From Amphibalanus amphitrite (Eukaryota; Arthropoda; Thecostraca; Balanomorpha; Balanidae): a DNA stretch of 64,000 nt. The stretch is from NCBI RefSeq assembly GCF_019059575.1, contig NW_024881974.1:62001-126000 (forward strand), given 5' to 3'. Positions 1-64,000 of the stretch are shown in pieces (position 1 is the stretch's first letter; every line of letters begins with the position of its first letter). A program made the translations under genes and the position numbers. The notes under the pieces are model-generated. The model was not told where the DNA came from and searched no databases. It saw only the letters and a program-made list of their open reading frames with translations.

Positions 1-427
1 GCCCGGTTCACAGAAATGGCACCGCGCTCGGCGGTCGGGACGTTTTCACCGCATTGTGCGCAGCACCGTTCACGCGTAGTAGCGGCGGTGGAGTCAGTAG
101 ACGTGCATAGAGCAGTGAGCAGGACGTGTGCTTCCTATTGAACAAAGGTCGCATTGCCTATCAGCCGACTCGTATTGTTTTAGAGGAACACATCTCACGG
201 CTGAATGATTTTCAATCAATGGTGTCTGCTGAACGGCTGGCGATCTCTGATGGCTGCCACGGCTCACGTTCACATTTTCAAATTTTATTCCGAACCGAGA
301 TTGCATATCAGCCGAATTGCTGAGCTGAGAACATCAGCCTGGGCATCAGAACAGTGCTGGGCTTGGAACTGGGGAGTAGTTTGGTTAGCTGCTAGCAGCG
401 TGGTATGTTCGGTGCGCGATGAAAGGT
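1..427. other. No recognised gene
   Basis: Short open frames on both strands show no protein-like composition or family resemblance. No RNA gene or transposon end was seen. Confidence 0.5.
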
Positions 428-555
428 TGACCTGGAGTCGGGGCGAGGTAGGGACCAGCTGACCTGGAGTCGGGGCGAAGTAGGGACCAGCTGACCTGGA
501 GGTTGGGAGAAATAGGGACCAGCTGACCTGGAGCTGGGAAGAGACGGGGACAGAT
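428..555. repeat. Short tandem repeat, 32-bp unit, about 4 copies
   Basis: The string TGACCTGGAG recurs at 428, 460, 492 and 524, an exact 32-bp period. Each unit ends in a near-constant AGGGACCAGC. The third and fourth units are more diverged. It lies in non-coding sequence and has no visible role. Confidence 0.85.
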
Positions 556-1743
556 AGTGCTTTACCGATGCGTTATTGGCTGAGGGTCTTGAAAGGGCGA
601 ACATAGAACTATTTGGAACACAAAAAATGGATTTACGGATGACAAAGTCGGACCAATAGCTAACCGTGAGTCGGGTTAGGTGGGAACGTGACGAAGCGTT
701 TGATGTTTTATCCCTTCCGCTTTGCCGGCATACAGTGCCCAGTACTTTCACCTCGTTGTGACGCCGTATTGCAGGTCTCAGCGGCACCAGCCAAACGGGA
801 GTGGGCAAGAAATCCAAGAAAAACTACCAGCGCCTTCCGTAGTCTCCCGCGTCTCCGCCTGAGAAAGTGATTTTGTGCCTGGGGACCGGGACCTCGCCGG
901 GTCCCTAGGCGAGGCCCTTTGAATAGTCAATTGAGGTCCTTTGGTTTCGTTGAGCCTTGCCCATTTCTTAAGTCAGCGTCGCTATTTATATCGTATGACA
1001 TACATGGAGGATGTTTAAGGTCGTAGAACAAATAACTGCCTGTAGAATTGAACATGGCATATGATGCCACTTTTATCAATCATACACTGTTATGAGTTCC
1101 CATGCCCTACTTGTTCGTGCTTCGTTTTACATAACCATATGTTGTTTAGTCACATGACATATGTTACCTTGCAATAGCTTCGTTTACCTTGTCTGTCTCG
1201 CTCACTGTCAATACAATGTATTTAATCATATCGAGATGATTTTTTATCATCTTGGTGCTCCCGTCCCTTCCCTTATCGATGTCTCGTCCCGCCCTCCGGG
1301 TCAAACCGTCACCGTTGGTTGACTCCAGTCGAGTCAACTCCGGAAACCTGCTGTCAATTAGAGCGCGGCCTATCTCTGGGCACAGGACTGTGGTGCTGGC
1401 TCGCCAACTGGTGGCCGCCTCCGAGTTTTGACTTCAGCTCATTGTGTCCCTACCCCTGTCGTCATCTGGTCCTGCAATAGCAATAGGTCACACACAGCAA
1501 AATACTCGTACATGAGAATGGTTGGCTACTTTTGGCCAACCATTCTCATTCTCATTTTTGGTTTGGCTAAGAAATGTCTGCATTCATTTCAGTAGCGGCG
1601 GAACACCTTAAATTAAGGGGGGGGGGGGCACTGCCGACTTTTGGTCCCATTCTCGCTATGCAACGCCCATAGGGCTAATCAGAGGTCGATAAAATGCTTG
1701 GAGTTGCTCCAACGAACATCTTAGTCCCATCACTGTCTCCAAC
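556..1743. other. No recognised gene; one hairpin near 1530
   Basis: Mixed-composition sequence with no long open frame and no transposon ends except the hairpin listed separately. A G-run at 1617-1628 precedes the decayed TTAA element. Confidence 0.5.
1512..1549. repeat. Perfect hairpin, 15-bp stem, 8-nt loop
   Basis: ATGAGAATGGTTGGC (1512-1526) is exactly complementary to GCCAACCATTCTCAT (1535-1549), with loop TACTTTTG. No flanking gene explains it. It could be a small foldback relic or a transcribed stem-loop. Confidence 0.7.
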
Positions 1744-1935
1744 TTAGCCCTCGCCTGGCGGGAGGGGGGATGCAGCCTCCCTAAGTTTTTTTTTCGCGAA
1801 TAGCGTAAAAGGTGGTGTCGCGTAGCGCCGCAAAATTTGGCACAACGTCTGGGAATGAGCCTCTTGCGATATATCCTGAAAATTTCAGGTGCCAGTCATT
1901 TCAGGACCTGGACTATGACTATGAAAAGTACGACC
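1744..1935. mobile_element. Decayed end of a family 1 TTAA element
   Basis: TTAG followed by CCCTCGCC (1744-1755), a G-run/C-run pair, then TTTTTTTTTCGCGAATAGCG and a GCG-rich palindrome match the left ends of the complete copies, for example 4016-4100. No matching right end is visible, so this is a truncated, mutated copy whose TTAA has become TTAG. Confidence 0.6.
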
Positions 1936-3595
1936 AGTGTTGGTACTCACACCTTTCCTTTGAATTAGACGGATAAACAGGCGCCATGCCTATAAATTCG
2001 CCCAAGCAAATGATATGCTAGATGAACAATGCATGCACGCACAACTGTCTAATCACTGCCAATTGCCGCGTCGGCACACCGGCATCTCCTCACCTTCTCC
2101 CCACACGGCCTTGACTCCCCGTCCCCAACTCACACCATCACACTACTGCATACGGTGACCGGTCACACGGTGGATCTGAATGCCTACGTTTTCATGCCAA
2201 AGTCTGAAACAACTAACGATTATCATCAGCGTAGAAATGTTGAAATTTAGCATTTTAAAGCTTTTAACTTAAAACTTTATAAGTGTGTTTTAACGCACTT
2301 GTCCTTATTGATTGAGAAAAGAGCGCACTTTTGATCGTATTACCTTATACGAAGTAACGCAATCGAAGTGTGATTCCGGTCCACTGTGCGTTTTCAGGCG
2401 CGCTCGATAAAACACCCAGGCCTGGAGAAAGTTGGAAGGGCGATTTTCTGATCCTCCTTACCACAAAATGACCCTAAGCGAAAAAATGCCCGCGGGGCGC
2501 TGCCAACGCGTGCCAGCGGCCCTGCTAGTAAGGGCGAAAATCAATGCATGTATATGCGGAGCACACCCTTAGCGCTACGATGGCTCCTTGGAGACACCTG
2601 GAGAAACCTCTGCCGGCAGAAGGGTCAGGTCCCTCGCAGACGGCGCGGCACGGCGGGAGCTTAGCGGGTGGCCTAGCCGGAAAGAGGATAAAAATAGCCG
2701 ACTGGCCCGACCCAGCGAGGGGTAACCGAAGGGTGACCAGGAGTGAATGAGGGAACATACACGCGGTACCGAGCAGCCGATAACAGCACCGGACGATTAG
2801 AAAGTCATAAGTCAATGCTGTATTTTAGGCGTAAGGAAGCATCCATGTAGACGGGCGGACTGTCTCCAGCTCTTCCAAGTATTGCTAATATCTTGCTCCA
2901 ACGAGCGTTGGCACGTTGGAAGTTTTATCGACCACTGGGGCTAATGTTAAAATGCCAAAACCAAAGAGGGGCACGGTGCCCTCCCCGTTCCGCCGCCTAT
3001 GATTCATTTATCATATCTGCTTCCATTTCGCAAGCTGTTGATAGTCAGCCGCGACCTGAGCCGCGATGTGCGGACTACAGTCTCATTGGGCCTTGCTCGT
3101 GACCACTGGCCAGTCATATTTTGGGGTGATAAATGATAACCGATATGAATGAATGAACTTATTCATCTCCGATATGTTTCCGTGTTCATTCAAGTGACAT
3201 TGCAAATGATAATGTGAATTGTATGATAGGTTAAGTAACCTTTTGAGGTTGCTTTAGAAAAAGATCCGATCTTTTTCTTGCTTCGTCCTCGAGACAAAGG
3301 GCGCGAACGTGTTTCTGGCAATATCTGCAAGAAATTGCTTTTAAATTAGTAGCAGCGTTCGCCAAATCGATACGGAAGGAATGTGGCGCAGCTGCTTCGT
3401 TTCCAGCGCCCTCCGTGTTTTGGTGCTCGGGGACTGGGGTGTCCGTGTTTTGCGTTGCAAAGTTCAGTGAATTTTTGATATTTAAGAAAATAAAGTGCAT
3501 TTCAAGTGAGGATAGGTTCCGGCCTGAGTTAAATATTATCTTGTGGGAAACAAGTGGGATTTCGGATGCATTTGTGACTGAGTAACAAGATTGTC
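1936..3595. other. Upstream flank of the PIGZ-like gene; no other gene seen
   Basis: No long open frame or repeat family is recognised. The 3' part should contain the promoter and 5' UTR of the gene starting at 3596. No clear TATA box was found, and the transcription start cannot be placed. Confidence 0.4.
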
Positions 3596-6500
3596 ATGAA
3601 GGCTAAACAGCCAACATCAAAACCTCAAAATGAAAAAGCCAAACTAAATCATTATGGTGAGTAAAATATGAGTTATTTGTGTTTTGCTGTCAGTTTTAAT
3701 CATTCTTTATGAAGTACCATAGTGAAAAACTTGACTTCAACTCTGGGTATGATTGCCATCAGGAAAGTCTGTTTGGTGAGCTTTGGTTTTTTGGTTTTGG
3801 TTGTTACTGTTGGTGGACATAACACATAAACCTACATAATTTACATATAAATAGGACTTGCTACTTTTTAAAGTCATATTGATGCACGTCTATTAATTTC
3901 ATTTAGTTACATATCTTATTGTGCTTTGTGAAGATAAATTTGTTCTTGTGCAACTGCAAGGCATGTAACATTGCAGCTCATTGTCCACTTCAGGCAGAGT
4001 TCAAATTAATTACAGTTAACCCTCGCCGGCCGAGGGGGGGGGCGGGTGCCGCCCCCCCATAGGGTTTTTTCGCGATAGCTCCGAACACGCTGGCGATAGC
4101 GAGCTGAAACTTGGCATACCTGACCTTTGATCCAAGCCGCATCTTTTGACACCAACCGCATTTTTGGGTCAGGTCAGGTCACTGACCTATGACGTCATAA
4201 GTGAACCTCTGCACGGTCTTCAGATGTCGCAACTTCGCAACGCCCTCACTGCCAGAGGAGATGTCACAGGGAAATGAAACTTGCAAGATCTAGTATCCAT
4301 TATGAGTCCCACAACTTGTATATCTCGGATTTTTCCTAAAGGTCATATGAGGTCAGGTCATTTTCGTGACCTCACCATTATAAGTCAATGGGGAAAAATG
4401 AAAACTGCTATTCTGACGCCGGGAACGATCTCCAACTATCTCAAGCACACAGAATCGTGATTTTATGCACTCCTTGCAAGGTTAGATGCGTCACTTTTGC
4501 AATGTTGACCTTGCGTGACGTCATTTATGACGTCATCAAGGTCATATTAGTTTTTCGTCAATAACTCTTGATCAAATTGAGCTAGCGAGTCGGGAAAGCC
4601 ACCAATGGACTCAGGAAGACCTGCCGAATCGAATGATATGCGACATGACCTCTTTCGACCAACTTCGTGACCTGGGGGTGCTGACCTGACCTTGACCTGA
4701 GGTCAACACCCCAAGTTGACCTGACCCGGACAAAAAGTATATCATTCGACGCGCCTGAGCAAGACGAACACGATGCTGCCAAAATCGGCGCTCTGCGGCC
4801 GTTTTTTGCGAAGTTATTCACCAAAAACTGAACCGTACCTTGGGGCACTTGACCTGACCTCAGAGGTCACCGGTTGACCTAGGACCTTAAAATCGGGTAC
4901 CAATCTCTGCGTCTCGTAACGGCGCACACGCTCGTTTTTTCCGCGACGCGCTAGCTCCACCAGGGGCGAAACGGCGAGGGGGGGGTCGTACCCGCCCCCC
5001 CCCTCGGCCGGCGCGTATGTAGAAAACCAATAGGTCCGGCGAGGGTTAACCCTTTTTGCTAGATATTGATTAAGTGCTAAATATCATTTACTTTAATTGA
5101 ATTTGGACCTCAGTATTATCTGAATTCAGTCGGCTGGCTCATGGCTGGCCAGCTGGTGACATGTTATAGCTTCCGTAGGTACTTATAGATATAAGCATGG
5201 CAGTAGATGGACATAAACACAAAAAATGGCATTAGTGGAGAAATTGATAAATATTACAGTTATTTGGTCTTTTATATTTAGCATTGATATACAACAAGCT
5301 CTAGTGCCATCATATGGCAGAAGCTGGCAAATAATCCAGTTAGGTAATACTGTGGCCAGAATTTGTGGGGACTATGCCCCAATGGTGTGTTTCAAACTAA
5401 CTTTCCGGGCTCACCAACTGGCATAACTTTCCAACTATTTCTTCAGATTTTTAGGAATCCTCTTAGGTATTTTGTCTTCTTATACACTGCTGTGCGATTT
5501 CAAGCAGTTTTTTTTTCAATTTGTTTCATTTTCTCTGAGTGGTAAATGACAACATTCATATGTAGGTAATTGTTTCATGGTTGAATGTGTTTGATACTTT
5601 AGTTAGTAGGAACCTTGTGAATAACTGTATTTATTAATATCATTCCACCCATTTCAGGCTACAGCTCCAACTCTAAAAACATGCTGATGCTGGGTTTCGA
5701 TGAACTAAGCCCACTCTATGTTTGCTTGGTTCTTCTGAGGTTCCTGCTCTGCATTATCCAGACTGGCTACATTCACCCAGACGAGTTTTTCCAGTCCTTG
5801 GAGCCAGTGGCAGGTAAGCAGCTAGTATGTGCATTGTGCATTGCCTTTTGCTTAACAGGTATATTTAATGAGTCAAGCTAGAGTGCTTTCATTTTACCAT
5901 CATTTTCACACCCACAATGTATGTATATTTTCATATATTTTGACCATGCCTACCCTTTTTAGTTAGATGACTTATGAGTTATTGAATGCTTGTTCATCAA
6001 AATGATGTCTTCTTGCCACTTGGTTTTTAAGTGATCATTGGTGATCTGATGTGCTGCTATCCCAATTTAAGCTAGGTCATCAATGTATTTCACTAAAAGG
6101 CATCGGCAATGAATTTGCCCCATTATATTGTCCAATGCCTAAATTGTCCCTGTCCGACATGTAATGCCTGCGATCAGTGTGCAGTTCTGAGACCCCCCCC
6201 CCACGTTGCAGGCCAGTTTCTCGCTGTGAACGTGACGGTGCCGTGGGAGTTCTCCTCTCGGCTGCCGATCCGCAGCTGGAGCTCGCTGCTGCTCAGCTCT
6301 GGACTGCCAGTGCTGCTGCTGCGGCCCGCCAGCGCCGAACTGCTGCTGGCTGCGCCCCGGCTCTGGATGGCCCTGCTCTCGCTCTCCGTGGACGTGTGTG
6401 TGGCGGCCTGCGCGCGCCTGCTGGGCCGGCCGGCGCGCCGCTGTCTGGAGGCGCTGGCCGGCAGCCACGTGATGCTCGTGTTCGCCACGCGCACCTTCTC

Positions 6501-7935
6501 CAACGCGCTGGAGCTGGCGCTGCTGGCTGCCCTGATGCTGGTGACGATGCGCAGCCTGGCGGCGTCGGGCCGCGCGGCCGAGGCCGAGGCGCGCCTGGAG
6601 CGCCGGCTGGCCGGCTCCCAGTACACGGTGCACCGGCTGCAGCTGGGCGAGGCGCGCGCCGCCGTGCGCCGCGCCGCCACCGCACACTGCGCCGCCGTCA
6701 GCGCGCTCCTCTGCGTCGGCGTGTTCGTGCGGCCCACGTTCGTGCTGTTCGCCGCCGCGCCGCTCCTCTACTGGCTGTTCCGCGGCGCCGGCGACGAGAA
6801 GGACAACCTGGTGCAGATGCGGCTGGTGCGCGTCGTGCCGATCTCGCTGGCCCTCGTCACGGCCATTGTCATCATGGACTCGATGCTGTACGGCTGGATG
6901 TCGTTCGCCAACCTGATCGAGGGCACCGTCACCCTGGACCACGTGGTGCTGACGCCTTTCAACTTCATCGTCTACAACGTCAAGTCGGCCAACCTAGCCT
7001 CTCACGGCGACCACTGGTGTCTGACGCACACGCTGGTCAATGTGCCGCTGCTGTTCGGTAGCCTGGGCGTCATCGCGCTCGGCTCGTTCGTCCTGCACCT
7101 CAAGTCGTTCGCGCGCCACCTGCTCAACCTGGACCTGCACGTGACGACGTCGAGCGCGTTCCTGTCGGCCAGCTTCCTGTTGCCGCTGGTGCTGCTGTCG
7201 TGGTTCCCGCACCAGGAGCCGCGCTTCCTGCTGCCGCTGCTGGTGCCCGTGGTGCTGCTGTTCGCCGACCGGCTGGACGCCTCGCCGGGCCGCTGGCGCA
7301 ACACGCGCCGCTTCCTGGTGCTGGCCTACTACTGCTGGAACGCCGCCTGCGTGCTGCTCTTCGGGTTCGTGCACCAGGGCGGCGTGACGCCGGCGCTGGC
7401 GGCGCTGCAGCGCGCCCTGCCGGCCGCCGGCGGCGCCACCGTCGTCTTCAGCCACACCTACATGCCGCCGCAGTCGCTGCTGCTGCGCTCAGACGTGGAG
7501 CTGCACGACCTGGCCGGCCGGCCGCTGCCCGAGGTGGCGCGCCTGCTGACCGACGTGACCGGCGCCAGCCGCGGCCGGCCCGTGTACCTGGCGCTGCCGG
7601 CGCCGCTCGAGGACCGGCTGACGGCGCTCACCAGGAGCTCGCTGCGGCTGCGGTCGACCCGCCGCTTCTGGCCGCACCTCAGCGTGGAGGCGGCGCCGTC
7701 GTTGGGCCAGGTGGCGCACCAGTGCCGGCGCGACTCGGCGCCGCGCGCGCTGACCTGTCTGCTCGGCGGCGTCGGCCGGCAGCTGAACCTGGTGCTGTTC
7801 GAGGTCACTGCCGTGTCACCGGCACCCACCGCCGCGGCCCGGGACTCGACTCGCGCCGCGCGCACCAGGGCACCGGAGCTCCACGCGACGGAGGAGGACG
7901 AGGAGATCGGGACCGTCGGGATCGGCGCGGCCTAG
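3596..7935 (+). CDS. PIGZ: GPI mannosyltransferase 4 (PIG-Z-like, GT22 family), three exons
   Basis: The product should be an ER multipass enzyme adding the fourth, side-branch mannose to the GPI anchor from dolichol-phosphate mannose. I assemble exons 3596-3656, 5658-5813 and 6212-7935. Donors GTGAGT and GTAAGC and acceptors TTTCAG and TTGCAG agree in phase, both introns splitting Gly codons, giving 646 residues. Near the N-terminus, after one hydrophobic segment, is HPDEFFQ (about residues 60-66), the acidic loop motif of GT22 enzymes. RTFSNALE (about 166-173) and HQEPRFLLP (about 406-414) also fit the family, and multiple hydrophobic segments follow. PIG-Z is favoured over PIG-B, ALG9 and ALG12 by the HPDEFFQS and PWEF context. 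Exons 1-2 are AT-rich, while exon 3 uses G or C at nearly every third position. The start is the first in-frame ATG of exon 1. Intron 1 carries a transposon (4016-5049). The C-terminal 40 residues are low complexity. Confidence 0.85.
4016..5049. mobile_element. Family 1 TTAA (piggyBac-like, non-autonomous) element in PIGZ intron 1
   Basis: TTAA plus CCCTCGCCGG opens the element and CCGGCGAGGG plus TTAA closes it, both TTAA copies included in the span. Just inside each end is a G-run/C-run palindrome. The body has many AGGTCA/TGACCT hexamers and TGACGTCA at about 4190, 4516 and 4528. There is no transposase frame, so it is non-autonomous. TTAA duplication and CCCT-type ends are piggyBac hallmarks. 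Confidence 0.85.
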
Positions 7936-9099
7936 CTCAGCTCGGTGGGTCGCCGCGCGGCTGGGGCGACTCAGAGTGGCCGGGGGGCTGATCGGTCGCC
8001 TGAGGACAGGGCAGTGGCGCTGGAGCGACCTCAGTGCGGCTGGTGGTGTCTGCCGCCTGCTGCAGAGACCCCCAGCTGCAGCACGTCGGGCCGTCCGCTC
8101 GACGAGGGACGGGTGTGATCCAGGCCCGTTTACTCACAGTGTCTTATGCTGGGTGAGGCCGGCTAATTATTCACACATTCCACCAGCCATTCTTCTGAGC
8201 ACGTCGAGCTGTAAATGCTCTGCCGCTGTCCGGACCTGCGCCTGCTGAGCACTTCATCACCTTCACTTTGGTCAGGTGGCCACACACATCTGTCTACGGC
8301 CGTGTGGTCCCGGGTTGTGCTGGGGCCGCGGCGCTGCTCGCCTCGAACGGACCCTTCCCGCTGCTGCACAGTCAGCGCCTGTTTCGGAGTGCCGGGACCT
8401 CAGCGAACTGACGTTTACACCGGCTCTCGAAGGAGCCTTCACTCAAAATTATCAGTCGCCGCCGCTGCAGAAGCTAAATGATTTGCAGGTTCAGGTCATG
8501 GGTGGTTCGCGGGTGCTGTAAAATCATCGCTTGTGTTATTCTGTTAGTTTTTAGAAAAATGCTGTGAGGCATCGAGTTGCGTTGCTTTTGTGCATACCAG
8601 CCACGGCATAGCGCTTTGTCCAGATCTCAAAGATTACACATGTTTTGCTTTTGTATCGTGATAGCACATTCTAGTCAAGCTGTTTCCGTCTAATTGAGCT
8701 TTGTGCTTCACCGCACGACACAATAAGCCCTAGGCTATTACAATTATTTGTCGTCTTCAAGTCATTGGCTGAAGTGATTCAATGCATTTTACGATTAATA
8801 TATTTCGAGTGTTCTAATTGCTGTTCCCTGCTTTTTTCCATTTCTGCCAACAGGGCTGCGTTTGCCTCTCGTAGGATAGTTGACGCTTGCCTGAGAGGCT
8901 CTGCACAGGTGTCGTCCTTTTTCCGTAATAGCTCGTAGCTAGCTAGACGCATCGAAACCGCGCTTTCAGTGCATTTAGCTTCATTCGACACCTTGTGTCC
9001 GAAGGAAACTTTCGTAGCTTTCTTAGCTGTGATATCAGGCTAGCCGGAAATGACGGAACAGTGAATCGGTCAGTTTTAATTTAGAATGGTATACTGACG
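7936..9099. other. 3' flank of the PIGZ-like gene
   Basis: The GC-rich composition of exon 3 continues to about 8480 and then drops, suggesting a 3' UTR there. No canonical AATAAA is seen close to the stop codon. A weak protein-like frame at 8779-8991 is listed separately. Confidence 0.4.
8779..8991 (-). pseudogene. Possible remnant of a coiled-coil protein, 70 codons
   Basis: The frame has a charged, leucine-rich composition (for example EANAALLAEMEKSREQQLEH) that looks more like a real coiled-coil tail than random translation. Such tails occur at the C-terminus of Myb/SANT-type, transposon-associated proteins. There is no recognisable domain, promoter or upstream exon. It may be a fragment of a lost transposon or a chance frame. 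Confidence 0.2.
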
Positions 9100-9640
9100 G
9101 CATTCACTGTCACGAGCGCAGTTTTCAAGCCGTGTGAGGGTGGGGGAGGTGGCGTTTTCACACCTCTCGTTTTTTTCTCTGGCGAATTGACTGCCACCTG
9201 CTACCTAGCTGCTGTCATCTGAAAAAAACTGCTGTGTGTCTCGGATTTTGGATATCGATCCGGTCAATTTCGCGACCTCCATTATATCAATGTAAGTGTA
9301 ACTGCGCCATTTAAGAAGTCTTACTAAACAGTAAAAGCTCAAACATCGTGAAGCAGGTATTGGAATGTGTCACGCAACGCCCCATCCTGAGTTCATCTTA
9401 GGAGGAAGGTCATAAAAGGTCACCAGCAGTTTTTTTACGAAAACTTTTATTAGACCGATGAAACCTTTTGCATGCGTTCAGCTCGAAGATATGGATCGAC
9501 TGATATAAACATTGTCTTTTTCAGTCATGTTATGACCTTGACATTAGGTCAACTTTCCAAATTGATTTTTTAAGGTCAAAGTATATGTCGGTCGATGCGT
9601 CTCGACAAGATGCAATGTCGATAAAAATCAATGTCGCACA
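9100..9640. mobile_element. Decayed internal fragment of a family 1 TTAA element
   Basis: The stretch with a CGCGACCTCC run next to an imperfect CCATTATATCAATG, then AGGTCA-type hexamers and a TCGACAAGATGCA string, parallels the reverse complements of 4370-4700 and 27000-27300. The ends and G/C tracts are missing or badly eroded. Confidence 0.45.
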
Positions 9641-10101
9641 ATCTTTGTGTCTGAAATAGTCGCCCAAACAAACTTTTCCGACAAAACCGTCCATTTGGAT
9701 GGTTTTCGCCCTGATGCGATTAAATCGTTGCTGAGGAGTTGACACAGAAATACCAGTAAAAGAGCCATCAAATGTTTTTCAGCGATAGTGAGATGGCATT
9801 GTTTTCGAAAAAAATGTTAACTTTTTGTTTTAGTAAGGGAATAATCGACTAATTTCAATCCAAATTTCTTAGCAATCAATGAAATAACTCAACTCAGTCT
9901 CAAATCCTCACATCTCGTAACCTTCCGATGTCTGCAAACAAGATTGTCGATAGTGTTTGCGAGCTGGAGATGCGACTATCAGTTTGGTTTGAGAGAAGAT
10001 CCCTAGCATCTTCGTCGTGTTGCATTGCGCAGTGTCTCGATGAGCCCCTAGGAGGCGGACTGTGCCGCAATGGCACCGCCGATGGCTATTAACCCCCTCC
10101 A
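9641..10101. other. No recognised feature
   Basis: Non-coding sequence between the decayed TTAA fragment and the hAT-like element. Confidence 0.5.
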
Positions 10102-10370
10102 GCTCGGCACAGGGCCTATTTTAACATGTTAACTGGGGGGGGGGGCAAATGCCCCCGCACTCAACAGAATTGCCCCCCCCCAGTCGTCGAGATTTGCCCA
10201 CTATAAAAATGGGCATACAGGAATAGGGTGACAAACATACTACTGTGACTTGTTCTGCAATGGATGTCAAATGAGTCAATCTGCAAGTAATGACCAGTGG
10301 TGGATCCAAGGATGGGTCATATGGGTCATGACTCCCCGCCCCCTTGGGAACCGGGGACATCACAGGCCTG

Positions 10371-11100
10371 CCAGGGGCACCACCCGCCTGTCAGGGGCAC
10401 CACAGGCCTGTTGGGAGCACCATCGACCCAGCAAGAGCACCATAGGTCTGCCAGGGGCACCACAGACCTGCCAGGGGCCCCACCGACCTCGCAGGGGCAC
10501 CTTGGGCCTGTCAGGGGCACCACTGGCCTGTCGGGGGCACCACAGGCCTGTCAGGAGCACCATCGGCCTAGCAAGAGCACCGTAGGTCTGCCAGGGGCAC
10601 CACAGACCTGCTAGGGGCCCCACCGGCCTCGCAGGGGCACCACCTTGGGCTTGTCAGGGGTATTTACCACCACAGGCCCGCCAGGGGCACCACAGGCCTG
10701 CCAGAGGCACCACAGGCCTAGCAAGGGCACCACGGGCCTGTCGGGGGCACCTCAGGCTTGTCAGGGCAAAGGGACACCACAGGCCTGTCAGGGGCACCAC
10801 AGGCCTGTCAGGGGCACCAGAGGCCTAGCAGGGACACCACATGCCTGGCAGGGACACCACCGGCCTCGCAGGGGCACCTTGGGCATGTTAGTGGCACCAC
10901 GTGCCTGTCGGGGACACTCCAGGCTTGTTAGGAGCACCACAGTCCTGTCAGGGCCCAGGGGCACCAGCGGCCTAGCAGAGGCACCACCGGCCTAGCAGGG
11001 ACACCACCGGCCTCGCAAGGGCATCATGGGCCTGTCAGGGGCACCACGGGCCTGTCGTTGGAACTTCAGGCTTGTCAGGGGCACCACAGTTCTTTCAGAT
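10371..11100. repeat. 20-bp minisatellite with 140-bp higher-order period
   Basis: Units of the form CACAGGCCTGTCAGGGGCAC repeat at exactly 20 bp from 10421 onward. Distinctive variants recur after seven units: CATCG...AGCAAGAGCAC at 10421 and again at 10561. The later part is less regular. Several frames on both strands stay open only because the unit lacks stop codons. Confidence 0.9.
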
Positions 11101-11124
11101 GCACCGGCTGCTTAGCACCATGGC

Positions 11125-12820
11125 ACCATGTTTGGCCGGGATCGCGATTCGGCGTATGTCGCCTCGCATTAGCCGCGTGTTTGCAGTCTTTTCGTGGTTT
11201 CAAACGTTCAAACATGGGATATGATGTTGCTCCCATGCATTAGGGTGGGTGTCAAGGTCACCGGAAGGTCAGGTCATTTACCTTTGATGACCTCGGTTCA
11301 CATTTTCGAGTTTTATATGTTTCTAGGCTAGTTTTTGGAGCTGAATTCGAATTTAGCAACCATTTGACCGTTTACGAAGTAGTTTTGGTGCCTTTGTAAC
11401 ATGTTACGAAGCTGTCAGACGCGGTTGCCACCTATAACTACGAATAGGGTAGAGTGGGGCAAAGCGCCCAGGGCGGGTCAAACGCCCACCCCTCTTTTTT
11501 ATGAAGTGCTCGACTTTTCGAAGAATTCTCGATAGCCATTTTCAAGAACGAGCAGGAATCTACTTTTGCCCCCTTTTTCGGTTCTATAAGTGGGTTGTTC
11601 TGGACGTAAGATAAAGATTAGTTTATTTCAGACAATTTTTAGAAATTACATGTTTTCATACTACTAAAACTTTGTCTGATAGAGATTAAAGTAGGCAATG
11701 AAATTTAGCTACGCAGAACCTGCGGATTTAAGCTATGTTTTGATTATTTACTGGTTTGCAACACAATCGTCACACGCTTAATTTTGGTGGACTTCGTTTT
11801 AAATGTGCTGTTGGGGTAATACGCCCACTTTGGTGTGGGTCAAAACGCCCATCATGGGCGTTTTACCCCTAATGGGAGTTATACAGTACGGGTATTTGCG
11901 AACATTTTTGGCTGAAAGTGAGTGTCGGGATACGTTTCTAATGCTCAGGATTCTTATGAAATATGCAATATACTGGTTAGTATCGCTTGGAACAATTTAT
12001 TCGCACGAACTAATCTCCGCTCTCCAAGGCGGTGACAGCCCGTTGACTGAATGAGGAGTGGGGTGGTAACAACAGTGTTCAAGATGTGTTTAGTGGTGTA
12101 ATCTATCGATTTAAAGTCAAACGAAATGAGAATGGATAAATACTGCATTCTTTTGTCAGAGTACCGAGCGTGTAATGAAACGTTCAGGACTGGGCGTTAT
12201 GCCCCACTCATATGGGCGTTATGCCCCATGGGTGGGGCAAAACGCCCGATTTGTAGTCCTCTCAATTTGGATGGCATATCTCAAAAACCATGCATGCCAC
12301 TTGTTTCTGATGTGTTATTCAAAGAAAGACAAGGTAATGAGCTACCAGATCAGCTACCTAGTTGTCTTTCAAATTTGTAAGATAAAGAGATACTGGGGCT
12401 GGAAAGTTAGGGTGGGCGCTTTGCCCCACCCTACCCTACCCGACAAAACCCTTACCTACTGGTTGAACTGACCTGACATGACCCGACCTGGCCTAAATGC
12501 ATGAAGACATCATCTATGATCATAACTAACATGATATTCGTGATCAGCACCCCGAAGACAAACATAGCAGCCACCCTTTACGACGCTCTAACAGGTCCCG
12601 ATTTTCCCGACTTTTGGGTCATTGACCTGACCTGGAAGGTCAACCGATGACCTAGGACCTTAAACTTGGGTATCATCGGCTTCCTCTCGTCACGGGCAAC
12701 ACGCTCGTTTTTTCCGCGAAGCTCTAGCTCGATCAGGGGCGAAACGGCAAGGGGGGTCCAACGCCCCCCCCCCCCATATACGTTCGCAGCTGGAAAAACA
12801 CCAATACGGGCGAGGGTTAA
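11125..12820. mobile_element. Truncated family 1 TTAA element, interrupted by a TA element
   Basis: From about 11125 the sequence follows the copy at 22880-23598: CCATGTTTGGCCGG..., a TTAGGGTGGGTGTCAAGGTCA segment, CGAAGCTCTAGCTCGATCAG, a G/C tract and the closing GCGAGGG plus TTAA at 12817-12820. The left end with its own TTAA is absent. It is split at 11445 by the TA-flanked element. Confidence 0.75.
11445..12438. mobile_element. TA-flanked terminal-inverted-repeat element (mariner-like duplication)
   Basis: TA is followed by GGGTAGAGTGGGGCAAAGC, mirrored at the right end by a near-identical inverted copy before TA at 12437-12438. The uninterrupted relative at 23211-23230 reads CGAATACCCG across the same point, confirming a TA duplication. 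The interior contains many GGGGCAAAACGCCC-like strings, probably subterminal binding repeats. No transposase frame is present. Confidence 0.7.
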
Positions 12821-12896
12821 TGGATTATTAAAGACAGTTTTCCAGGTTGCCCCCCCCCCCCAGTCAAATTCCCTTAAAATAGGCTCTGGCTCGGCA

Positions 12897-13584
12897 CCAC
12901 GAGCTTATCAAGTCGGCCGTCCCAGCATAGCGATCCTGAGAGCACCGTCAAAGCTGCTCCACTAGGCCGGCCAAATTACCCCGCATTGCCATTCTGAAAA
13001 GTTTCGCCTATACAGTCGTTACGGTTATACGAAAATAAATGAAATTACTCTTGAAAACGCTGAATACACTAAGCAATGGACCGCAATGTCGAAATGTGTC
13101 TACAGCCTGAAATCTATATGCTATACAATTTTTCGAACGGAAGCAAAAGTTACCATTTTCAAATCAAATTCATGCTTTATTGATTTTGACGAAAATTACG
13201 AAAGGGAGATCTAAAAAAAATCCACGGATTAGTTCGACCAATGACACATGAATAGAAGCTAGAATTATTTCATTCATTTTTGTCAGATATCGTAAAGGTG
13301 GGGGCGGCCAAATTATACTGCCGGCCAAATTACCCCATCCTCCCCTACACAGGTTGATGTGGCTCGGGCTGGATGTAGGTAATATTAGTGTCACCCTTAA
13401 CGCTTTCCCATAGACACATTGTCCTGTTGTTTATGATCTACTGTTGCTACTCCTCAACCTATCACGAGATGAAGTTGCATTTGTGAGGAACGTGTAATCT
13501 TTGCAACCCGTCACGAAAAGGTCTATAATACAAGGCCATACGTAATCTGGGATTCCACGATGACATTGCTGATATTGCTCTACA
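12897..13584. other. Intergenic stretch with fragments of a further TA-type element
   Basis: GGCCGGCCAAATTACCCC occurs near 12967 and a close copy near 13320. The latter runs into CATCCTCCCCTACA, an end resembling the TA elements. Both copies face the same way, so the element looks rearranged or incomplete. No gene is seen. Confidence 0.35.
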
Positions 13585-14144
13585 TACAGTCGTGTACAGG
13601 TTGATGGTCCGCTACTCTTTATCCACCGGGTTCCTATGGCTCAGCATTGGCAGCAGCCGCCTGGTACCGGTAGGCTGTGCCGCATGACCCGAGAGTGAAG
13701 CGGCACAGCCTACCCACACTGTATGACACCGGCTCGGGTCGCCTGGTAGAGCGATTTGACCGGACGCTGCGTTACACCGGCTGGGGGGAGGGGGGAGGGT
13801 AAAGGTCAGGCCTGTCTATTTGGCTCGGCTCGGTGGATGAGGCGGGCTGGAGTGTGGTGTGGGGCGGGGTTGATGTGGGGAGGGAGTGAGCGGACCTGGG
13901 GCTGTGTGTGTGTGGTCACTTGTCGCATAGAACCGATCGTAATCCACCCTCCAAAAATTCGCTTTAGAGATATTCACAAAGCCCAGGGGGGTTCAAACAC
14001 CCATCTCCCAAGTAATGTGCGGAAGGACAGGTAAGGGTCCATACGGTCTCCTCATGAATTGCAGCAAAGAAAGAAAACAGACCTGTCACCAAATAATCTT
14101 TCTGAAAAGTGGACTAATCGCATAGCTTCGGACACAGAAATAAA

Positions 14145-14232
14145 CACCCAGCACGCGAAGCGTCTCGAACCGGGCCTCTCACTACCGGTCAGTTTGACAG
14201 TCTAGCACTCCAACGCTGAGCTACACCGGGTG
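14145..14232 (-). tRNA. tRNA-like sequence or pseudogene (tRNA-derived)
   Basis: On the minus strand CACCCGG can pair with CTGGGTG as a 7-bp acceptor-like stem. An A-box-like TAGCTCAGCGTTGG and a B-box-like GGTTCGAGAC are in the right order. A loop CTGTCAA could present anticodon GTC, but its stem pairs poorly, and 88 nt is long for a tRNA of this class. It is more likely a tRNA-derived SINE head or pseudogene than a working tRNA. Confidence 0.4.
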
Positions 14233-14326
14233 GTGGCCGCGGCCAGGGCAAAGTCTGGCCGGGCGGGCGGCGGGGCCGCGGGAGGTCGTCAGCAAAGTCA
14301 ATGAATGTTTTTGTGGTTTCTGGTGC

Positions 14327-14412
14327 CGGTCGCTCTAGCTTGGTGGAATGATGATGGATCATTGGTAAAACTTTCAACGTGGAGTCCCGGTTCGAGCCTC
14401 ATCGGGGCTCCG
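14327..14412 (+). tRNA. Second tRNA-like segment, B-box region
   Basis: TAGCTTGGTGG resembles an A box and CCCGGTTCGAGCCTC a B box. GGAGTCCC and GGGGCTCC bracket the B box like a stem. A full cloverleaf cannot be drawn convincingly, so this is probably a tRNA-derived relic within the foldback element. Confidence 0.3.
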
Positions 14413-15078
14413 GCTACTTTTCCGAGCTAGGATCTGGTTTGATTTTAGTGGTTCCGAGCCATTTATACGGTTTTATATCTAAATGTCGATTGTCGATTGA
14501 TTGATTGATTCATTCATTCGCTCATTTAATACATGTCGACATTTAGCATACGAATTGCCATCCAGGATCAATCCGATCAATCTACCATTTTCATAAGCGT
14601 ATTGCCTAAATATCATGCATATAAATTTATGTGGCACAAGACCTATGGTTGCCTCGATACCGTGCCAAATCACGTTTTGCACAATGCACAAGTCAATTAT
14701 ATTCGCTGGGTCTTCCGTGCATTGTGCTTAGCAAAAACAGAAATGCAATAGTTAAGCGACGCAAAATGTGCAATGCAGCAAGTGACCACACACACCCGCC
14801 CAGCCCCCATGGTCCACCAACACGCCCCACACCACTCGCCAGCCCACGCCAACCACCGAGACGAGCCCCTCCCCCCGCGCTGGTCTGACGCGACAGCTGG
14901 TCTACAAAGCGCTCCACCCGGCGACCCGAGCCGATGTCAAACGGCGTGGGTAGACTGTGCCGCTTCACTCTCGGGTCATGCGGCACAGCCTACCGGTACC
15001 AGGCGGCTGCTGCCAATGCTGAGCCATAGGAACCCGGTGGATAAAGAGTAGGGGACCATCAACCTGTACACGACTGTA

Positions 15079-15885
15079 CCACCGCTGCTGGCTTCTTGAC
15101 TCGCTAAGCTCTGCCTCTGGCGGGTGCCAAAGGTTAATGAAATGCTAGGCGAGTGTTTTCGCTCGTCAGATGTGCTACTTGCCAGTGCCAAACTGGGAAA
15201 TTATCGATAATGGCAGCATTTCGAGTTCTGGGAGGGGATCCCGGGACTTGAATTTCAAAACGATCTATGATTAAACGTATGAAAAGAAGGGAAGAGAGTA
15301 GGTATCATTTGTTCCCATCGTCAGCATGCTTACATATAAGATAGTCATAACTGATGAAGACATTTTGCGTGCAAAGCTCGACAGCACGATCTCCAATCGA
15401 TGTCGGCGCCACGATGGAAGGCTCATGACTATGTTTCCTTCGTCCAGTAAATCTGGTCTGATATGCAGGCAATAGGCACAATTTTACCTTTTAAGATAAT
15501 CATAATATAGAGTATCCAGAAGCTCAATTTCCAGAAGCATCAATTTAGCTTCATCTAGAACCGCGTACTATCCATGACCGCACACTGGCCATTTACCTAA
15601 TAGCCGTAAAATTCGGTCAGCTGCTCTCCGGGGCCGTGCAGTTGTGCTTAATTTGAACCATGTCAAAACATTTTCTCACACTGCTGGCTGGGGCTGATCC
15701 CCGCTGATCCGCTGAGCTGGCCGGTTTCGGGGACCTCACACGCCGCCCGGGCGCGCTCTGCGGTCAGGGATGTGTTGTGGGTCGCCGCAGTGACAGCTCC
15801 GCTTCCATCCTTCCTACAAAGTTCCTTCTATCGGTCTACCGGCCCCAGATACTGGCCACCGCTCGGCGAACTGGGTGAGTTGTGA
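15079..15885. other. No recognised gene
   Basis: No family resemblance, transposon ends or RNA features were seen. A GC-rich patch begins near 15680 and leads into the tandem repeat. Confidence 0.5.
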
Positions 15886-16070
15886 CCGGCGCACCCCCGG
15901 GCTGTGACCGGACTGCACTCCCCGGACTGCGACCGGGGGCACTCCCGGACTGTGACCGGGGGCACCCCCCGGACTGTGATATGACTGCACTCCCCGGGTT
16001 GTGACCGCGACACTCCCCGGGCTGTGACCGGGGCACTCCCCGGGCTGTGACTGGGGGCCCGCGACACTCC
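15886..16070. repeat. Degenerate GC-rich minisatellite
   Basis: Units close to CACTCCCCGGGCTGTGACCG recur irregularly every 22-28 bp, about seven to eight times. Frames crossing it on the minus strand reflect the repeat rather than a gene. Confidence 0.7.
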
Positions 16071-16862
16071 CTTAGCTGGGAAGCAGAGCTCCTGCCGTGG
16101 GACCGCGGGCGAGCCGCGTCCCGCGATTATCTTCACAGGATTGCCGGCTATCTCGTCTGCCATGTCCTCGACATACTTGTTGTTTATGCATAATCTTAAC
16201 GTTAATCGTCTTCTTTGAAATTCTTCCTTGATAGTCTTAGACGAATTGCGTCTTATTTTGTTGCTTTTCGTGCAAGTTTCAGCTGTTTATTTTTAGATCA
16301 CGTAGGCACGACAAGACTGCATCTGTCTTACCTTTATGCAATAAAAATTCAACTTATCTAGTCTCACTGCGCGGTGCATAACTTTTTCAATTTTTGCTTG
16401 GCCTTTTCTTCACGAAATTGTATGCTCTGTCCCACGCTTAATTCCGTATTTACTTGTGAAAATTTTGGTATATGTGGGCACGTGTTAGGTGAGAAGTCAC
16501 TAGAGGCGTGAGTTGCAGTCGATTCAACTGATTCAACAACATATTTTTGCCTGATCGAAGAAATTTCTTTTCATGAAAGCGCCATAGATGCGTTCATTTT
16601 AACAATACGGATTGACTATGAGGTATGCAACATGATTTTTTCGTAACTCTTGTCTTATTTAGACTTTGTCTCGAATTCGATTTTTAGCTGATTTCTTGAT
16701 TGAGCTCATGTACAAATTATTTCATTCAATGCGCTTAAATCAGAGAAGCACAACGATCACAAAAGTTCAAAAGTGCATGGTTGGCACGAATACAAGGTAG
16801 CTGCAGTGGACAGTTCAAAGAGCGTTCTGTCAGGGCATGTATAAGTAATTTATATCTGATCG
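16071..16862. other. No recognised gene
   Basis: AT-rich sequence without long frames, transposon ends or RNA genes. Confidence 0.5.
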
Positions 16863-18074
16863 TTAACCCGAGGCCCACGAGGGTCTGCGTGTAACGCGCC
16901 CTAACGCCCTCCTAACTCCGAAACTAGTGGGCCGATTACCAAAATTCAAACGGCGTCTGATATAACTAGAAAAACTGTAGAGCGAAACTCAACTTCATTT
17001 CATTGACCTCGAGGTCACTGATGACGTCACAGGTCAGGTCAAAGTAAAACTTATCAATGCTAGGCTTGTTCATATTTTGGGCTTTGGTCGCCGGCTTGCA
17101 AGTCAGATCAGGCTCATTTTTGTTTCCTCACTCGTGAATGAATGCTTTAGATACCCTGAGGGTACCAAACTTGTACTTATATTTTCAAGTCAGGGTCAGG
17201 TCGTCTCAGGTCACGGACACCTTATATCATGCATCGGTCACGTGACACATGCTATATAGTCCATTTAGGCCATACATTTCGAATTTGGTGTTGTTTGTGA
17301 CGATGGAGCATTTTGAGTTGAATTTAGCCGAGGTCAGGTCACTTTCACTCCCAAAAAGCTCCAACTTTAAATTTAGAATTTTTCAACAACAAATACAGTG
17401 TGTATCGGATGCAGTTTGAGCTCAGGAACACGATCGTGCCATTTATATTGGTGTACAATGTCAAATACGTACTGAAAAATTGATTTGAAAAATTTAGGTG
17501 TGATATTTTTATATATATTATAGTTGTGAAATTTTTACTATACCTAATGCGTGTAACTTGGCCATTTTTAACGTATCCGGCTAAAACGTACTACATTTTA
17601 TCATGGGCATGTGTTCTATCACATATATTCGGGGGTTTATCGGCAAGTCAAAAACTTTGGAAAAGCAAACATAAATTTTTAAATTTGATATACATTATTT
17701 TCAGACCTTTGACAATCTGAGATAGCAGTGTGATTGCAGTGTGTTCTGACTTCTGAGTCCTCTCATGCAAAGAAATTGGGTTTAGCTTAAAAACTGACCT
17801 CTTGAGAGCGATTGCCGTAGTTCAATGTTTTGCGTCGAAATTGGCCGAAGATGACGTCACTCTGACGTCATTTCCGGCTGACCTATGGTAGCTACGAAGT
17901 TCATATTTTGACACAAGGTGTCAAATCGATGCAGGTACCTACTGAAAATTTCGCGTCGATATGTGTAGTGGTTTAGAAGTTATTGCAGAAAAACGAGAGG
18001 GGGCTATGAATGTACATATATTTAAATCCTCCTATATACCCCCGCCCCCGCCCCCCTAGTGGGATGCGGGTTAA
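16863..18074. mobile_element. Family 1 TTAA element (CCCG-type ends)
   Basis: TTAA at 16863-16866 is followed by CCCGAGGCCC, and the right end GGGATGCGGG precedes TTAA at 18071-18074. The interior has TGACGTCA near 17015, 17852 and 17865 and many AGGTCA hexamers. The body matches 27872-29062 in reverse. The left G/C tract is replaced by a weak GCCCTAACGCCCTCC segment, and the right end keeps a C-rich tract. Confidence 0.75.
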
Positions 18075-18229
18075 TATTTTAGTTATACGCATACCTATCT
18101 TGTAAGGGAATAGTTTGGATGGTCTAACATGACCTAACCATGGATGAGATAGTATGCCTGATGTTGTGTTTTAGCCTTTGCCTGTTGAGGGACGAGGATG
18201 AAGATGTTTCATTCACACTTCTTTGTGCT

Positions 18230-18640
18230 GGGGAAAATGGTGTAGCGTAACGCCGCAAAACCTCGTATTTCCTCTTAACGTCGTATTTATTTTGCTTTGC
18301 GTCTCATGTTGAAATGTTAATCATATATTGATAAAGCCAGGTCGCCAAGTTGACCCAAGTAAACGTTACTCTAAAACTTTTTGTGGTCGTATCGGGCCCG
18401 ACAACTTATTTTCTGAATGTCTACAACTTTTTATATTGTATGACAGTAGGTATATCTATGATACCAGATTTTATACAGTCTGATATGTTTAAATATGTGA
18501 CATGAGGTCAAGTTATATTTAGGACCTCCCCATTATGCGTAAAGCAATGGGGAAAAGTGCAAACGCCTCCAGCTGTTACAAAATTGCATAACACAATATT
18601 CCTTTTATCCTTTTATCAGTGACAATATTCCTTTGCGAAG
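18230..18640. mobile_element. Decayed family 1 TTAA fragment
   Basis: A GTAGCGTAACGCCGCAAAAC string and a later GACCTCCCCATTATGCG next to CAATGGGGAAAAGTGCAAAC match internal parts of complete copies (for example 4370-4400). Ends are lost. Confidence 0.5.
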
Positions 18641-20167
18641 TCAGTGAGGGGACCGGCCGTGCGCGGCTTTGTGCGTACGTTAAATTTCGGACTCTAAATT
18701 CTGCCATCTATGGCAGAAATTGCGCGATCGGAAGGTAGAGGGCAGGGCCAACGCAACAAGCTTCGCTTAGCGGGGGCTCTGTCCTTGTGAATCCTTCCAT
18801 TCAAAAGGTTGGGACCAAATTTAAAAAAGAAAAATCAGAATCATCATATATCTACCCACATGCAATTACCGATTGTATATGCTGACCAGTGGTCCACACC
18901 ACTTCAAGATCGGGCAAGGGCTGACGTCATATACAAGTTCACAAGTTATATTATGGCAGTTATTTTGAGTTTTGATAGTAAAGAGGAATTGCGTCGTGAA
19001 TGGTCGCGATGAGTTTGTATCGTCATGTGACGATGTGCTCTGACCTACCGACTGATCTCCAATATGATCCAAAAACTTGGTCATTTGTTATTTTCTTTAT
19101 CACTGTGGACGAAACAGTTGGCCTGAGGTCAAATGATGTATCTTTCAATGAGCTATCAGTGAAGCTTTTTTACCCGCTTGCCCCCTTTAGCTCCAGAGAG
19201 GGACTGTGACTTACTGTGGTACCGCGGGAGCTGGTTGAACGGACTGTCGGACCGCGTACTGGTGCTTTGCGTAATGTATGCACTCTGTCGTATGACGAGG
19301 GTGACCCCGGCCTTGGTGCGCCAGCCGGACAGATCTGCTGCGGGGCGGCGTCACGCTCACGCTCTGCCAGCCGGAGGAACGATCAACTGATCGCCGGCCG
19401 GTGTGTCACTGAGATCAAACGCGCCTCGCGGCCTCAGGCTCCGGCCGCTGTGTGCAGTATGTCGAAATTGCACGCTGTTGTGAGCTGCTTGTGCCCAACA
19501 ATGCAGCGAGCGACCTCGAATGGAGGCAGAGCCTGGCTAATAAGATTGTGTCGTAATGTGCATCCGTGAAATGAGTGCGATCATTTTGTGTTTAACCCAG
19601 CGGCAAGATTCATCGGACCGGGGACCCCGAATGACTGACCTGGACAAGGTCAATAACGATGTACTAATCCTACTGCCCGATTTTTTAGAATTAGGAAGCC
19701 TGAATAAAAACCTTCAAATATTTCAATAGTTTGTTTTTATTGTAGCTAGTTTTGAAGACGATAGAGAAGATCTGAAAAGTACCGGCGTCTCCGATGCATT
19801 AGTTTGCATCAAGTGGTATATAACGGTGATTTTGGACGAGTGAGCTTAGAAAGTTCACGCAAAGCTAGAAATAGAACTTGCCCTATAGATCGGGGGATTA
19901 CTCAACCGTTCATTATCGCATATCATTCGACTCGCTTGGCCCATATTATTTGGCGACAAATGCTAGGCGTACAAACGTTTTGTTTTTTAGTTAAACGTTT
20001 TTTAGTTAAACCTCTCAAATGTTGAGAGGTTTAACTAAACTTCCTTGATGATTAGTTTGCTAATCATTTGGGAAAATATGCACACAGACGTAAAACTTTG
20101 TAAAAAAATCACGTAATGCAACGCTAAAAGACAAGTCGTTCATATCAACATCCTATCGTACGAGCTC
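18641..20167. other. No recognised gene; CpG-rich patch near 19200-19450
   Basis: A short CpG-rich patch has open frames on the plus strand (19216-19569), but none resembles a known protein and no splice-supported extension is visible. A TGACGTCA occurs at about 18922, outside any recognised element. Confidence 0.4.
20001..20039. repeat. Perfect hairpin, 18-bp stem, 3-nt loop
   Basis: TTTAGTTAAACCTCTCAA (20001-20018) and its exact complement (20022-20039) are separated by ATG. The motif TTTTTTAGTTAAAC is also repeated just upstream. A smaller ATGATTAG/CTAATCAT hairpin follows at once. Confidence 0.75.
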
Positions 20168-21119
20168 TTAACCCTAGAACGCCTAGGGGGGGGGGTGTAT
20201 CAACCCCCCCCCCTGAGGTTTTTTTCGAAGTGCACGCTAAACGGCTTGTCGTAGCGGGCTGAAATTTTCAATACCCTCTGGGGCAACCTTTGCGCATCTT
20301 TTGCCTAAAAAAAATTGATCGGGTCATGTCAGGTCACGGAGTTATGACGTCATAAGAGGTACAGCCTCCGGCCGACAGTTACCAAACGTGTGCGCCGAAT
20401 CCCTAGGTTTTCTGCCGGTGATACCCACATTGTTTGATGGATCGTGATGAAACTTCCCGTGCATGTTGGGGCAAGTATTGGCTATCATATGGTATAAGAA
20501 ACTTGACCGGGTCAGGTCAGGTCACGGAGCTATGACGTCACAAGAGGAACAGCGTTCGGTACTATTTTTGAAAAGCGCCCGAACCACTATTTTGCTAATT
20601 CTTGTCACCTCAATGGGAATATGCAGCAATATTAGCTTCTATAGGGAGCAAATGGACCCCCCAAATCCAAAAATACAATCAGATTTCAAAAATTTAAATT
20701 TTGATTTTTCGAATTTCTGCCGCCGACTGTGACCTTGCCGACTTCCGGCGCTCCCAACGCGCCATTTTTAGAGCTAGGGAAACGAAATACATACCAAACG
20801 ATAGAGAATTGATCAAGGAACACGATAGTGAAAGTTTCAAGTCGATATCTCCCACCGTTTTGCCGCAATCGCCGCGGAAAGTTGAAAAAAGTCTATTTTT
20901 CCGAAAATTTGACCTTTGACCGGTCAAAAGTAGGTCAAATGTTGACCTAGGACCAAAAAATATACCACCAATCGCGAGATCTCGGCGAGAGCAATCGGTT
21001 GGTCTTTTCCGCTAAGCTCTACGACCTTCCGTTTCGAAACGCCAGGGGGGGGGTCGTAACACCCCCCCCCCCCCTGGTCGTTCGTGTTATGAGAAATGGC
21101 CTGGTCGTGCGAGGGTTAA
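20168..21119. mobile_element. Family 1 TTAA element with CCCTAGAA left end
   Basis: TTAA at 20168 is followed by CCCTAGAACGCC, strikingly like the classical piggyBac terminus. The right end is GTGCGAGGG plus TTAA (21116-21119). G/C-tract palindromes sit inside both ends. TGACGTCA lies near 20345 and 20533. The right two-thirds is close to the copies at 38565-39515 and 47352-48299. Confidence 0.85.
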
Positions 21120-21612
21120 AGGGACCCTCCCACCTTCAAAAAAGTTAATGAATTGGCATGAAAGTGATGTCCCTTGGTTCAGAAAGAGCGAAAACGAATA
21201 TCTACCAAATTTCACCGAAAAATATTCTCTGGTTTTCAAGATATTAGGCTTTTACTTTTGTTTACTTTTTGGGATCTCCCCTGTTACTAGCGACTTTATT
21301 TGGAAGCAATAATTTGGCAGCCTTAAAGTGCGGCAGACGTTGCGCGCAAAGCAGCGTATACCACCACGTGTTAACGATGGTTTTAGTCTAAGATTTAAAA
21401 ATCGTTAGATCTCCGCTGACGTCACAAATTCTAAGGGGGCATTCCAATGCATTAGCCCCTTAGAATCCGAAAACTGCAAGTTTGAAATTCCATATCTTCG
21501 AATTAAAGCATTTTTCGATGTTGTGAGTGCCCAAACCGGTATTTGCAGGCCATGGCCACCAATTTGGCTATCTCAACTCAAAACTAATGTTAAGGTGGGA
21601 GTGTCCCTTTAA
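21116..21612. mobile_element. Family 2 TTAA element (AGGGACCCTCCCACCTT ends)
   Basis: The terminal repeats AGGGAC-CTCCCACCTT are inverted at both ends and flanked by TTAA (21116-21119 and 21609-21612). The left TTAA is shared with the right end of the preceding family 1 element. One TGACGTCA lies at about 21418. There is no coding capacity. Related copies are at 38032-38506 and, more distantly, 39512-40023. Confidence 0.8.
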
Positions 21613-21721
21613 AGAATTGCGACAACCTTTTGCCGACCACCGATCGTGGGCGGTCGTAAGTGGTCGCATCGCCTAGTGGGACCGGGGCATAAGATGATCA
21701 AGTAGGGATCAAGTAGCCGGT

Positions 21722-21923
21722 TCTTGACCTGACCTGTGACGTCATCGGTGACCCCGAGGTCAATGAAATTTGGTTTCTTTCGACAAATTTGACAGGGATT
21801 TCAAACGCCGTTTGAATTTTACGGATCCGTCCAGTAGTTTCGGAGATACGGGGTGGGGGCAAAAAATACCCCCCCCCCCACCGCGCGGAAGGTGGCCGGG
21901 AGGCCCACCACCTGCCGGGTTAA
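21722..21923. mobile_element. Right-end fragment of a family 1 TTAA element
   Basis: About 200 bp ending in CCTGCCGGG plus TTAA (21920-21923), with a G/C tract and the string GGTGGCCGGGAGGCCCACC. It is nearly the same as the right end of the copy at 30573-30775. The remaining left part of the element is absent. Confidence 0.75.
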
Positions 21924-22694
21924 CAAATAAGGCTACGATGTAGCCTATCTCAGTTAGTGTCATAACAAAAATGATTTATTTAGGTACATAAAATGAGCTT
22001 CCCAGTTCCTACATTTTGGAAGTTAGAATTAAGAATGTGCTTAATGTTTGTTCAAGCATTTTTTAATGCCCGGTAAGCTTGTTGTAGTGGTATTCGTTGC
22101 ATGTGTATTTATAATTTAATCCAATTTTGCATAGGTATACCTACCAAAAAGCTCGTGTGCTAGATGTCAACATTTTTGCCAAGGATCCCCGGTATTACGC
22201 CGTATTCATGAAACTTTGAATCCACTGAGCTGCTTTACGCTGTTCAGCGTGACTTTGTTGTTGTCTTTACTCAGAAATCTGAATGGGTATCCATTTTTAG
22301 GCTTCAGCGCTAAACTGATTCCGGGCTGAGCTCTTCCGTGTTCGTGTCTCGTGATGCAATCTTAACCCGCACCACACCCAGACGAAGGGAAGAAAGTACA
22401 GTGTGTTTCAAAAAAAAAAAAAAATGTCGCGGTTTTGAACAGCCCCCGTTTCGTAACATAAGGCCTACATCATTCACATTTTCTAGATTTAGTGGCAATG
22501 CTTTGGCATTTTGTGTGGTTAAATTACAAGTTCCTAGGCAGAATGGTTTTTACACCAGAACAAAAAATCAAAAAAGCTCAATTTTCGTGCTGAAGGAGAC
22601 GCAAGTTTCCTTGCCTCGACGGCAACTCTGATGGCAAAATCCTCTTCTCGGTTTTTCCGAAACACATGAAGAGAAGAAAGGATAGCTTATGGAC
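21924..22694. other. Intergenic stretch with one dispersed repeat
   Basis: No gene recognised. The segment 22398-22605 is a repeat shared with 27660-27866 (listed separately). Confidence 0.45.
22398..22605 (+). repeat. Dispersed repeat, copy 1
   Basis: The segment from CAGTGTGTTTCAAAAA through GCTGAAGGAGACG aligns along its length with the reverse complement of 27660-27866. Shared landmarks include CGGTTTTGAACA, TCTAGATTTAGTG-like and CAGAACAAAA strings. The family is unknown to me. Confidence 0.6.
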
Positions 22695-23598
22695 AGATCC
22701 CTCGCATGTGTAGGGGGGGTTGGATGGACCCCCCCCCATGGTTTTTCGCGAATAACTCGCGTAAAAAGCGGCCGATTGCGACGAAACTTTCAGTACCCTC
22801 ACATTAATCAATTTTACACCTACCCTGAAAATTTCATGACCCTGACCCAAATGACCTTTGACCTGTGACCTCTTTTCCGAGACCATGTTTGGCCGGAATC
22901 GCGATTCTGCGTATGTCGGCTCGCATTAGCCGCGCGTTTGCAAGCTTTTTGTGGTTTCAAACGTTCAAACATGTGATTTGATGTTGCTTCCATGCATTAG
23001 GGTGGGTGTCAAGGTCACCTGAAGGTCAGGTCAGGTCATTGACCTTTGGTGACCTCGGGTGACCTCGGCTCACTTTTTCGAGCTGTACATGTTTCTAGGC
23101 TATAGTTTTTGGAGCTGAATTCGAATTTAGCAACCATTTGAACATTTACGAAGTAGTTGTGGTGCCTTCGTAACATGTTACGAAGCTGTCAGAGGCGGTT
23201 GACACGTACTACGAATACCCGTCACGACGCCTACTGGTTGACCTGACCTGACCTGACCCGACCTGGTCTAAATGCTTAAAGACATCATCCGTGTTCAAAA
23301 CTAACACGATATTCGTGATCAGCACCCCGAAAAACCCCTAAGCAGCCACACTTATCGACTTTCTAACAGGTCCCGATTTTCCCGACTTTGGGTCATTGAC
23401 CTGACCTGGAAGGTCAACCAATGACCTAGGACCTTAGAATTGGGTATCATCGGCTTCCTCTCGTCACGGGCAACACGCTCGTTTTTTCCGCGAAGCTCTA
23501 GCTCGATCAGGGGCCAAACGGCAAGGGGGGGGGGTCCAACCGACCCCCCCCCCCTACACATTAGAAGCTGGCAAACGCCGCACACATGCGAGGGTTAA
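22695..23598. mobile_element. Family 1 TTAA element, left member of a head-to-head pair
   Basis: CCCTCGCATGTGTAGG starts at 22699 beside a mutated target (AGAT), and the right end GCGAGGG plus TTAA is at 23588-23598. G/C palindromes sit inside both ends. The inverted copy beginning at 23615 mirrors it closely over about 900 bp. Confidence 0.8.
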
Positions 23599-23614
23599 CC
23601 CTCGCATGCGAGGG
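23599..23614. repeat. 16-bp palindrome CCCTCGCATGCGAGGG between two TTAA sites
   Basis: Flanked by TTAA at 23595-23598 and 23615-23618, this is two terminal tips joined with nothing between them. It looks like a minimal end-to-end remnant of a family 1 element or an aberrant excision product. Confidence 0.7.
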
Positions 23615-24555
23615 TTAACCCTCGCATGTGTGCGGCGTTTGCCAGCTTCTAATGTGTAGGGGGGGGGTCGGTTGGACCCCCCCTTGCCGTTTGGCCCCTG
23701 ATCGAGCTAGAGCTTTGCGGAAAAAACGAGCGTGTTGCCCGTGACGAGAGGAAGCCGATGATACCCAATTCTAAGGTCCTAGGTCATTGGTTGACCTTCC
23801 AGGTCAGGTCAATGACCCAAAGTCGGGAAAATCGGGACCTGTTAGAAAGTCGATAAGTGTGGCTGCTTAGGGGTTTTTCGGGGTGCTGATCACGAATATC
23901 GTGTTAGTTTTGATCACAGATGATGTCTTGAAGCATTTAGACCAGATCGGGTCAGGTCAGGTCAGGTCAACCAGTGGGCGTCGTGACGGGTATTCGTAGT
24001 ACGTGTCAACCGCATCTGACAGCTTCGTTACATGTTACGAAGGCACCAAAACTACTTCGTAAATGTTCAAATGGTTGCTAAATTCGAATTCAGCTCCAAA
24101 AACCAGCCTAGAAACGGGGAGCATTCATTTTGGCCAGAGTTCATAATGTCCAGGGTACGCGATGCCCAGTGTCAAAATGGCCAGTGCCTTGAATGGGCCA
24201 GAGTTCATAATGTCCAGGGATTGCATGGTCCAAATGTGGCCAACTGGCTGCAGATAGGGTATATTCAAAGAGGCCAGGGTTCATAATGTCCAGGGCACGA
24301 TGTGTCCAGTGTTCAAAATGGCCAGGGTTCATAATGTCCAGGGCACGATGTGTCCAGTATTCGAAATGGCCAGGGTTCATAATGTCCAGGGATTACATAG
24401 TCACTGAAAGTGACGTCATTATGTAAAAAACACGGAATCAGCTCAATGCAAAGCAGTGCAGTGCCGAAGGCAATGCCTTAGGAGAGATTACAGGCAACAG
24501 TAAATCAAATATTTTTAGGTTAAGTGGTTATGTATCTGGCTTCTAAGTGGCTATC

Positions 24556-24614
24556 TAAGTGGCTATGCATCAGGCTTCAGGCCTTCGGCCTGAAGCCTGA
24601 TGCATAGCCACTTA
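24556..24614. repeat. Perfect 28-bp-stem hairpin
   Basis: Positions 24556-24583 are exactly complementary to 24587-24614 across a 3-nt TTC loop. An outer pair (about 24499-24526 with about 24611-24640) shares TAAATCAAATATTTTTAGG and its complement, extending the foldback. Confidence 0.8.
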
Positions 24615-24700
24615 ACCTAAAAATATTTGATTTACTATTGCTTGCAATCTATTCATGCGAGAAACTATTTCCTTATCCCTGGTAGGCAAACATCATTACC

Positions 24701-24805
24701 TTAGGTTAGGTTAGGTTAGGTTAGGTTAGGTTAGGTTAGGTTAGGTTAGGTTAGGTTAGGTTAGGTTAGGTTAGGTTAGGTTAGGTTAGGTTAGGTTAGG
24801 TTAGG
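24701..24805 (+). repeat. Interstitial telomeric repeat (TTAGG)21
   Basis: Twenty-one perfect TTAGG units are followed by degenerate TTTGG TTGGG. TTAGG is the standard arthropod telomere repeat. It sits inside a transposon, so it is interstitial here, not a chromosome end. Confidence 0.95.
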
Positions 24806-25555
24806 TTTGGTTGGGTTGACTATGTAATCCCTGGACACTATGAACTCTGGCCCATTCAAGGCACTGGCCATTTTGAACACTGGACACATCGTGCCCTGGA
24901 CATTATGAACCCTGGCCATTTCGAACACTGGACACATCGTGCCCTGGACATTATGAACCCTGGCCATTTTGAACACTGGACACATCGTGCCCTGGACATT
25001 ATGAACCCTGGCCTCTTTGAATTTACCCTATCTGCAGCCAGTTGGCCACTTTTGGACCATGTAATCCCTGGACAATGTGAACACTGGCCAATTCAAGGCA
25101 CTGGCCAATTCGAGCACTGGACACATTGTGCCCTGGACATTATGAACCCTGGCCTAAATAATACGCACCCCCTAGAAACATGTAAAACTCGAAAAAGTGA
25201 ACCGAGGTCACCCGAGGTCACCAAAGGTCAATGACCTGACCTGACCTTCAGGTGACCTTGACACCCACCCTAATGCATGGGAGCAGCATCAAATCACATG
25301 TTTGAACGTTTGAAACCACGAAAAGCTTGCAAACGCGCGGCTAATGCGAGCCGACATACGCGGGAAAGAGTTCACAGCCACAGGTCAAAGGTCATTTGGG
25401 TCAGGGTCATGAAATTTTCAGGGTAGGTGTAAAATTGATCAATGCGAGGGTACTGAAATTTTCGTCGCGATCGGCCGCTTTTTACGCGAGTTATTCGCGA
25501 AAAACCATGGGGGGGTCCATCCGACCCCCCCCCCCCCTACACATGCGAGGGTTAA

Positions 25556-25833
25556 AGTACCCACTCAAACAAGTGCAGCTTCTGGGTGTGCGCAATGTGG
25601 CAGTGTGTCACAAGTCCTTTGCACGTTGTCAGCGACTGTAGCTTTTGAATACTCAGGCATGGCAACGGCGCTGTCCTCAGACTAATGGGTGATTGCCATT
25701 CCATTGTCTGTTTTTCATGACGTTTTTGCCTGTTGGTCTCTAATAAACAGAAAACTATTGACGAGCACGTTGCTTGGTGTCATAAGCAAAAGCCGATGTC
25801 GTACCGAAATCATCGGCAGACTGTAGTGTGACG
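25556..25833. other. No recognised feature
   Basis: Short spacer between the family 1 element and the TA element. Confidence 0.5.
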
Positions 25834-27657
25834 TAGGGGAGAGAGGTCATATTGCGCCACCTTAGGGATATCGGCCTATTGCGGCTAAAGTTGACCAGCT
25901 GTCATGCTTGATGATATCTCAAATTGTACCTCAGTTATTTTGGCATCAAATTACAACTCCTAATTTGTATCACACCCATAAAAATTAACAAGAGAAAAGT
26001 TTTCCGACACACCTGCAAAGGGCGCATTTACGGACTACCCCATCAAAAAGCGCCCATGCCTCTCATGTAAAAGCGCCCTATTAAAAACAACGGTTTGCCA
26101 CCTAACTAAGTAGCCTATTTGAACGTGTCAGCCCATTAACCATTTATGCTGTGAAGGCTAAGGTAATGGTAAGGTGAGCGCTCTAATAATCAAAGTGTTC
26201 AATGAAATGTGTCCCAACCACCAGATGCTGTTTCTCTGGGTTGAAGAATAGGGCGCAAATAGGGTGGGCGCAATTACGAATGGAACACATTTTTCATGAG
26301 CTTCAAATATGGCGAGGACAGCGAACCCACGGTGGTGATAAACTTTCAAAACTACCATTAAACGAGCAATTAACAATGATTATTAGTTGAATCACTATCT
26401 CTAAGATAAACCATGACACTAGCAAAAGTCGAAATAGACTGTTTCGCGTAAGAAAATAGAGGAAATCACAAAAAAAGGGTCTGCGAGAAAGCTGAGACAC
26501 CTCACCTGCCCCCGTGGACCGGAATAAGAGCGAGTTATTGGTGGTGAAGTAAATGCACACATTCGAGCATTCATTCGAATCGAATTTTGGACAGGAGGAA
26601 GGTGTGGCGCATTTAACCCGCGCACCGACGGGGGTCTGCGCCAACTTCGCACCGACGGGGGGGGGGGGGCGGATGACCGCCCCCCCCCTGAGATCTCGAG
26701 AACGAAGCAAGATAGCGACAAGCGGTAAACGGCATCGGATACGCACGGTCAAGATCTACAATTTTTACAAAGGTCATTTTCAGGTCAGGTCAAAGATGAC
26801 GTCACAGGGGTCGAAAAAGTCAAAATGGCGGCGCTAGATATGGAGAGAGTTTTTCTCGAATAACTTTCGAATTAGTCAAGATAGGAACAAACTAAGTGCA
26901 TCATCGTGATCCTCTCGTCAATCCGCATCGACTGATATATATATGTTGACCTCGAAAGGTCAAGGTCAAAGGTTGACCTCAGGTCACGTGACCTCGAGGT
27001 CATCATGTATATCATTCGATGCGTCTTGACGAGCTGAACACAATGAGACCATCCACGCGTCTGTATCTTGTTCCTGTACGGAGTTATTGGCCAAAAACCT
27101 TTGGTGACCTTTGATGACGTCACATGACCTCACAGCTGCCCAACAGCAAAACAGACCTGAAGGTAGTGAAGGTTGATCGTATATGATGTCATGTATGGTA
27201 TATGGGGCCATTCCGACCCGTTTTAGTGGTAAAAACAGGGAGTTGATTTTTCCCCCATTGACTTATAATGGGGAGGTCGCGAAATTGACCTGACCTTAGG
27301 TCACCGATATCAAAATTCCGAGATATACAAATTGTAGCTACTAATGACCTAATAACATCCTGCGACTTTCAAAGGCCTCCGACATCTACTGTAGCTCTGG
27401 CACGGTGACAAAGTTGCAAAAAAGTGACTTGAGGTTGGGTCATTCAAAGTGACCTGGTGACCTGACCTTGAAAGGTAGGAGGTTCAAACTTGCACACCAT
27501 GTGTAAAATTGATGAGGGGATAGTCATACCAAATTTCGCGGCGCTACGCGCCGCGGTTTTCCCGCTATTCGCGAAAAACCTCAGGGGGCGGCGGATATCC
27601 GCCCCCCCCGTCGGTGCGCGGGTTAAGAACATGGCGCAATATGACCTCTCTCCCCTA
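25834..27657. mobile_element. TA-flanked element, copy 1, hosting a family 1 insertion
   Basis: TA is followed by GGGGAGAGAGGTCATATTGC and mirrored by GCAATATGACCTCTCTCCCC plus TA at 27656-27657. Inside are GGGCGCAAA/TTTGCGCCC-type strings. Copy 2 (36905-37756) is its inverted relative without the inner insertion. No transposase frame is present. Confidence 0.8.
26613..27626. mobile_element. Family 1 TTAA element nested in the TA element
   Basis: TTAA plus CCCGCGCACCGACGG (26613 onward) and CCGTCGGTGCGCGGG plus TTAA (27623-27626) are perfect inverted ends, each followed by a G/C tract. The related TA element at 36905 has a single TTAA at the same point (GTTCTTAAATGCG), an empty site that fixes the borders. 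TGACGTCA lies near 26806 and 27114. Confidence 0.92.
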
Positions 27658-27659
27658 TA

Positions 27660-27866
27660 GGTACCGTCTCCTATAGCACCAAAATTGATTTTTTATTTTG
27701 TTCTGATATATAAACCGTTTTGCCCAGGTACTTCTAATTCTGCAACATAACATGTCATATTATTGCACTAAATCTGGAAAACTTGAACGATATAGGTCAT
27801 AAAGTTAGGAAACGGGAGATGTTCAAAACCGTGGCACTATTTTTGAAACACCCTGTAAATACACTG
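27660..27866 (-). repeat. Dispersed repeat, copy 2
   Basis: Reverse-complement relative of 22398-22605, ending in GAAACACCCTGTAAAT. It lies between the TA element and the next family 1 element. Confidence 0.55.
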
Positions 27867-27867
27867 A

Positions 27868-29062
27868 GACACCCGCGCATGACGGGGGGGGGGGGCTCTA
27901 CAGAGCCCCCCTCCCGTTTTTCGGCAATATCGTCTAAATCGTTAGACGGATCAACACGAAACTTGCGGTACCTTCAGCAACATCATTTTAACACCTTGTG
28001 TTAAAATTTCAACTTTTTAGCTACCATAGTTTGGCCGGAAATGACGTCAGAGTGACGTCATGTCGGCCGTTTTTTGATGCAAAATATTGAATTACGGCAA
28101 ACGCTCTCAAGAGCTTAGTTTGAGAGCTAGATCCAATTTCTTTGCATAAATGGACTACAAATACACGTAGCTATCAATCTACTATCTCGAATTTTCAAAA
28201 TTTTGAAAATTTTGAAAAATATGCTTTACATTTACTCAAAAATATATTCTGATTTTTCAGAAAGTTTTTTATTTTTTTCGCAAAAACCGGAATATATGTG
28301 ATAGAAAAACACACTGCTGAACTACTCCAGAAAGTTTTAGCCCAATATCTTCAAAAATAGCCAAGTTTTTGCATTGTTGTCAAAATTGTACAATTATATA
28401 TGTTTCAAAACCATTATTCGGTACGTTTTTGACATCGAACAGCAATACCCCTAAATGGCACCATCGTGTTCCTGAGCTCAAACTGCATCTGATAGGCACC
28501 TTTTTTGTTGAAAAATTTAATTTCAAAATTTGACCTTTTCTGACCTGAAAGTGGCCTGACCTCCGGTAAATTCAGCTGAAAAATGACCTCAAATGACGCA
28601 GACGACATTATTCTCGAAATCTACGAGTAAAATGGACCATAAAGCATGCGTCACGTGACCGATACATGATATACAACTTTCGTGACCTAGGATGACCTGC
28701 CCTTGACCTGAAAAATTCGAAGTAAAAGTTCGGTAACCTCGGGGTATCTAAGGCACATATCAAGGAGTGCGTAAACCGAAAATGAGCCTGATCGGACTTG
28801 TCAGCCGACGGCCTGAGCCTAAATTGTAAACAAGCAAAAATGCCGATAATTTTTACTTTGACCTGACCTGTGACGTCATCAGTGACCTCGAGGTAAATGA
28901 AAATAGGTTTCGTTCGACAGTTTTTCCAGGGCTATCAGACGCCGTTTAAATATTGACGATCGGCCTAGTAGTTTCGTAGATGGGGGGGGGGGGCTCTGGA
29001 CTCTGGAGAGTCCCCCCCCGTCACTCGCGTTATGGAAAATACCCCAGTCATGCGCTGGTTAA
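27868..29062. mobile_element. Family 1 TTAA element (CCCGCGCATGAC ends)
   Basis: The left end CCCGCGCATGAC starts at 27872 beside a mutated target (GACA). The right end GTCATGCGCTGG precedes TTAA at 29059-29062. A G-tract/C-tract palindrome is present at both ends. TGACGTCA occurs as a pair near 28042 and 28052 and singly near 28870. Body sequence is shared with 16863-18074 in reverse. Confidence 0.78.
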
Positions 29063-29574
29063 CCTGCAAGATAGGCGCATTTAGATATGCATTACGAATG
29101 CGAGCCTTCCACCTCGAAGAGGTGTGGAATGGAAGCTAAGGCCTATGGTGGTCACACCAAATGAGACGGTTTATCGTGAACTAATGTATAGTAGAAATGA
29201 AACGGTCTTTTTCTTACCTCCACAAGTCCACATGATGTACTGCGTTAAAGAATGTTTGTTTCAGTCTTCGACTTCTTTGACCGCCTTATTGTAAGTGTAC
29301 AGGTCTCGCGGGTTTTAGCGGTAGGTTTTGCACCTAGAAAACTTAGAGTACTTCAGGCTATATCTTCGTCGTCTTAAGCTTTTAAGCGTTGAAGATGCGA
29401 TCGACTTGTTGGGTAACAAGCCGGCCATGACCATGTAAAATGGGTTCATCGTAGATCGATTAGTTTCTGAGATATAACCGGAAATGTAAAAGTGCAAAAC
29501 CTACTGCTTAATCTCGCGAGACCTGTACATACACATACACTGGTTTAGTAACAAATAGACCCACTTAGTGAGCA
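29063..29574. other. No recognised gene
   Basis: Contains TCTCGCGAGACCTGTACAT-like and GTACAGGTCTCGCGGG inverted strings (about 29297-29530), so it may be a small unlisted foldback repeat. No coding evidence. Confidence 0.4.
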
Positions 29575-30775
29575 CTAACCTTCCAGGCGGTGAGAGGGGG
29601 GGGGGCATTTTTTTGCCCCCCCCCCTTTAGTTTTTTCGATATATCTCCAGAACCGCTGCGCCGATCGTCACCAAACTTCCATTACCCTCCCGTGAATAGC
29701 CATTGCACATTGTGACCAAAAATGTATCCAAAGGCTATGATAGGTTGGCCGCTAATGACGTCAGAGTGACGTCATTTTTGCCATTTTCGACCCAAAAAAG
29801 GTTTCGCGGGAAGAGCTGTCAGGCCTACAGCTTTAGAGATACAGAAAAATGTTTCAGACATAAGAGGTGTAGAATTAGCAGGGCTACAAAACTGCCATCT
29901 CGGATTTTTGAAATTTTTGGTTTTTGACCCCAAAAATCAAAAAAAAGATTTTTTGAATATAATAGCTGAAAAATCCAAAAAGTTTTTTGAATTTCGAAAA
30001 AACCGGAATATATGTGATAGTCCCTACCACATTCTATCTACATACCAAATTTGAGATCGATACCTCTTTTTTTGGCCAAGTTATAGCGAAAAAAACTGTT
30101 CAAAATTGATGACGTCAAATTTTCAAACTCAATTTTTAGCAATTCTAGACCTCATAGCGCAAAACAAAGACCACCATTAGACTCCCCGTGACGAGCTGCA
30201 TCGAATCAATACCCATTTTATGCAAAACTAACAACTTTTAAATTTGACCTTTTTTACCTGACCTTGACCTGACCTCCACCAGAAAGTGACCTAAACCGTA
30301 CCTGATGGTCTTATAAGCAACACCATTGAGTTGGAAATGAAAAAATTGGCCATAAAACATGCATCGCACAACACCAGTAAAGTTGGGTTCATGTGGTGAC
30401 CCTTGGTGACCTTTGGTGACCTGACCTGTGACCTGACCTGGTATGACCAGTGACCTCTAATAGCAACATATGTACTAGACAACTGACGCCCTATCGCTGA
30501 TTTTCGACAAAATGCGTTTTACTCGGTGTTTTAGGGCTTACCCTATATGACCCGTGAACGGTGAAACATTTTATCTTTGACATGACCTGTGACGTCATCG
30601 GTGACCCCGAGGTCAATGAAATTTGGTTTCCTTCGACAAATTTGACAGGGCTATCGAACGCGTTTGAATTTTCCGGATCCGTCTAGTAGTTTCGGAGATA
30701 CGGGGGGGGGGGGCAAAAAAATGCCCCTCCCCACGCACGGAAGGTGGCCGGGAGGCCCACCGCCTGCCGGGTTAA
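29575..30775. mobile_element. Family 1 TTAA element (left target mutated)
   Basis: The left end CTAA-CCTTCCAGGCGGTGAG pairs with the right end CACCGCCTGCCGGG plus TTAA (30772-30775). Both have G/C-tract palindromes. TGACGTCA lies near 29757, 29767, 30110 and 30592, with several TGACCTGACC clusters at 30240-30450. Confidence 0.75.
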
Positions 30776-31974
30776 AGCTCATAACGACTCTAGCAATATT
30801 TTACACATAATGCACACATATTTGCCAGTTATTGCATGATGCAAGCAGAAAAATGATGCGATCTAACCATCAGATTTGAAAGAAAAAATCATCTACTCAA
30901 AGAAAGCGATGTTCACAACTGTGTTTGAAAACTGAATCAGTTCTGTTTCGGAAAGCCGTAACCACTCAGGTTCAGTTGGTTCGGTTGTGATTGGCCATTA
31001 TCGGATGCAGATTGGTATTTGGTAGTGTCGGTTCGTCATTTATAAGTTGCGCTGTCCGTTTTCTGATATTACTCTAGCAAGCAATATGAACGAAATGCAT
31101 TTCTTAAAAAAGAATGCATGTCATGAAAAACTTTGCAGCTACTAACATATGTAGGTAATAAACCTACGTGAGACTTGTGCCGCCAAATCCCTCATGCGAA
31201 CACATTATTTGATTACACGCTACCTGTTGACAACAAACAGAAACCAGGCAGTCCGGCGAGGGAAGGTCGCCATGTCACCGCTAGCCGTTCCCGTTTGCCT
31301 TTTTGGTCGGTAACTGTCGGTACCTCCACTCCCTGGTGGGCCCGGCGGCAACCAGGAAATGTTGACAAACATGCGGGGCAGCGCACCAACAGCGGGGCCG
31401 TCTAAACCGTACCGGTTCACAGTTCTGAGAGCTTACACACTCGAACGCCGGGCTAGAGTCGTCAGGAACACCAGTCTTTGGCATTGTAGCAGACGCCGAT
31501 TACCAAACGGCGCTGACTCACGGGGCGAGCCTGTTTTCCGTTAGTTCCTTCTTATGATGCAACGGTGTGAGTTGATGGGCTTTGCTCAGATTACTGATTA
31601 AATCGGTTGGCGAGCAGCTGGTTCGGTTTAACTCTGTGGCGGCGCCTCTGTGCCTAACGTGCTCACGGAAACGTGCTCATAATCAGCGGTTGACCCGCCG
31701 AGGCTCCCTGAAATATACCTAATAGGATTTCGGTCTTATCACAGCGCCAGCAGCTGTTGGGGAACATCTGTTGGCACGGAGCGTTTGGACTACCGTGCAC
31801 GCCCCCAATGACGGTGAAATGCCGCGGGAAAAGGCACCTAAGTGGCTGCGATTACATAAACTAATGAGACGGCCCATCGCCTCCATAGCATGAACGTGCA
31901 TTTGTCGTGTAATTGAGCATTTACTGGTCTGCTAAACAGTTGTACCTGCCTTATTACGTTAGCAAACTCTGCCA
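30776..31974. other. No recognised gene; CpG-rich patch near 31240-31560
   Basis: Short frames on both strands in the CpG-rich patch show no family resemblance. No repeat ends were seen. Confidence 0.4.
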
Positions 31975-32440
31975 TTAACCCTCGCTGTTGTAGGAAAGAT
32001 GCTGTTTTATACCGTCAGTTTAGTTATGTTACGAATATCTAACAAAATAACTACTACCTACACATTAAAATACCTGCATACGTAATCATAGATGTTAGGT
32101 TTAAGCTCTCGGTCACCTAATGGCATTCCACCGGGTAAAGCTTTGTGGCCCGATATCAAGAAAGATGTAAATGCTTGCCCTAGCTGCTTAAGCTTAACTA
32201 TTCATGCTTTGAAACTTTTAGGGATTGATGAAAGTGAAAGTTTTATAAAAAGCGTACCTACCTCAAATTGTTGTTAGGCATGACCTAGGTCCATCCAAAT
32301 TGACATAGGGTCAATTTTGCGACTTTTCCATCATCGTTAAAACAATGGAAAAAATGGAACTGTGCCTTTTTCCTATGAAAGTCATTCAAAACACGGAAAG
32401 GCATCGTTATATAACTTCGTTTTGAAGATAAAATTGGTAC
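31975..32440. mobile_element. Probable decayed family 1 TTAA element
   Basis: TTAA plus CCCTCGCTG at 31975 looks like a family 1 end. At 32280-32360 the string TGACCTAGGTCCA and the CAATGGAAAAAATGG segment resemble internal parts. The second end and the G/C tracts are missing. Confidence 0.4.
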
Positions 32441-34386
32441 CTAGATGGCATCCGTAACCTCACAATAATCCTTTGAGGTAGTGCGGGGCCATACAGTTGG
32501 CTATTAATATTTCCCAATGACGCTTGATAGTGGCACGGTAAAGCAAAACCAGTTAGCCGAGCTTTGGGAAACAATTAAGCAAACGCGTGGGTGGGTCCTG
32601 GACGTGCAATGACAGACATAGGTACCTAAAAGGTTTTGTGGCAGTGATGCATTTTAGGCTGTAGTTTATCGAAGACATTGTTATAGGTGAATATAGATGC
32701 CGAAAAGATAACGTTCCCTGTGGGCTGAATACACTGCATTAAAACCGCATGACCTTGCTGATTTAACTAAGCTTCCTGCCATACAGGTAACCCCAATGGC
32801 ACATAAAGTGGCTCTTGCTGCACTAACTGCTGGCTGTAGTCACACATTATGCTGTTTCTAGCGCCTGAACGCAGACACTAAACGCAGCTAGCTGTCAATG
32901 ACCTGTGCCACAAACCGTCAGCTGGGCGGTCGAATCGTGACACATTCGTGATGTTAATGGGTCCGCTATCTTCTCCACGATTTCCACCGCCGTTTCTCCT
33001 GCCGATCACGGCCTAGTGAAAGCTGGCGGGTCGGCGCTCGGCACCCGGTCTGCTCGTGCGCCCATGCCCATTCGCGGCCGTCATCGTCTCTCCGCCGTGA
33101 GCGACGGCGCTGTCTCCCTGGCGGGGAGGCAGAGTTGTGTCCATAGAACTACTGCTGTCTCCTCGGCGGGGTGGCAGATTGTCTCTAAGGGAGAAAGCGG
33201 TTGTTTCCATGGGGTGGATATTGTCTCCACCGTGACATGTGGTGCTGTCTCCTCAGCGGCTCAGCTGTCTCCTCAAGCTGTCTCCATAGACAAGTGTTGT
33301 CTCCTCGGCGGAGAGACGCTCTAGCTCTGTGGGGAGTAGGTACCTATTGTTTCAACTTGCTGTTTCTCCTCGATGGGAAGTCGATGTTGTCTTTTCTGTA
33401 GATAGTTGTCTCATCTCTGTGGGAAAGGCCAGTGGCCGACACGGTCTGGCGACTCAGCCGTCTCGGTGACCGACCCTGAGTCAGCGACCCTGAGTCAGTC
33501 GCGTCCGACTCCGTGCGGATCCAGAGGCGCCGCTGCCGGTGTCGGCCGCTCAGTATGCACAGCACAGCCCGCAGTCCACAGAGACGCAGACACTGGTGGC
33601 CGGGGCTGGGGAGAAGAGCAATTACCATCTGAAATCTCACCTGGTCTCTGACAGACTCCGGGCTGTTCGGAATCGACACAGTGCGCCCGCACAGTGACTG
33701 GTGAAAAACTGACCTTAATGAGAGCGCCCGGTGACCTACTGCGATGGGTAGCGCTGATAGCTGTCGCGCACGGTCCCCGCACACTGCGGCCGTGGTGTGT
33801 GTCTGTGTGGTCACGCTCCAGCCGGCGGCCTGCCATGAGACGCTTCGAGTCTGAAACTAGTTTTTGTCACAGGTTACAAGGAAGTGACTGCGGTTCATAG
33901 CGACCCATGAAACATTGACGCGTCCGTCGGATGGTAAACTCGGCGGCAATAGAGTGTTTTGTGTATTGACCCGTGGTCGCAGCGTGGATCACAGCAGTGG
34001 GTGCACCGATCTCTGCCCAGCACACAACCACAGAGCTTTGTATATTGACACTGCTCGCCCCGCACGTGGCGTGCGCTGGCCGTACAACAACGAAAACAAA
34101 CAGTCGCTCGCCAAGGACGGTGGATAAATCGGTGTAAGCGGCGGCCGGCCGACGCTCACACTCTCGGTCTCAAACTCTCGCACACACATGCGGACACGCG
34201 CGGAGAACAAATGAGCGCACGCACGTGGTGGCTGCCGACGCGGTGTAGCTATGCTACCATCCATAGTCGGACGGAAAATAAAATAATGAGGATTCAGTGA
34301 GCGACCCTGTCCAAAATCATATTTTGAACGGTACAATACAAACAACAATCACGGCGCTATGAGGAGTGTGACGTCCGTCGCGGTGC
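32441..34386. other. Region downstream of the PLBD-like gene; no other gene seen
   Basis: A degenerate CTGTCTCCTCGGCGG-type repeat occurs about eight times at 33095-33420. Frames on both strands at 33000-34350 are of low quality. The 3' UTR of the minus-strand gene should lie at the right edge, but no clear poly(A) signal was located. Confidence 0.4.
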
Positions 34387-36033
34387 TCACCAGCTCCAGG
34401 TGACGTCGACGGGCGCGAACTCCCAGCGGTCGGGCTGGCCGCGGTGTCGCACCGTGTCCGCCTGCGGGCTGGTGCTCCACTGGAAGGCCGGCTGGCTGTC
34501 GTGCGTCGGCCCCGCCTCGGCGACAAACTCTAGCCGCTCGGCCAGCTTGGCCGAGGTCACCTTGGCGTCGATGGCGCCGTACATCTGGAAGCCGAGCCTC
34601 TTGAGCGGGTACGTGCCGTCCGGGTCGTTGAGGTCGCGCCGCGACGCGATGGCGTTGTCGGCCGAGTAGCCGGTGCTGCAGTTGCAGCTGGAGAGCGGGT
34701 CCTCGGTGAAGTTGTTGTGCCGCATCAGCCGCAGCGCCGCCGTGACGTTGGTGGCCAGCACGTGGTCGCGGCGGAACAGCTGCGCGCGCGGGTTCTTGTT
34801 GTGGCTGAAGAAGTCGCCGCGCTCGGCGCGCTGCCGTTTGTTGCCGCTGATGTCGTCGATGATGGGGAAGTAGGGCTGGTTGTAGCTGGCCCAGTAGCCG
34901 GCGTGTGCCAGCACCTGGGTCACGTCGTCGCCGACCAGCAGGCCGGGCATCTGCTCGGTCACCCAGAGCAGGCCCGGCTCGGCGCCCTCGGCTCCCACCT
35001 CGAACTTCTTGTAGTCGACAATCATCCACTGGTTGTTGTAGGTGCCGCTGTTGTAGCGTTTGAAGGCGTTATGCCACTCCTGGCCGGAGTTGGCCACCCG
35101 GTTGGCGACGGAGACGCGGATCCACTGCAGGACGCTGTTGCTGGTGGTGAGGAAGGTCCACAGGTCCTTGTTGTAGTTGTCCAGCGAGGTCTCGGTGGTG
35201 ACCAGGCCGGCCGACGTGATGTGGAAGTCGTCCAGCGAGGCGATGCTGCCCGGGAAGCCGGAGAAGGCCACGGTCGGCGCGGCCACCGTATCGGCGCCCT
35301 CGGCCCCGGAGCGGAACGGCAGCGTCACCTTCTTCAGCAGGCGCGACATGTAGTTGTAGTCGACCCAGGTGTTGTGGCCGACGAGCAGGTCGGCGTTCTC
35401 GGGCAGCAGGCGCACCAGCACCGAGCAGTGGTCGCTGCCGCTGGGACCCTCCGCGCCCGCCAGCTTCTTGTTCACCGGCAGACCGATCTTGAGGTCCATG
35501 GCGTCCGGGAAGGCGTTGAGCCAGAGCGCGGCGTCCGGGCGCGCGCCGGGGATGGTGTCCTCGATGCCCCGCTGCAGTCCGTCCATCTGACTCAGCACCA
35601 GACCCACCTGGCGCCAGTACGGGTCGCGCTCCGACGACGACTCCACCTTCTTCCTCGTCCACTCGAGGTTACGGCCGAAGTACTCGTTGACGGCGGCGCA
35701 CTTGCTGCTGTCGGCCGGCTTGGCGCAGATGTCCTCCACCACGTTGTAGATGAAGTCGGCGATCATGTTGCTGGTGATGTGCGCCTCGGCCAGGCCGGCG
35801 GCGAACGCTATCACCTGGTCGGCGTCCTCGTCCTCAGAGGGCCGTCCATCGATCTCGAGGCGCGCCCAGCCCGTGGCCGCCTGCTGGTCGGAGAAGTTAG
35901 CGCGCACCACCCACCCTGCTGCCTCGCCATCGTGCACCGAGTAGTTGCCGGAGGCGGCGTCGTGTGTGACCGAGATGACGGCGGCGCCGGCGGCCGCGGC
36001 CGTTGCTAACAGGCAGGCTAGCACACGCAACAT
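34387..36033 (-). CDS. Phospholipase B-like protein (PLBD / lamina ancestor family)
   Basis: The 548-residue product is a member of the phospholipase B-like N-terminal-nucleophile hydrolases, secreted or lysosomal proteins proposed to act as amidases or lipases after self-cleavage. A hydrophobic signal peptide covers about residues 1-18. The candidate nucleophile is Cys203 in SDHCSVLVRLL, followed by the family motif GHNTWVDYNYMSR (about 219-231). The C-terminal half has NQWMIVDYKKF and PGLLWVTEQMPG, also typical. N-glycosylation sequons occur near residues 30, 46, 429, 441 and 451. Length matches the family (about 540-590), so the frame looks complete in one exon. The ATG lies in a good context (ACC before ATG), and no upstream in-frame start is better. 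Codon third positions are almost all G or C. The last codons read AGCTGGTGAGC, a good donor consensus over the stop, so an alternative 3' exon is possible. Human PLBD1 versus PLBD2 orthology cannot be decided here. Confidence 0.93.
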   Translation of the reverse strand: MLRVLACLLATAAAAGAAVISVTHDAASGNYSVHDGEAAGWVVRANFSDQQAATGWARLEIDGRPSEDEDADQVIAFAAGLAEAHITSNMIADFIYNVVEDICAKPADSSKCAAVNEYFGRNLEWTRKKVESSSERDPYWRQVGLVLSQMDGLQRGIEDTIPGARPDAALWLNAFPDAMDLKIGLPVNKKLAGAEGPSGSDHCSVLVRLLPENADLLVGHNTWVDYNYMSRLLKKVTLPFRSGAEGADTVAAPTVAFSGFPGSIASLDDFHITSAGLVTTETSLDNYNKDLWTFLTTSNSVLQWIRVSVANRVANSGQEWHNAFKRYNSGTYNNQWMIVDYKKFEVGAEGAEPGLLWVTEQMPGLLVGDDVTQVLAHAGYWASYNQPYFPIIDDISGNKRQRAERGDFFSHNKNPRAQLFRRDHVLATNVTAALRLMRHNNFTEDPLSSCNCSTGYSADNAIASRRDLNDPDGTYPLKRLGFQMYGAIDAKVTSAKLAERLEFVAEAGPTHDSQPAFQWSTSPQADTVRHRGQPDRWEFAPVDVTWSW

Positions 36034-36300
36034 GGTCGGGTTCGTCGAGCCGACTGGCGAGCGGCGCGGGTGGCCGACGGGTGTACTCCGGCTGCGTCAG
36101 CGCCCCTAGCGGCGGCGGCGCGCACTGCAACGCGAGAGTGTGACCCCGCGGAGCGGGACGGGTGCCGCCGCACAGCGCCGCCGCTGGAAAGTGCGGGGGT
36201 TACCGTGCGGTGGGTGCCGACTCGAGGACAGATGTCCAGTCCGAGCGGGGTTTCCGCGCGCGACACACGGCCCGCAGCTAATCCGAGCCGCTTTCATGGA
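36034..36300 (-). promoter_or_regulatory. CpG-rich 5' flank of the PLBD-like gene (putative promoter/5' UTR)
   Basis: This stretch just upstream of the start codon is dense in CpG and GC and lacks an obvious TATA box. A CpG-rich promoter is plausible. The evidence is compositional and positional only. Confidence 0.35.
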
Positions 36301-36904
36301 TAAAGGTGGCTGCTTAATCCTGGGATGTTTGCGTGAATCACGAAGTTTCAGCTGGACATTGCTGGCTGATCGGAACTGAAGCGATCATATGCCAAGATCT
36401 CAATCATAAACGAGTTTTGCAGCTTTCCATGTCTTGCGTCTGTGACACCGATCATACGTGTTACAGTCGCCGTGTAATGCACACACTTCAGAAGTGTAGG
36501 TATGCATAAACACGATAATGCTTACAGTTGCTGAAACGCTGTGCTTCATGGGGATATTCCACGACAAGCATCGATCATAATTTATTCTGAACAAACTATT
36601 CAAAGTGTCCTTCATAGGCATTCCTGTAGACAACACTTTCCCTTCCTCAAACTGGTAATGTTAACAATCAACATAAAATGCATACTTATTTATATGAGGA
36701 TTGGAGAGAGGAAGGTTGTTTTTTATTGGAGAAAACGATTCTAACGAAAATTGCTTCCTAGTTTTCAAACAACCTTGCGTTATGAAGCTTGTCAATCCTA
36801 AAATAAGGCTGCTACTAACTATGCTAAGTGTACGTATGAGTATCAGAAGGTGGTGTGCGCCTACTATTATCTATGACCGTGGCGCCTACTGTTTTCTGCC
36901 TAAG
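36301..36904. other. No recognised feature
   Basis: AT-rich intergenic DNA between the PLBD-like gene and the TA element. Confidence 0.5.
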
Positions 36905-37756
36905 TAGGGGAGAGAGGTCATATTGCGCCATGTTCTTAAATGCGCCACACCTTCCTCCTGCCCAAAATTCGATTCGAACGAATACTCGAATGTGTGCATT
37001 TACTTCACCACCAATAACTCGCTCTTATTCCGGTCCATGAGGGCAGGTGAGGTGTCTCAGCTTTCTCGCAGACCATTTTTTTGTGATTTCCTCTATTTTC
37101 TTACGCGAAACAGTCTATTTCGACCTTTGCTAGTGTCATGGTTTATCTTAGAGATAGTGATTCAACTATAATAATCATTGTGATAGTGATTTTTTTTATA
37201 ATAATCATTGTTAATTGCTCGTTTAATGGTAGTTTTGAAAGTTTATCACCACCGTGGCTTCGCTGTCGTCGCCATATTTGAAGCTCATGAAAAATGTGTT
37301 CCATTTGTAATCATGCGCCCACCCTATTTGTGCCCTATTCTTCAACCCAGAGAAACAGCATCTGGTGGTTGGGACACATTTCATTGAACAGTTTGATTAT
37401 TAGAGCGCTCACCTTACCATTACCTTAGCCTTCACAGCATAAATGGTTAATGGGCTGACACGTTCAAATAGGCTACTTAGTTAGGTGGCAAACCGTTGTT
37501 TTTAATAGGGCGCTTTTACATGAGAGGCATGGGCGCTTTTTGATGGGGGAGTCCGTAAATGCGCCCTTTGCAGATGTGCCGGAAAGCTTTTCTCTTGTTA
37601 ATTTTTCTGGGTGTGATACAAATTGGGAGTTGTTATTTGATGCCAAAATAACTGAGGTACAATTTGAGATAGGTATCATCAAACATGACAGCTGGTCAAC
37701 TTTAGCCGCAATAGGCCGATACCCTAAAGGTGGCGCAATATGACCTCTCTCCCCTA
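36905..37756. mobile_element. TA-flanked element, copy 2 (no nested insertion)
   Basis: TA plus GGGGAGAGAGGTCATATTGC and its inverted end with TA at 37755-37756. The interior is the reverse complement of the outer parts of 25834-27657, including the GCGCCC-rich strings. It shows the uninterrupted TTAA target near 36935. Confidence 0.85.
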
Positions 37757-38031
37757 CATATTACCTACTGATGTAGTAATTATTTAAATATAACCTCAAC
37801 AAATGCAAAACAATCAAGACGAGGATAGACATGACAAAGTTGCAGTGCAATTCAGTCAAATTTGTTTTAGCTAGATAGATGACAATGCAAATAAGCATTC
37901 TTCACTATAGTCGTACCTATTTATTAAGCCTGTCTGATTGCTAATTAGATAAGGTGAAATTCGAGCTATTGCAAGGAATAGAAAGTCGAAAGTAAAATCA
38001 AGATTAAGGTAAAATTTTCAGCTGGCCAGTG

Positions 38032-38506
38032 TTAAAGGTACCCTCCCTCCTTAACATTAGATTTGAGTTGAGATAGCCAAAATGGGGTCCCTGGCTCACA
38101 ATTACCGGTTTCGGCACTCACAACATCGAGAAATGCTTTAATTCGGAGATATGGAATTTCAAACTTGCAGTTTTCGGATTCTAAGGGGCTAGTGCATTGG
38201 TATGCCCCCTTAGAATTTGTGACGTCAGCGGAGATCTAACGATTTTTAAATCTTTTACTAAAACGTTTGGTAGCACGCGGTGGTATATGCTGCTTTGCGC
38301 GCAACAAATGCCGCACTTTCAAATAAAGTCGCTAGGAACAGCGGAGATCCCAAAAAGTAAACAAAAGTAAAAGTCTAATATCTTGAAAACCGGTGAATAT
38401 TTTTCGATGAAATTTGGTAGATATTCGTTTTCGCTCTTTCTGACCCGAGCTACATCACTTTCGTGCCAATTCATTAACTTTTTTGAAGGTGGGAGGGTCC
38501 CTTTAA
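38032..38506. mobile_element. Family 2 TTAA element, copy 2
   Basis: TTAA plus AGGTACCCTCCCTCCTT at left and AAGGTGGGAGGGTCCCT plus TTAA (38503-38506) at right. The body is the reverse complement of 21116-21612, including the TGACGTCA near 38220. Confidence 0.8.
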
Positions 38507-38564
38507 AGGTATGGAGGCTTTACGTGGGTCTTTTCATAAGAGCGCATAAAACGATTAGACAGGC

Positions 38565-39515
38565 TTAACCCTCGCCCGTAAACGGCGATCTGCCACCTTC
38601 GCCCATGCAGGGGGGGGGGGTTGGTGCGACCCCCCCTTGGCGTTTGAAAACGGAGCGTCGTAGAGCTTAGCGGAAAAGACCAACGGATTGCTCTCGCCGA
38701 GATCTCGCGATTGGTGGTATATTTTTTGGTCCTAGGTCAACATTTGACCTACTTTTGACCGGTCAAAGGTCAAATTTTCGGAAAAATAGACTTTTTTCAA
38801 CTTTCCGCGGCGATTGCGGCAAAACGGTGGGAGATATCGACTTGAAACCTTCACTATCGTGTTCCTTGATCAATTCTCTATCGTTTGGTATGTACTTCGT
38901 TTCCCTAGCTCTAAAAATGGCGCGTTGGGAGCGCCGGAAGTCGGCAAGGTCACAGTCGGCGGCAGAAATTCGAAAAATCAAAATTTAAATTTTTGAAATC
39001 TGATTGTATTTTTGGATTTGGGAGGTCCATTTGCTCCCTAAAGAAGCTAATATCGCTGCATATTCCCATTGAGGTGACAAGAATTAGCAAAATAGTGGTT
39101 CGGGCGCTTTTCAAAAATAGTACCGGACGCTGTTCCTCTTGTGACGTCATAGCTCCGTGACCTGACCTGACTCGGTCAAGTTTCTTATACCATATGATAG
39201 CCAATACTTGCCCCAACATGCATGGGAAGTTTCATCACGATCCATCAACCGATGTCCGTACCACCGGCAGGAAACCTCGGGCGCTGGCACTCAGTTTGTG
39301 AAAATCCGGCCGGAGGCTGTTCCCTTTGTGACGTCATAACTCCGTGACCTGACATGACCCGGTCAAATTTTTTTTTATCAAAAGATGCGCAAGGTTTGCC
39401 CCATAAGGTACCCAAAAATTTGGCGGCGCTGCGCGCCGCCGTTTTTGCACTATTTCCGAAAAACCTCAGGGGGGGGGGTTGCACCAACCCCCCCCCCTAC
39501 ATGGGCGAGGGTTAA
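38565..39515. mobile_element. Family 1 TTAA element, near-identical inverted twin of 47352-48299
   Basis: TTAA plus CCCTCGCCCGTAAACGG starts it, and ATGGGCGAGGG plus TTAA (39512-39515) ends it. Both G/C palindromes are present. TGACGTCA occurs near 39143 and 39330. Read in reverse it differs from 47352-48299 at only scattered bases, so both are young. Confidence 0.9.
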
Positions 39516-40023
39516 AGGAAAAGGGCCACCTTTAACATGGGGATTGAAACTGAGATAGCCATCTTGTAGCCCGTGTCCGAAAACCTGTCTGTCTACCTCC
39601 TTACGGCCGATTTCGGCCTCCATTCGTAGTTATCGGCAATTTAAAAAGAAAATACGCCAGGAATGCGTCCTTATCCCAGGAATGCGTTCTTATCCGACAA
39701 TACAGCCACCCGCAGCGAGGCTTTGGTTTTTTACCAATCAGCTCCAACCAGCTCAGCTTTAACCAATCAGCTTATCTGACACAATCCGACGAGTCTGTCT
39801 TCTGAACGCTGATTGGCTTGAGTGTGACGTCATCGCTATGCCATCATACAGTAGGTGCCGTAGAGAGTATCAACATAGTACCAATATGTTAAATAGTTTT
39901 AAATACTTTTTCGCGAATTGTGCACTTCTGGCACCAGTTTTAAAAAGAAAATGAAAAATAATAATGTCAAAATGAAAAACAACGATATCTTCATATTTCA
40001 CGAAGGTGGCCCTTTTCCTTTAA
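39512..40023. mobile_element. Family 2-related TTAA element abutting a family 1 copy
   Basis: TTAA plus AGGAAAAGGGCCACCTTT (shared TTAA at 39512) is mirrored by GGTGGCCCTTTTCCT plus TTAA at 40020-40023. One TGACGTCA lies near 39826. The tips differ from the other family 2 copies, so it is a subfamily. Confidence 0.75.
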
Positions 40024-40039
40024 ATAATCGGATTATAGT

Positions 40040-40226
40040 GTTAATAAGGTGGAGGGAGGTCAAAGGGAGGGGCTAGGCTCTATTTACAAGGGTTCCTCTA
40101 GTTTTCTTTCCTACAATATCTTCTAAATCGATAGACTTGTTACGCCAAACGTTAAGCGCTATTCTCTGCATCAATGTTGTATCCTCTGTTCCCAATTTGA
40201 CCTGACGTGCGACTTTTTCGGTGACC
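40040..40226. mobile_element. Possible decayed family 1 fragment
   Basis: The GGAGGTCAAAGGGAGGGG string and the TTTGACCTGACGTGCGAC string recall family 1 interiors, but both ends are missing. Confidence 0.3.
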
Positions 40227-41194
40227 TTAACCCGGCTCCGCCTTAGGCTGTTTCCGTACCCGCGACCGCTTGGGGGGCCGGATCCGACCCCCTCTGTTAT
40301 CTCGAGAACCGTTCATATCGAGCCCCGCAAGTAGGCGAGTAAAAGCTCTTCACGAGACCTTCCAAACAATACTTAAGAGTTCAAGGCTGAGGTCTGCCTT
40401 CGGGTCAAAATCAGGTCAAATGTCAAATGCTGGGAATCTGCATGACGAGGCTTATGGTGGGCGGAATCAATAGCTTCTGTCCGAAACTCAGCCAAAGTGA
40501 TCTCACTAGTTTTGTGAAAAGACCTTGGAGCATGAGTGTCATATGTTAGGTACTGAGCGCGGGTCAATGTCGAGGTCAAGTCACAATAGGTCACTTTGAG
40601 ACAACAATCGACAAGATTTACGATGTCTCTTTAGGGATAGACCTGACGTTTATTTTGATAATAACCGTTCTCACTACGGGTTATCTGGCGAATGCACCAA
40701 ATATGACTAAATCTGCACCTTCTTTTTAAAAACAACAAAACACGCCCGTTAGCCGATGTACCGCCTAACATATGTTCCGATACCTACTTAACAATTTTGA
40801 ATTTTTTGCTTAAATGAATTGAAGTCCAAAAAAGTAAGTTTTTTCCATTTTAGTGTTGGGTAAAACTTTTATTTTCAAAAACCCGAGAAGCCAATTCGAG
40901 GAATTGCTGTTTGGCATCTTTTGACGTTTTTGAGTTATATTTTGCTTTGGGAGACTTTTCAAACATTCACCCTATAGTGACAAAAATGACGTATAGTTAG
41001 GTCAGTACATTGGGTATATCTCAGCAAGTTTTTTTATCAAATCGCAAAAAGCTCTGTGAAAACGCACGTCAAATGAATGTAAAAGAAGGTATGTCCAGTT
41101 ACACATTGCCAGCTCAATCGGTTCATGAGTTATTTAAGCAAAATGAAGGGGAGGTCGAATCCGACCCCACAGCTGGTCAATGGTCGTAGGTTAA
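40227..41194. mobile_element. Family 1 TTAA element, older copy
   Basis: TTAA plus CCCGGCTCCG at 40227-40240 and TTAA at 41191-41194 after GGTCGTAGG frame a body with short GGGGGGCCGGATCCGACCCCC and GGGGAGGTCGAATCCGACCCC palindromes near the ends. It has fewer AGGTCA hexamers and no perfect TGACGTCA, so it is a diverged relative. Confidence 0.6.
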
Positions 41195-41640
41195 AGTAAA
41201 AAAGAAATGGATTTCTTTCAGTAGCTTATCTGGTTCTATCCAATGTCGTTAGAGTTTTGAGACCGGGGAGTTTTGGAGCTAGGAGTCCGTAACTCTGTAG
41301 AACACCAACTCAAGTCAACCGCGTTACACATAGAGTGTAGGTAACCCAGTGGCCAATCCATCTAATGCAGCAATAAAAACAATGATAAAGCATGTTCTGA
41401 GTGTGCCGGTCCCATGACCCATAGTGCACTTATTGGATTTATTACATTAATGTGCTGTCCGACTGTTAGGGCTGCCAATGAGTCATTTGATTTACACTGA
41501 TCGTAACAAGTGCGGAGCAGGCAAAAGCTGGCTCGTTGATGCGCTGGTAATTCGTCGCCGCGGGAATTTCCGCACTCCGGTGCGTTTGTTTAGTTGGAGC
41601 CGGCTGACGGTATCGATATACAGATCGCTGCCGTAACGTT
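41195..41640. other. No recognised feature
   Basis: Non-coding sequence leading into the minisatellite block. Confidence 0.5.
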
Positions 41641-41885
41641 GCCCGATCCTCCGAGCCAGTGAGACGAGCCAGCCCGGCCCTCCGAGCCAGTGAGACGAGC
41701 CAGCCCGGCCCGGCACCCGGCCCTCCGCCCGAGCCAGTGAGACGAGCCAGCCCGGCCCCGGCGCTCCGAGCCAGTGAGACGAGCCAGCCCGGCCCGGCAC
41801 CCGGCCCTCCGCCCGAGCCAGTGAGACTAGCCAGCCCGGCCCTCCGAGCCAGTGAGACGAGCCAGCCCGGCCCCCGGCCGCTCGC
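41641..41885. repeat. GC-rich minisatellite, about 31-bp basic unit
   Basis: GAGCCAGTGAGACGAGCCAG recurs six times, spaced 31 bp or about 49 bp where an extra CCCGGCACCCGGCCCTCCG is present. It lies directly next to the 41930-43115 array. Confidence 0.85.
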
Positions 41886-41929
41886 TGGCACATGGCGCTC
41901 GGTCCTGCCGCGCTGTGCTGATGCCGAGG

Positions 41930-43115
41930 TCGGTGTGATAGTTCTGCGATGATGCCGGGGTCGGTGTGATATGTTTGTGATGATGCCGCCTGGTCGGTGT
42001 GATATGTCTGTGCTGATGCCGGGGTCGGTGTGATATGTCTGTGCTGATGCGGTGTGATATGTCTGTGATGATGCCGGGGTCGGGGTGATATGTCTGTGCT
42101 GATGCCGGGGTCGGTTTGATATATTTCTGTGATGATGTCGGTGTGGTGTGACATGTCTGTGCTGATGCCGGGGTCGGTGTGATATGTCTGTGATGATGCC
42201 GGGGTCGGTGTGATATGCCTGTGCTGATGCGGTGTGATATGTCTGCTGATGCCGGGGTCGGTGTGACATGTCTGTGTTGATGCCGGGGTCGGTGTGATGT
42301 CTGTGCTGATGCCGGGGTCGGTGTGATGTCTGTGCTGATGCCGGGGTCGTTGTGATATGTCTGTGCTGATGCGGTGTGATATGTCTGAGATGATGCCGGG
42401 GTCGGTGTGATATGTCTGTGATGATGCCGGGGTCGGTGTGATATGTCTGTGTTGATGCCGGGGTCGGTGTGATGTCTGTGCTGATGCCGGGGTCGGTGTG
42501 ATGTCTGTGCTGATGCCGGGGTCGTTGTGATATGTCTGTGCTGATGCGGTGTGATATGTCTGAGATGATGCCGGGGTCGGTGTGATATGTCTGTGATGAT
42601 GCCGGGGTCGGTGTGATATGTCTGTGTTGATGCCGGGGTCGGTGTGATGTCTGTGCTGATGGCGGGTTCGGTGTGATTGGTCTGTGCTGATGCGGTGCGA
42701 TATGTCTGTGGTGATGCCGGGGTCGGTGTGATATGTCTGCTGATGACGGGGTCGGTGTGATATGTCCGTGATGATGCCGGGGTCGGTGTGATGTCTGTGT
42801 TGATGCCGGGGTCGGTGTGATGTCTGTGCTGATGCCGGGGTCGTTGTGATATGTCTGTGCTGATGCGGTGCGATATGTCTGTGATGATGCCGGGGTCGGT
42901 GTGATATGTCTGTGATGATGCCGCCTGGTCGGTGTGATATTTCCGTGATGATGCCGGGTCGATGTGATATGTCTGCTGATGCCGGGGTCGGTGTGATATA
43001 TCTGAGATGATGCCGGGTCGCTGTGATATGTCGGTGCTGATGCCGGGGTCGGTGTGATATGTCCGTGATGATGCCGGGTCGCTGTGATATGTCTGTGATG
43101 ATGCCGCGGTCGGTG
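41930..43115. repeat. 31-bp minisatellite with 175-bp higher-order period
   Basis: Units around GGTCGGTGTGATATGTCTGT with GATGATGCC or GCTGATGCC joints repeat about 40 times, with shorter variants. The GTTGATG variant at 42276, 42451 and 42626 shows an exact 175-bp higher-order unit. Because 31 is not a multiple of three, minus-strand frames cycle through all three readings of the unit without meeting a stop. The long frames at 41466-43349 are therefore not credible genes. Confidence 0.93.
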
Positions 43116-46100
43116 TGAGGGATGCCCACGGGATGGCGGCGTGCAGGCGCCTGGGATTTCCCCACGGTAGTTAATTTCAGCAGCAGGGTAATAGCACCGT
43201 GAGATAGTGTACGGTGAGTGGATGTGCGGGTGCGCGCACAGCAGAATATCTGTCTGACATTCAGCATCCTCGCAACAGAATGTCATTGTGATTTGTGGAG
43301 GCGTGCGGCTCACAGTCCCAGCAGTTGACACTGAGCCCCCAAAGTGCACTACATTGGTGACATGCGTCCCCCAGTTACTCGGTGAAAAGTGTTTCTGTAA
43401 CTGTTCGCACTGGCGGCCTCAGAGGTAGCTAAAAGGACGTCCAATTAGAGAGGCGGGCATGGCGGAATTCCGGCCCGCATCTCTCCTACCTTGCTTACTT
43501 GCGGGCTATCTATTTGGTTGCTGAGTATCACACTAAATACATATTACTTCCTCTACTCCGCTACTTCACGGCAGACAGCAACACGCCGACATTGTTCGCC
43601 ACGAGCACATCGAGCGCTCGCCGGGCGGAGGCCCGACTGGAGATGGGACTCTGACGGTGGTCGGCTTTCGTTTCTTCCCGTTGACAGGCTGCTGCATCGA
43701 CTTCTAACGGGAGTCGGCCGTGACGCCGCCATCGTCACCTGGCACTGCACAGTGCATATGTGTGCACAGAACAAAGCTGCTTCACTCAGTTTTCTCCGGG
43801 TGACTTGGAAAATCGTGATTCAAGTTAGGATCGACGAATGATCGTTTGCTCATTAGCCACGTTTTTATCCTATCACTGTATGAGCGGGCTATTTTATCTA
43901 AGTAGACTTGTCATCGAATTCATTGTTATGGTTTTTGATAAATGGCTTAAATTCTGGCTGAAGACATGATTTGCTGTCCTCAGTTCAAGGAAAAATACCT
44001 GCTTTTTGTGTAGCATGGTTGGTCCGTGGTAAAACCATGAAGAGTTTGGGATTTGTCGGGATGATTTTGTATACCATCGTCACGTTGCTGTCATTTCATC
44101 TTCAAACAAAACAGCACGCAAGCTGCATATCGTGTGCTTTCGCTAGCATAATCAAATAACAAACTTTATCTTCACGAGCCTAACAGCGTAGGGTATGCAT
44201 CTGCTGAATGTCAAAACACCTCCTTCCTTCTCACGCGCTCATTCACACACATACGCTCGCACCTGGCAGATACAAACAATACAAAAAGACCGGTGTGCAT
44301 AGATGTCCGGAAATGTGTCCGATCAGCTCGGAAAACCCGCGGCGCCGGCCTGGGAAAAGCCGGTGCCGCCGCCGACGGTGATTTGACCTCGGTTTGGAGC
44401 GGGAGCCGCGCGGTGGCTGCGGACCCGGTCTGACGGGCGGCCACTCTGGCTCTGAAGGGCAGTACTCTGCCGGGCGGCCACCCCCCGCGCGGTGGCTGTG
44501 GACCCTGCTGTGCCGGGCGGTCCGTACATCTCTACTCTGCCGGGCGTCCCTCTCTGCTGGGCGGTCCCCTCACGCTGGGCCAGATGACCCGACTCGCCCC
44601 CGCTGCCTGCCGGTGCCGGGTGACCACCGTCACCAGGTGGGTCCACACTCCACATCATTGGCGGCCGTCCGTCAAGTGGGACCTCCAGGCCGTATAATGA
44701 CCTATAAAAGAAAAAAAAACGGTTTGAAATAGTGCGTCAGCCGTCAGGTAGTTATTGATGGCACCATGGATGCTAACGCTGCGATTATTGTTCGCGCGTT
44801 ACTTCTGTCGTGATGCGGACAGCTTAGTGAGCAGTGTGTACGATTATATAGCTGCTTGTTCAGTTTGCATGCAACCCATTGCACGAGCCCCTGATGCGAG
44901 AAAAAACAGCGACAACATTGATATGGGACACAGCCGCTGACATTGTTTCAAATCGGCTTCATGCTTCATCTGCAATGATTGTGATCAAGAACTACCGGTT
45001 TACCACTAAACTGAAACCCACTAAGCGTTTCATAGCTTGTTATATCATTTTTAGAAGCTTGCTTGGCGATAAGAACTTGTTGAACAGCATAGCCATGGCA
45101 GGCGGCAAGTCACTGTTCACACTTTGCACGAAGAAATCGGATTGGAAGCGTTTAAGCACACGCCACACACAGCCAAGCCGCTAAAGGGCGACAGTCTCGA
45201 GGTCGTATCGCGACATTGAGAAGCGCCAAAAATTGGACGTGAGTCCCGCAAGGCCTTGTGTTTGAGCATGTTTTGTGTGCGCCGGCTTTGTGCTGATGCG
45301 CGAAGCCTTGAATTAGGTGAGAGGGGGAGGGAATTTGCCGGATTAAATGTGTCCACTTCCTCAAATGCGCCATTTCGGTTAGTTAGGTACGGTTGGTTGC
45401 CACTGGAAACTGGACAAATTAGGGAGAATACGGCTGATAATGCGTTACTCGCTAAATAAACTGCATGCGAAGTTCAATGGCTTCTAACTGCAAGGACAGT
45501 GTTTGGCCATATTTGTCTTTTAGGCGTCGTTTGACAAATTACGTCGCGGCATTGATGATGATGTTGTATAACTGTTCAATGACTGTTTATGTCAAGAACG
45601 CATGTGCGTTGCAAAGGCGTAAACATTTCGCATGTTTAGACATTCACCTACAAACTAGCTGAAGACTTCAGATTCTAATGTGGCACCGTCCTCATATAGA
45701 ATCAAATGATGTTGCCGTGTTTGATCATTCTCTAATTTCTATGTTGAGGACTCATGACAACTGTGTGCTACAGTGCAGCAAGAAGACATTCTTTAGGCCG
45801 TATCATTCATCTCTGTTCGCCCGCGATGTGCCACGTGTTTTCGCCAGTCCTTCAACGACTGCATGCTTTGTTCGCACTGTGTGCTGCCTCGCATTGCAAA
45901 TTGTAATACCGTCATATCTAACATCAGCGGCAGCTTGTACAACCAAGCCATTCTGCCGACCAGTCGCTCGTACAACTATTGTGCGTTGCGCAGTTGCAGT
46001 GATTCAGGTGTTACCCAAGTGTTACCTAAGTGGTGGATGATTGATGCGTCCATCCATCAATGACAGTGCAGTATTGGATTTGAATGCCGAACAGCAGTGC

Positions 46101-47351
46101 GACTTATTCGCCACATAGCCTGGTGATCGTGTATATCCAGCTGTCGTCACGGCACAGAGTGCTTCCAGCCCGTGATTTCCACAGTTAATACGCACAGGAT
46201 GATCTGAGCGCAGGGTGGGAAATTCCTCCGATAACGGCTATTTTCCTTGATATGCTAACGATATTCGAAAGAAGCGGACGTCGAAAGGGAATTTCAGAAC
46301 TGAAATGGTGGCATTTGGTTCCATTGTCGGTTATGTTATGTGACAGTTTTGAATGTGCAGTGTTGCTGTACTTTTGACTTTCTTACAGCCTCTACTGCTT
46401 CTGATACATTTGTGCCATTATATTTTTGTATGTGAGAAACAAGAATGATATTGCTAGTTTGAGCCGGTTGAATTTCTATGCGGATGTCGAAAGTAGGTAG
46501 ACTATTCAAAGCCAAGGTAGGAGTTGAGCCACATCTGTAAAAATACCTTACTCAAGTTATCTAAAAACTGTATTTTCAGAAGGAGATCATGCCTACGATT
46601 TGTAAGCGTTTTGTTTTACCTGTTGGGTCAGTTTGATTGGGCTGATGTTACCATGATTTTATCTTTTCGCATATTCCACTAAAAGAAGCTTTGTCTCTTG
46701 AATATGTATGACTTCCTCCTTTTCAATGATATGTAGGAATGTGCGGATACTCGACAGAAACCACACCAAACGCCAAGCTGGACAATGGACAGTAAATGTT
46801 TGAAAGTGATTGAATATCTGTCCAATAGAATTTAGGCCTATGGCGAGGAGGTATAGGCTCCGTTTTCCTCGAGTATACCTACGAGTAAAATCAGATAGGT
46901 CCGTGCGAAATTTCCAAGTCGTAACAGGAGTCAGCCAAACGGCATTCCAGTCAATTACGGGTATCAGCAGCGAGTAACATGTACCATACCATGGCTCTGA
47001 TAAAACTGTCGGTAACAAATGCCTTACCGCATCGATAGCGCGCGACCTTGTTATCACCCACCACAGGAGACAATAACCGACAGAACAGACATAACATCAG
47101 TCCCACGTGATGTAACACGACTGTGTTACATCCTACACCTGTACATATCGGCTATATCTGATGGACTCGCTCACAGTGCTATATTTCTCTGTAAAGGAAA
47201 TGGGACAAACCATGGTAGCGGCAAGCGCTCAGGGCTATATTCAGCCGACACAAATCCAACCAGTGCTGCAACTGGCCACAGTCCTACTCTTCTTCACGTT
47301 TTGCTCAGAGTCAGGGTCAGTGATTTATTTTTCAACTGTAGAAAATGAAGT
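43116..47351. other. Long intergenic region without a supportable gene
   Basis: Only short frames are present, none resembling a protein family. A CpG-rich patch at about 44390-44640 contains degenerate CTCTGCCGGGCGG repeats and could be a promoter-like island or eroded minisatellite. No transposon ends were recognised. Confidence 0.4.
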
Positions 47352-48299
47352 TTAACCCTCGCCCATGTAGGGGGGGGGGGTTGGTGCAACCCCCCCCTGA
47401 GGTTTTTCGGAAATAGTGCAAAAACGGCGGCGCGCAGCGCCGCCAAATTTTGGGTACCTTATGGGGCAAACCTTGCGCATCTTTTGATAAAAAAATTTGA
47501 CCGGGTCATGTCAGGTCACGGAGTTATGACGTCACAAAGGGAACAGCCTCCGGCCGGATTTTCACAAACTGAGTGCCAACGCCCGAGGTTTCCTGCCGGT
47601 GGTACGGACATCGGTTGATGGATCGTGATGAAACTTCCCATGCATGTTGGGGCAAGTATTGGCTATCATATGGTATAAGAAACTTGACCGGGTCAGGTCA
47701 GGTCACGGAGCTATGACGTCACAAGAGGAACAGCGTCCGGTACTATTTTTGAAAAGCGCCCGAACCACTATTTTGCTAATTCTTGTCACCTCAATGGGAA
47801 TATGCAGCAATATTAGCTTCTATAGGGAGCAAATGGACATCCCAAATCCAAAAATACAATCAGATTTCAAAAATTTAAATTTTGATTTTTCGAATTTCTG
47901 CCGCCGACTGTGACCTTGCCGACTTCCGGCGCTCCCAACGCGCCATTTTTAGAGCTAGGGAAACGAAATACATACCAAACGATAGAGAATTGATCAAGGA
48001 ACACGATAGTGAAGGTTTCAAGTCGATATCTCCCACCGTTTTGCCGCAATCGCCGCGGAAAATTTGAAAAAGTCTATTTTTCCGAAAATTTGACCTTTGA
48101 CCGGTCAAAAGTAGGTCAAATGTTGACCTAGGACCAAAAAATATACCACCAATCGCGAGATCTCGGCGAGAGCAATCCGTTGGTCTTTTCCGCTAAGCTC
48201 TACGACGCTCCGTTTTCAAACGCCAAGGGGGGGGTCGCACCAACCCCCCCCCCCTGCATGGGCGAAGTTGGCAGATCGCCGTTTACGGGCGAGGGTTAA
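47352..48299. mobile_element. Family 1 TTAA element, near-identical inverted twin of 38565-39515
   Basis: TTAA plus CCCTCGCCCATGTAGG at left and ACGGGCGAGGG plus TTAA (48296-48299) at right. Inside both ends are G/C palindromes, and beside the left one is the palindrome GGCGGCGCGCAGCGCCGCC. TGACGTCA lies near 47527 and 47716. Confidence 0.9.
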
Positions 48300-48964
48300 A
48301 AGAGCATATATGTTATACACCTTTTTACGCCCAATTTAGGCGGAAGTGCACACATTTCATTAATAGTGCAGGTGATTTCGATGGTTCGGCATAGTGCCTT
48401 CATATATTGAATTGCGGCACGATATTCGTCATTGTGCACCCCACTCCGTCATAGTGCAGTTAAAAGTGGCCCAGGTTCAGACATATTGGACTTAGTGCAA
48501 ATAATAATTCGTCAGGTTAATTCAATTTCGACATACGGCATGTGCTTACGGCAACGTTCAAATAAATCCAGCACGGTATAAATAAGCGATTATGTAAACA
48601 AATCTCACCTTCCTACGCAACTTAAGCCCTCAGCAAAGCTCTGGAGCTAATGAAGAATGTGGGATGTCACGTGAACGTGAAATGCGCTACACCTTTTTAC
48701 GGCCAAATATAGAAATAGTGCACACAGTTCAGTATAATAGTGCAACCGATTTCGACAGTTCGGCATAGTGCACCTCTAGTTCGGCCAAGTGCATGATATT
48801 CGGTAATAGTGCACACGTTTCAAATGAAGAGCAATCAATTTAGAAGATGGTGCGTTCAAATTCAATGAGCCGTAGGTTCAATTTCGTCATAGTGCACGGT
48901 TTCGTCATGTGGCCTGATAGTCGGCGTCCAGCAAAGCGATTTAGGCGATGTTCAAGTGAATTCG

Positions 48965-48969
48965 CTGCT
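48965..48969. repeat. Target-site duplication CTGCT of the BEL element (left copy)
   Basis: CTGCT directly precedes the left LTR and is repeated at 56590-56594 directly after the right LTR. Five-base duplications are usual for BEL/Pao. Confidence 0.9.
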
Positions 48970-49444
48970 TGAACCGGCCGACAAAAGACCATCATTCAAT
49001 CTAGTTTTCTATTGCCGGTATAGTACATAGGATAATACATCGCTGCTCTCATAACCGCTGGCATCACGTGGTACAAAACGGTACGGTACGTGAAAACTGA
49101 AAGGAAGAATAAATAACAGTCACATAATGATTAAGAGACGGTTATGGCGCGCGACTGCAAAACCAAATCAATGAATATCACAGTAATATCTATGAGAGAA
49201 TGAGATAAACAACTGAGACACTCAACATAACGACCAACCTAAACAATAACATGATTTGCACAACTCAACATAATATCAATTTTATCATTTCAGCTTACTT
49301 CGTTCGGGGGTTTCACCGACCCGTCAATATGGCGTCGGAGGGGCCGCGCTGGAGCCTCCAGAAGCGCCACGCTCGCCGCGGCGCGCGTCATGTTTCGCCT
49401 TAAACGCAATGGGAAAACGCAACCAAATTGTACGCGCGGGAACA
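48970..49444 (-). repeat. 3' LTR of the BEL/Pao element (475 bp)
   Basis: The copy runs from TGAACCGGCC to CGCGGGAACA, so in element orientation it begins TGTTCCC and ends GGTTCA. I see no difference from the other LTR by eye. A purine-rich tract (GGGGGAGCCA on the minus strand, about 49445-49454) adjoins it as candidate plus-strand primer. Confidence 0.95.
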
Positions 49445-49815
49445 TGGCTCCCCCAAATTTTGCAAACAAAATTTGCACTTCTCGCTTCTACCCATCGACA
49501 TGTCTCCTCGACGGGGAATCGCTGGCAGCACCGCGTGACAAGTCACTACACGGTGACTCGGGCAGCGCTAGCCTTTGTCGCGCGATCACGGCACAAGTAC
49601 AAACGCACTCTGTCCGTCATGTTGACGCCACGCCGTGGCACCCGGCCTCGGCGTCCAGCACACACGCGTCCATCTGGATCTCGTCCAGCGCTGCGTCCAT
49701 ACCCCGGGCGGACACGATGTCCCACCACGAGGTGATCAGGCCCGCATCCAACACAATGGCCGGCATGAACTCAGCGGCGTCCTCCATCCCCGCTATCTCA
49801 GACCGACGGACGGGT

Positions 49816-52800
49816 TCACCCGGTCTCACGCCTCCGAAGAACCGTGACGAGGCGGTGGACCGGTCTCTCGAGCTCCGTCCCCTTGCTGGTCCGTACGCTG
49901 ACCTTCCTGACTAGGCCGTCGCTGCCTGGGCGTGTAGCGACGACCCGTGCCAGCACCCACTGGGTACGGGGGTGGTCATCGTCCATGATCAAGACGACGT
50001 CGTCAGTCTCGAAGTTGGGCGTCGTCTTTTGCCATTTCCGCCTCTCTTGTGAAGCCAGTATAACCTCTCGTCGCCACCGGCTCCAGAAGACGTTGGAGAG
50101 GTGCTGCACTCGTCTCCACCGCTGACGAGCGTAGACGTCCGGAGCAGCGAATCTACCAGGAAAGGGTAACACTACTCTATATTTCTGTGTTAGGAGGGAA
50201 CTCGGGGTCAAAGCCTCGAGCTGGTTAGTAGAGGACATGTCAGCTAGTGAGATAGGACGGCTGTTCAGGATGTTCTCGACCTCACACATCAGCGTTCGTA
50301 ACAGCTCGTCATCCATCTGTTCTCCGTTGGCGACCAGCAGACTTGTCAGGACTGATCGTACACAGCGAATCAGCCTTTCCCAAGCCCCACCCATGTGGCT
50401 GGAGTGAGGTGGGTTGAACTTGAAGTCCACGAAGTCGCACTGATCTTTCAGTAGACTTGTCCTGATCTTTTCCTGATCCATTTCTGCGAGGGCTGCTTTC
50501 AGTGCTCCCTGACCTCCGACGAAGTTCGTCCCGCGATCGCAGTACACAGCCCTCACTGGACCTCTTCTGCAGACGAATCTTCGGTACGCGTTCAGAAACG
50601 CATCGGTGGACATGGAGTTCAGCGTTTCCAGGTGCACGGCTCTAGAGGCAAGGCACGTGAAGATGATACCCCACCTCTTAACCTGGCTCCGTCGCTCCCT
50701 CACGTAGAATGGGCCAAAGCAGTCGACCCCGCAGAAGGTGAAGGGAGCAGACGGTTCCAGCCGCTCAGCTGGCAATTCAGCCATCTTCTGCCCCCCGTGG
50801 GGACCACGCAGCTTCCTGCACGGCACACAGTTGATGATATAGCTGGAGACAGCGGACCGACCGTGCAGGATCCAGTATCCCTGTTGTCGAAGTTCGCCCA
50901 GTGTCGTCTCTCTTCCTGAATGCCCTGTTCTCTGGTGACACTGGCGAATGATCAGGGTGCTGACGTGGCTGGTCTTCGGGAGGATGACTGGGTTCGTTAC
51001 CTCTCTCGGCAGACTTGCTCGTCTGATCCGTCCTCCTACGCAGATCACTCCCTCTCTCATCACTGGATTCAACTTGGTCAGAGCACTCTTCATCAGAGGC
51101 TTCAGTGTGTCTTCTCCGTCTCGACGGCGCAGTTCGTCATCAAACACTTGCTTCTGAAGCGCCTTGATGATGACTGCTTCAGCTTCCTTCAGGTCTTGTA
51201 CGCTCAGGTGTCTGTCTGAATCTTCTCTGTGTTCTTTGCCTCGCTTTCTTCTGCACGCCTCCTGCAGTTTCTTCTCATATCTGAGGCAGTTTGCTACGGC
51301 TGTCTTGGCGGCGAACCAGGTAGAGAAGCGTCCAAGTCGCTCCAGGAGAGTCGCGTGCTCTGCGACAGGTTGGCTGTTCGTCATCATCGTCGCCGCCTTT
51401 TTCACCTCAGGGTCTTGCTGGTCAACGATGTCTTCGTCATCTTCGAGAGGTGGCTCTTCTGGGCAGGATAAGAATGGAGGTCCATGCCACCACAGGTCAC
51501 TATCGATCAGCTCCTCAACGAGACATCCGCGTGAGGCCAGATCACTGGGGTTCTGATCTGACGGGATGTAGTGCCACTGAGTCGGTGAGGTACGACTGCG
51601 GATCGTTTGTACGCGGTTGGCCACGTACACGTGGAATCGTCTTGAACTGTTCCTGATATAGCCCAGCACCACGCGACTGTCGCACCAGTAGTAATGCTGG
51701 ATCTGTGAGATGTTCAGGCTGTCCTGAAGAAACTCGCCGATCTGGGTGGCTAGTACAGCTGCTGCTAGCTCCAAGCGCGGAACTGTCACAGCCTTCTTCG
51801 GCGTCACCTTGGCCTTCGACATCACCAGGTCTGCAGATACCTCTCCGCCGTCTGTGATGATGCGCAGGTAACTGCAAGCGCCGTATCCGCTCGTAGACGC
51901 GTCGGAGAAGTGGTGCAGCTGAAAGGTTGCAGGCGGCTCGTCAGACGTTAGCGTCGAGCCGTACTGCCTGGGGATTTTCAAGCTTGAGAGAGCAGGCAGC
52001 GTCGCCTTCCATCTCAGCCACTGTAGCTTCAGCTCGTCTGGGACTGGATCGTCCCAGGTGCAGTCCCGGCCGCACAACTCCTTGACGATCTTCTTCCCCC
52101 GTAGAATCACCGGTGAGATCAGTCCCAGTGGGTCATACAAGGAACTTACTCCCGATAGGATTCCTCGTCTGGTAGCAGGCCGTTCAGGAAGATCCACTCC
52201 GAACTGGATGGTGTCAGAACTCAAGTCCCATCTGACGCCTAGTGCTTGTTCGCAGACCTGTGGATTCTCCTGGAAGGTCAGGCCAATCAGAGACTTGGCC
52301 CTCGAATAGATGGGGATAGTTTCCATGATAGTGAAGTCGTTACACGCAAACTTCGTGAGCCTGAACCCACCTTCAGCACAGAGCTTTGTCGTGTTGTCGA
52401 TGAGGGCGGTTGCCGAGCTGGCATCTGGCGTCGAGATGAGTCCGTCATCGACATAGAAATCGTTCCTGATGAAGTTCGCTGCCTCCTTTCCATGTTTGGG
52501 CTCGTATAGCTCCGCAGTCCGATTCAGAGCATGCATCGCGCACGCTGGCGAGGAGACAGCTCCGAAGAGGTGCGTCGTCATTCTGTAGAAGGTTGGTTCC
52601 TTCTCGATATCACCTCCTGGCCACCAGAGGAACCTGAGGAGGTTCCTGTCGCTCGGAGCAACCGAGACCCGGTTGAACATGGATTCGATGTCGCACGTTA
52701 GTGCAACTGCGTCCTTTCGGAATCTGGTCAGAATGCCGACGAGGTTGTTCGACATATCTGGACCCTGCAGGAGCTCATGGTTGAGGCAGCGTCCGCGAAA

Positions 52801-53694
52801 CTCCACACTGCAGTCGAAGACCACTCGAAGTTTTCCTTTCTTCGGCTGGGCGACACCATGGTGGGGCACATACCATACGTGCCCGTTGCTCGTCTCCAGC
52901 TCGTCTTGTGGAACGGGCTCAGCATAACCCTTGGTCAGCATATCTTCAATTGCAGTGGTGTACGCTTCCTTGTAGCTGCTGTCCTTCTGCAGCTTCCTCT
53001 TCAGCGACTGAAGGCGAGTCTGAGCCTGATGGACGTTGTCTGGCAGTGTCATCTTCCGGTCCCTTAGAGGGAGAGGTGCCTCGAAGCGACCATCTGGACG
53101 TTGGTGCACGCCATCTCGCATGATTTTCATGAAGTGAAGGTCGTCCTGGGACACTTTCGCCATCCCGGAGCCCTTGCTGTCGGTCTGTGGAGTAAAATCA
53201 GAATCGAACAGTCGTGCCAGCTGCTCGGGGGGCACCTCGCGAGCCCTCACTCGAAACGCGAAGTGGCTGACTCCTTCACGTCCGTAGAGGCATGATGCAT
53301 CGCTGGTTGCTTGCCCCATGCATCCAACGACGCTCCATCCAAGGCCTGTGCGTATCGCCCAGGGGTCGTCGTCACCGCCGGTAACAACCTGAAGTGGCTT
53401 CAATGCTCTTGGACAGCTGATGCCGATCAGGATGCCAATTTCGGCGTCTGGGAGGTACTCTGGTAGATGTTGGGCAACTTCTTGCAGGTGAGGCCACTCA
53501 GCCGTCGTGTCGCGCCGCGGGATGAGCTGTCGCTCTGCAGGGATGTCCGTCTTTGTGTACGTAGATGGTAGCTCGACTTCGGTCTCGCCCGTGTAGTTCA
53601 TCACCACCAGACCGTGCACAACTTGACTCTTCGACGTCGTCCTGCCTGTGATCGTGCTGACCTCCAGGGTGACCTCCTCTCCACTCAGACCCAT
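49816..53694 (-). CDS. pol: BEL/Pao Pol polyprotein (protease remainder, RT, RNase H, integrase)
   Basis: The 1292-residue frame carries the distal part of the retropepsin-like DUF1758 domain (about 1-150). Reverse transcriptase follows (about 260-480) with catalytic Asp335 and the YVDD box at 414-417. The Peptidase_A17/RNase H-like region (about 590-730) has acidic residues Asp598, Glu642, Asp672 and Asp718. Integrase has an HHCC zinc site (His920, His925, Cys956, Cys959) and a DDE core (Asp991, Asp1053, Glu1106 in the GGAWERLI box). A C-terminal DUF5641 domain spans about 1185-1290. No stops interrupt it. It overlaps the gag frame by 10 nt in the -1 frame. A small 70-codon frame (49617-49829) overlaps its 3' end and is unassigned. 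Role: copying element RNA to DNA and inserting it. Confidence 0.96.
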   Translation of the reverse strand: MGLSGEEVTLEVSTITGRTTSKSQVVHGLVVMNYTGETEVELPSTYTKTDIPAERQLIPRRDTTAEWPHLQEVAQHLPEYLPDAEIGILIGISCPRALKPLQVVTGGDDDPWAIRTGLGWSVVGCMGQATSDASCLYGREGVSHFAFRVRAREVPPEQLARLFDSDFTPQTDSKGSGMAKVSQDDLHFMKIMRDGVHQRPDGRFEAPLPLRDRKMTLPDNVHQAQTRLQSLKRKLQKDSSYKEAYTTAIEDMLTKGYAEPVPQDELETSNGHVWYVPHHGVAQPKKGKLRVVFDCSVEFRGRCLNHELLQGPDMSNNLVGILTRFRKDAVALTCDIESMFNRVSVAPSDRNLLRFLWWPGGDIEKEPTFYRMTTHLFGAVSSPACAMHALNRTAELYEPKHGKEAANFIRNDFYVDDGLISTPDASSATALIDNTTKLCAEGGFRLTKFACNDFTIMETIPIYSRAKSLIGLTFQENPQVCEQALGVRWDLSSDTIQFGVDLPERPATRRGILSGVSSLYDPLGLISPVILRGKKIVKELCGRDCTWDDPVPDELKLQWLRWKATLPALSSLKIPRQYGSTLTSDEPPATFQLHHFSDASTSGYGACSYLRIITDGGEVSADLVMSKAKVTPKKAVTVPRLELAAAVLATQIGEFLQDSLNISQIQHYYWCDSRVVLGYIRNSSRRFHVYVANRVQTIRSRTSPTQWHYIPSDQNPSDLASRGCLVEELIDSDLWWHGPPFLSCPEEPPLEDDEDIVDQQDPEVKKAATMMTNSQPVAEHATLLERLGRFSTWFAAKTAVANCLRYEKKLQEACRRKRGKEHREDSDRHLSVQDLKEAEAVIIKALQKQVFDDELRRRDGEDTLKPLMKSALTKLNPVMREGVICVGGRIRRASLPREVTNPVILPKTSHVSTLIIRQCHQRTGHSGRETTLGELRQQGYWILHGRSAVSSYIINCVPCRKLRGPHGGQKMAELPAERLEPSAPFTFCGVDCFGPFYVRERRSQVKRWGIIFTCLASRAVHLETLNSMSTDAFLNAYRRFVCRRGPVRAVYCDRGTNFVGGQGALKAALAEMDQEKIRTSLLKDQCDFVDFKFNPPHSSHMGGAWERLIRCVRSVLTSLLVANGEQMDDELLRTLMCEVENILNSRPISLADMSSTNQLEALTPSSLLTQKYRVVLPFPGRFAAPDVYARQRWRRVQHLSNVFWSRWRREVILASQERRKWQKTTPNFETDDVVLIMDDDHPRTQWVLARVVATRPGSDGLVRKVSVRTSKGTELERPVHRLVTVLRRRETG

Positions 53695-55778
53695 TCCTGC
53701 AGCACAGACGTCTTAACAAAACACGTGTCAGACTGGGGGTCGAGCAGCGCATACACAGTCTTCTCCCTGGCAGGGAAGTCCTTGTGCTTCAGGCGAACTG
53801 GCACCAGCATGGTGTGGGTACACCTGGGTTGCTCAGCTGTGTCACATGAAGTCGCATGGAGGGAGACGGCGCTGGTCTGAGTGCCCTTCGATGTCGCCTT
53901 GTCATTCCTGTGGGAGAAAGTGTCATCATGAAGCAGGGTAGGGTGTTGCCTGCCACACTTTACACAGTGTTGTCTCTTCCTACACTCCCTCCACCTGTGG
54001 CCGCGCCTCAGACAACCTCCACATAGTCCTCTCTGGCGGACCAGCTCTTGCCTCTCCTTCAGGGACATCCTCGAGAATGCTGGGCAGCTGTCCACGGGAT
54101 GATCCTGCTTACACACCACACAGTGGTGTTGTTGCATCCAACGGCCGCTGTCCTGTGGTCTCTGTTTGTCGCTCGGCGCAGATGTAAGCAGAACACGTGC
54201 ATTTCTTGGTTTTGGTTGTAGTTTCCTCTCCTCTTCACTGCCCCTCACCAACACTGGACCGGAGGCGACTCTGGCCTCTCTGCTGACAAACTGTACAAAG
54301 TGTTCGAACGGTGGATACTGAGGATGAGCTCCTTCTCCTGGTTCGTAAATCCACCGGTCCACGATTCGCCTCCAGCTGTCTGTGAGGTATCTGGGCAGCT
54401 TCTTCAGGATAGGATCTATCTCAGATGGACTGCCAAATATCTTCAGACCATCCATGCTGTTGGAATTCACCATACAGAGTTCCAGGAAGTCTGACAGTTC
54501 GGTGAATGCCTTGCTGTCACCCATCTTCACATCAGGCCATCTTTGAAGACGCTTCTTCAGCTCGTTGATGGTGATGAACACGTTGCCATACCTGTCCTTC
54601 AGGCGCTTCTTCGCATGCAGGTAAGCCTCATCAGTGCCCATCTGTAGGAAGCCTGTGATTGCACTTCTCGCTTCCCCTGTTGTATAGTGGCCTAAATAAT
54701 GAAGTCTCTCTCTGGGTGATGAACATCTGGACTCAATATAGGTCTCGAAGGCGTTCAACCAAATGCAAAAGGTCGTGTGGTCTCCCTTAAACACTCCTGG
54801 CTCTGTGGGAGGTAGCTGGGATCTCTGAGCTTGGATGGACAGGATATCAGCCACAGTAGTGGCTGTTACCTGTGTCGGAGCAGCAGTTTCTGGTGTGGGA
54901 GTAGGTTCATGGTCCTGGCAGTGGACAGGAACAGGGGTATCAGTGGAAGGCACAACAGGTTCTGTCACGTCTTTACCTGCTTCGTGGCAGTCAGTTGGTT
55001 GTGCCTCAGTTGTCCCCTGTCTTCCAATACCAGGCGTCTTCACCTTCTCTGTCTCTTCCTGTCTTGTTGGCGTCATGAACGAATCAACCTTCTGCTCCAT
55101 CATTTCGAGTACTTCTTCCTTTGCTTCGTGAATCCTTCTTTCAGTCTCGATTTGATGCATCTCTTCTTTCCACTTCAACTCCTGCATCTTTGACTCCATC
55201 ATCTTCATCTCCATCTCCAACTTCTGTTTCTCTTCCAGGGCAGCAGCTCTTGCCTTTGTCTCTGCTGCATGCTGGCTTTCTTGGACTTTCAGCATGAAGA
55301 GCTGAGCTCTCATGGCAGAGCCTGAAGATGATCTGGAACTCTGAGCCACAGACGAGCAGTCGTCTGGTCTTCTCTTGGGCTTCTCACTTGTGACTTCTTC
55401 TGGAAGCATCAGGGACTCAATTGTTGCTCGGGTGCTGTCTAACTGCATCAATCTGCCTTCATAGGTGGACTTGTGCACCTCGTACTCTGCTCCCAGCAGG
55501 GGACGCAGGTCTTCATTTGTTTGCAGTAGCAGCAGATGACTGTGCTTCCATTTGGCAACCTTCTTAGCCATCTTCTCATTCGTTTGCTCATCTTCGTCTT
55601 GAGTTGCGAGTTCATCTAGCAGGGATGTACCATCTTTCTCTAACTTAACGAGCATCTGCTTGAACACCTTCAGTTTCATTCCAGTTTGGTACTCTCTGCC
55701 CTTTTCTGTCAGCTTCAGTTCATGAGACGAGCGGGTCTCTGGTCTATAGTCATCAGTAGCTCCCTCTGGGTTATCCAT
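53685..55778 (-). CDS. gag: BEL/Pao Gag with start of the protease domain
   Basis: The 697-residue frame has a charged coiled-coil region (about 158-235), a capsid-like DUF1759 domain (about 320-475) and a cysteine-rich nucleic-acid-binding region with several zinc-knuckle-like motifs (from CVVCKQDH near 553 to CVKCGRQH near 605). The last 45 residues begin the DUF1758 protease, with LLDPQSDT near 678 as the likely catalytic aspartate segment. The protease therefore straddles the gag/pol frame change at the overlap ATGGGTCTGA. The start is the first ATG after the 5' leader (55779-56114). Most BEL elements I know of use one continuous frame, so this -1 arrangement is either programmed or a recent one-base indel. 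Confidence 0.93.
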   Translation of the reverse strand: MDNPEGATDDYRPETRSSHELKLTEKGREYQTGMKLKVFKQMLVKLEKDGTSLLDELATQDEDEQTNEKMAKKVAKWKHSHLLLLQTNEDLRPLLGAEYEVHKSTYEGRLMQLDSTRATIESLMLPEEVTSEKPKRRPDDCSSVAQSSRSSSGSAMRAQLFMLKVQESQHAAETKARAAALEEKQKLEMEMKMMESKMQELKWKEEMHQIETERRIHEAKEEVLEMMEQKVDSFMTPTRQEETEKVKTPGIGRQGTTEAQPTDCHEAGKDVTEPVVPSTDTPVPVHCQDHEPTPTPETAAPTQVTATTVADILSIQAQRSQLPPTEPGVFKGDHTTFCIWLNAFETYIESRCSSPRERLHYLGHYTTGEARSAITGFLQMGTDEAYLHAKKRLKDRYGNVFITINELKKRLQRWPDVKMGDSKAFTELSDFLELCMVNSNSMDGLKIFGSPSEIDPILKKLPRYLTDSWRRIVDRWIYEPGEGAHPQYPPFEHFVQFVSREARVASGPVLVRGSEEERKLQPKPRNARVLLTSAPSDKQRPQDSGRWMQQHHCVVCKQDHPVDSCPAFSRMSLKERQELVRQRGLCGGCLRRGHRWRECRKRQHCVKCGRQHPTLLHDDTFSHRNDKATSKGTQTSAVSLHATSCDTAEQPRCTHTMLVPVRLKHKDFPAREKTVYALLDPQSDTCFVKTSVLQEWV

Positions 55779-56114
55779 CGCGTCAGTGTGGGTCGAGAAC
55801 CAGAGGATTGGGAATAGACGTCAATCGAACAGAAGGATAGGTCTGGATTTAATCACAGTAGTTAGTGGGGGAACAGTGTCATCAATGAAAACCACACTAC
55901 ACTACATAACCAACACAAATTGTGACTACAGGCAAAATACGAGCCAGAACGTATAAAATAAAGAAAATGTGAAGATCAGTCAATCTCTTGACCAATCAAC
56001 ACAAATCAAAATTCACTACAATGAGATATCACAAGCTACTTCATGGGAAATCATCTATGGATTAGACTATCAAAAACGGGAAAGTAAAATGAATTAAACT
56101 GAACGAATTTTCAC

Positions 56115-56589
56115 TGAACCGGCCGACAAAAGACCATCATTCAATCTAGTTTTCTATTGCCGGTATAGTACATAGGATAATACATCGCTGCTCTCATAAC
56201 CGCTGGCATCACGTGGTACAAAACGGTACGGTACGTGAAAACTGAAAGGAAGAATAAATAACAGTCACATAATGATTAAGAGACGGTTATGGCGCGCGAC
56301 TGCAAAACCAAATCAATGAATATCACAGTAATATCTATGAGAGAATGAGATAAACAACTGAGACACTCAACATAACGACCAACCTAAACAATAACATGAT
56401 TTGCACAACTCAACATAATATCAATTTTATCATTTCAGCTTACTTCGTTCGGGGGTTTCACCGACCCGTCAATATGGCGTCGGAGGGGCCGCGCTGGAGC
56501 CTCCAGAAGCGCCACGCTCGCCGCGGCGCGCGTCATGTTTCGCCTTAAACGCAATGGGAAAACGCAACCAAATTGTACGCGCGGGAACA
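56115..56589 (-). repeat. 5' LTR of the BEL/Pao element (475 bp)
   Basis: It matches 48970-49444 along the full length by eye. It should hold the promoter for the element's minus-strand transcript. Confidence 0.95.
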
Positions 56590-56594
56590 CTGCT
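56590..56594. repeat. Target-site duplication CTGCT (right copy)
   Basis: Directly follows the 5' LTR and matches 48965-48969. Confidence 0.9.
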
Positions 56595-57778
56595 GGATTG
56601 GGAAAATATTTTTGAAATCCCCTATCTGCCTGTCAAGAGTAGCGTGAATCTTGGTCAAAAACCTGCTCAAATGCAGTTTCAGCTCTCAGGAATTAACTTA
56701 CGTCTATCATTAGTCTCGCTCTAAGAACTCGGTGACACGGTCGAGTGGCGGTCACGTGGCATTCAGGGCTTCTGAATCGGGTGCATAACTTCGTTGCTGG
56801 TTCAAAAAGATCAGAAATGCTATGGATTCTTGTTATCGCCTTTCAGCATCATGGCGAATTTGATTGAACAAAGCCGAAAAAATATTGCTCATGCCGAATA
56901 TATAAGCACCCGACGAATTATGTGCACTATGTCTTATATGATTGAAGCTAAGGCACCCAGATGAAACATTAAATACCCTCTACCTTTTGCATCCAGAGCA
57001 GTGCAGCTGGCTACTTGACTTTTTTGCGTTGCTGACTGACTACGAGTGTCATTGGAGGCTCAGGTAGCGTGAAATGTCAAATAAAAATTGTTATTACTTA
57101 TTTATGCAATGCCGTGTTACTGAACAGTGCCTAAATTACATGCGGGACCCCGAAATTGAAACGATCTGACGAATAATGTGCGATATGTCTAATATGCCTG
57201 AACCTGGGTCACTTTAAACCTGCACTATGACGAAATGGCTGCAATATGGCGAATATCGTGCCGCGATTCAATATATCAATGCACTATGCCGTGCTGTCGA
57301 AATCGCCTGCACTATTTTTGAAATGTGTGCACTGCCGCCTAAATTGGGCCTTTTCATTACATTCATTAAAATCTCGCTAATTTTTATTAGCAGTAAAATT
57401 TCAATAATTTAGTAAAATTTCATTAGCAGCTTGTTTGAACGGCACCACGCTACACTTGATGAACAGCAAGAGCGTTGTCAAAAATATTTTCTAGATGGGG
57501 CACCGAATTCGCTTGAAGGTTAACTAAATTGCTTTGCGGTACGCCGAATACCAATGCATATGACGAAGCAATGCACTCTGGCGAAACTGAAATCGCAACT
57601 ACTGAAAATGAATGCATTCTCTTTTAAATTGCTTGCACTGTTTCGGAGCCGTGTGCACTATTACTGAATTTCATGCACTCGGCCTAAGAAGCGGTGCACT
57701 ATGCCGAACTGTCGAAATGGTTGCACTATTTCTGAACTGTGTGCACTTTTTCTATATTTGGCCGTAAAAAGGTGTATA

Positions 57779-59033
<1,255 letters not shown>

Positions 59034-59400
59034 TTACTCATTCTGTGAGTTAGATCTGAGGGAAGGTATGCATGTAAACGCTAGGGACAGATAAAACAAA
59101 GAGACAATCAGCGCGATGCTCATTGCACACCGCACAGTGTTACGGAATCATATCTGCCTGCCTAGCCCAGCAGCGTAGCTGAAAACTGGGAGGCTCCCCG
59201 GCCTCTCCCCGCTTCTCTGTCCTTTTGATTACACAAAGTGGCCCACCTCGCTCTGTGCTGGCCCCCGGGCCGTCAGAGCGTACCGGGACCACCGCGCGAC
59301 AGACGGACGGAGCACCGTGACGCACCGTCACGGCGTCACGAAGTCGTCACGGTGCCGCGGAGGAGGGGGAGCGGGCGGCGACCGCTTTCGCTACCCGGCG
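59034..59400. other. No recognised feature
   Basis: GC-rich from 59240 onward, no coding support. Confidence 0.45.
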
Positions 59401-59515
59401 CGACGGCAGCTGCAGGCAGCCGGTCTGTGGCAGACCGCCGGTCTCGGAGGGACCACTGGTCTGACTCTAAGAGGGACCGCCGGTCTCGGAGGGACCACCG
59501 GTCTGGAGAGCTGAT
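59401..59515. repeat. Degenerate GGGACCNCCGGTCT repeat
   Basis: GACCGCCGGTCTCGGAGGGA occurs at 59433 and 59475 (42-bp spacing), with partial units between and after. Confidence 0.65.
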
Positions 59516-60815
59516 TGCAGCCCAGCCCCGCCATCATTTTATCTTAAGAATATACAGTACGAAATAAGAAGTTTCCGTTTTCTTTTTAACGGGTATTTAA
59601 CGTTCTAATGCTATTATGTCCCCAAATATTCGTATCACTAACCTTTTGCAGCACATTTTATACTCTTTCTATGCCTTTCCCTTTCTTTCAATGTCCCTGA
59701 GTTTCTCCTCTCCCTCTCTTTCTCTATTATTTCACGATATAGTGAACCAGATGTGCATTACATAATGGACCAGCCTGGCGCGCTTACTTTCCCCTTTCCT
59801 TAACCTTTGTCATAGGTAACATGAATTTTATGCAAAGCAAATACCATCTCTATGCATAGCTAAACATATGCTCGTATTTTGCAAAAAACTCTGTGGAAAA
59901 CAGCCGTATGTTCATTGTCTCTGCTGTGGGTGGGGCAGATGCTGCCATTTTGCAATGTGCTGTCAGATAAGTTATGGTTACCTGTTGCCAGATGCTGGCT
60001 GACAGCTGTCTGATTTGTGTTTTCCTTTCTCCTCCGCCCTGGAGGCTGGAGAGGCGCTCTGCCGCGCAGCTTTTGCCCGGTCCGCCTCCTGCTGTAGGTA
60101 TCGCCGACTCATTCGATTCGATTAATTATGAGTCAGTGTCAACACATCAACTATCAAGCGAATACTACTTTGTACATGTCATCGATGAAATCTTGATTGG
60201 TGTTCTGTGATAGCGACTTGGTTAATAGGTAAGGGGCATTTGCAAGGAAAACTGCGAAGTGAATGTGCACCATGCGAACGCGTATGTTTGTCTACCACTT
60301 GAGCTGTCTTACGTATTCATGAGCGCGGAAATGTCGACCAGCCTGTGCGGCCGGGGCAGCCGACACTGAACTTGTCGGCGAGATGTACCCGTGTGCATCG
60401 TGCCGCATTGTGATGCAAATGCAGGCTGCAGTTGCATAGTAACCCTCGTCCTAATCCTGTGGAGTGTAGCACATGTTGCATTATTGCCACATGAGTGTGT
60501 AACGTTGTGCGAGGTCGTTCAAACTATCAGAGCCGTACGAACATTAATTGGCTCACTGTTTTCATAGCCGGGTGATAACTGAGAGTCTTTGTTTTAGTTT
60601 GTTTTATACAGCCCTATCGTCCGTTAAATACCATGATTTCTTCTATCCGTAATTAACTCAAAACCTGCCATTGGATGTTGAAAGTCAGAAGAGAGAAATC
60701 AAGGTAGACGATAAGACAAGAAGAGAGGAGAGAGAAATAGAGAGGGGGAGGAAGGGAGAGTGGAGAAACCTGAAACAGAGAAGGGGGAAGAGATAGTAAA
60801 GTATGGGAGAACGGA
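59516..60815. other. No recognised gene
   Basis: AT-rich to mixed sequence with only short frames and no repeat ends. Confidence 0.45.
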
Positions 60816-60880
<65 letters not shown>

Positions 60881-60897
60881 GAGAGAGAGAGAGAAAA
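60816..60897. repeat. (GA)n microsatellite
   Basis: About 80 bp of GA dinucleotides with one GT interruption, in a wider purine-rich tract (60680-60955). Confidence 0.95.
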
Positions 60898-61059
60898 AAA
60901 AGTGTAAGAGAATGGAAGAGAGAGAGGGAGGGAGGGGAGAGAGAGAGAGGCGGTAGCGGAAGTGTGTGCCACGTCTTCAGAGTTGCAGGGGCGATATGCA
61001 TCGGAGCATCTAGTGTGGTGGGGACACACCGGGAAACCGGACAACACCTGTGTTACCTG

Positions 61060-61470
61060 GCAGGGACACTGGCACTGCCAGCTGGGCGGTGGGCAGCACC
61101 GTCAGGGACACTGGCACTGCCAGCTGGGTGGTGGGCAGCACTGTCAGGGACGTACTGGCACTGCCAGCTGGGCGGTGGGCAGCACTGTCAGGGACGTACT
61201 GGCACTGCCAGCTGGGTGGTGGGCAGCACTGTCAGGGACGTACTGGCACTGCCAGCTGGACGGTGGGCAGCACTGTCAGGGACGTACTGGCACTGCCAGC
61301 TGGGCGGTGGGCAGCACTGTCAGGGACGTACTGGCACTGCCAGCTGGGCGGTGGGCAGCACTGTCAGGGACGTACTGGCACTGCCAGCTGGGCGGTGGGC
61401 GGCACTGGCAGGGACGTACTGGCACTGCCAGCTGGGCGGTGGGCAGCACTGGCAGGGACACTGTCAGGAT
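61060..61470. repeat. 44-bp minisatellite, about 9 units
   Basis: GTACTGGCACTGCCAGCTGG followed by GCGGTGGGCAGCACTGTCAG repeats with an exact 44-bp period (for example GTACT at 61152 and 61196). The first two units lack the CGT link. All three plus frames stay open across it, each cycling through the other readings, so the frames at 60760-61559 are not evidence of a gene. Confidence 0.92.
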
Positions 61471-61904
61471 TCGGGATATACTGGCAGGGGCTCTGGTTAG
61501 TGTGGGGGATGGCTCCGTCAGGGCCGGTGGGCGGTAGGTACTGCAGCAGAGGCTGTTGACAGCTCCATGAGGGGCGGTGGACGGTACCGACAGGGGCGGT
61601 GGACGGTACTGACGGGGGGACGGGGGCCGCGGCACCGCAGCACACACGCTGCCGGCGCTGCAAACGCGACCTATTCGGAATTCGAACCATTATGTCAGTG
61701 GAACTTCCTACCAAGTTACGGTGTGGAATCGTGTGAGCTTATAAATTGTACATCACACTGATGAGAACATCTGGTTAGATAATAGAACGCCTGCTAGGTG
61801 TTGAAAATTTAACAATCGCCGCCGATCTATCGGTTTTCTAAGCACGCCCATTGGTATCGAGAGGGTTTGGTGGGTCCCCCATCGCTGTTGCCTTTTTCTT
61901 TCTT
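61471..61904. other. No gene; minor GGGGCGGTGGACGGTAC repeat near 61570-61615
   Basis: Two or three degenerate units of a GC-rich motif follow the 44-bp array. The rest has no recognisable feature. Confidence 0.45.
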
Positions 61905-62175
61905 AAATGAGCTAGAGCTATGTGGGAAAAAATGTCCTCATCCCAAATGCGGCGTTACGAGACGAAACAACTGGTTCCCAATTTAAAAGTGTCACCTCAA
62001 CCGTTGATCTCAGGTCGAGTGTCTCAAGTTAGGGGTTTGTTTTTTGGTAAATAACTTTGCCAAATGACCGCGGAGCCGTCATTATGACACCACCGTATTC
62101 TTTTCGGCCTAAGCGCATTGAATGATATACTTTTGCTAGTGATGTCAGCTTTAGGGTGTTGACCTCGGGTTGATG
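61905..62175. mobile_element. Decayed family 1 TTAA fragment
   Basis: GAGCTAGAGCTATGTGGGAA, GGCGTTACGAGACG and a CAATTTAAAAGTG segment parallel the reverse complement of 4690-4960. A complete element is inserted at its right side (62176). Confidence 0.55.
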
Positions 62176-63347
62176 TTAACCCGCGCCCGGCTGGGGGTCC
62201 TGGATTTCCACGCCCTGCTGGGGGGGGGGGTGTTTGAACACCCCCTTCTAACTCGGCTCCTGAGCCACGTAGCGATACACGGAAGGCGGCGTTCGAAAGA
62301 GCGTCAAAAATAATGACGAAATCACTTCGGTCAATTTTTTGGTCAGGTCAAAGGTCAGGTCACCAGAGGTCATTGAAGGCAAAATTTCGGCGATTTCCAG
62401 GTCGAATGTCGACAATTTCCAAGAAGCCAACGCATAACTCGGGAACCAATAGAGCTACAGAGCCGCGGAAAGGCGCATTCGATAGCCCTATTAACGCCCT
62501 TTCTGAGTAATTTTCTCAGATTTGACCTAACGTCAACGGTTTTGCCTGCAAGGGGCAAAAACTGCAAAAATAGCCGATTTTTTTCGGAAACAGTTTTTCT
62601 GCAATAACTTTCGACCCAAGCCTTTTACGAGCTTACTTTTACCGGCATCGTGTTCCTCTCGTCAAGACGCATCGAATGAACTATAACTTGACCTTGAAAG
62701 GTCAACTTTAAAATTTGACCTCAGGTCAAGGTCATGACCTGACCGGAAAGGGTCATGTTGCATATTCAGTCGATCCGTATCGTCGAGCTGAACACATCTA
62801 AGGCGTTTTCATCGCTCTAGCATGCCTCTATCAAAAGTTATTTGCGAAAAACTGTTAGATGCCATTCGTGACCTAAGATGACCTCAGGGCATAAACAGGG
62901 GTCACGGACACCATTTTCATGTTCAGTGTGTCTAAACCACTTGTAATCCAGTGTTTGGGAGTGTTTATAATGTCTTTCGTCCAAAAGAGGCGCATTTCAA
63001 TTTTCTCCCATTGACTTACAATGGGGAAGTCGCAAAATTGACCTGACCTTAGGTCATCGATAGCAAAATTCTGAGATATACATTTTGTACATGTTATTAC
63101 TCTTAGCAATCGCTGAAAGTTTCAAAGCGATCGGTCACTCGGTGTAGCTATGACAGACATTGAAACTTTTTATGAGGTGAGGTCACTTCAAGTGACCTGG
63201 TGACCTGACCTTGAATGACCTTGGTCTGAAATTTTCACAACATGTGTAGAATTGATGTATGAAGCCGTTTTTGAGATATTAGCGAAAAACCACAAGGGGG
63301 GGGGGGTGTTCAAACACCCCCCCCCCCCCCAGCAGGGCGCGGGTTAA
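62176..63347. mobile_element. Family 1 TTAA element (CCCGCGCCC ends)
   Basis: TTAA plus CCCGCGCCCGGCTGG begins it, and CAGCAGGGCGCGGG plus TTAA (63344-63347) ends it. G/C palindromes of the form GGGGGTGTTTGAACACCCCC lie inside both ends. The body contains dense GGTCAGGTCA/TGACCTGACC clusters. It is related to 26613-27626 in reverse. Confidence 0.88.
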
Positions 63348-64000
63348 ATCAAAGTCACTCGGGTCACGAAGCCGGTCAAAGGAAGTCATGCTGCATGTCA
63401 TTGGATTCCACAGGTCTTTTTGAGTCTATTGGAGGCTTCCGTGACTCGCTAGATCCATTTGCTCGAGAGTTATTAACGTAAACTCTGACGGACGTATAAT
63501 GTCATATATAACATAGATTATTTGAAATTGACCTCTTCTCTGCTACCTATATTTTTTTTCAAAATAAAGATCATCTCGTGTTCAGAAAAATCAGACACAC
63601 AAAAATAGGGACGAGATCATCTACTAAGACAAACTTCGAAGTCGACCTATCATCAGGCCAATGGTAACAAACCGACATGAGTAAGCCAAAACCGACATGT
63701 TACCAGTTACCAGTTACAGACCTGTGTAAGAACCCCCTACCGGAAAGGCGGTGGCCTCATCACACACGTTACACGCCTTTTTACTGCCGGAGCCGGAACT
63801 GTATAGGTTGCCCCTCAGACCGCAATCTAATGTGATTCACAGTTGGCTCAGCAGCTTTTGTCGTACCCCTGCGCGATAGCACGAGCAGCTGCTCTGTAGA
63901 AAACTTCCCTCGATGTGTCACATGCGTCTGCAGCGTTCACCTATTCATACCTCCTATGTGTGTACCTATGCATTTGTATTTGTGTATTCGCATTTGCAGC
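63348..64000. other. No recognised gene
   Basis: Mixed sequence after the last transposon. No open frame or repeat end was recognised. Confidence 0.45.

Follow-up and report, generated by a model that had tools for sequence, protein, structure and literature searches.

MITEs carry no transposase of their own, share their ends with a transposase-bearing element and are very short, about 100-500 bp. Besides piggyBac, whose members excise seamlessly from TTAA, the superfamilies that use TTAA include Kolobok and Sola3, each with its own transposase type. CRE/ATF enhancers are bound by bZIP factors and active in transcription, and nuclear-receptor response elements pair AGGTCA half-sites as DR1-DR5 or in inverted orientation. 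In Sleeping Beauty, a member of the Tc1/mariner superfamily, about 165 bp lie between the outer and the inner site. The piggyBac element of Trichoplusia ni resembles the barnacle elements described below in its TTAA target, asymmetric ends, near-tip palindromic repeat and similar transposase, and in the account of PMC7351741 its ends measure 35 and 63 bp, the longer one reflecting an insertion and a sequence duplication. For extra internal transposase sites in the piggyBac superfamily, the accounts in PMC7351741 and PMC11707139 report both stimulating and inhibiting cases.

Results

We analyzed a window of 64,000 bases from the barnacle genome. The initial annotation had counted at least 25 palindromes of the word TGACGTCA, where about one is expected by chance. 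The excess is real: TGACGTCA, the exact CRE/ATF word, occurs 27 times (shuffle mean 1.01, largest 4) and AGGTCA 209 times on both strands (shuffle mean 29.9, largest 43), so that both motifs lie far above shuffled sequence at the scale of the window. The dense AGGTCA runs reported earlier are likewise found, every delimited interval exceeding the largest of its own 300 shuffles.

Thirteen TTAA elements, delimited as 14 intervals since an insert interrupts one of them, account for 13,392 of the 64,000 bases (21% of the window). They hold 22 of the 27 TGACGTCA, 159 of the 209 AGGTCA and all 40 GGTCAGGTCA/TGACCTGACC words. That nearly all TGACGTCA fall within TTAA elements is therefore true of 22 copies but not of the other five (shuffle mean 0.65, largest 3); together with 50 outside AGGTCA (shuffle mean 24.0, largest 33), counts above the shuffle maxima indicate that a partial excess persists outside the elements. 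A second repeat, present in two copies (21116-21612, with TTAA on both ends, and 38032-38506), houses two of the outside TGACGTCA (21417 and 38220). Many elements combine both motifs, as had been proposed, but E2, E6a, E6b and E12 have AGGTCA without TGACGTCA. The annotated span, 4016-63347, is bounded by the TTAA of E1 on one side and that of E12 on the other.

E1 (4016..5049, + strand) is intact, with TTAA at both ends, the short end on the left and the long end on the right; its site clusters are centered 164, 340, 510, 676 and 847 bp from the short tip. E1 and the L055 and L070 copies each contain three TGACGTCA and 21 AGGTCA. The left end of E2 (11125..12820, +) is decayed, its start being approximate, and its long right end is intact (TTAA 12817-12820); it has nine AGGTCA. 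E3 (16863..18074, -), decayed and with its long end on the left, bears one TGACGTCA near the long end and, close to the short end, a pair separated by 11 bp. E4 (20168..21119, +; intact, 952 bp) contains two modules 188 bp apart, each a GGTCAGGTCA-type array plus TGACGTCA; an example is the module at 20510..20540 (+), where GGTCA units at 5-bp steps are followed by TGACGTCA. E5 (21700..21923, +) is a long-end fragment with TTAA at 21920-21923 and one TGACGTCA, 91% identical over 200 bp to the right end of E9.

E6a (22699..23598, +), which has lost its left TTAA and has its long end on the right, faces a second copy, E6b (23615..25555, -), to which it is 96% identical. Between the head-to-head pair lies TTAA-CCCTCGCATGCGAGGG-TTAA (23595..23618), and we read the 16 bp between E6a and E6b as two fused tips. 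An insert at about 24116-25170, containing a (TTAGG)n array, splits E6b. Telomere repeats are TCAGG in some beetles and TTAGG in arthropods, and (GGTCA)n itself resembles such pentamer repeats.

E7 (26613..27626, -) is intact, with its long end on the left, and shares two TGACGTCA and 19 AGGTCA with its L052 copy; a 97% identical copy of E7 is nested inside a transposase-bearing element on C702. The left TTAA of E8 (27868..29062, +) is decayed, and the element has a pair of TGACGTCA near the short end and one near the long end. E9 (29575..30775, +) has its short end on the left, where TTAA is decayed, and four TGACGTCA. E10 (38565..39515, -) is intact, belongs to the E4/E11 group and is 98% identical to E11 (47352..48299, +; intact, 948 bp), in which two TGACGTCA sites, 175 and 362 bp away from the short tip, both adjoin a GGTCA array. 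E12 (62176..63347, -) is intact, with its long end on the left and 21 AGGTCA. Motif counts were thus unchanged in copies from elsewhere in the genome, and from the matching counts in those of E1 and E7 we conclude that one copy retains the motifs of another.

Inside the 13 elements no stop-to-stop frame of at least 150 aa was found, bar one overlapping the edge of E7. The window as a whole yielded no known RNA family at gathering score, and no tRNA in a scan with the bacterial code.

Intact copies have TTAA on both tips, as expected of a piggyBac target-site duplication. Repeat alignments end at TTAA, that of the near-identical E10 and E11 stopping within one base of it; tips are partly lost or decayed in E3, E6a, E8 and E9. 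Each end reads TTAA, family tag, G/C palindrome (for example, the subterminal G-run/C-run palindrome at 47370..47397 in the short end of E11), and an extra tag copy displaces one end by 26-28 bp, so that the G-run begins 13-15 bp from the short tip and 39-42 bp from the long one. This shift was seen in 18 of 22 elements, a set in which several members are copies of one family. The ends are asymmetric with an internal palindromic repeat, as in piggyBac, although this pattern is no strict superfamily trait, since piggyBat as described in PMC11707139 lacks an easily seen form of it.

Transposase-bearing relatives were found elsewhere in the genome. One of them, C702:33509-39481, is bounded by matching tags and contains a 683-aa frame with arrays on either side. 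The frame matches PF13843 (E 2.1e-64) and piggyBac structure 6x67 (E 2.1e-66), with which it aligns through the three catalytic Asp positions of piggyBac transposase; a DDE_Tnp_1_7-type transposase is present only in such relatives. Over about 740 bp, E9 shares 76% identity with the 5' flank of this frame. E4 has a relative with a transposase frame on C44 (1060842 onward), matching at 83-95% over pieces of its short half and at 89% over its long half. The window elements, without a transposase and with ends common to transposase-bearing elements, make up a gene-less part of a piggyBac lineage; in length they exceed typical MITEs, at 0.89-1.21 kb for intact copies and about 0.6 kb in one further group.

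Phased arrays lie 5' of the transposase frame on both C44 and C33. Those of C44 are mainly 5'; its long end lacks TGACGTCA and has a single cluster, of GGTCA-type words, at 181-204 bp from the tip. In a tree of 17 proteins, L073 (C44), L075 (C702) and L032 group as a single clade (support 1.0); the arrays of L032 are confined to one side and are only tentatively assigned to its element. Arrays also occur near L006, L016 and L029, although these proteins fall outside the clade. At L006 they are part of a copy that L006 has inserted into, and at L016 and L029 they probably belong likewise to a neighboring copy. L016, whose arrays adjoin the transposase, was rejected as an array-bearing parent given its position in the tree and the probable ownership of the arrays by its neighbor. 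Families with the TTAACCCATTA-type tip, present in 22 of 30 piggyBac loci, were also set aside as parents, as their tips differ and, in the copies examined, enclose no arrays. No arrays were seen within the tips of other piggyBacs of this genome, TTAACCCATTA-tip families included, in the copies examined; arrays are therefore no general piggyBac requirement.

Between families the motifs are better conserved than other words, and their clusters are fairly evenly spaced, in figures that overstate independence because of the kinship of the families and the latitude in aligning repeated words: of 67 TGACGTCA places 40 are kept, compared with 1,695 of 28,213 for other 8-mers, and of 521 GGTCA places 244, compared with 13% across all 5-mers; a cluster period of 170 bp was reached by none of 1000 randomisations. 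TGACGTCA is absent from eight of the 21 elements of the between-family comparison. From both ends the motifs face predominantly inward (168 versus 48 outward). The cluster pitch, about 165-170 bp, is fairly regular, with 10 of 36 cluster pairs falling outside 140-215 bp. Adjacent units are similar (z>3) in nine of 72 direct and three of 72 reversed comparisons, and tandem duplication therefore accounts for part of the pitch. Base composition in 28 intervals between clusters displayed no clear pattern beyond the motif.

Across the assembly (807,550,619 bases in 2,644 contigs), TGACGTCA occurs 207,243 times, against 17,092 for the reversed word, an excess of about 190,000, and GGTCAGGTCA 319,982 times against 3,001. 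If the motif density of the elements in this one window is extrapolated, which is not a measurement, the lineage would occupy about 107-116 Mb of the genome (13-14%).

In line with the 5-bp spacing initially annotated, a 5-bp step is the commonest spacing between AGGTCA copies on the same strand (32 pairs); it matches no receptor spacing. Other same-strand pairs include DR0 4, DR1 5, DR2 2, DR3 0, DR4 16 and DR5 7, and the inverted pairs IR0 1, IR1 3, IR5 8 and IR11 9. Of the 16 DR4-like pairs, 12 have no middle copy, so receptor-like pairs are present to some extent; nuclear-receptor sites were set aside as the main reading on account of the misfit of the commonest spacing.

Discussion

We lean towards the view that the TGAC-based internal sites of these gene-less piggyBac-lineage copies, putatively bound by protein, are used in transposition; it is more likely that the motifs in the element ends help the element move than that they switch host genes. 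The GGTCA arrays and TGACGTCA would be internal binding sites of the lineage's own transposase or, alternatively, of a host protein recruited to it, and may serve recognition and pairing of the two ends. Gene-less derivatives, which retain several hundred bases per end, may do so because they need the internal sites, and their multiplication would have seeded the genome with motifs. Of the two readings first offered for the motifs, binding arrays that merely resemble CRE and receptor sites fit better, since the arrays belong to piggyBac ends, recur in transposase-bearing relatives, face inward and share a pitch; ready-made regulatory modules find little support. Among the points against transposition sites, the arrays of C44 lie mainly 5' of the frame, as a promoter role predicts, and in PMC11707139 an extra internal binding site lowers piggyBat activity.

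Host factors, a bZIP protein at TGACGTCA and others at GGTCA, might instead drive transposase transcription from enhancer or promoter sites that gene-less copies simply inherited. This would suit the exact CRE/ATF word and the arrays found between the short end and the frame start in C702, C44 and C33 (where the tip was not reached), and conservation between families is equally expected of promoter sites. We nonetheless regard it as unlikely, if worth keeping in mind: C702 has arrays on both sides of its frame, gene-less copies bear them in both halves, mostly facing inward at both ends, and copies of 0.89-1.21 kb retain them with no gene to express. Still less probable, judging from sequence, is co-option of the copies by host genes, as response elements for CREB/ATF or nuclear receptors. 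The very high copy number, reflected in the genome-wide TGACGTCA excess, and the 16 DR4-like pairs would accord with it, and PMC3459987 offers a precedent in a human piggyBac-derived fusion protein recruited to AP-1 motifs in correlation with nearby regulated genes; the MER85 copies themselves, however, are uncorrelated with expression change in that account, and the commonest AGGTCA spacing here fits no receptor.

Arrays and pitch could also have arisen passively, without any function, as a unit of about 155-190 bp was tandemly duplicated again and again. The clear repeats of E4/E10/E11 and C44, at distances of 187-193 bp, and weak similarity between some other adjacent units point this way. 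Most unit pairs, however, have no detectable similarity outside the motif, yet motif and pitch persist, and under neutral drift the motif should disappear no more slowly than the spacer; we consider this explanation very doubtful. As for the pitch of about 165 bp, nucleosome spacing is one guess. Putative transposase-site clusters at 165-170 bp might tend to fall between positioned nucleosomes, the end being read as a chromatinised array rather than naked DNA, and amplification of gene-less copies with such chromatin-aware piggyBac ends would have added the roughly 190,000 excess CRE words. A nucleosome core spans 147 bp, more than the length of 31 of the 49 site-free gaps; the fit of the clusters to linkers is therefore speculative, and we hold this proposal to be rather unlikely.

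The lineage accounts for a striking abundance of motifs in which a naive search for motifs or ChIP peaks would see a huge regulon of CREB and nuclear receptors. In addition, it provides a natural family series in which piggyBac end geometry was kept and a new layer of phased, inward-facing internal sites added, so that two questions become testable: the role of extra internal transposase sites in the piggyBac superfamily, and whether the architecture of transposon ends is adapted to chromatin.

Compared with Trichoplusia ni piggyBac, the barnacle palindrome is a G-run/C-run hairpin followed by hundreds of bases with phased TGAC arrays, which do not figure in the account of piggyBac in PMC7351741. 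PiggyBat, of the same superfamily, has an extra internal transposase-binding site inside its left end, but as portrayed in PMC11707139 its sites are few and inhibitory and phased arrays are not described. Coral CMITEs are TTAA MITEs tied to piggyBac-like transposons, with interiors more conserved between families than their tips; PMC2872659 gives them about 100 bp and one continuous conserved core of 75 bp, whereas the barnacle elements, at 0.6-1.2 kb, conserve short words amid a diverged background. PGBD3/MER85 are also piggyBac deletion derivatives, and binding requires an internal palindrome beside the tip; they retain about 100 + 40 bp in 889 copies, and the description in PMC3459987 does not include arrays. 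The ends of Sleeping Beauty (IR/DR, about 220 bp) combine outer and inner transposase-binding sites in an ordered synapsis, according to PMC7827188, but this is another superfamily, and each end has two sites where the barnacle elements have repeated clusters. Daphnia Pokey is rDNA-targeting, unlike the barnacle lineage, but with mPok it offers, in PMC3849761 and PMC4912750, another crustacean piggyBac with MITE derivatives.

Motif excess in the window and across the genome

The CRE/ATF palindrome TGACGTCA occurs 27 times in the window against 1.01 expected from dinucleotide shuffles, and the nuclear-receptor half-site word AGGTCA 209 times on both strands against 29.9 in shuffles. We used TTAA, the sequence of the tips and sequence comparison to delimit 13 elements (E1 to E12, with E6a and E6b separate), E5 being a fragment and the start of E2 approximate. 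They cover 13,392 bases and contain 22 of the 27 TGACGTCA, 159 of the 209 AGGTCA and all 40 copies of the GGTCA-array word GGTCAGGTCA; in each of the 14 element intervals the AGGTCA count exceeds the largest of 300 self-shuffles. The 5 TGACGTCA and 50 AGGTCA left outside them are still in excess of shuffles.

This excess is general across the genome, with 207,243 TGACGTCA versus 17,092 for the reversed word and 160,470 + 159,512 GGTCAGGTCA versus 1,558 + 1,443 reversed, three-unit arrays being counted twice. Eight 5-kb stretches, picked by position on already-known contigs, held 12 TGACGTCA (six from the single stretch L041), 55 AGGTCA and 6 GGTCAGGTCA; reversed TGACGTCA occurred 0 times in them and reversed AGGTCA 31 times.

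Another TTAA family, of about 620 bp, carries TGACGTCA in pairs and is almost devoid of AGGTCA. At L041 one pair lies toward each end; at L001-L004, which count as one case (3-kb loci 99.9% identical), the short-end pair is doubled. A second repeat with TTAAAGGGAC tips (21116-21612 and 38032-38506; copies 87.5% identical, the first bounded by TTAA on either side) holds one TGACGTCA per copy, and both copies sit beside an E4-group element, at its long end.

Structure of the elements

Intact copies measure 0.89-1.21 kb, and a frame search found no transposase frame within those of the window. Each end reads TTAA-CCC, a family-specific tag, then a G-run/C-run palindrome. The distance from tip to G-run is 13-15 bp at the short end and 39-42 bp at the long end, which is longer because it carries a second tag copy shifted by 26-28 bp, with 8 to 11 of 11 letters matching (7 in E4). 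This geometry was found in 18 of the 22 elements measured, a set that includes several copies of one family; the deviating four are E6a, which has no TTAA so that the count begins at CCC, and E9, E8 and E3, with decayed ends. A strict short-end pattern, matched by six window ends, has 13,476 forward-strand matches in the genome and 48,936 on the reverse strand, the latter inflated by long G-runs counted several times; the reversed pattern gives 0 and 3.

Two head-to-head copies are separated by TTAA-16 bp-TTAA (23585-23618), in which the 16 bp resemble two fused element tips; this is possibly a third copy with its entire interior deleted. The insert that splits E6b (24116-25170) has inverted repeats (24127-24391/24894-25159) flanking a 117-bp array of (TTAGG)n, the arthropod-type telomere repeat.

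Conservation and arrangement of the sites

In 15 pairwise global alignments among 13 compared elements (53-73% identity; tips excluded, every pair counted both ways), TGACGTCA is retained at 40 of 67 places versus 1,695 of 28,213 (6%) for all other 8-mers, and GGTCA at 244 of 521 versus 13% for all 5-mers. Seven of the nine best-kept 5-mers, among 283 with at least 40 places, fall within these motifs; as caveats, the alignments are of low quality, the families compared are related and repeated words leave a choice of how to align them.

Same-strand AGGTCA pairs are most often spaced by 5 bp (32), then 10 bp (16, of these 12 without a middle copy); DR1, DR2, DR3 and DR5 spacings number 5, 2, 0 and 7. 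Read from tip to middle, GGTCA appears 168 times versus 48 for TGACC, and inward-facing words outnumber the others in all 12 elements, narrowly (11:10) in E6a. Measured from either tip, sites concentrate around 150-200, 300-380 and 500 bp. The best shared period over 12 related elements and 239 sites is 170 bp (power 120.7), whereas 1000 random cluster placements reached at most 77.8. Among 36 pairs of neighbouring clusters of at least two sites, 26 lie 140-215 bp apart (median of these 165), four at 119-135 bp and six at 371-531 bp. L045 and L068 are without a dense cluster near one end.

Transposase-bearing relatives

At least 116 PF13843 matches exist in the genome (116 of 232 candidates scored), and among the 30 loci listed 22 have a TTAACCCATTA-type tip; in the copies inspected, arrays, if present, lie outside such tips (L006, L024). 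At L024:7-3825, an array-less piggyBac with TTAACCCATTAGTGCC tips (667-3347) sits in a TTAA within an array-type element.

The ends of the element at C702:33509-39481 are of the asymmetric G-palindrome kind, and their tags match. The element carries arrays on either side of a 683-aa frame and, outside its nested E7-type copy, one TGACGTCA; the 5' flank of the frame is 76% identical to E9 over about 740 bp. The encoded protein matches DDE_Tnp_1_7 (E 2.1e-64) and the solved piggyBac transposase (E 2.1e-66; cysteine-rich C-terminus weakly aligned), the alignment running through the three catalytic Asp positions. On C44, a 667-aa frame lies between the two halves of E4, with four TGACGTCA modules spaced 187-193 bp on its 5' side; the short-end TTAA would lie just past the end of the fetched stretch. 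The last 78 residues match at least three relatives solely in a separate frame, so that either this copy or those relatives must be frame-shifted ahead of the C-terminal domain. On C33, four clusters about 163 bp apart lie 5' of a third transposase frame, the reading covering the 5' side short of the tip.

The L032, L073 and L075 proteins, preselected as array-bearing (L032 on one-sided evidence), form a clade with support 1.0 and a long branch (FastTree, 17 proteins, two from shortened frames). In the 70 matches listed for the C44 protein, identity is 96-99% for those on C42, C527, C1173 (one stop) and C171 (593-611 aa aligned), 38-39% for those on C33, C431, C257 and C702, and 27-29% for listed piggyBacs beyond this group whose match spans most of their length. 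Gene-less copies, in their many thousands, thus far outnumber the handful of transposase genes.

Other features of the window

A BEL/Pao retrotransposon on the minus strand (49816-55820; long open frames with Peptidase_A17, DUF5641, integrase zinc domain and DUF1759) is flanked by 475-bp direct repeats (48970-49444 and 56115-56589), by their position probably its LTRs; since these are 100% identical, the insertion is probably recent. Long open frames encode an Alg9-like mannosyltransferase (PF03901; 6097-7935, plus strand) and a phospholipase B-like protein (PF04916; 34387-36096, minus strand). A 31-bp tandem array of about 41 copies spans 41913-43118.

Possible roles of the arrays

The elements belong to the piggyBac lineage, and the conservation, polarity and pitch of their motifs are likewise established. 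We propose that the GGTCA/TGACGTCA sites are internal recognition sites for transposition, at which the transposase, or else a host protein recruited to it, would bind. The cluster pitch is close to the nucleosome repeat of about 165-190 bp; however, site-free gaps vary widely (31 of 49 are below 147 bp), and this unevenness speaks against a simple picture of one nucleosome per gap. The pitch is partly a product of units duplicated in tandem. The 5' arrays may also act in a promoter role, possibly alongside the transposition role.

We found no description of phased TGAC arrays in the titles and abstract beginnings of the open-access papers listed on piggyBac subterminal sites, subterminal repeats with nucleosomes, piggyBac-like or barnacle MITEs, or transposable elements with AGGTCA and TGACGTCA. 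PiggyBac ends, MITEs and internal binding sites are themselves already known.
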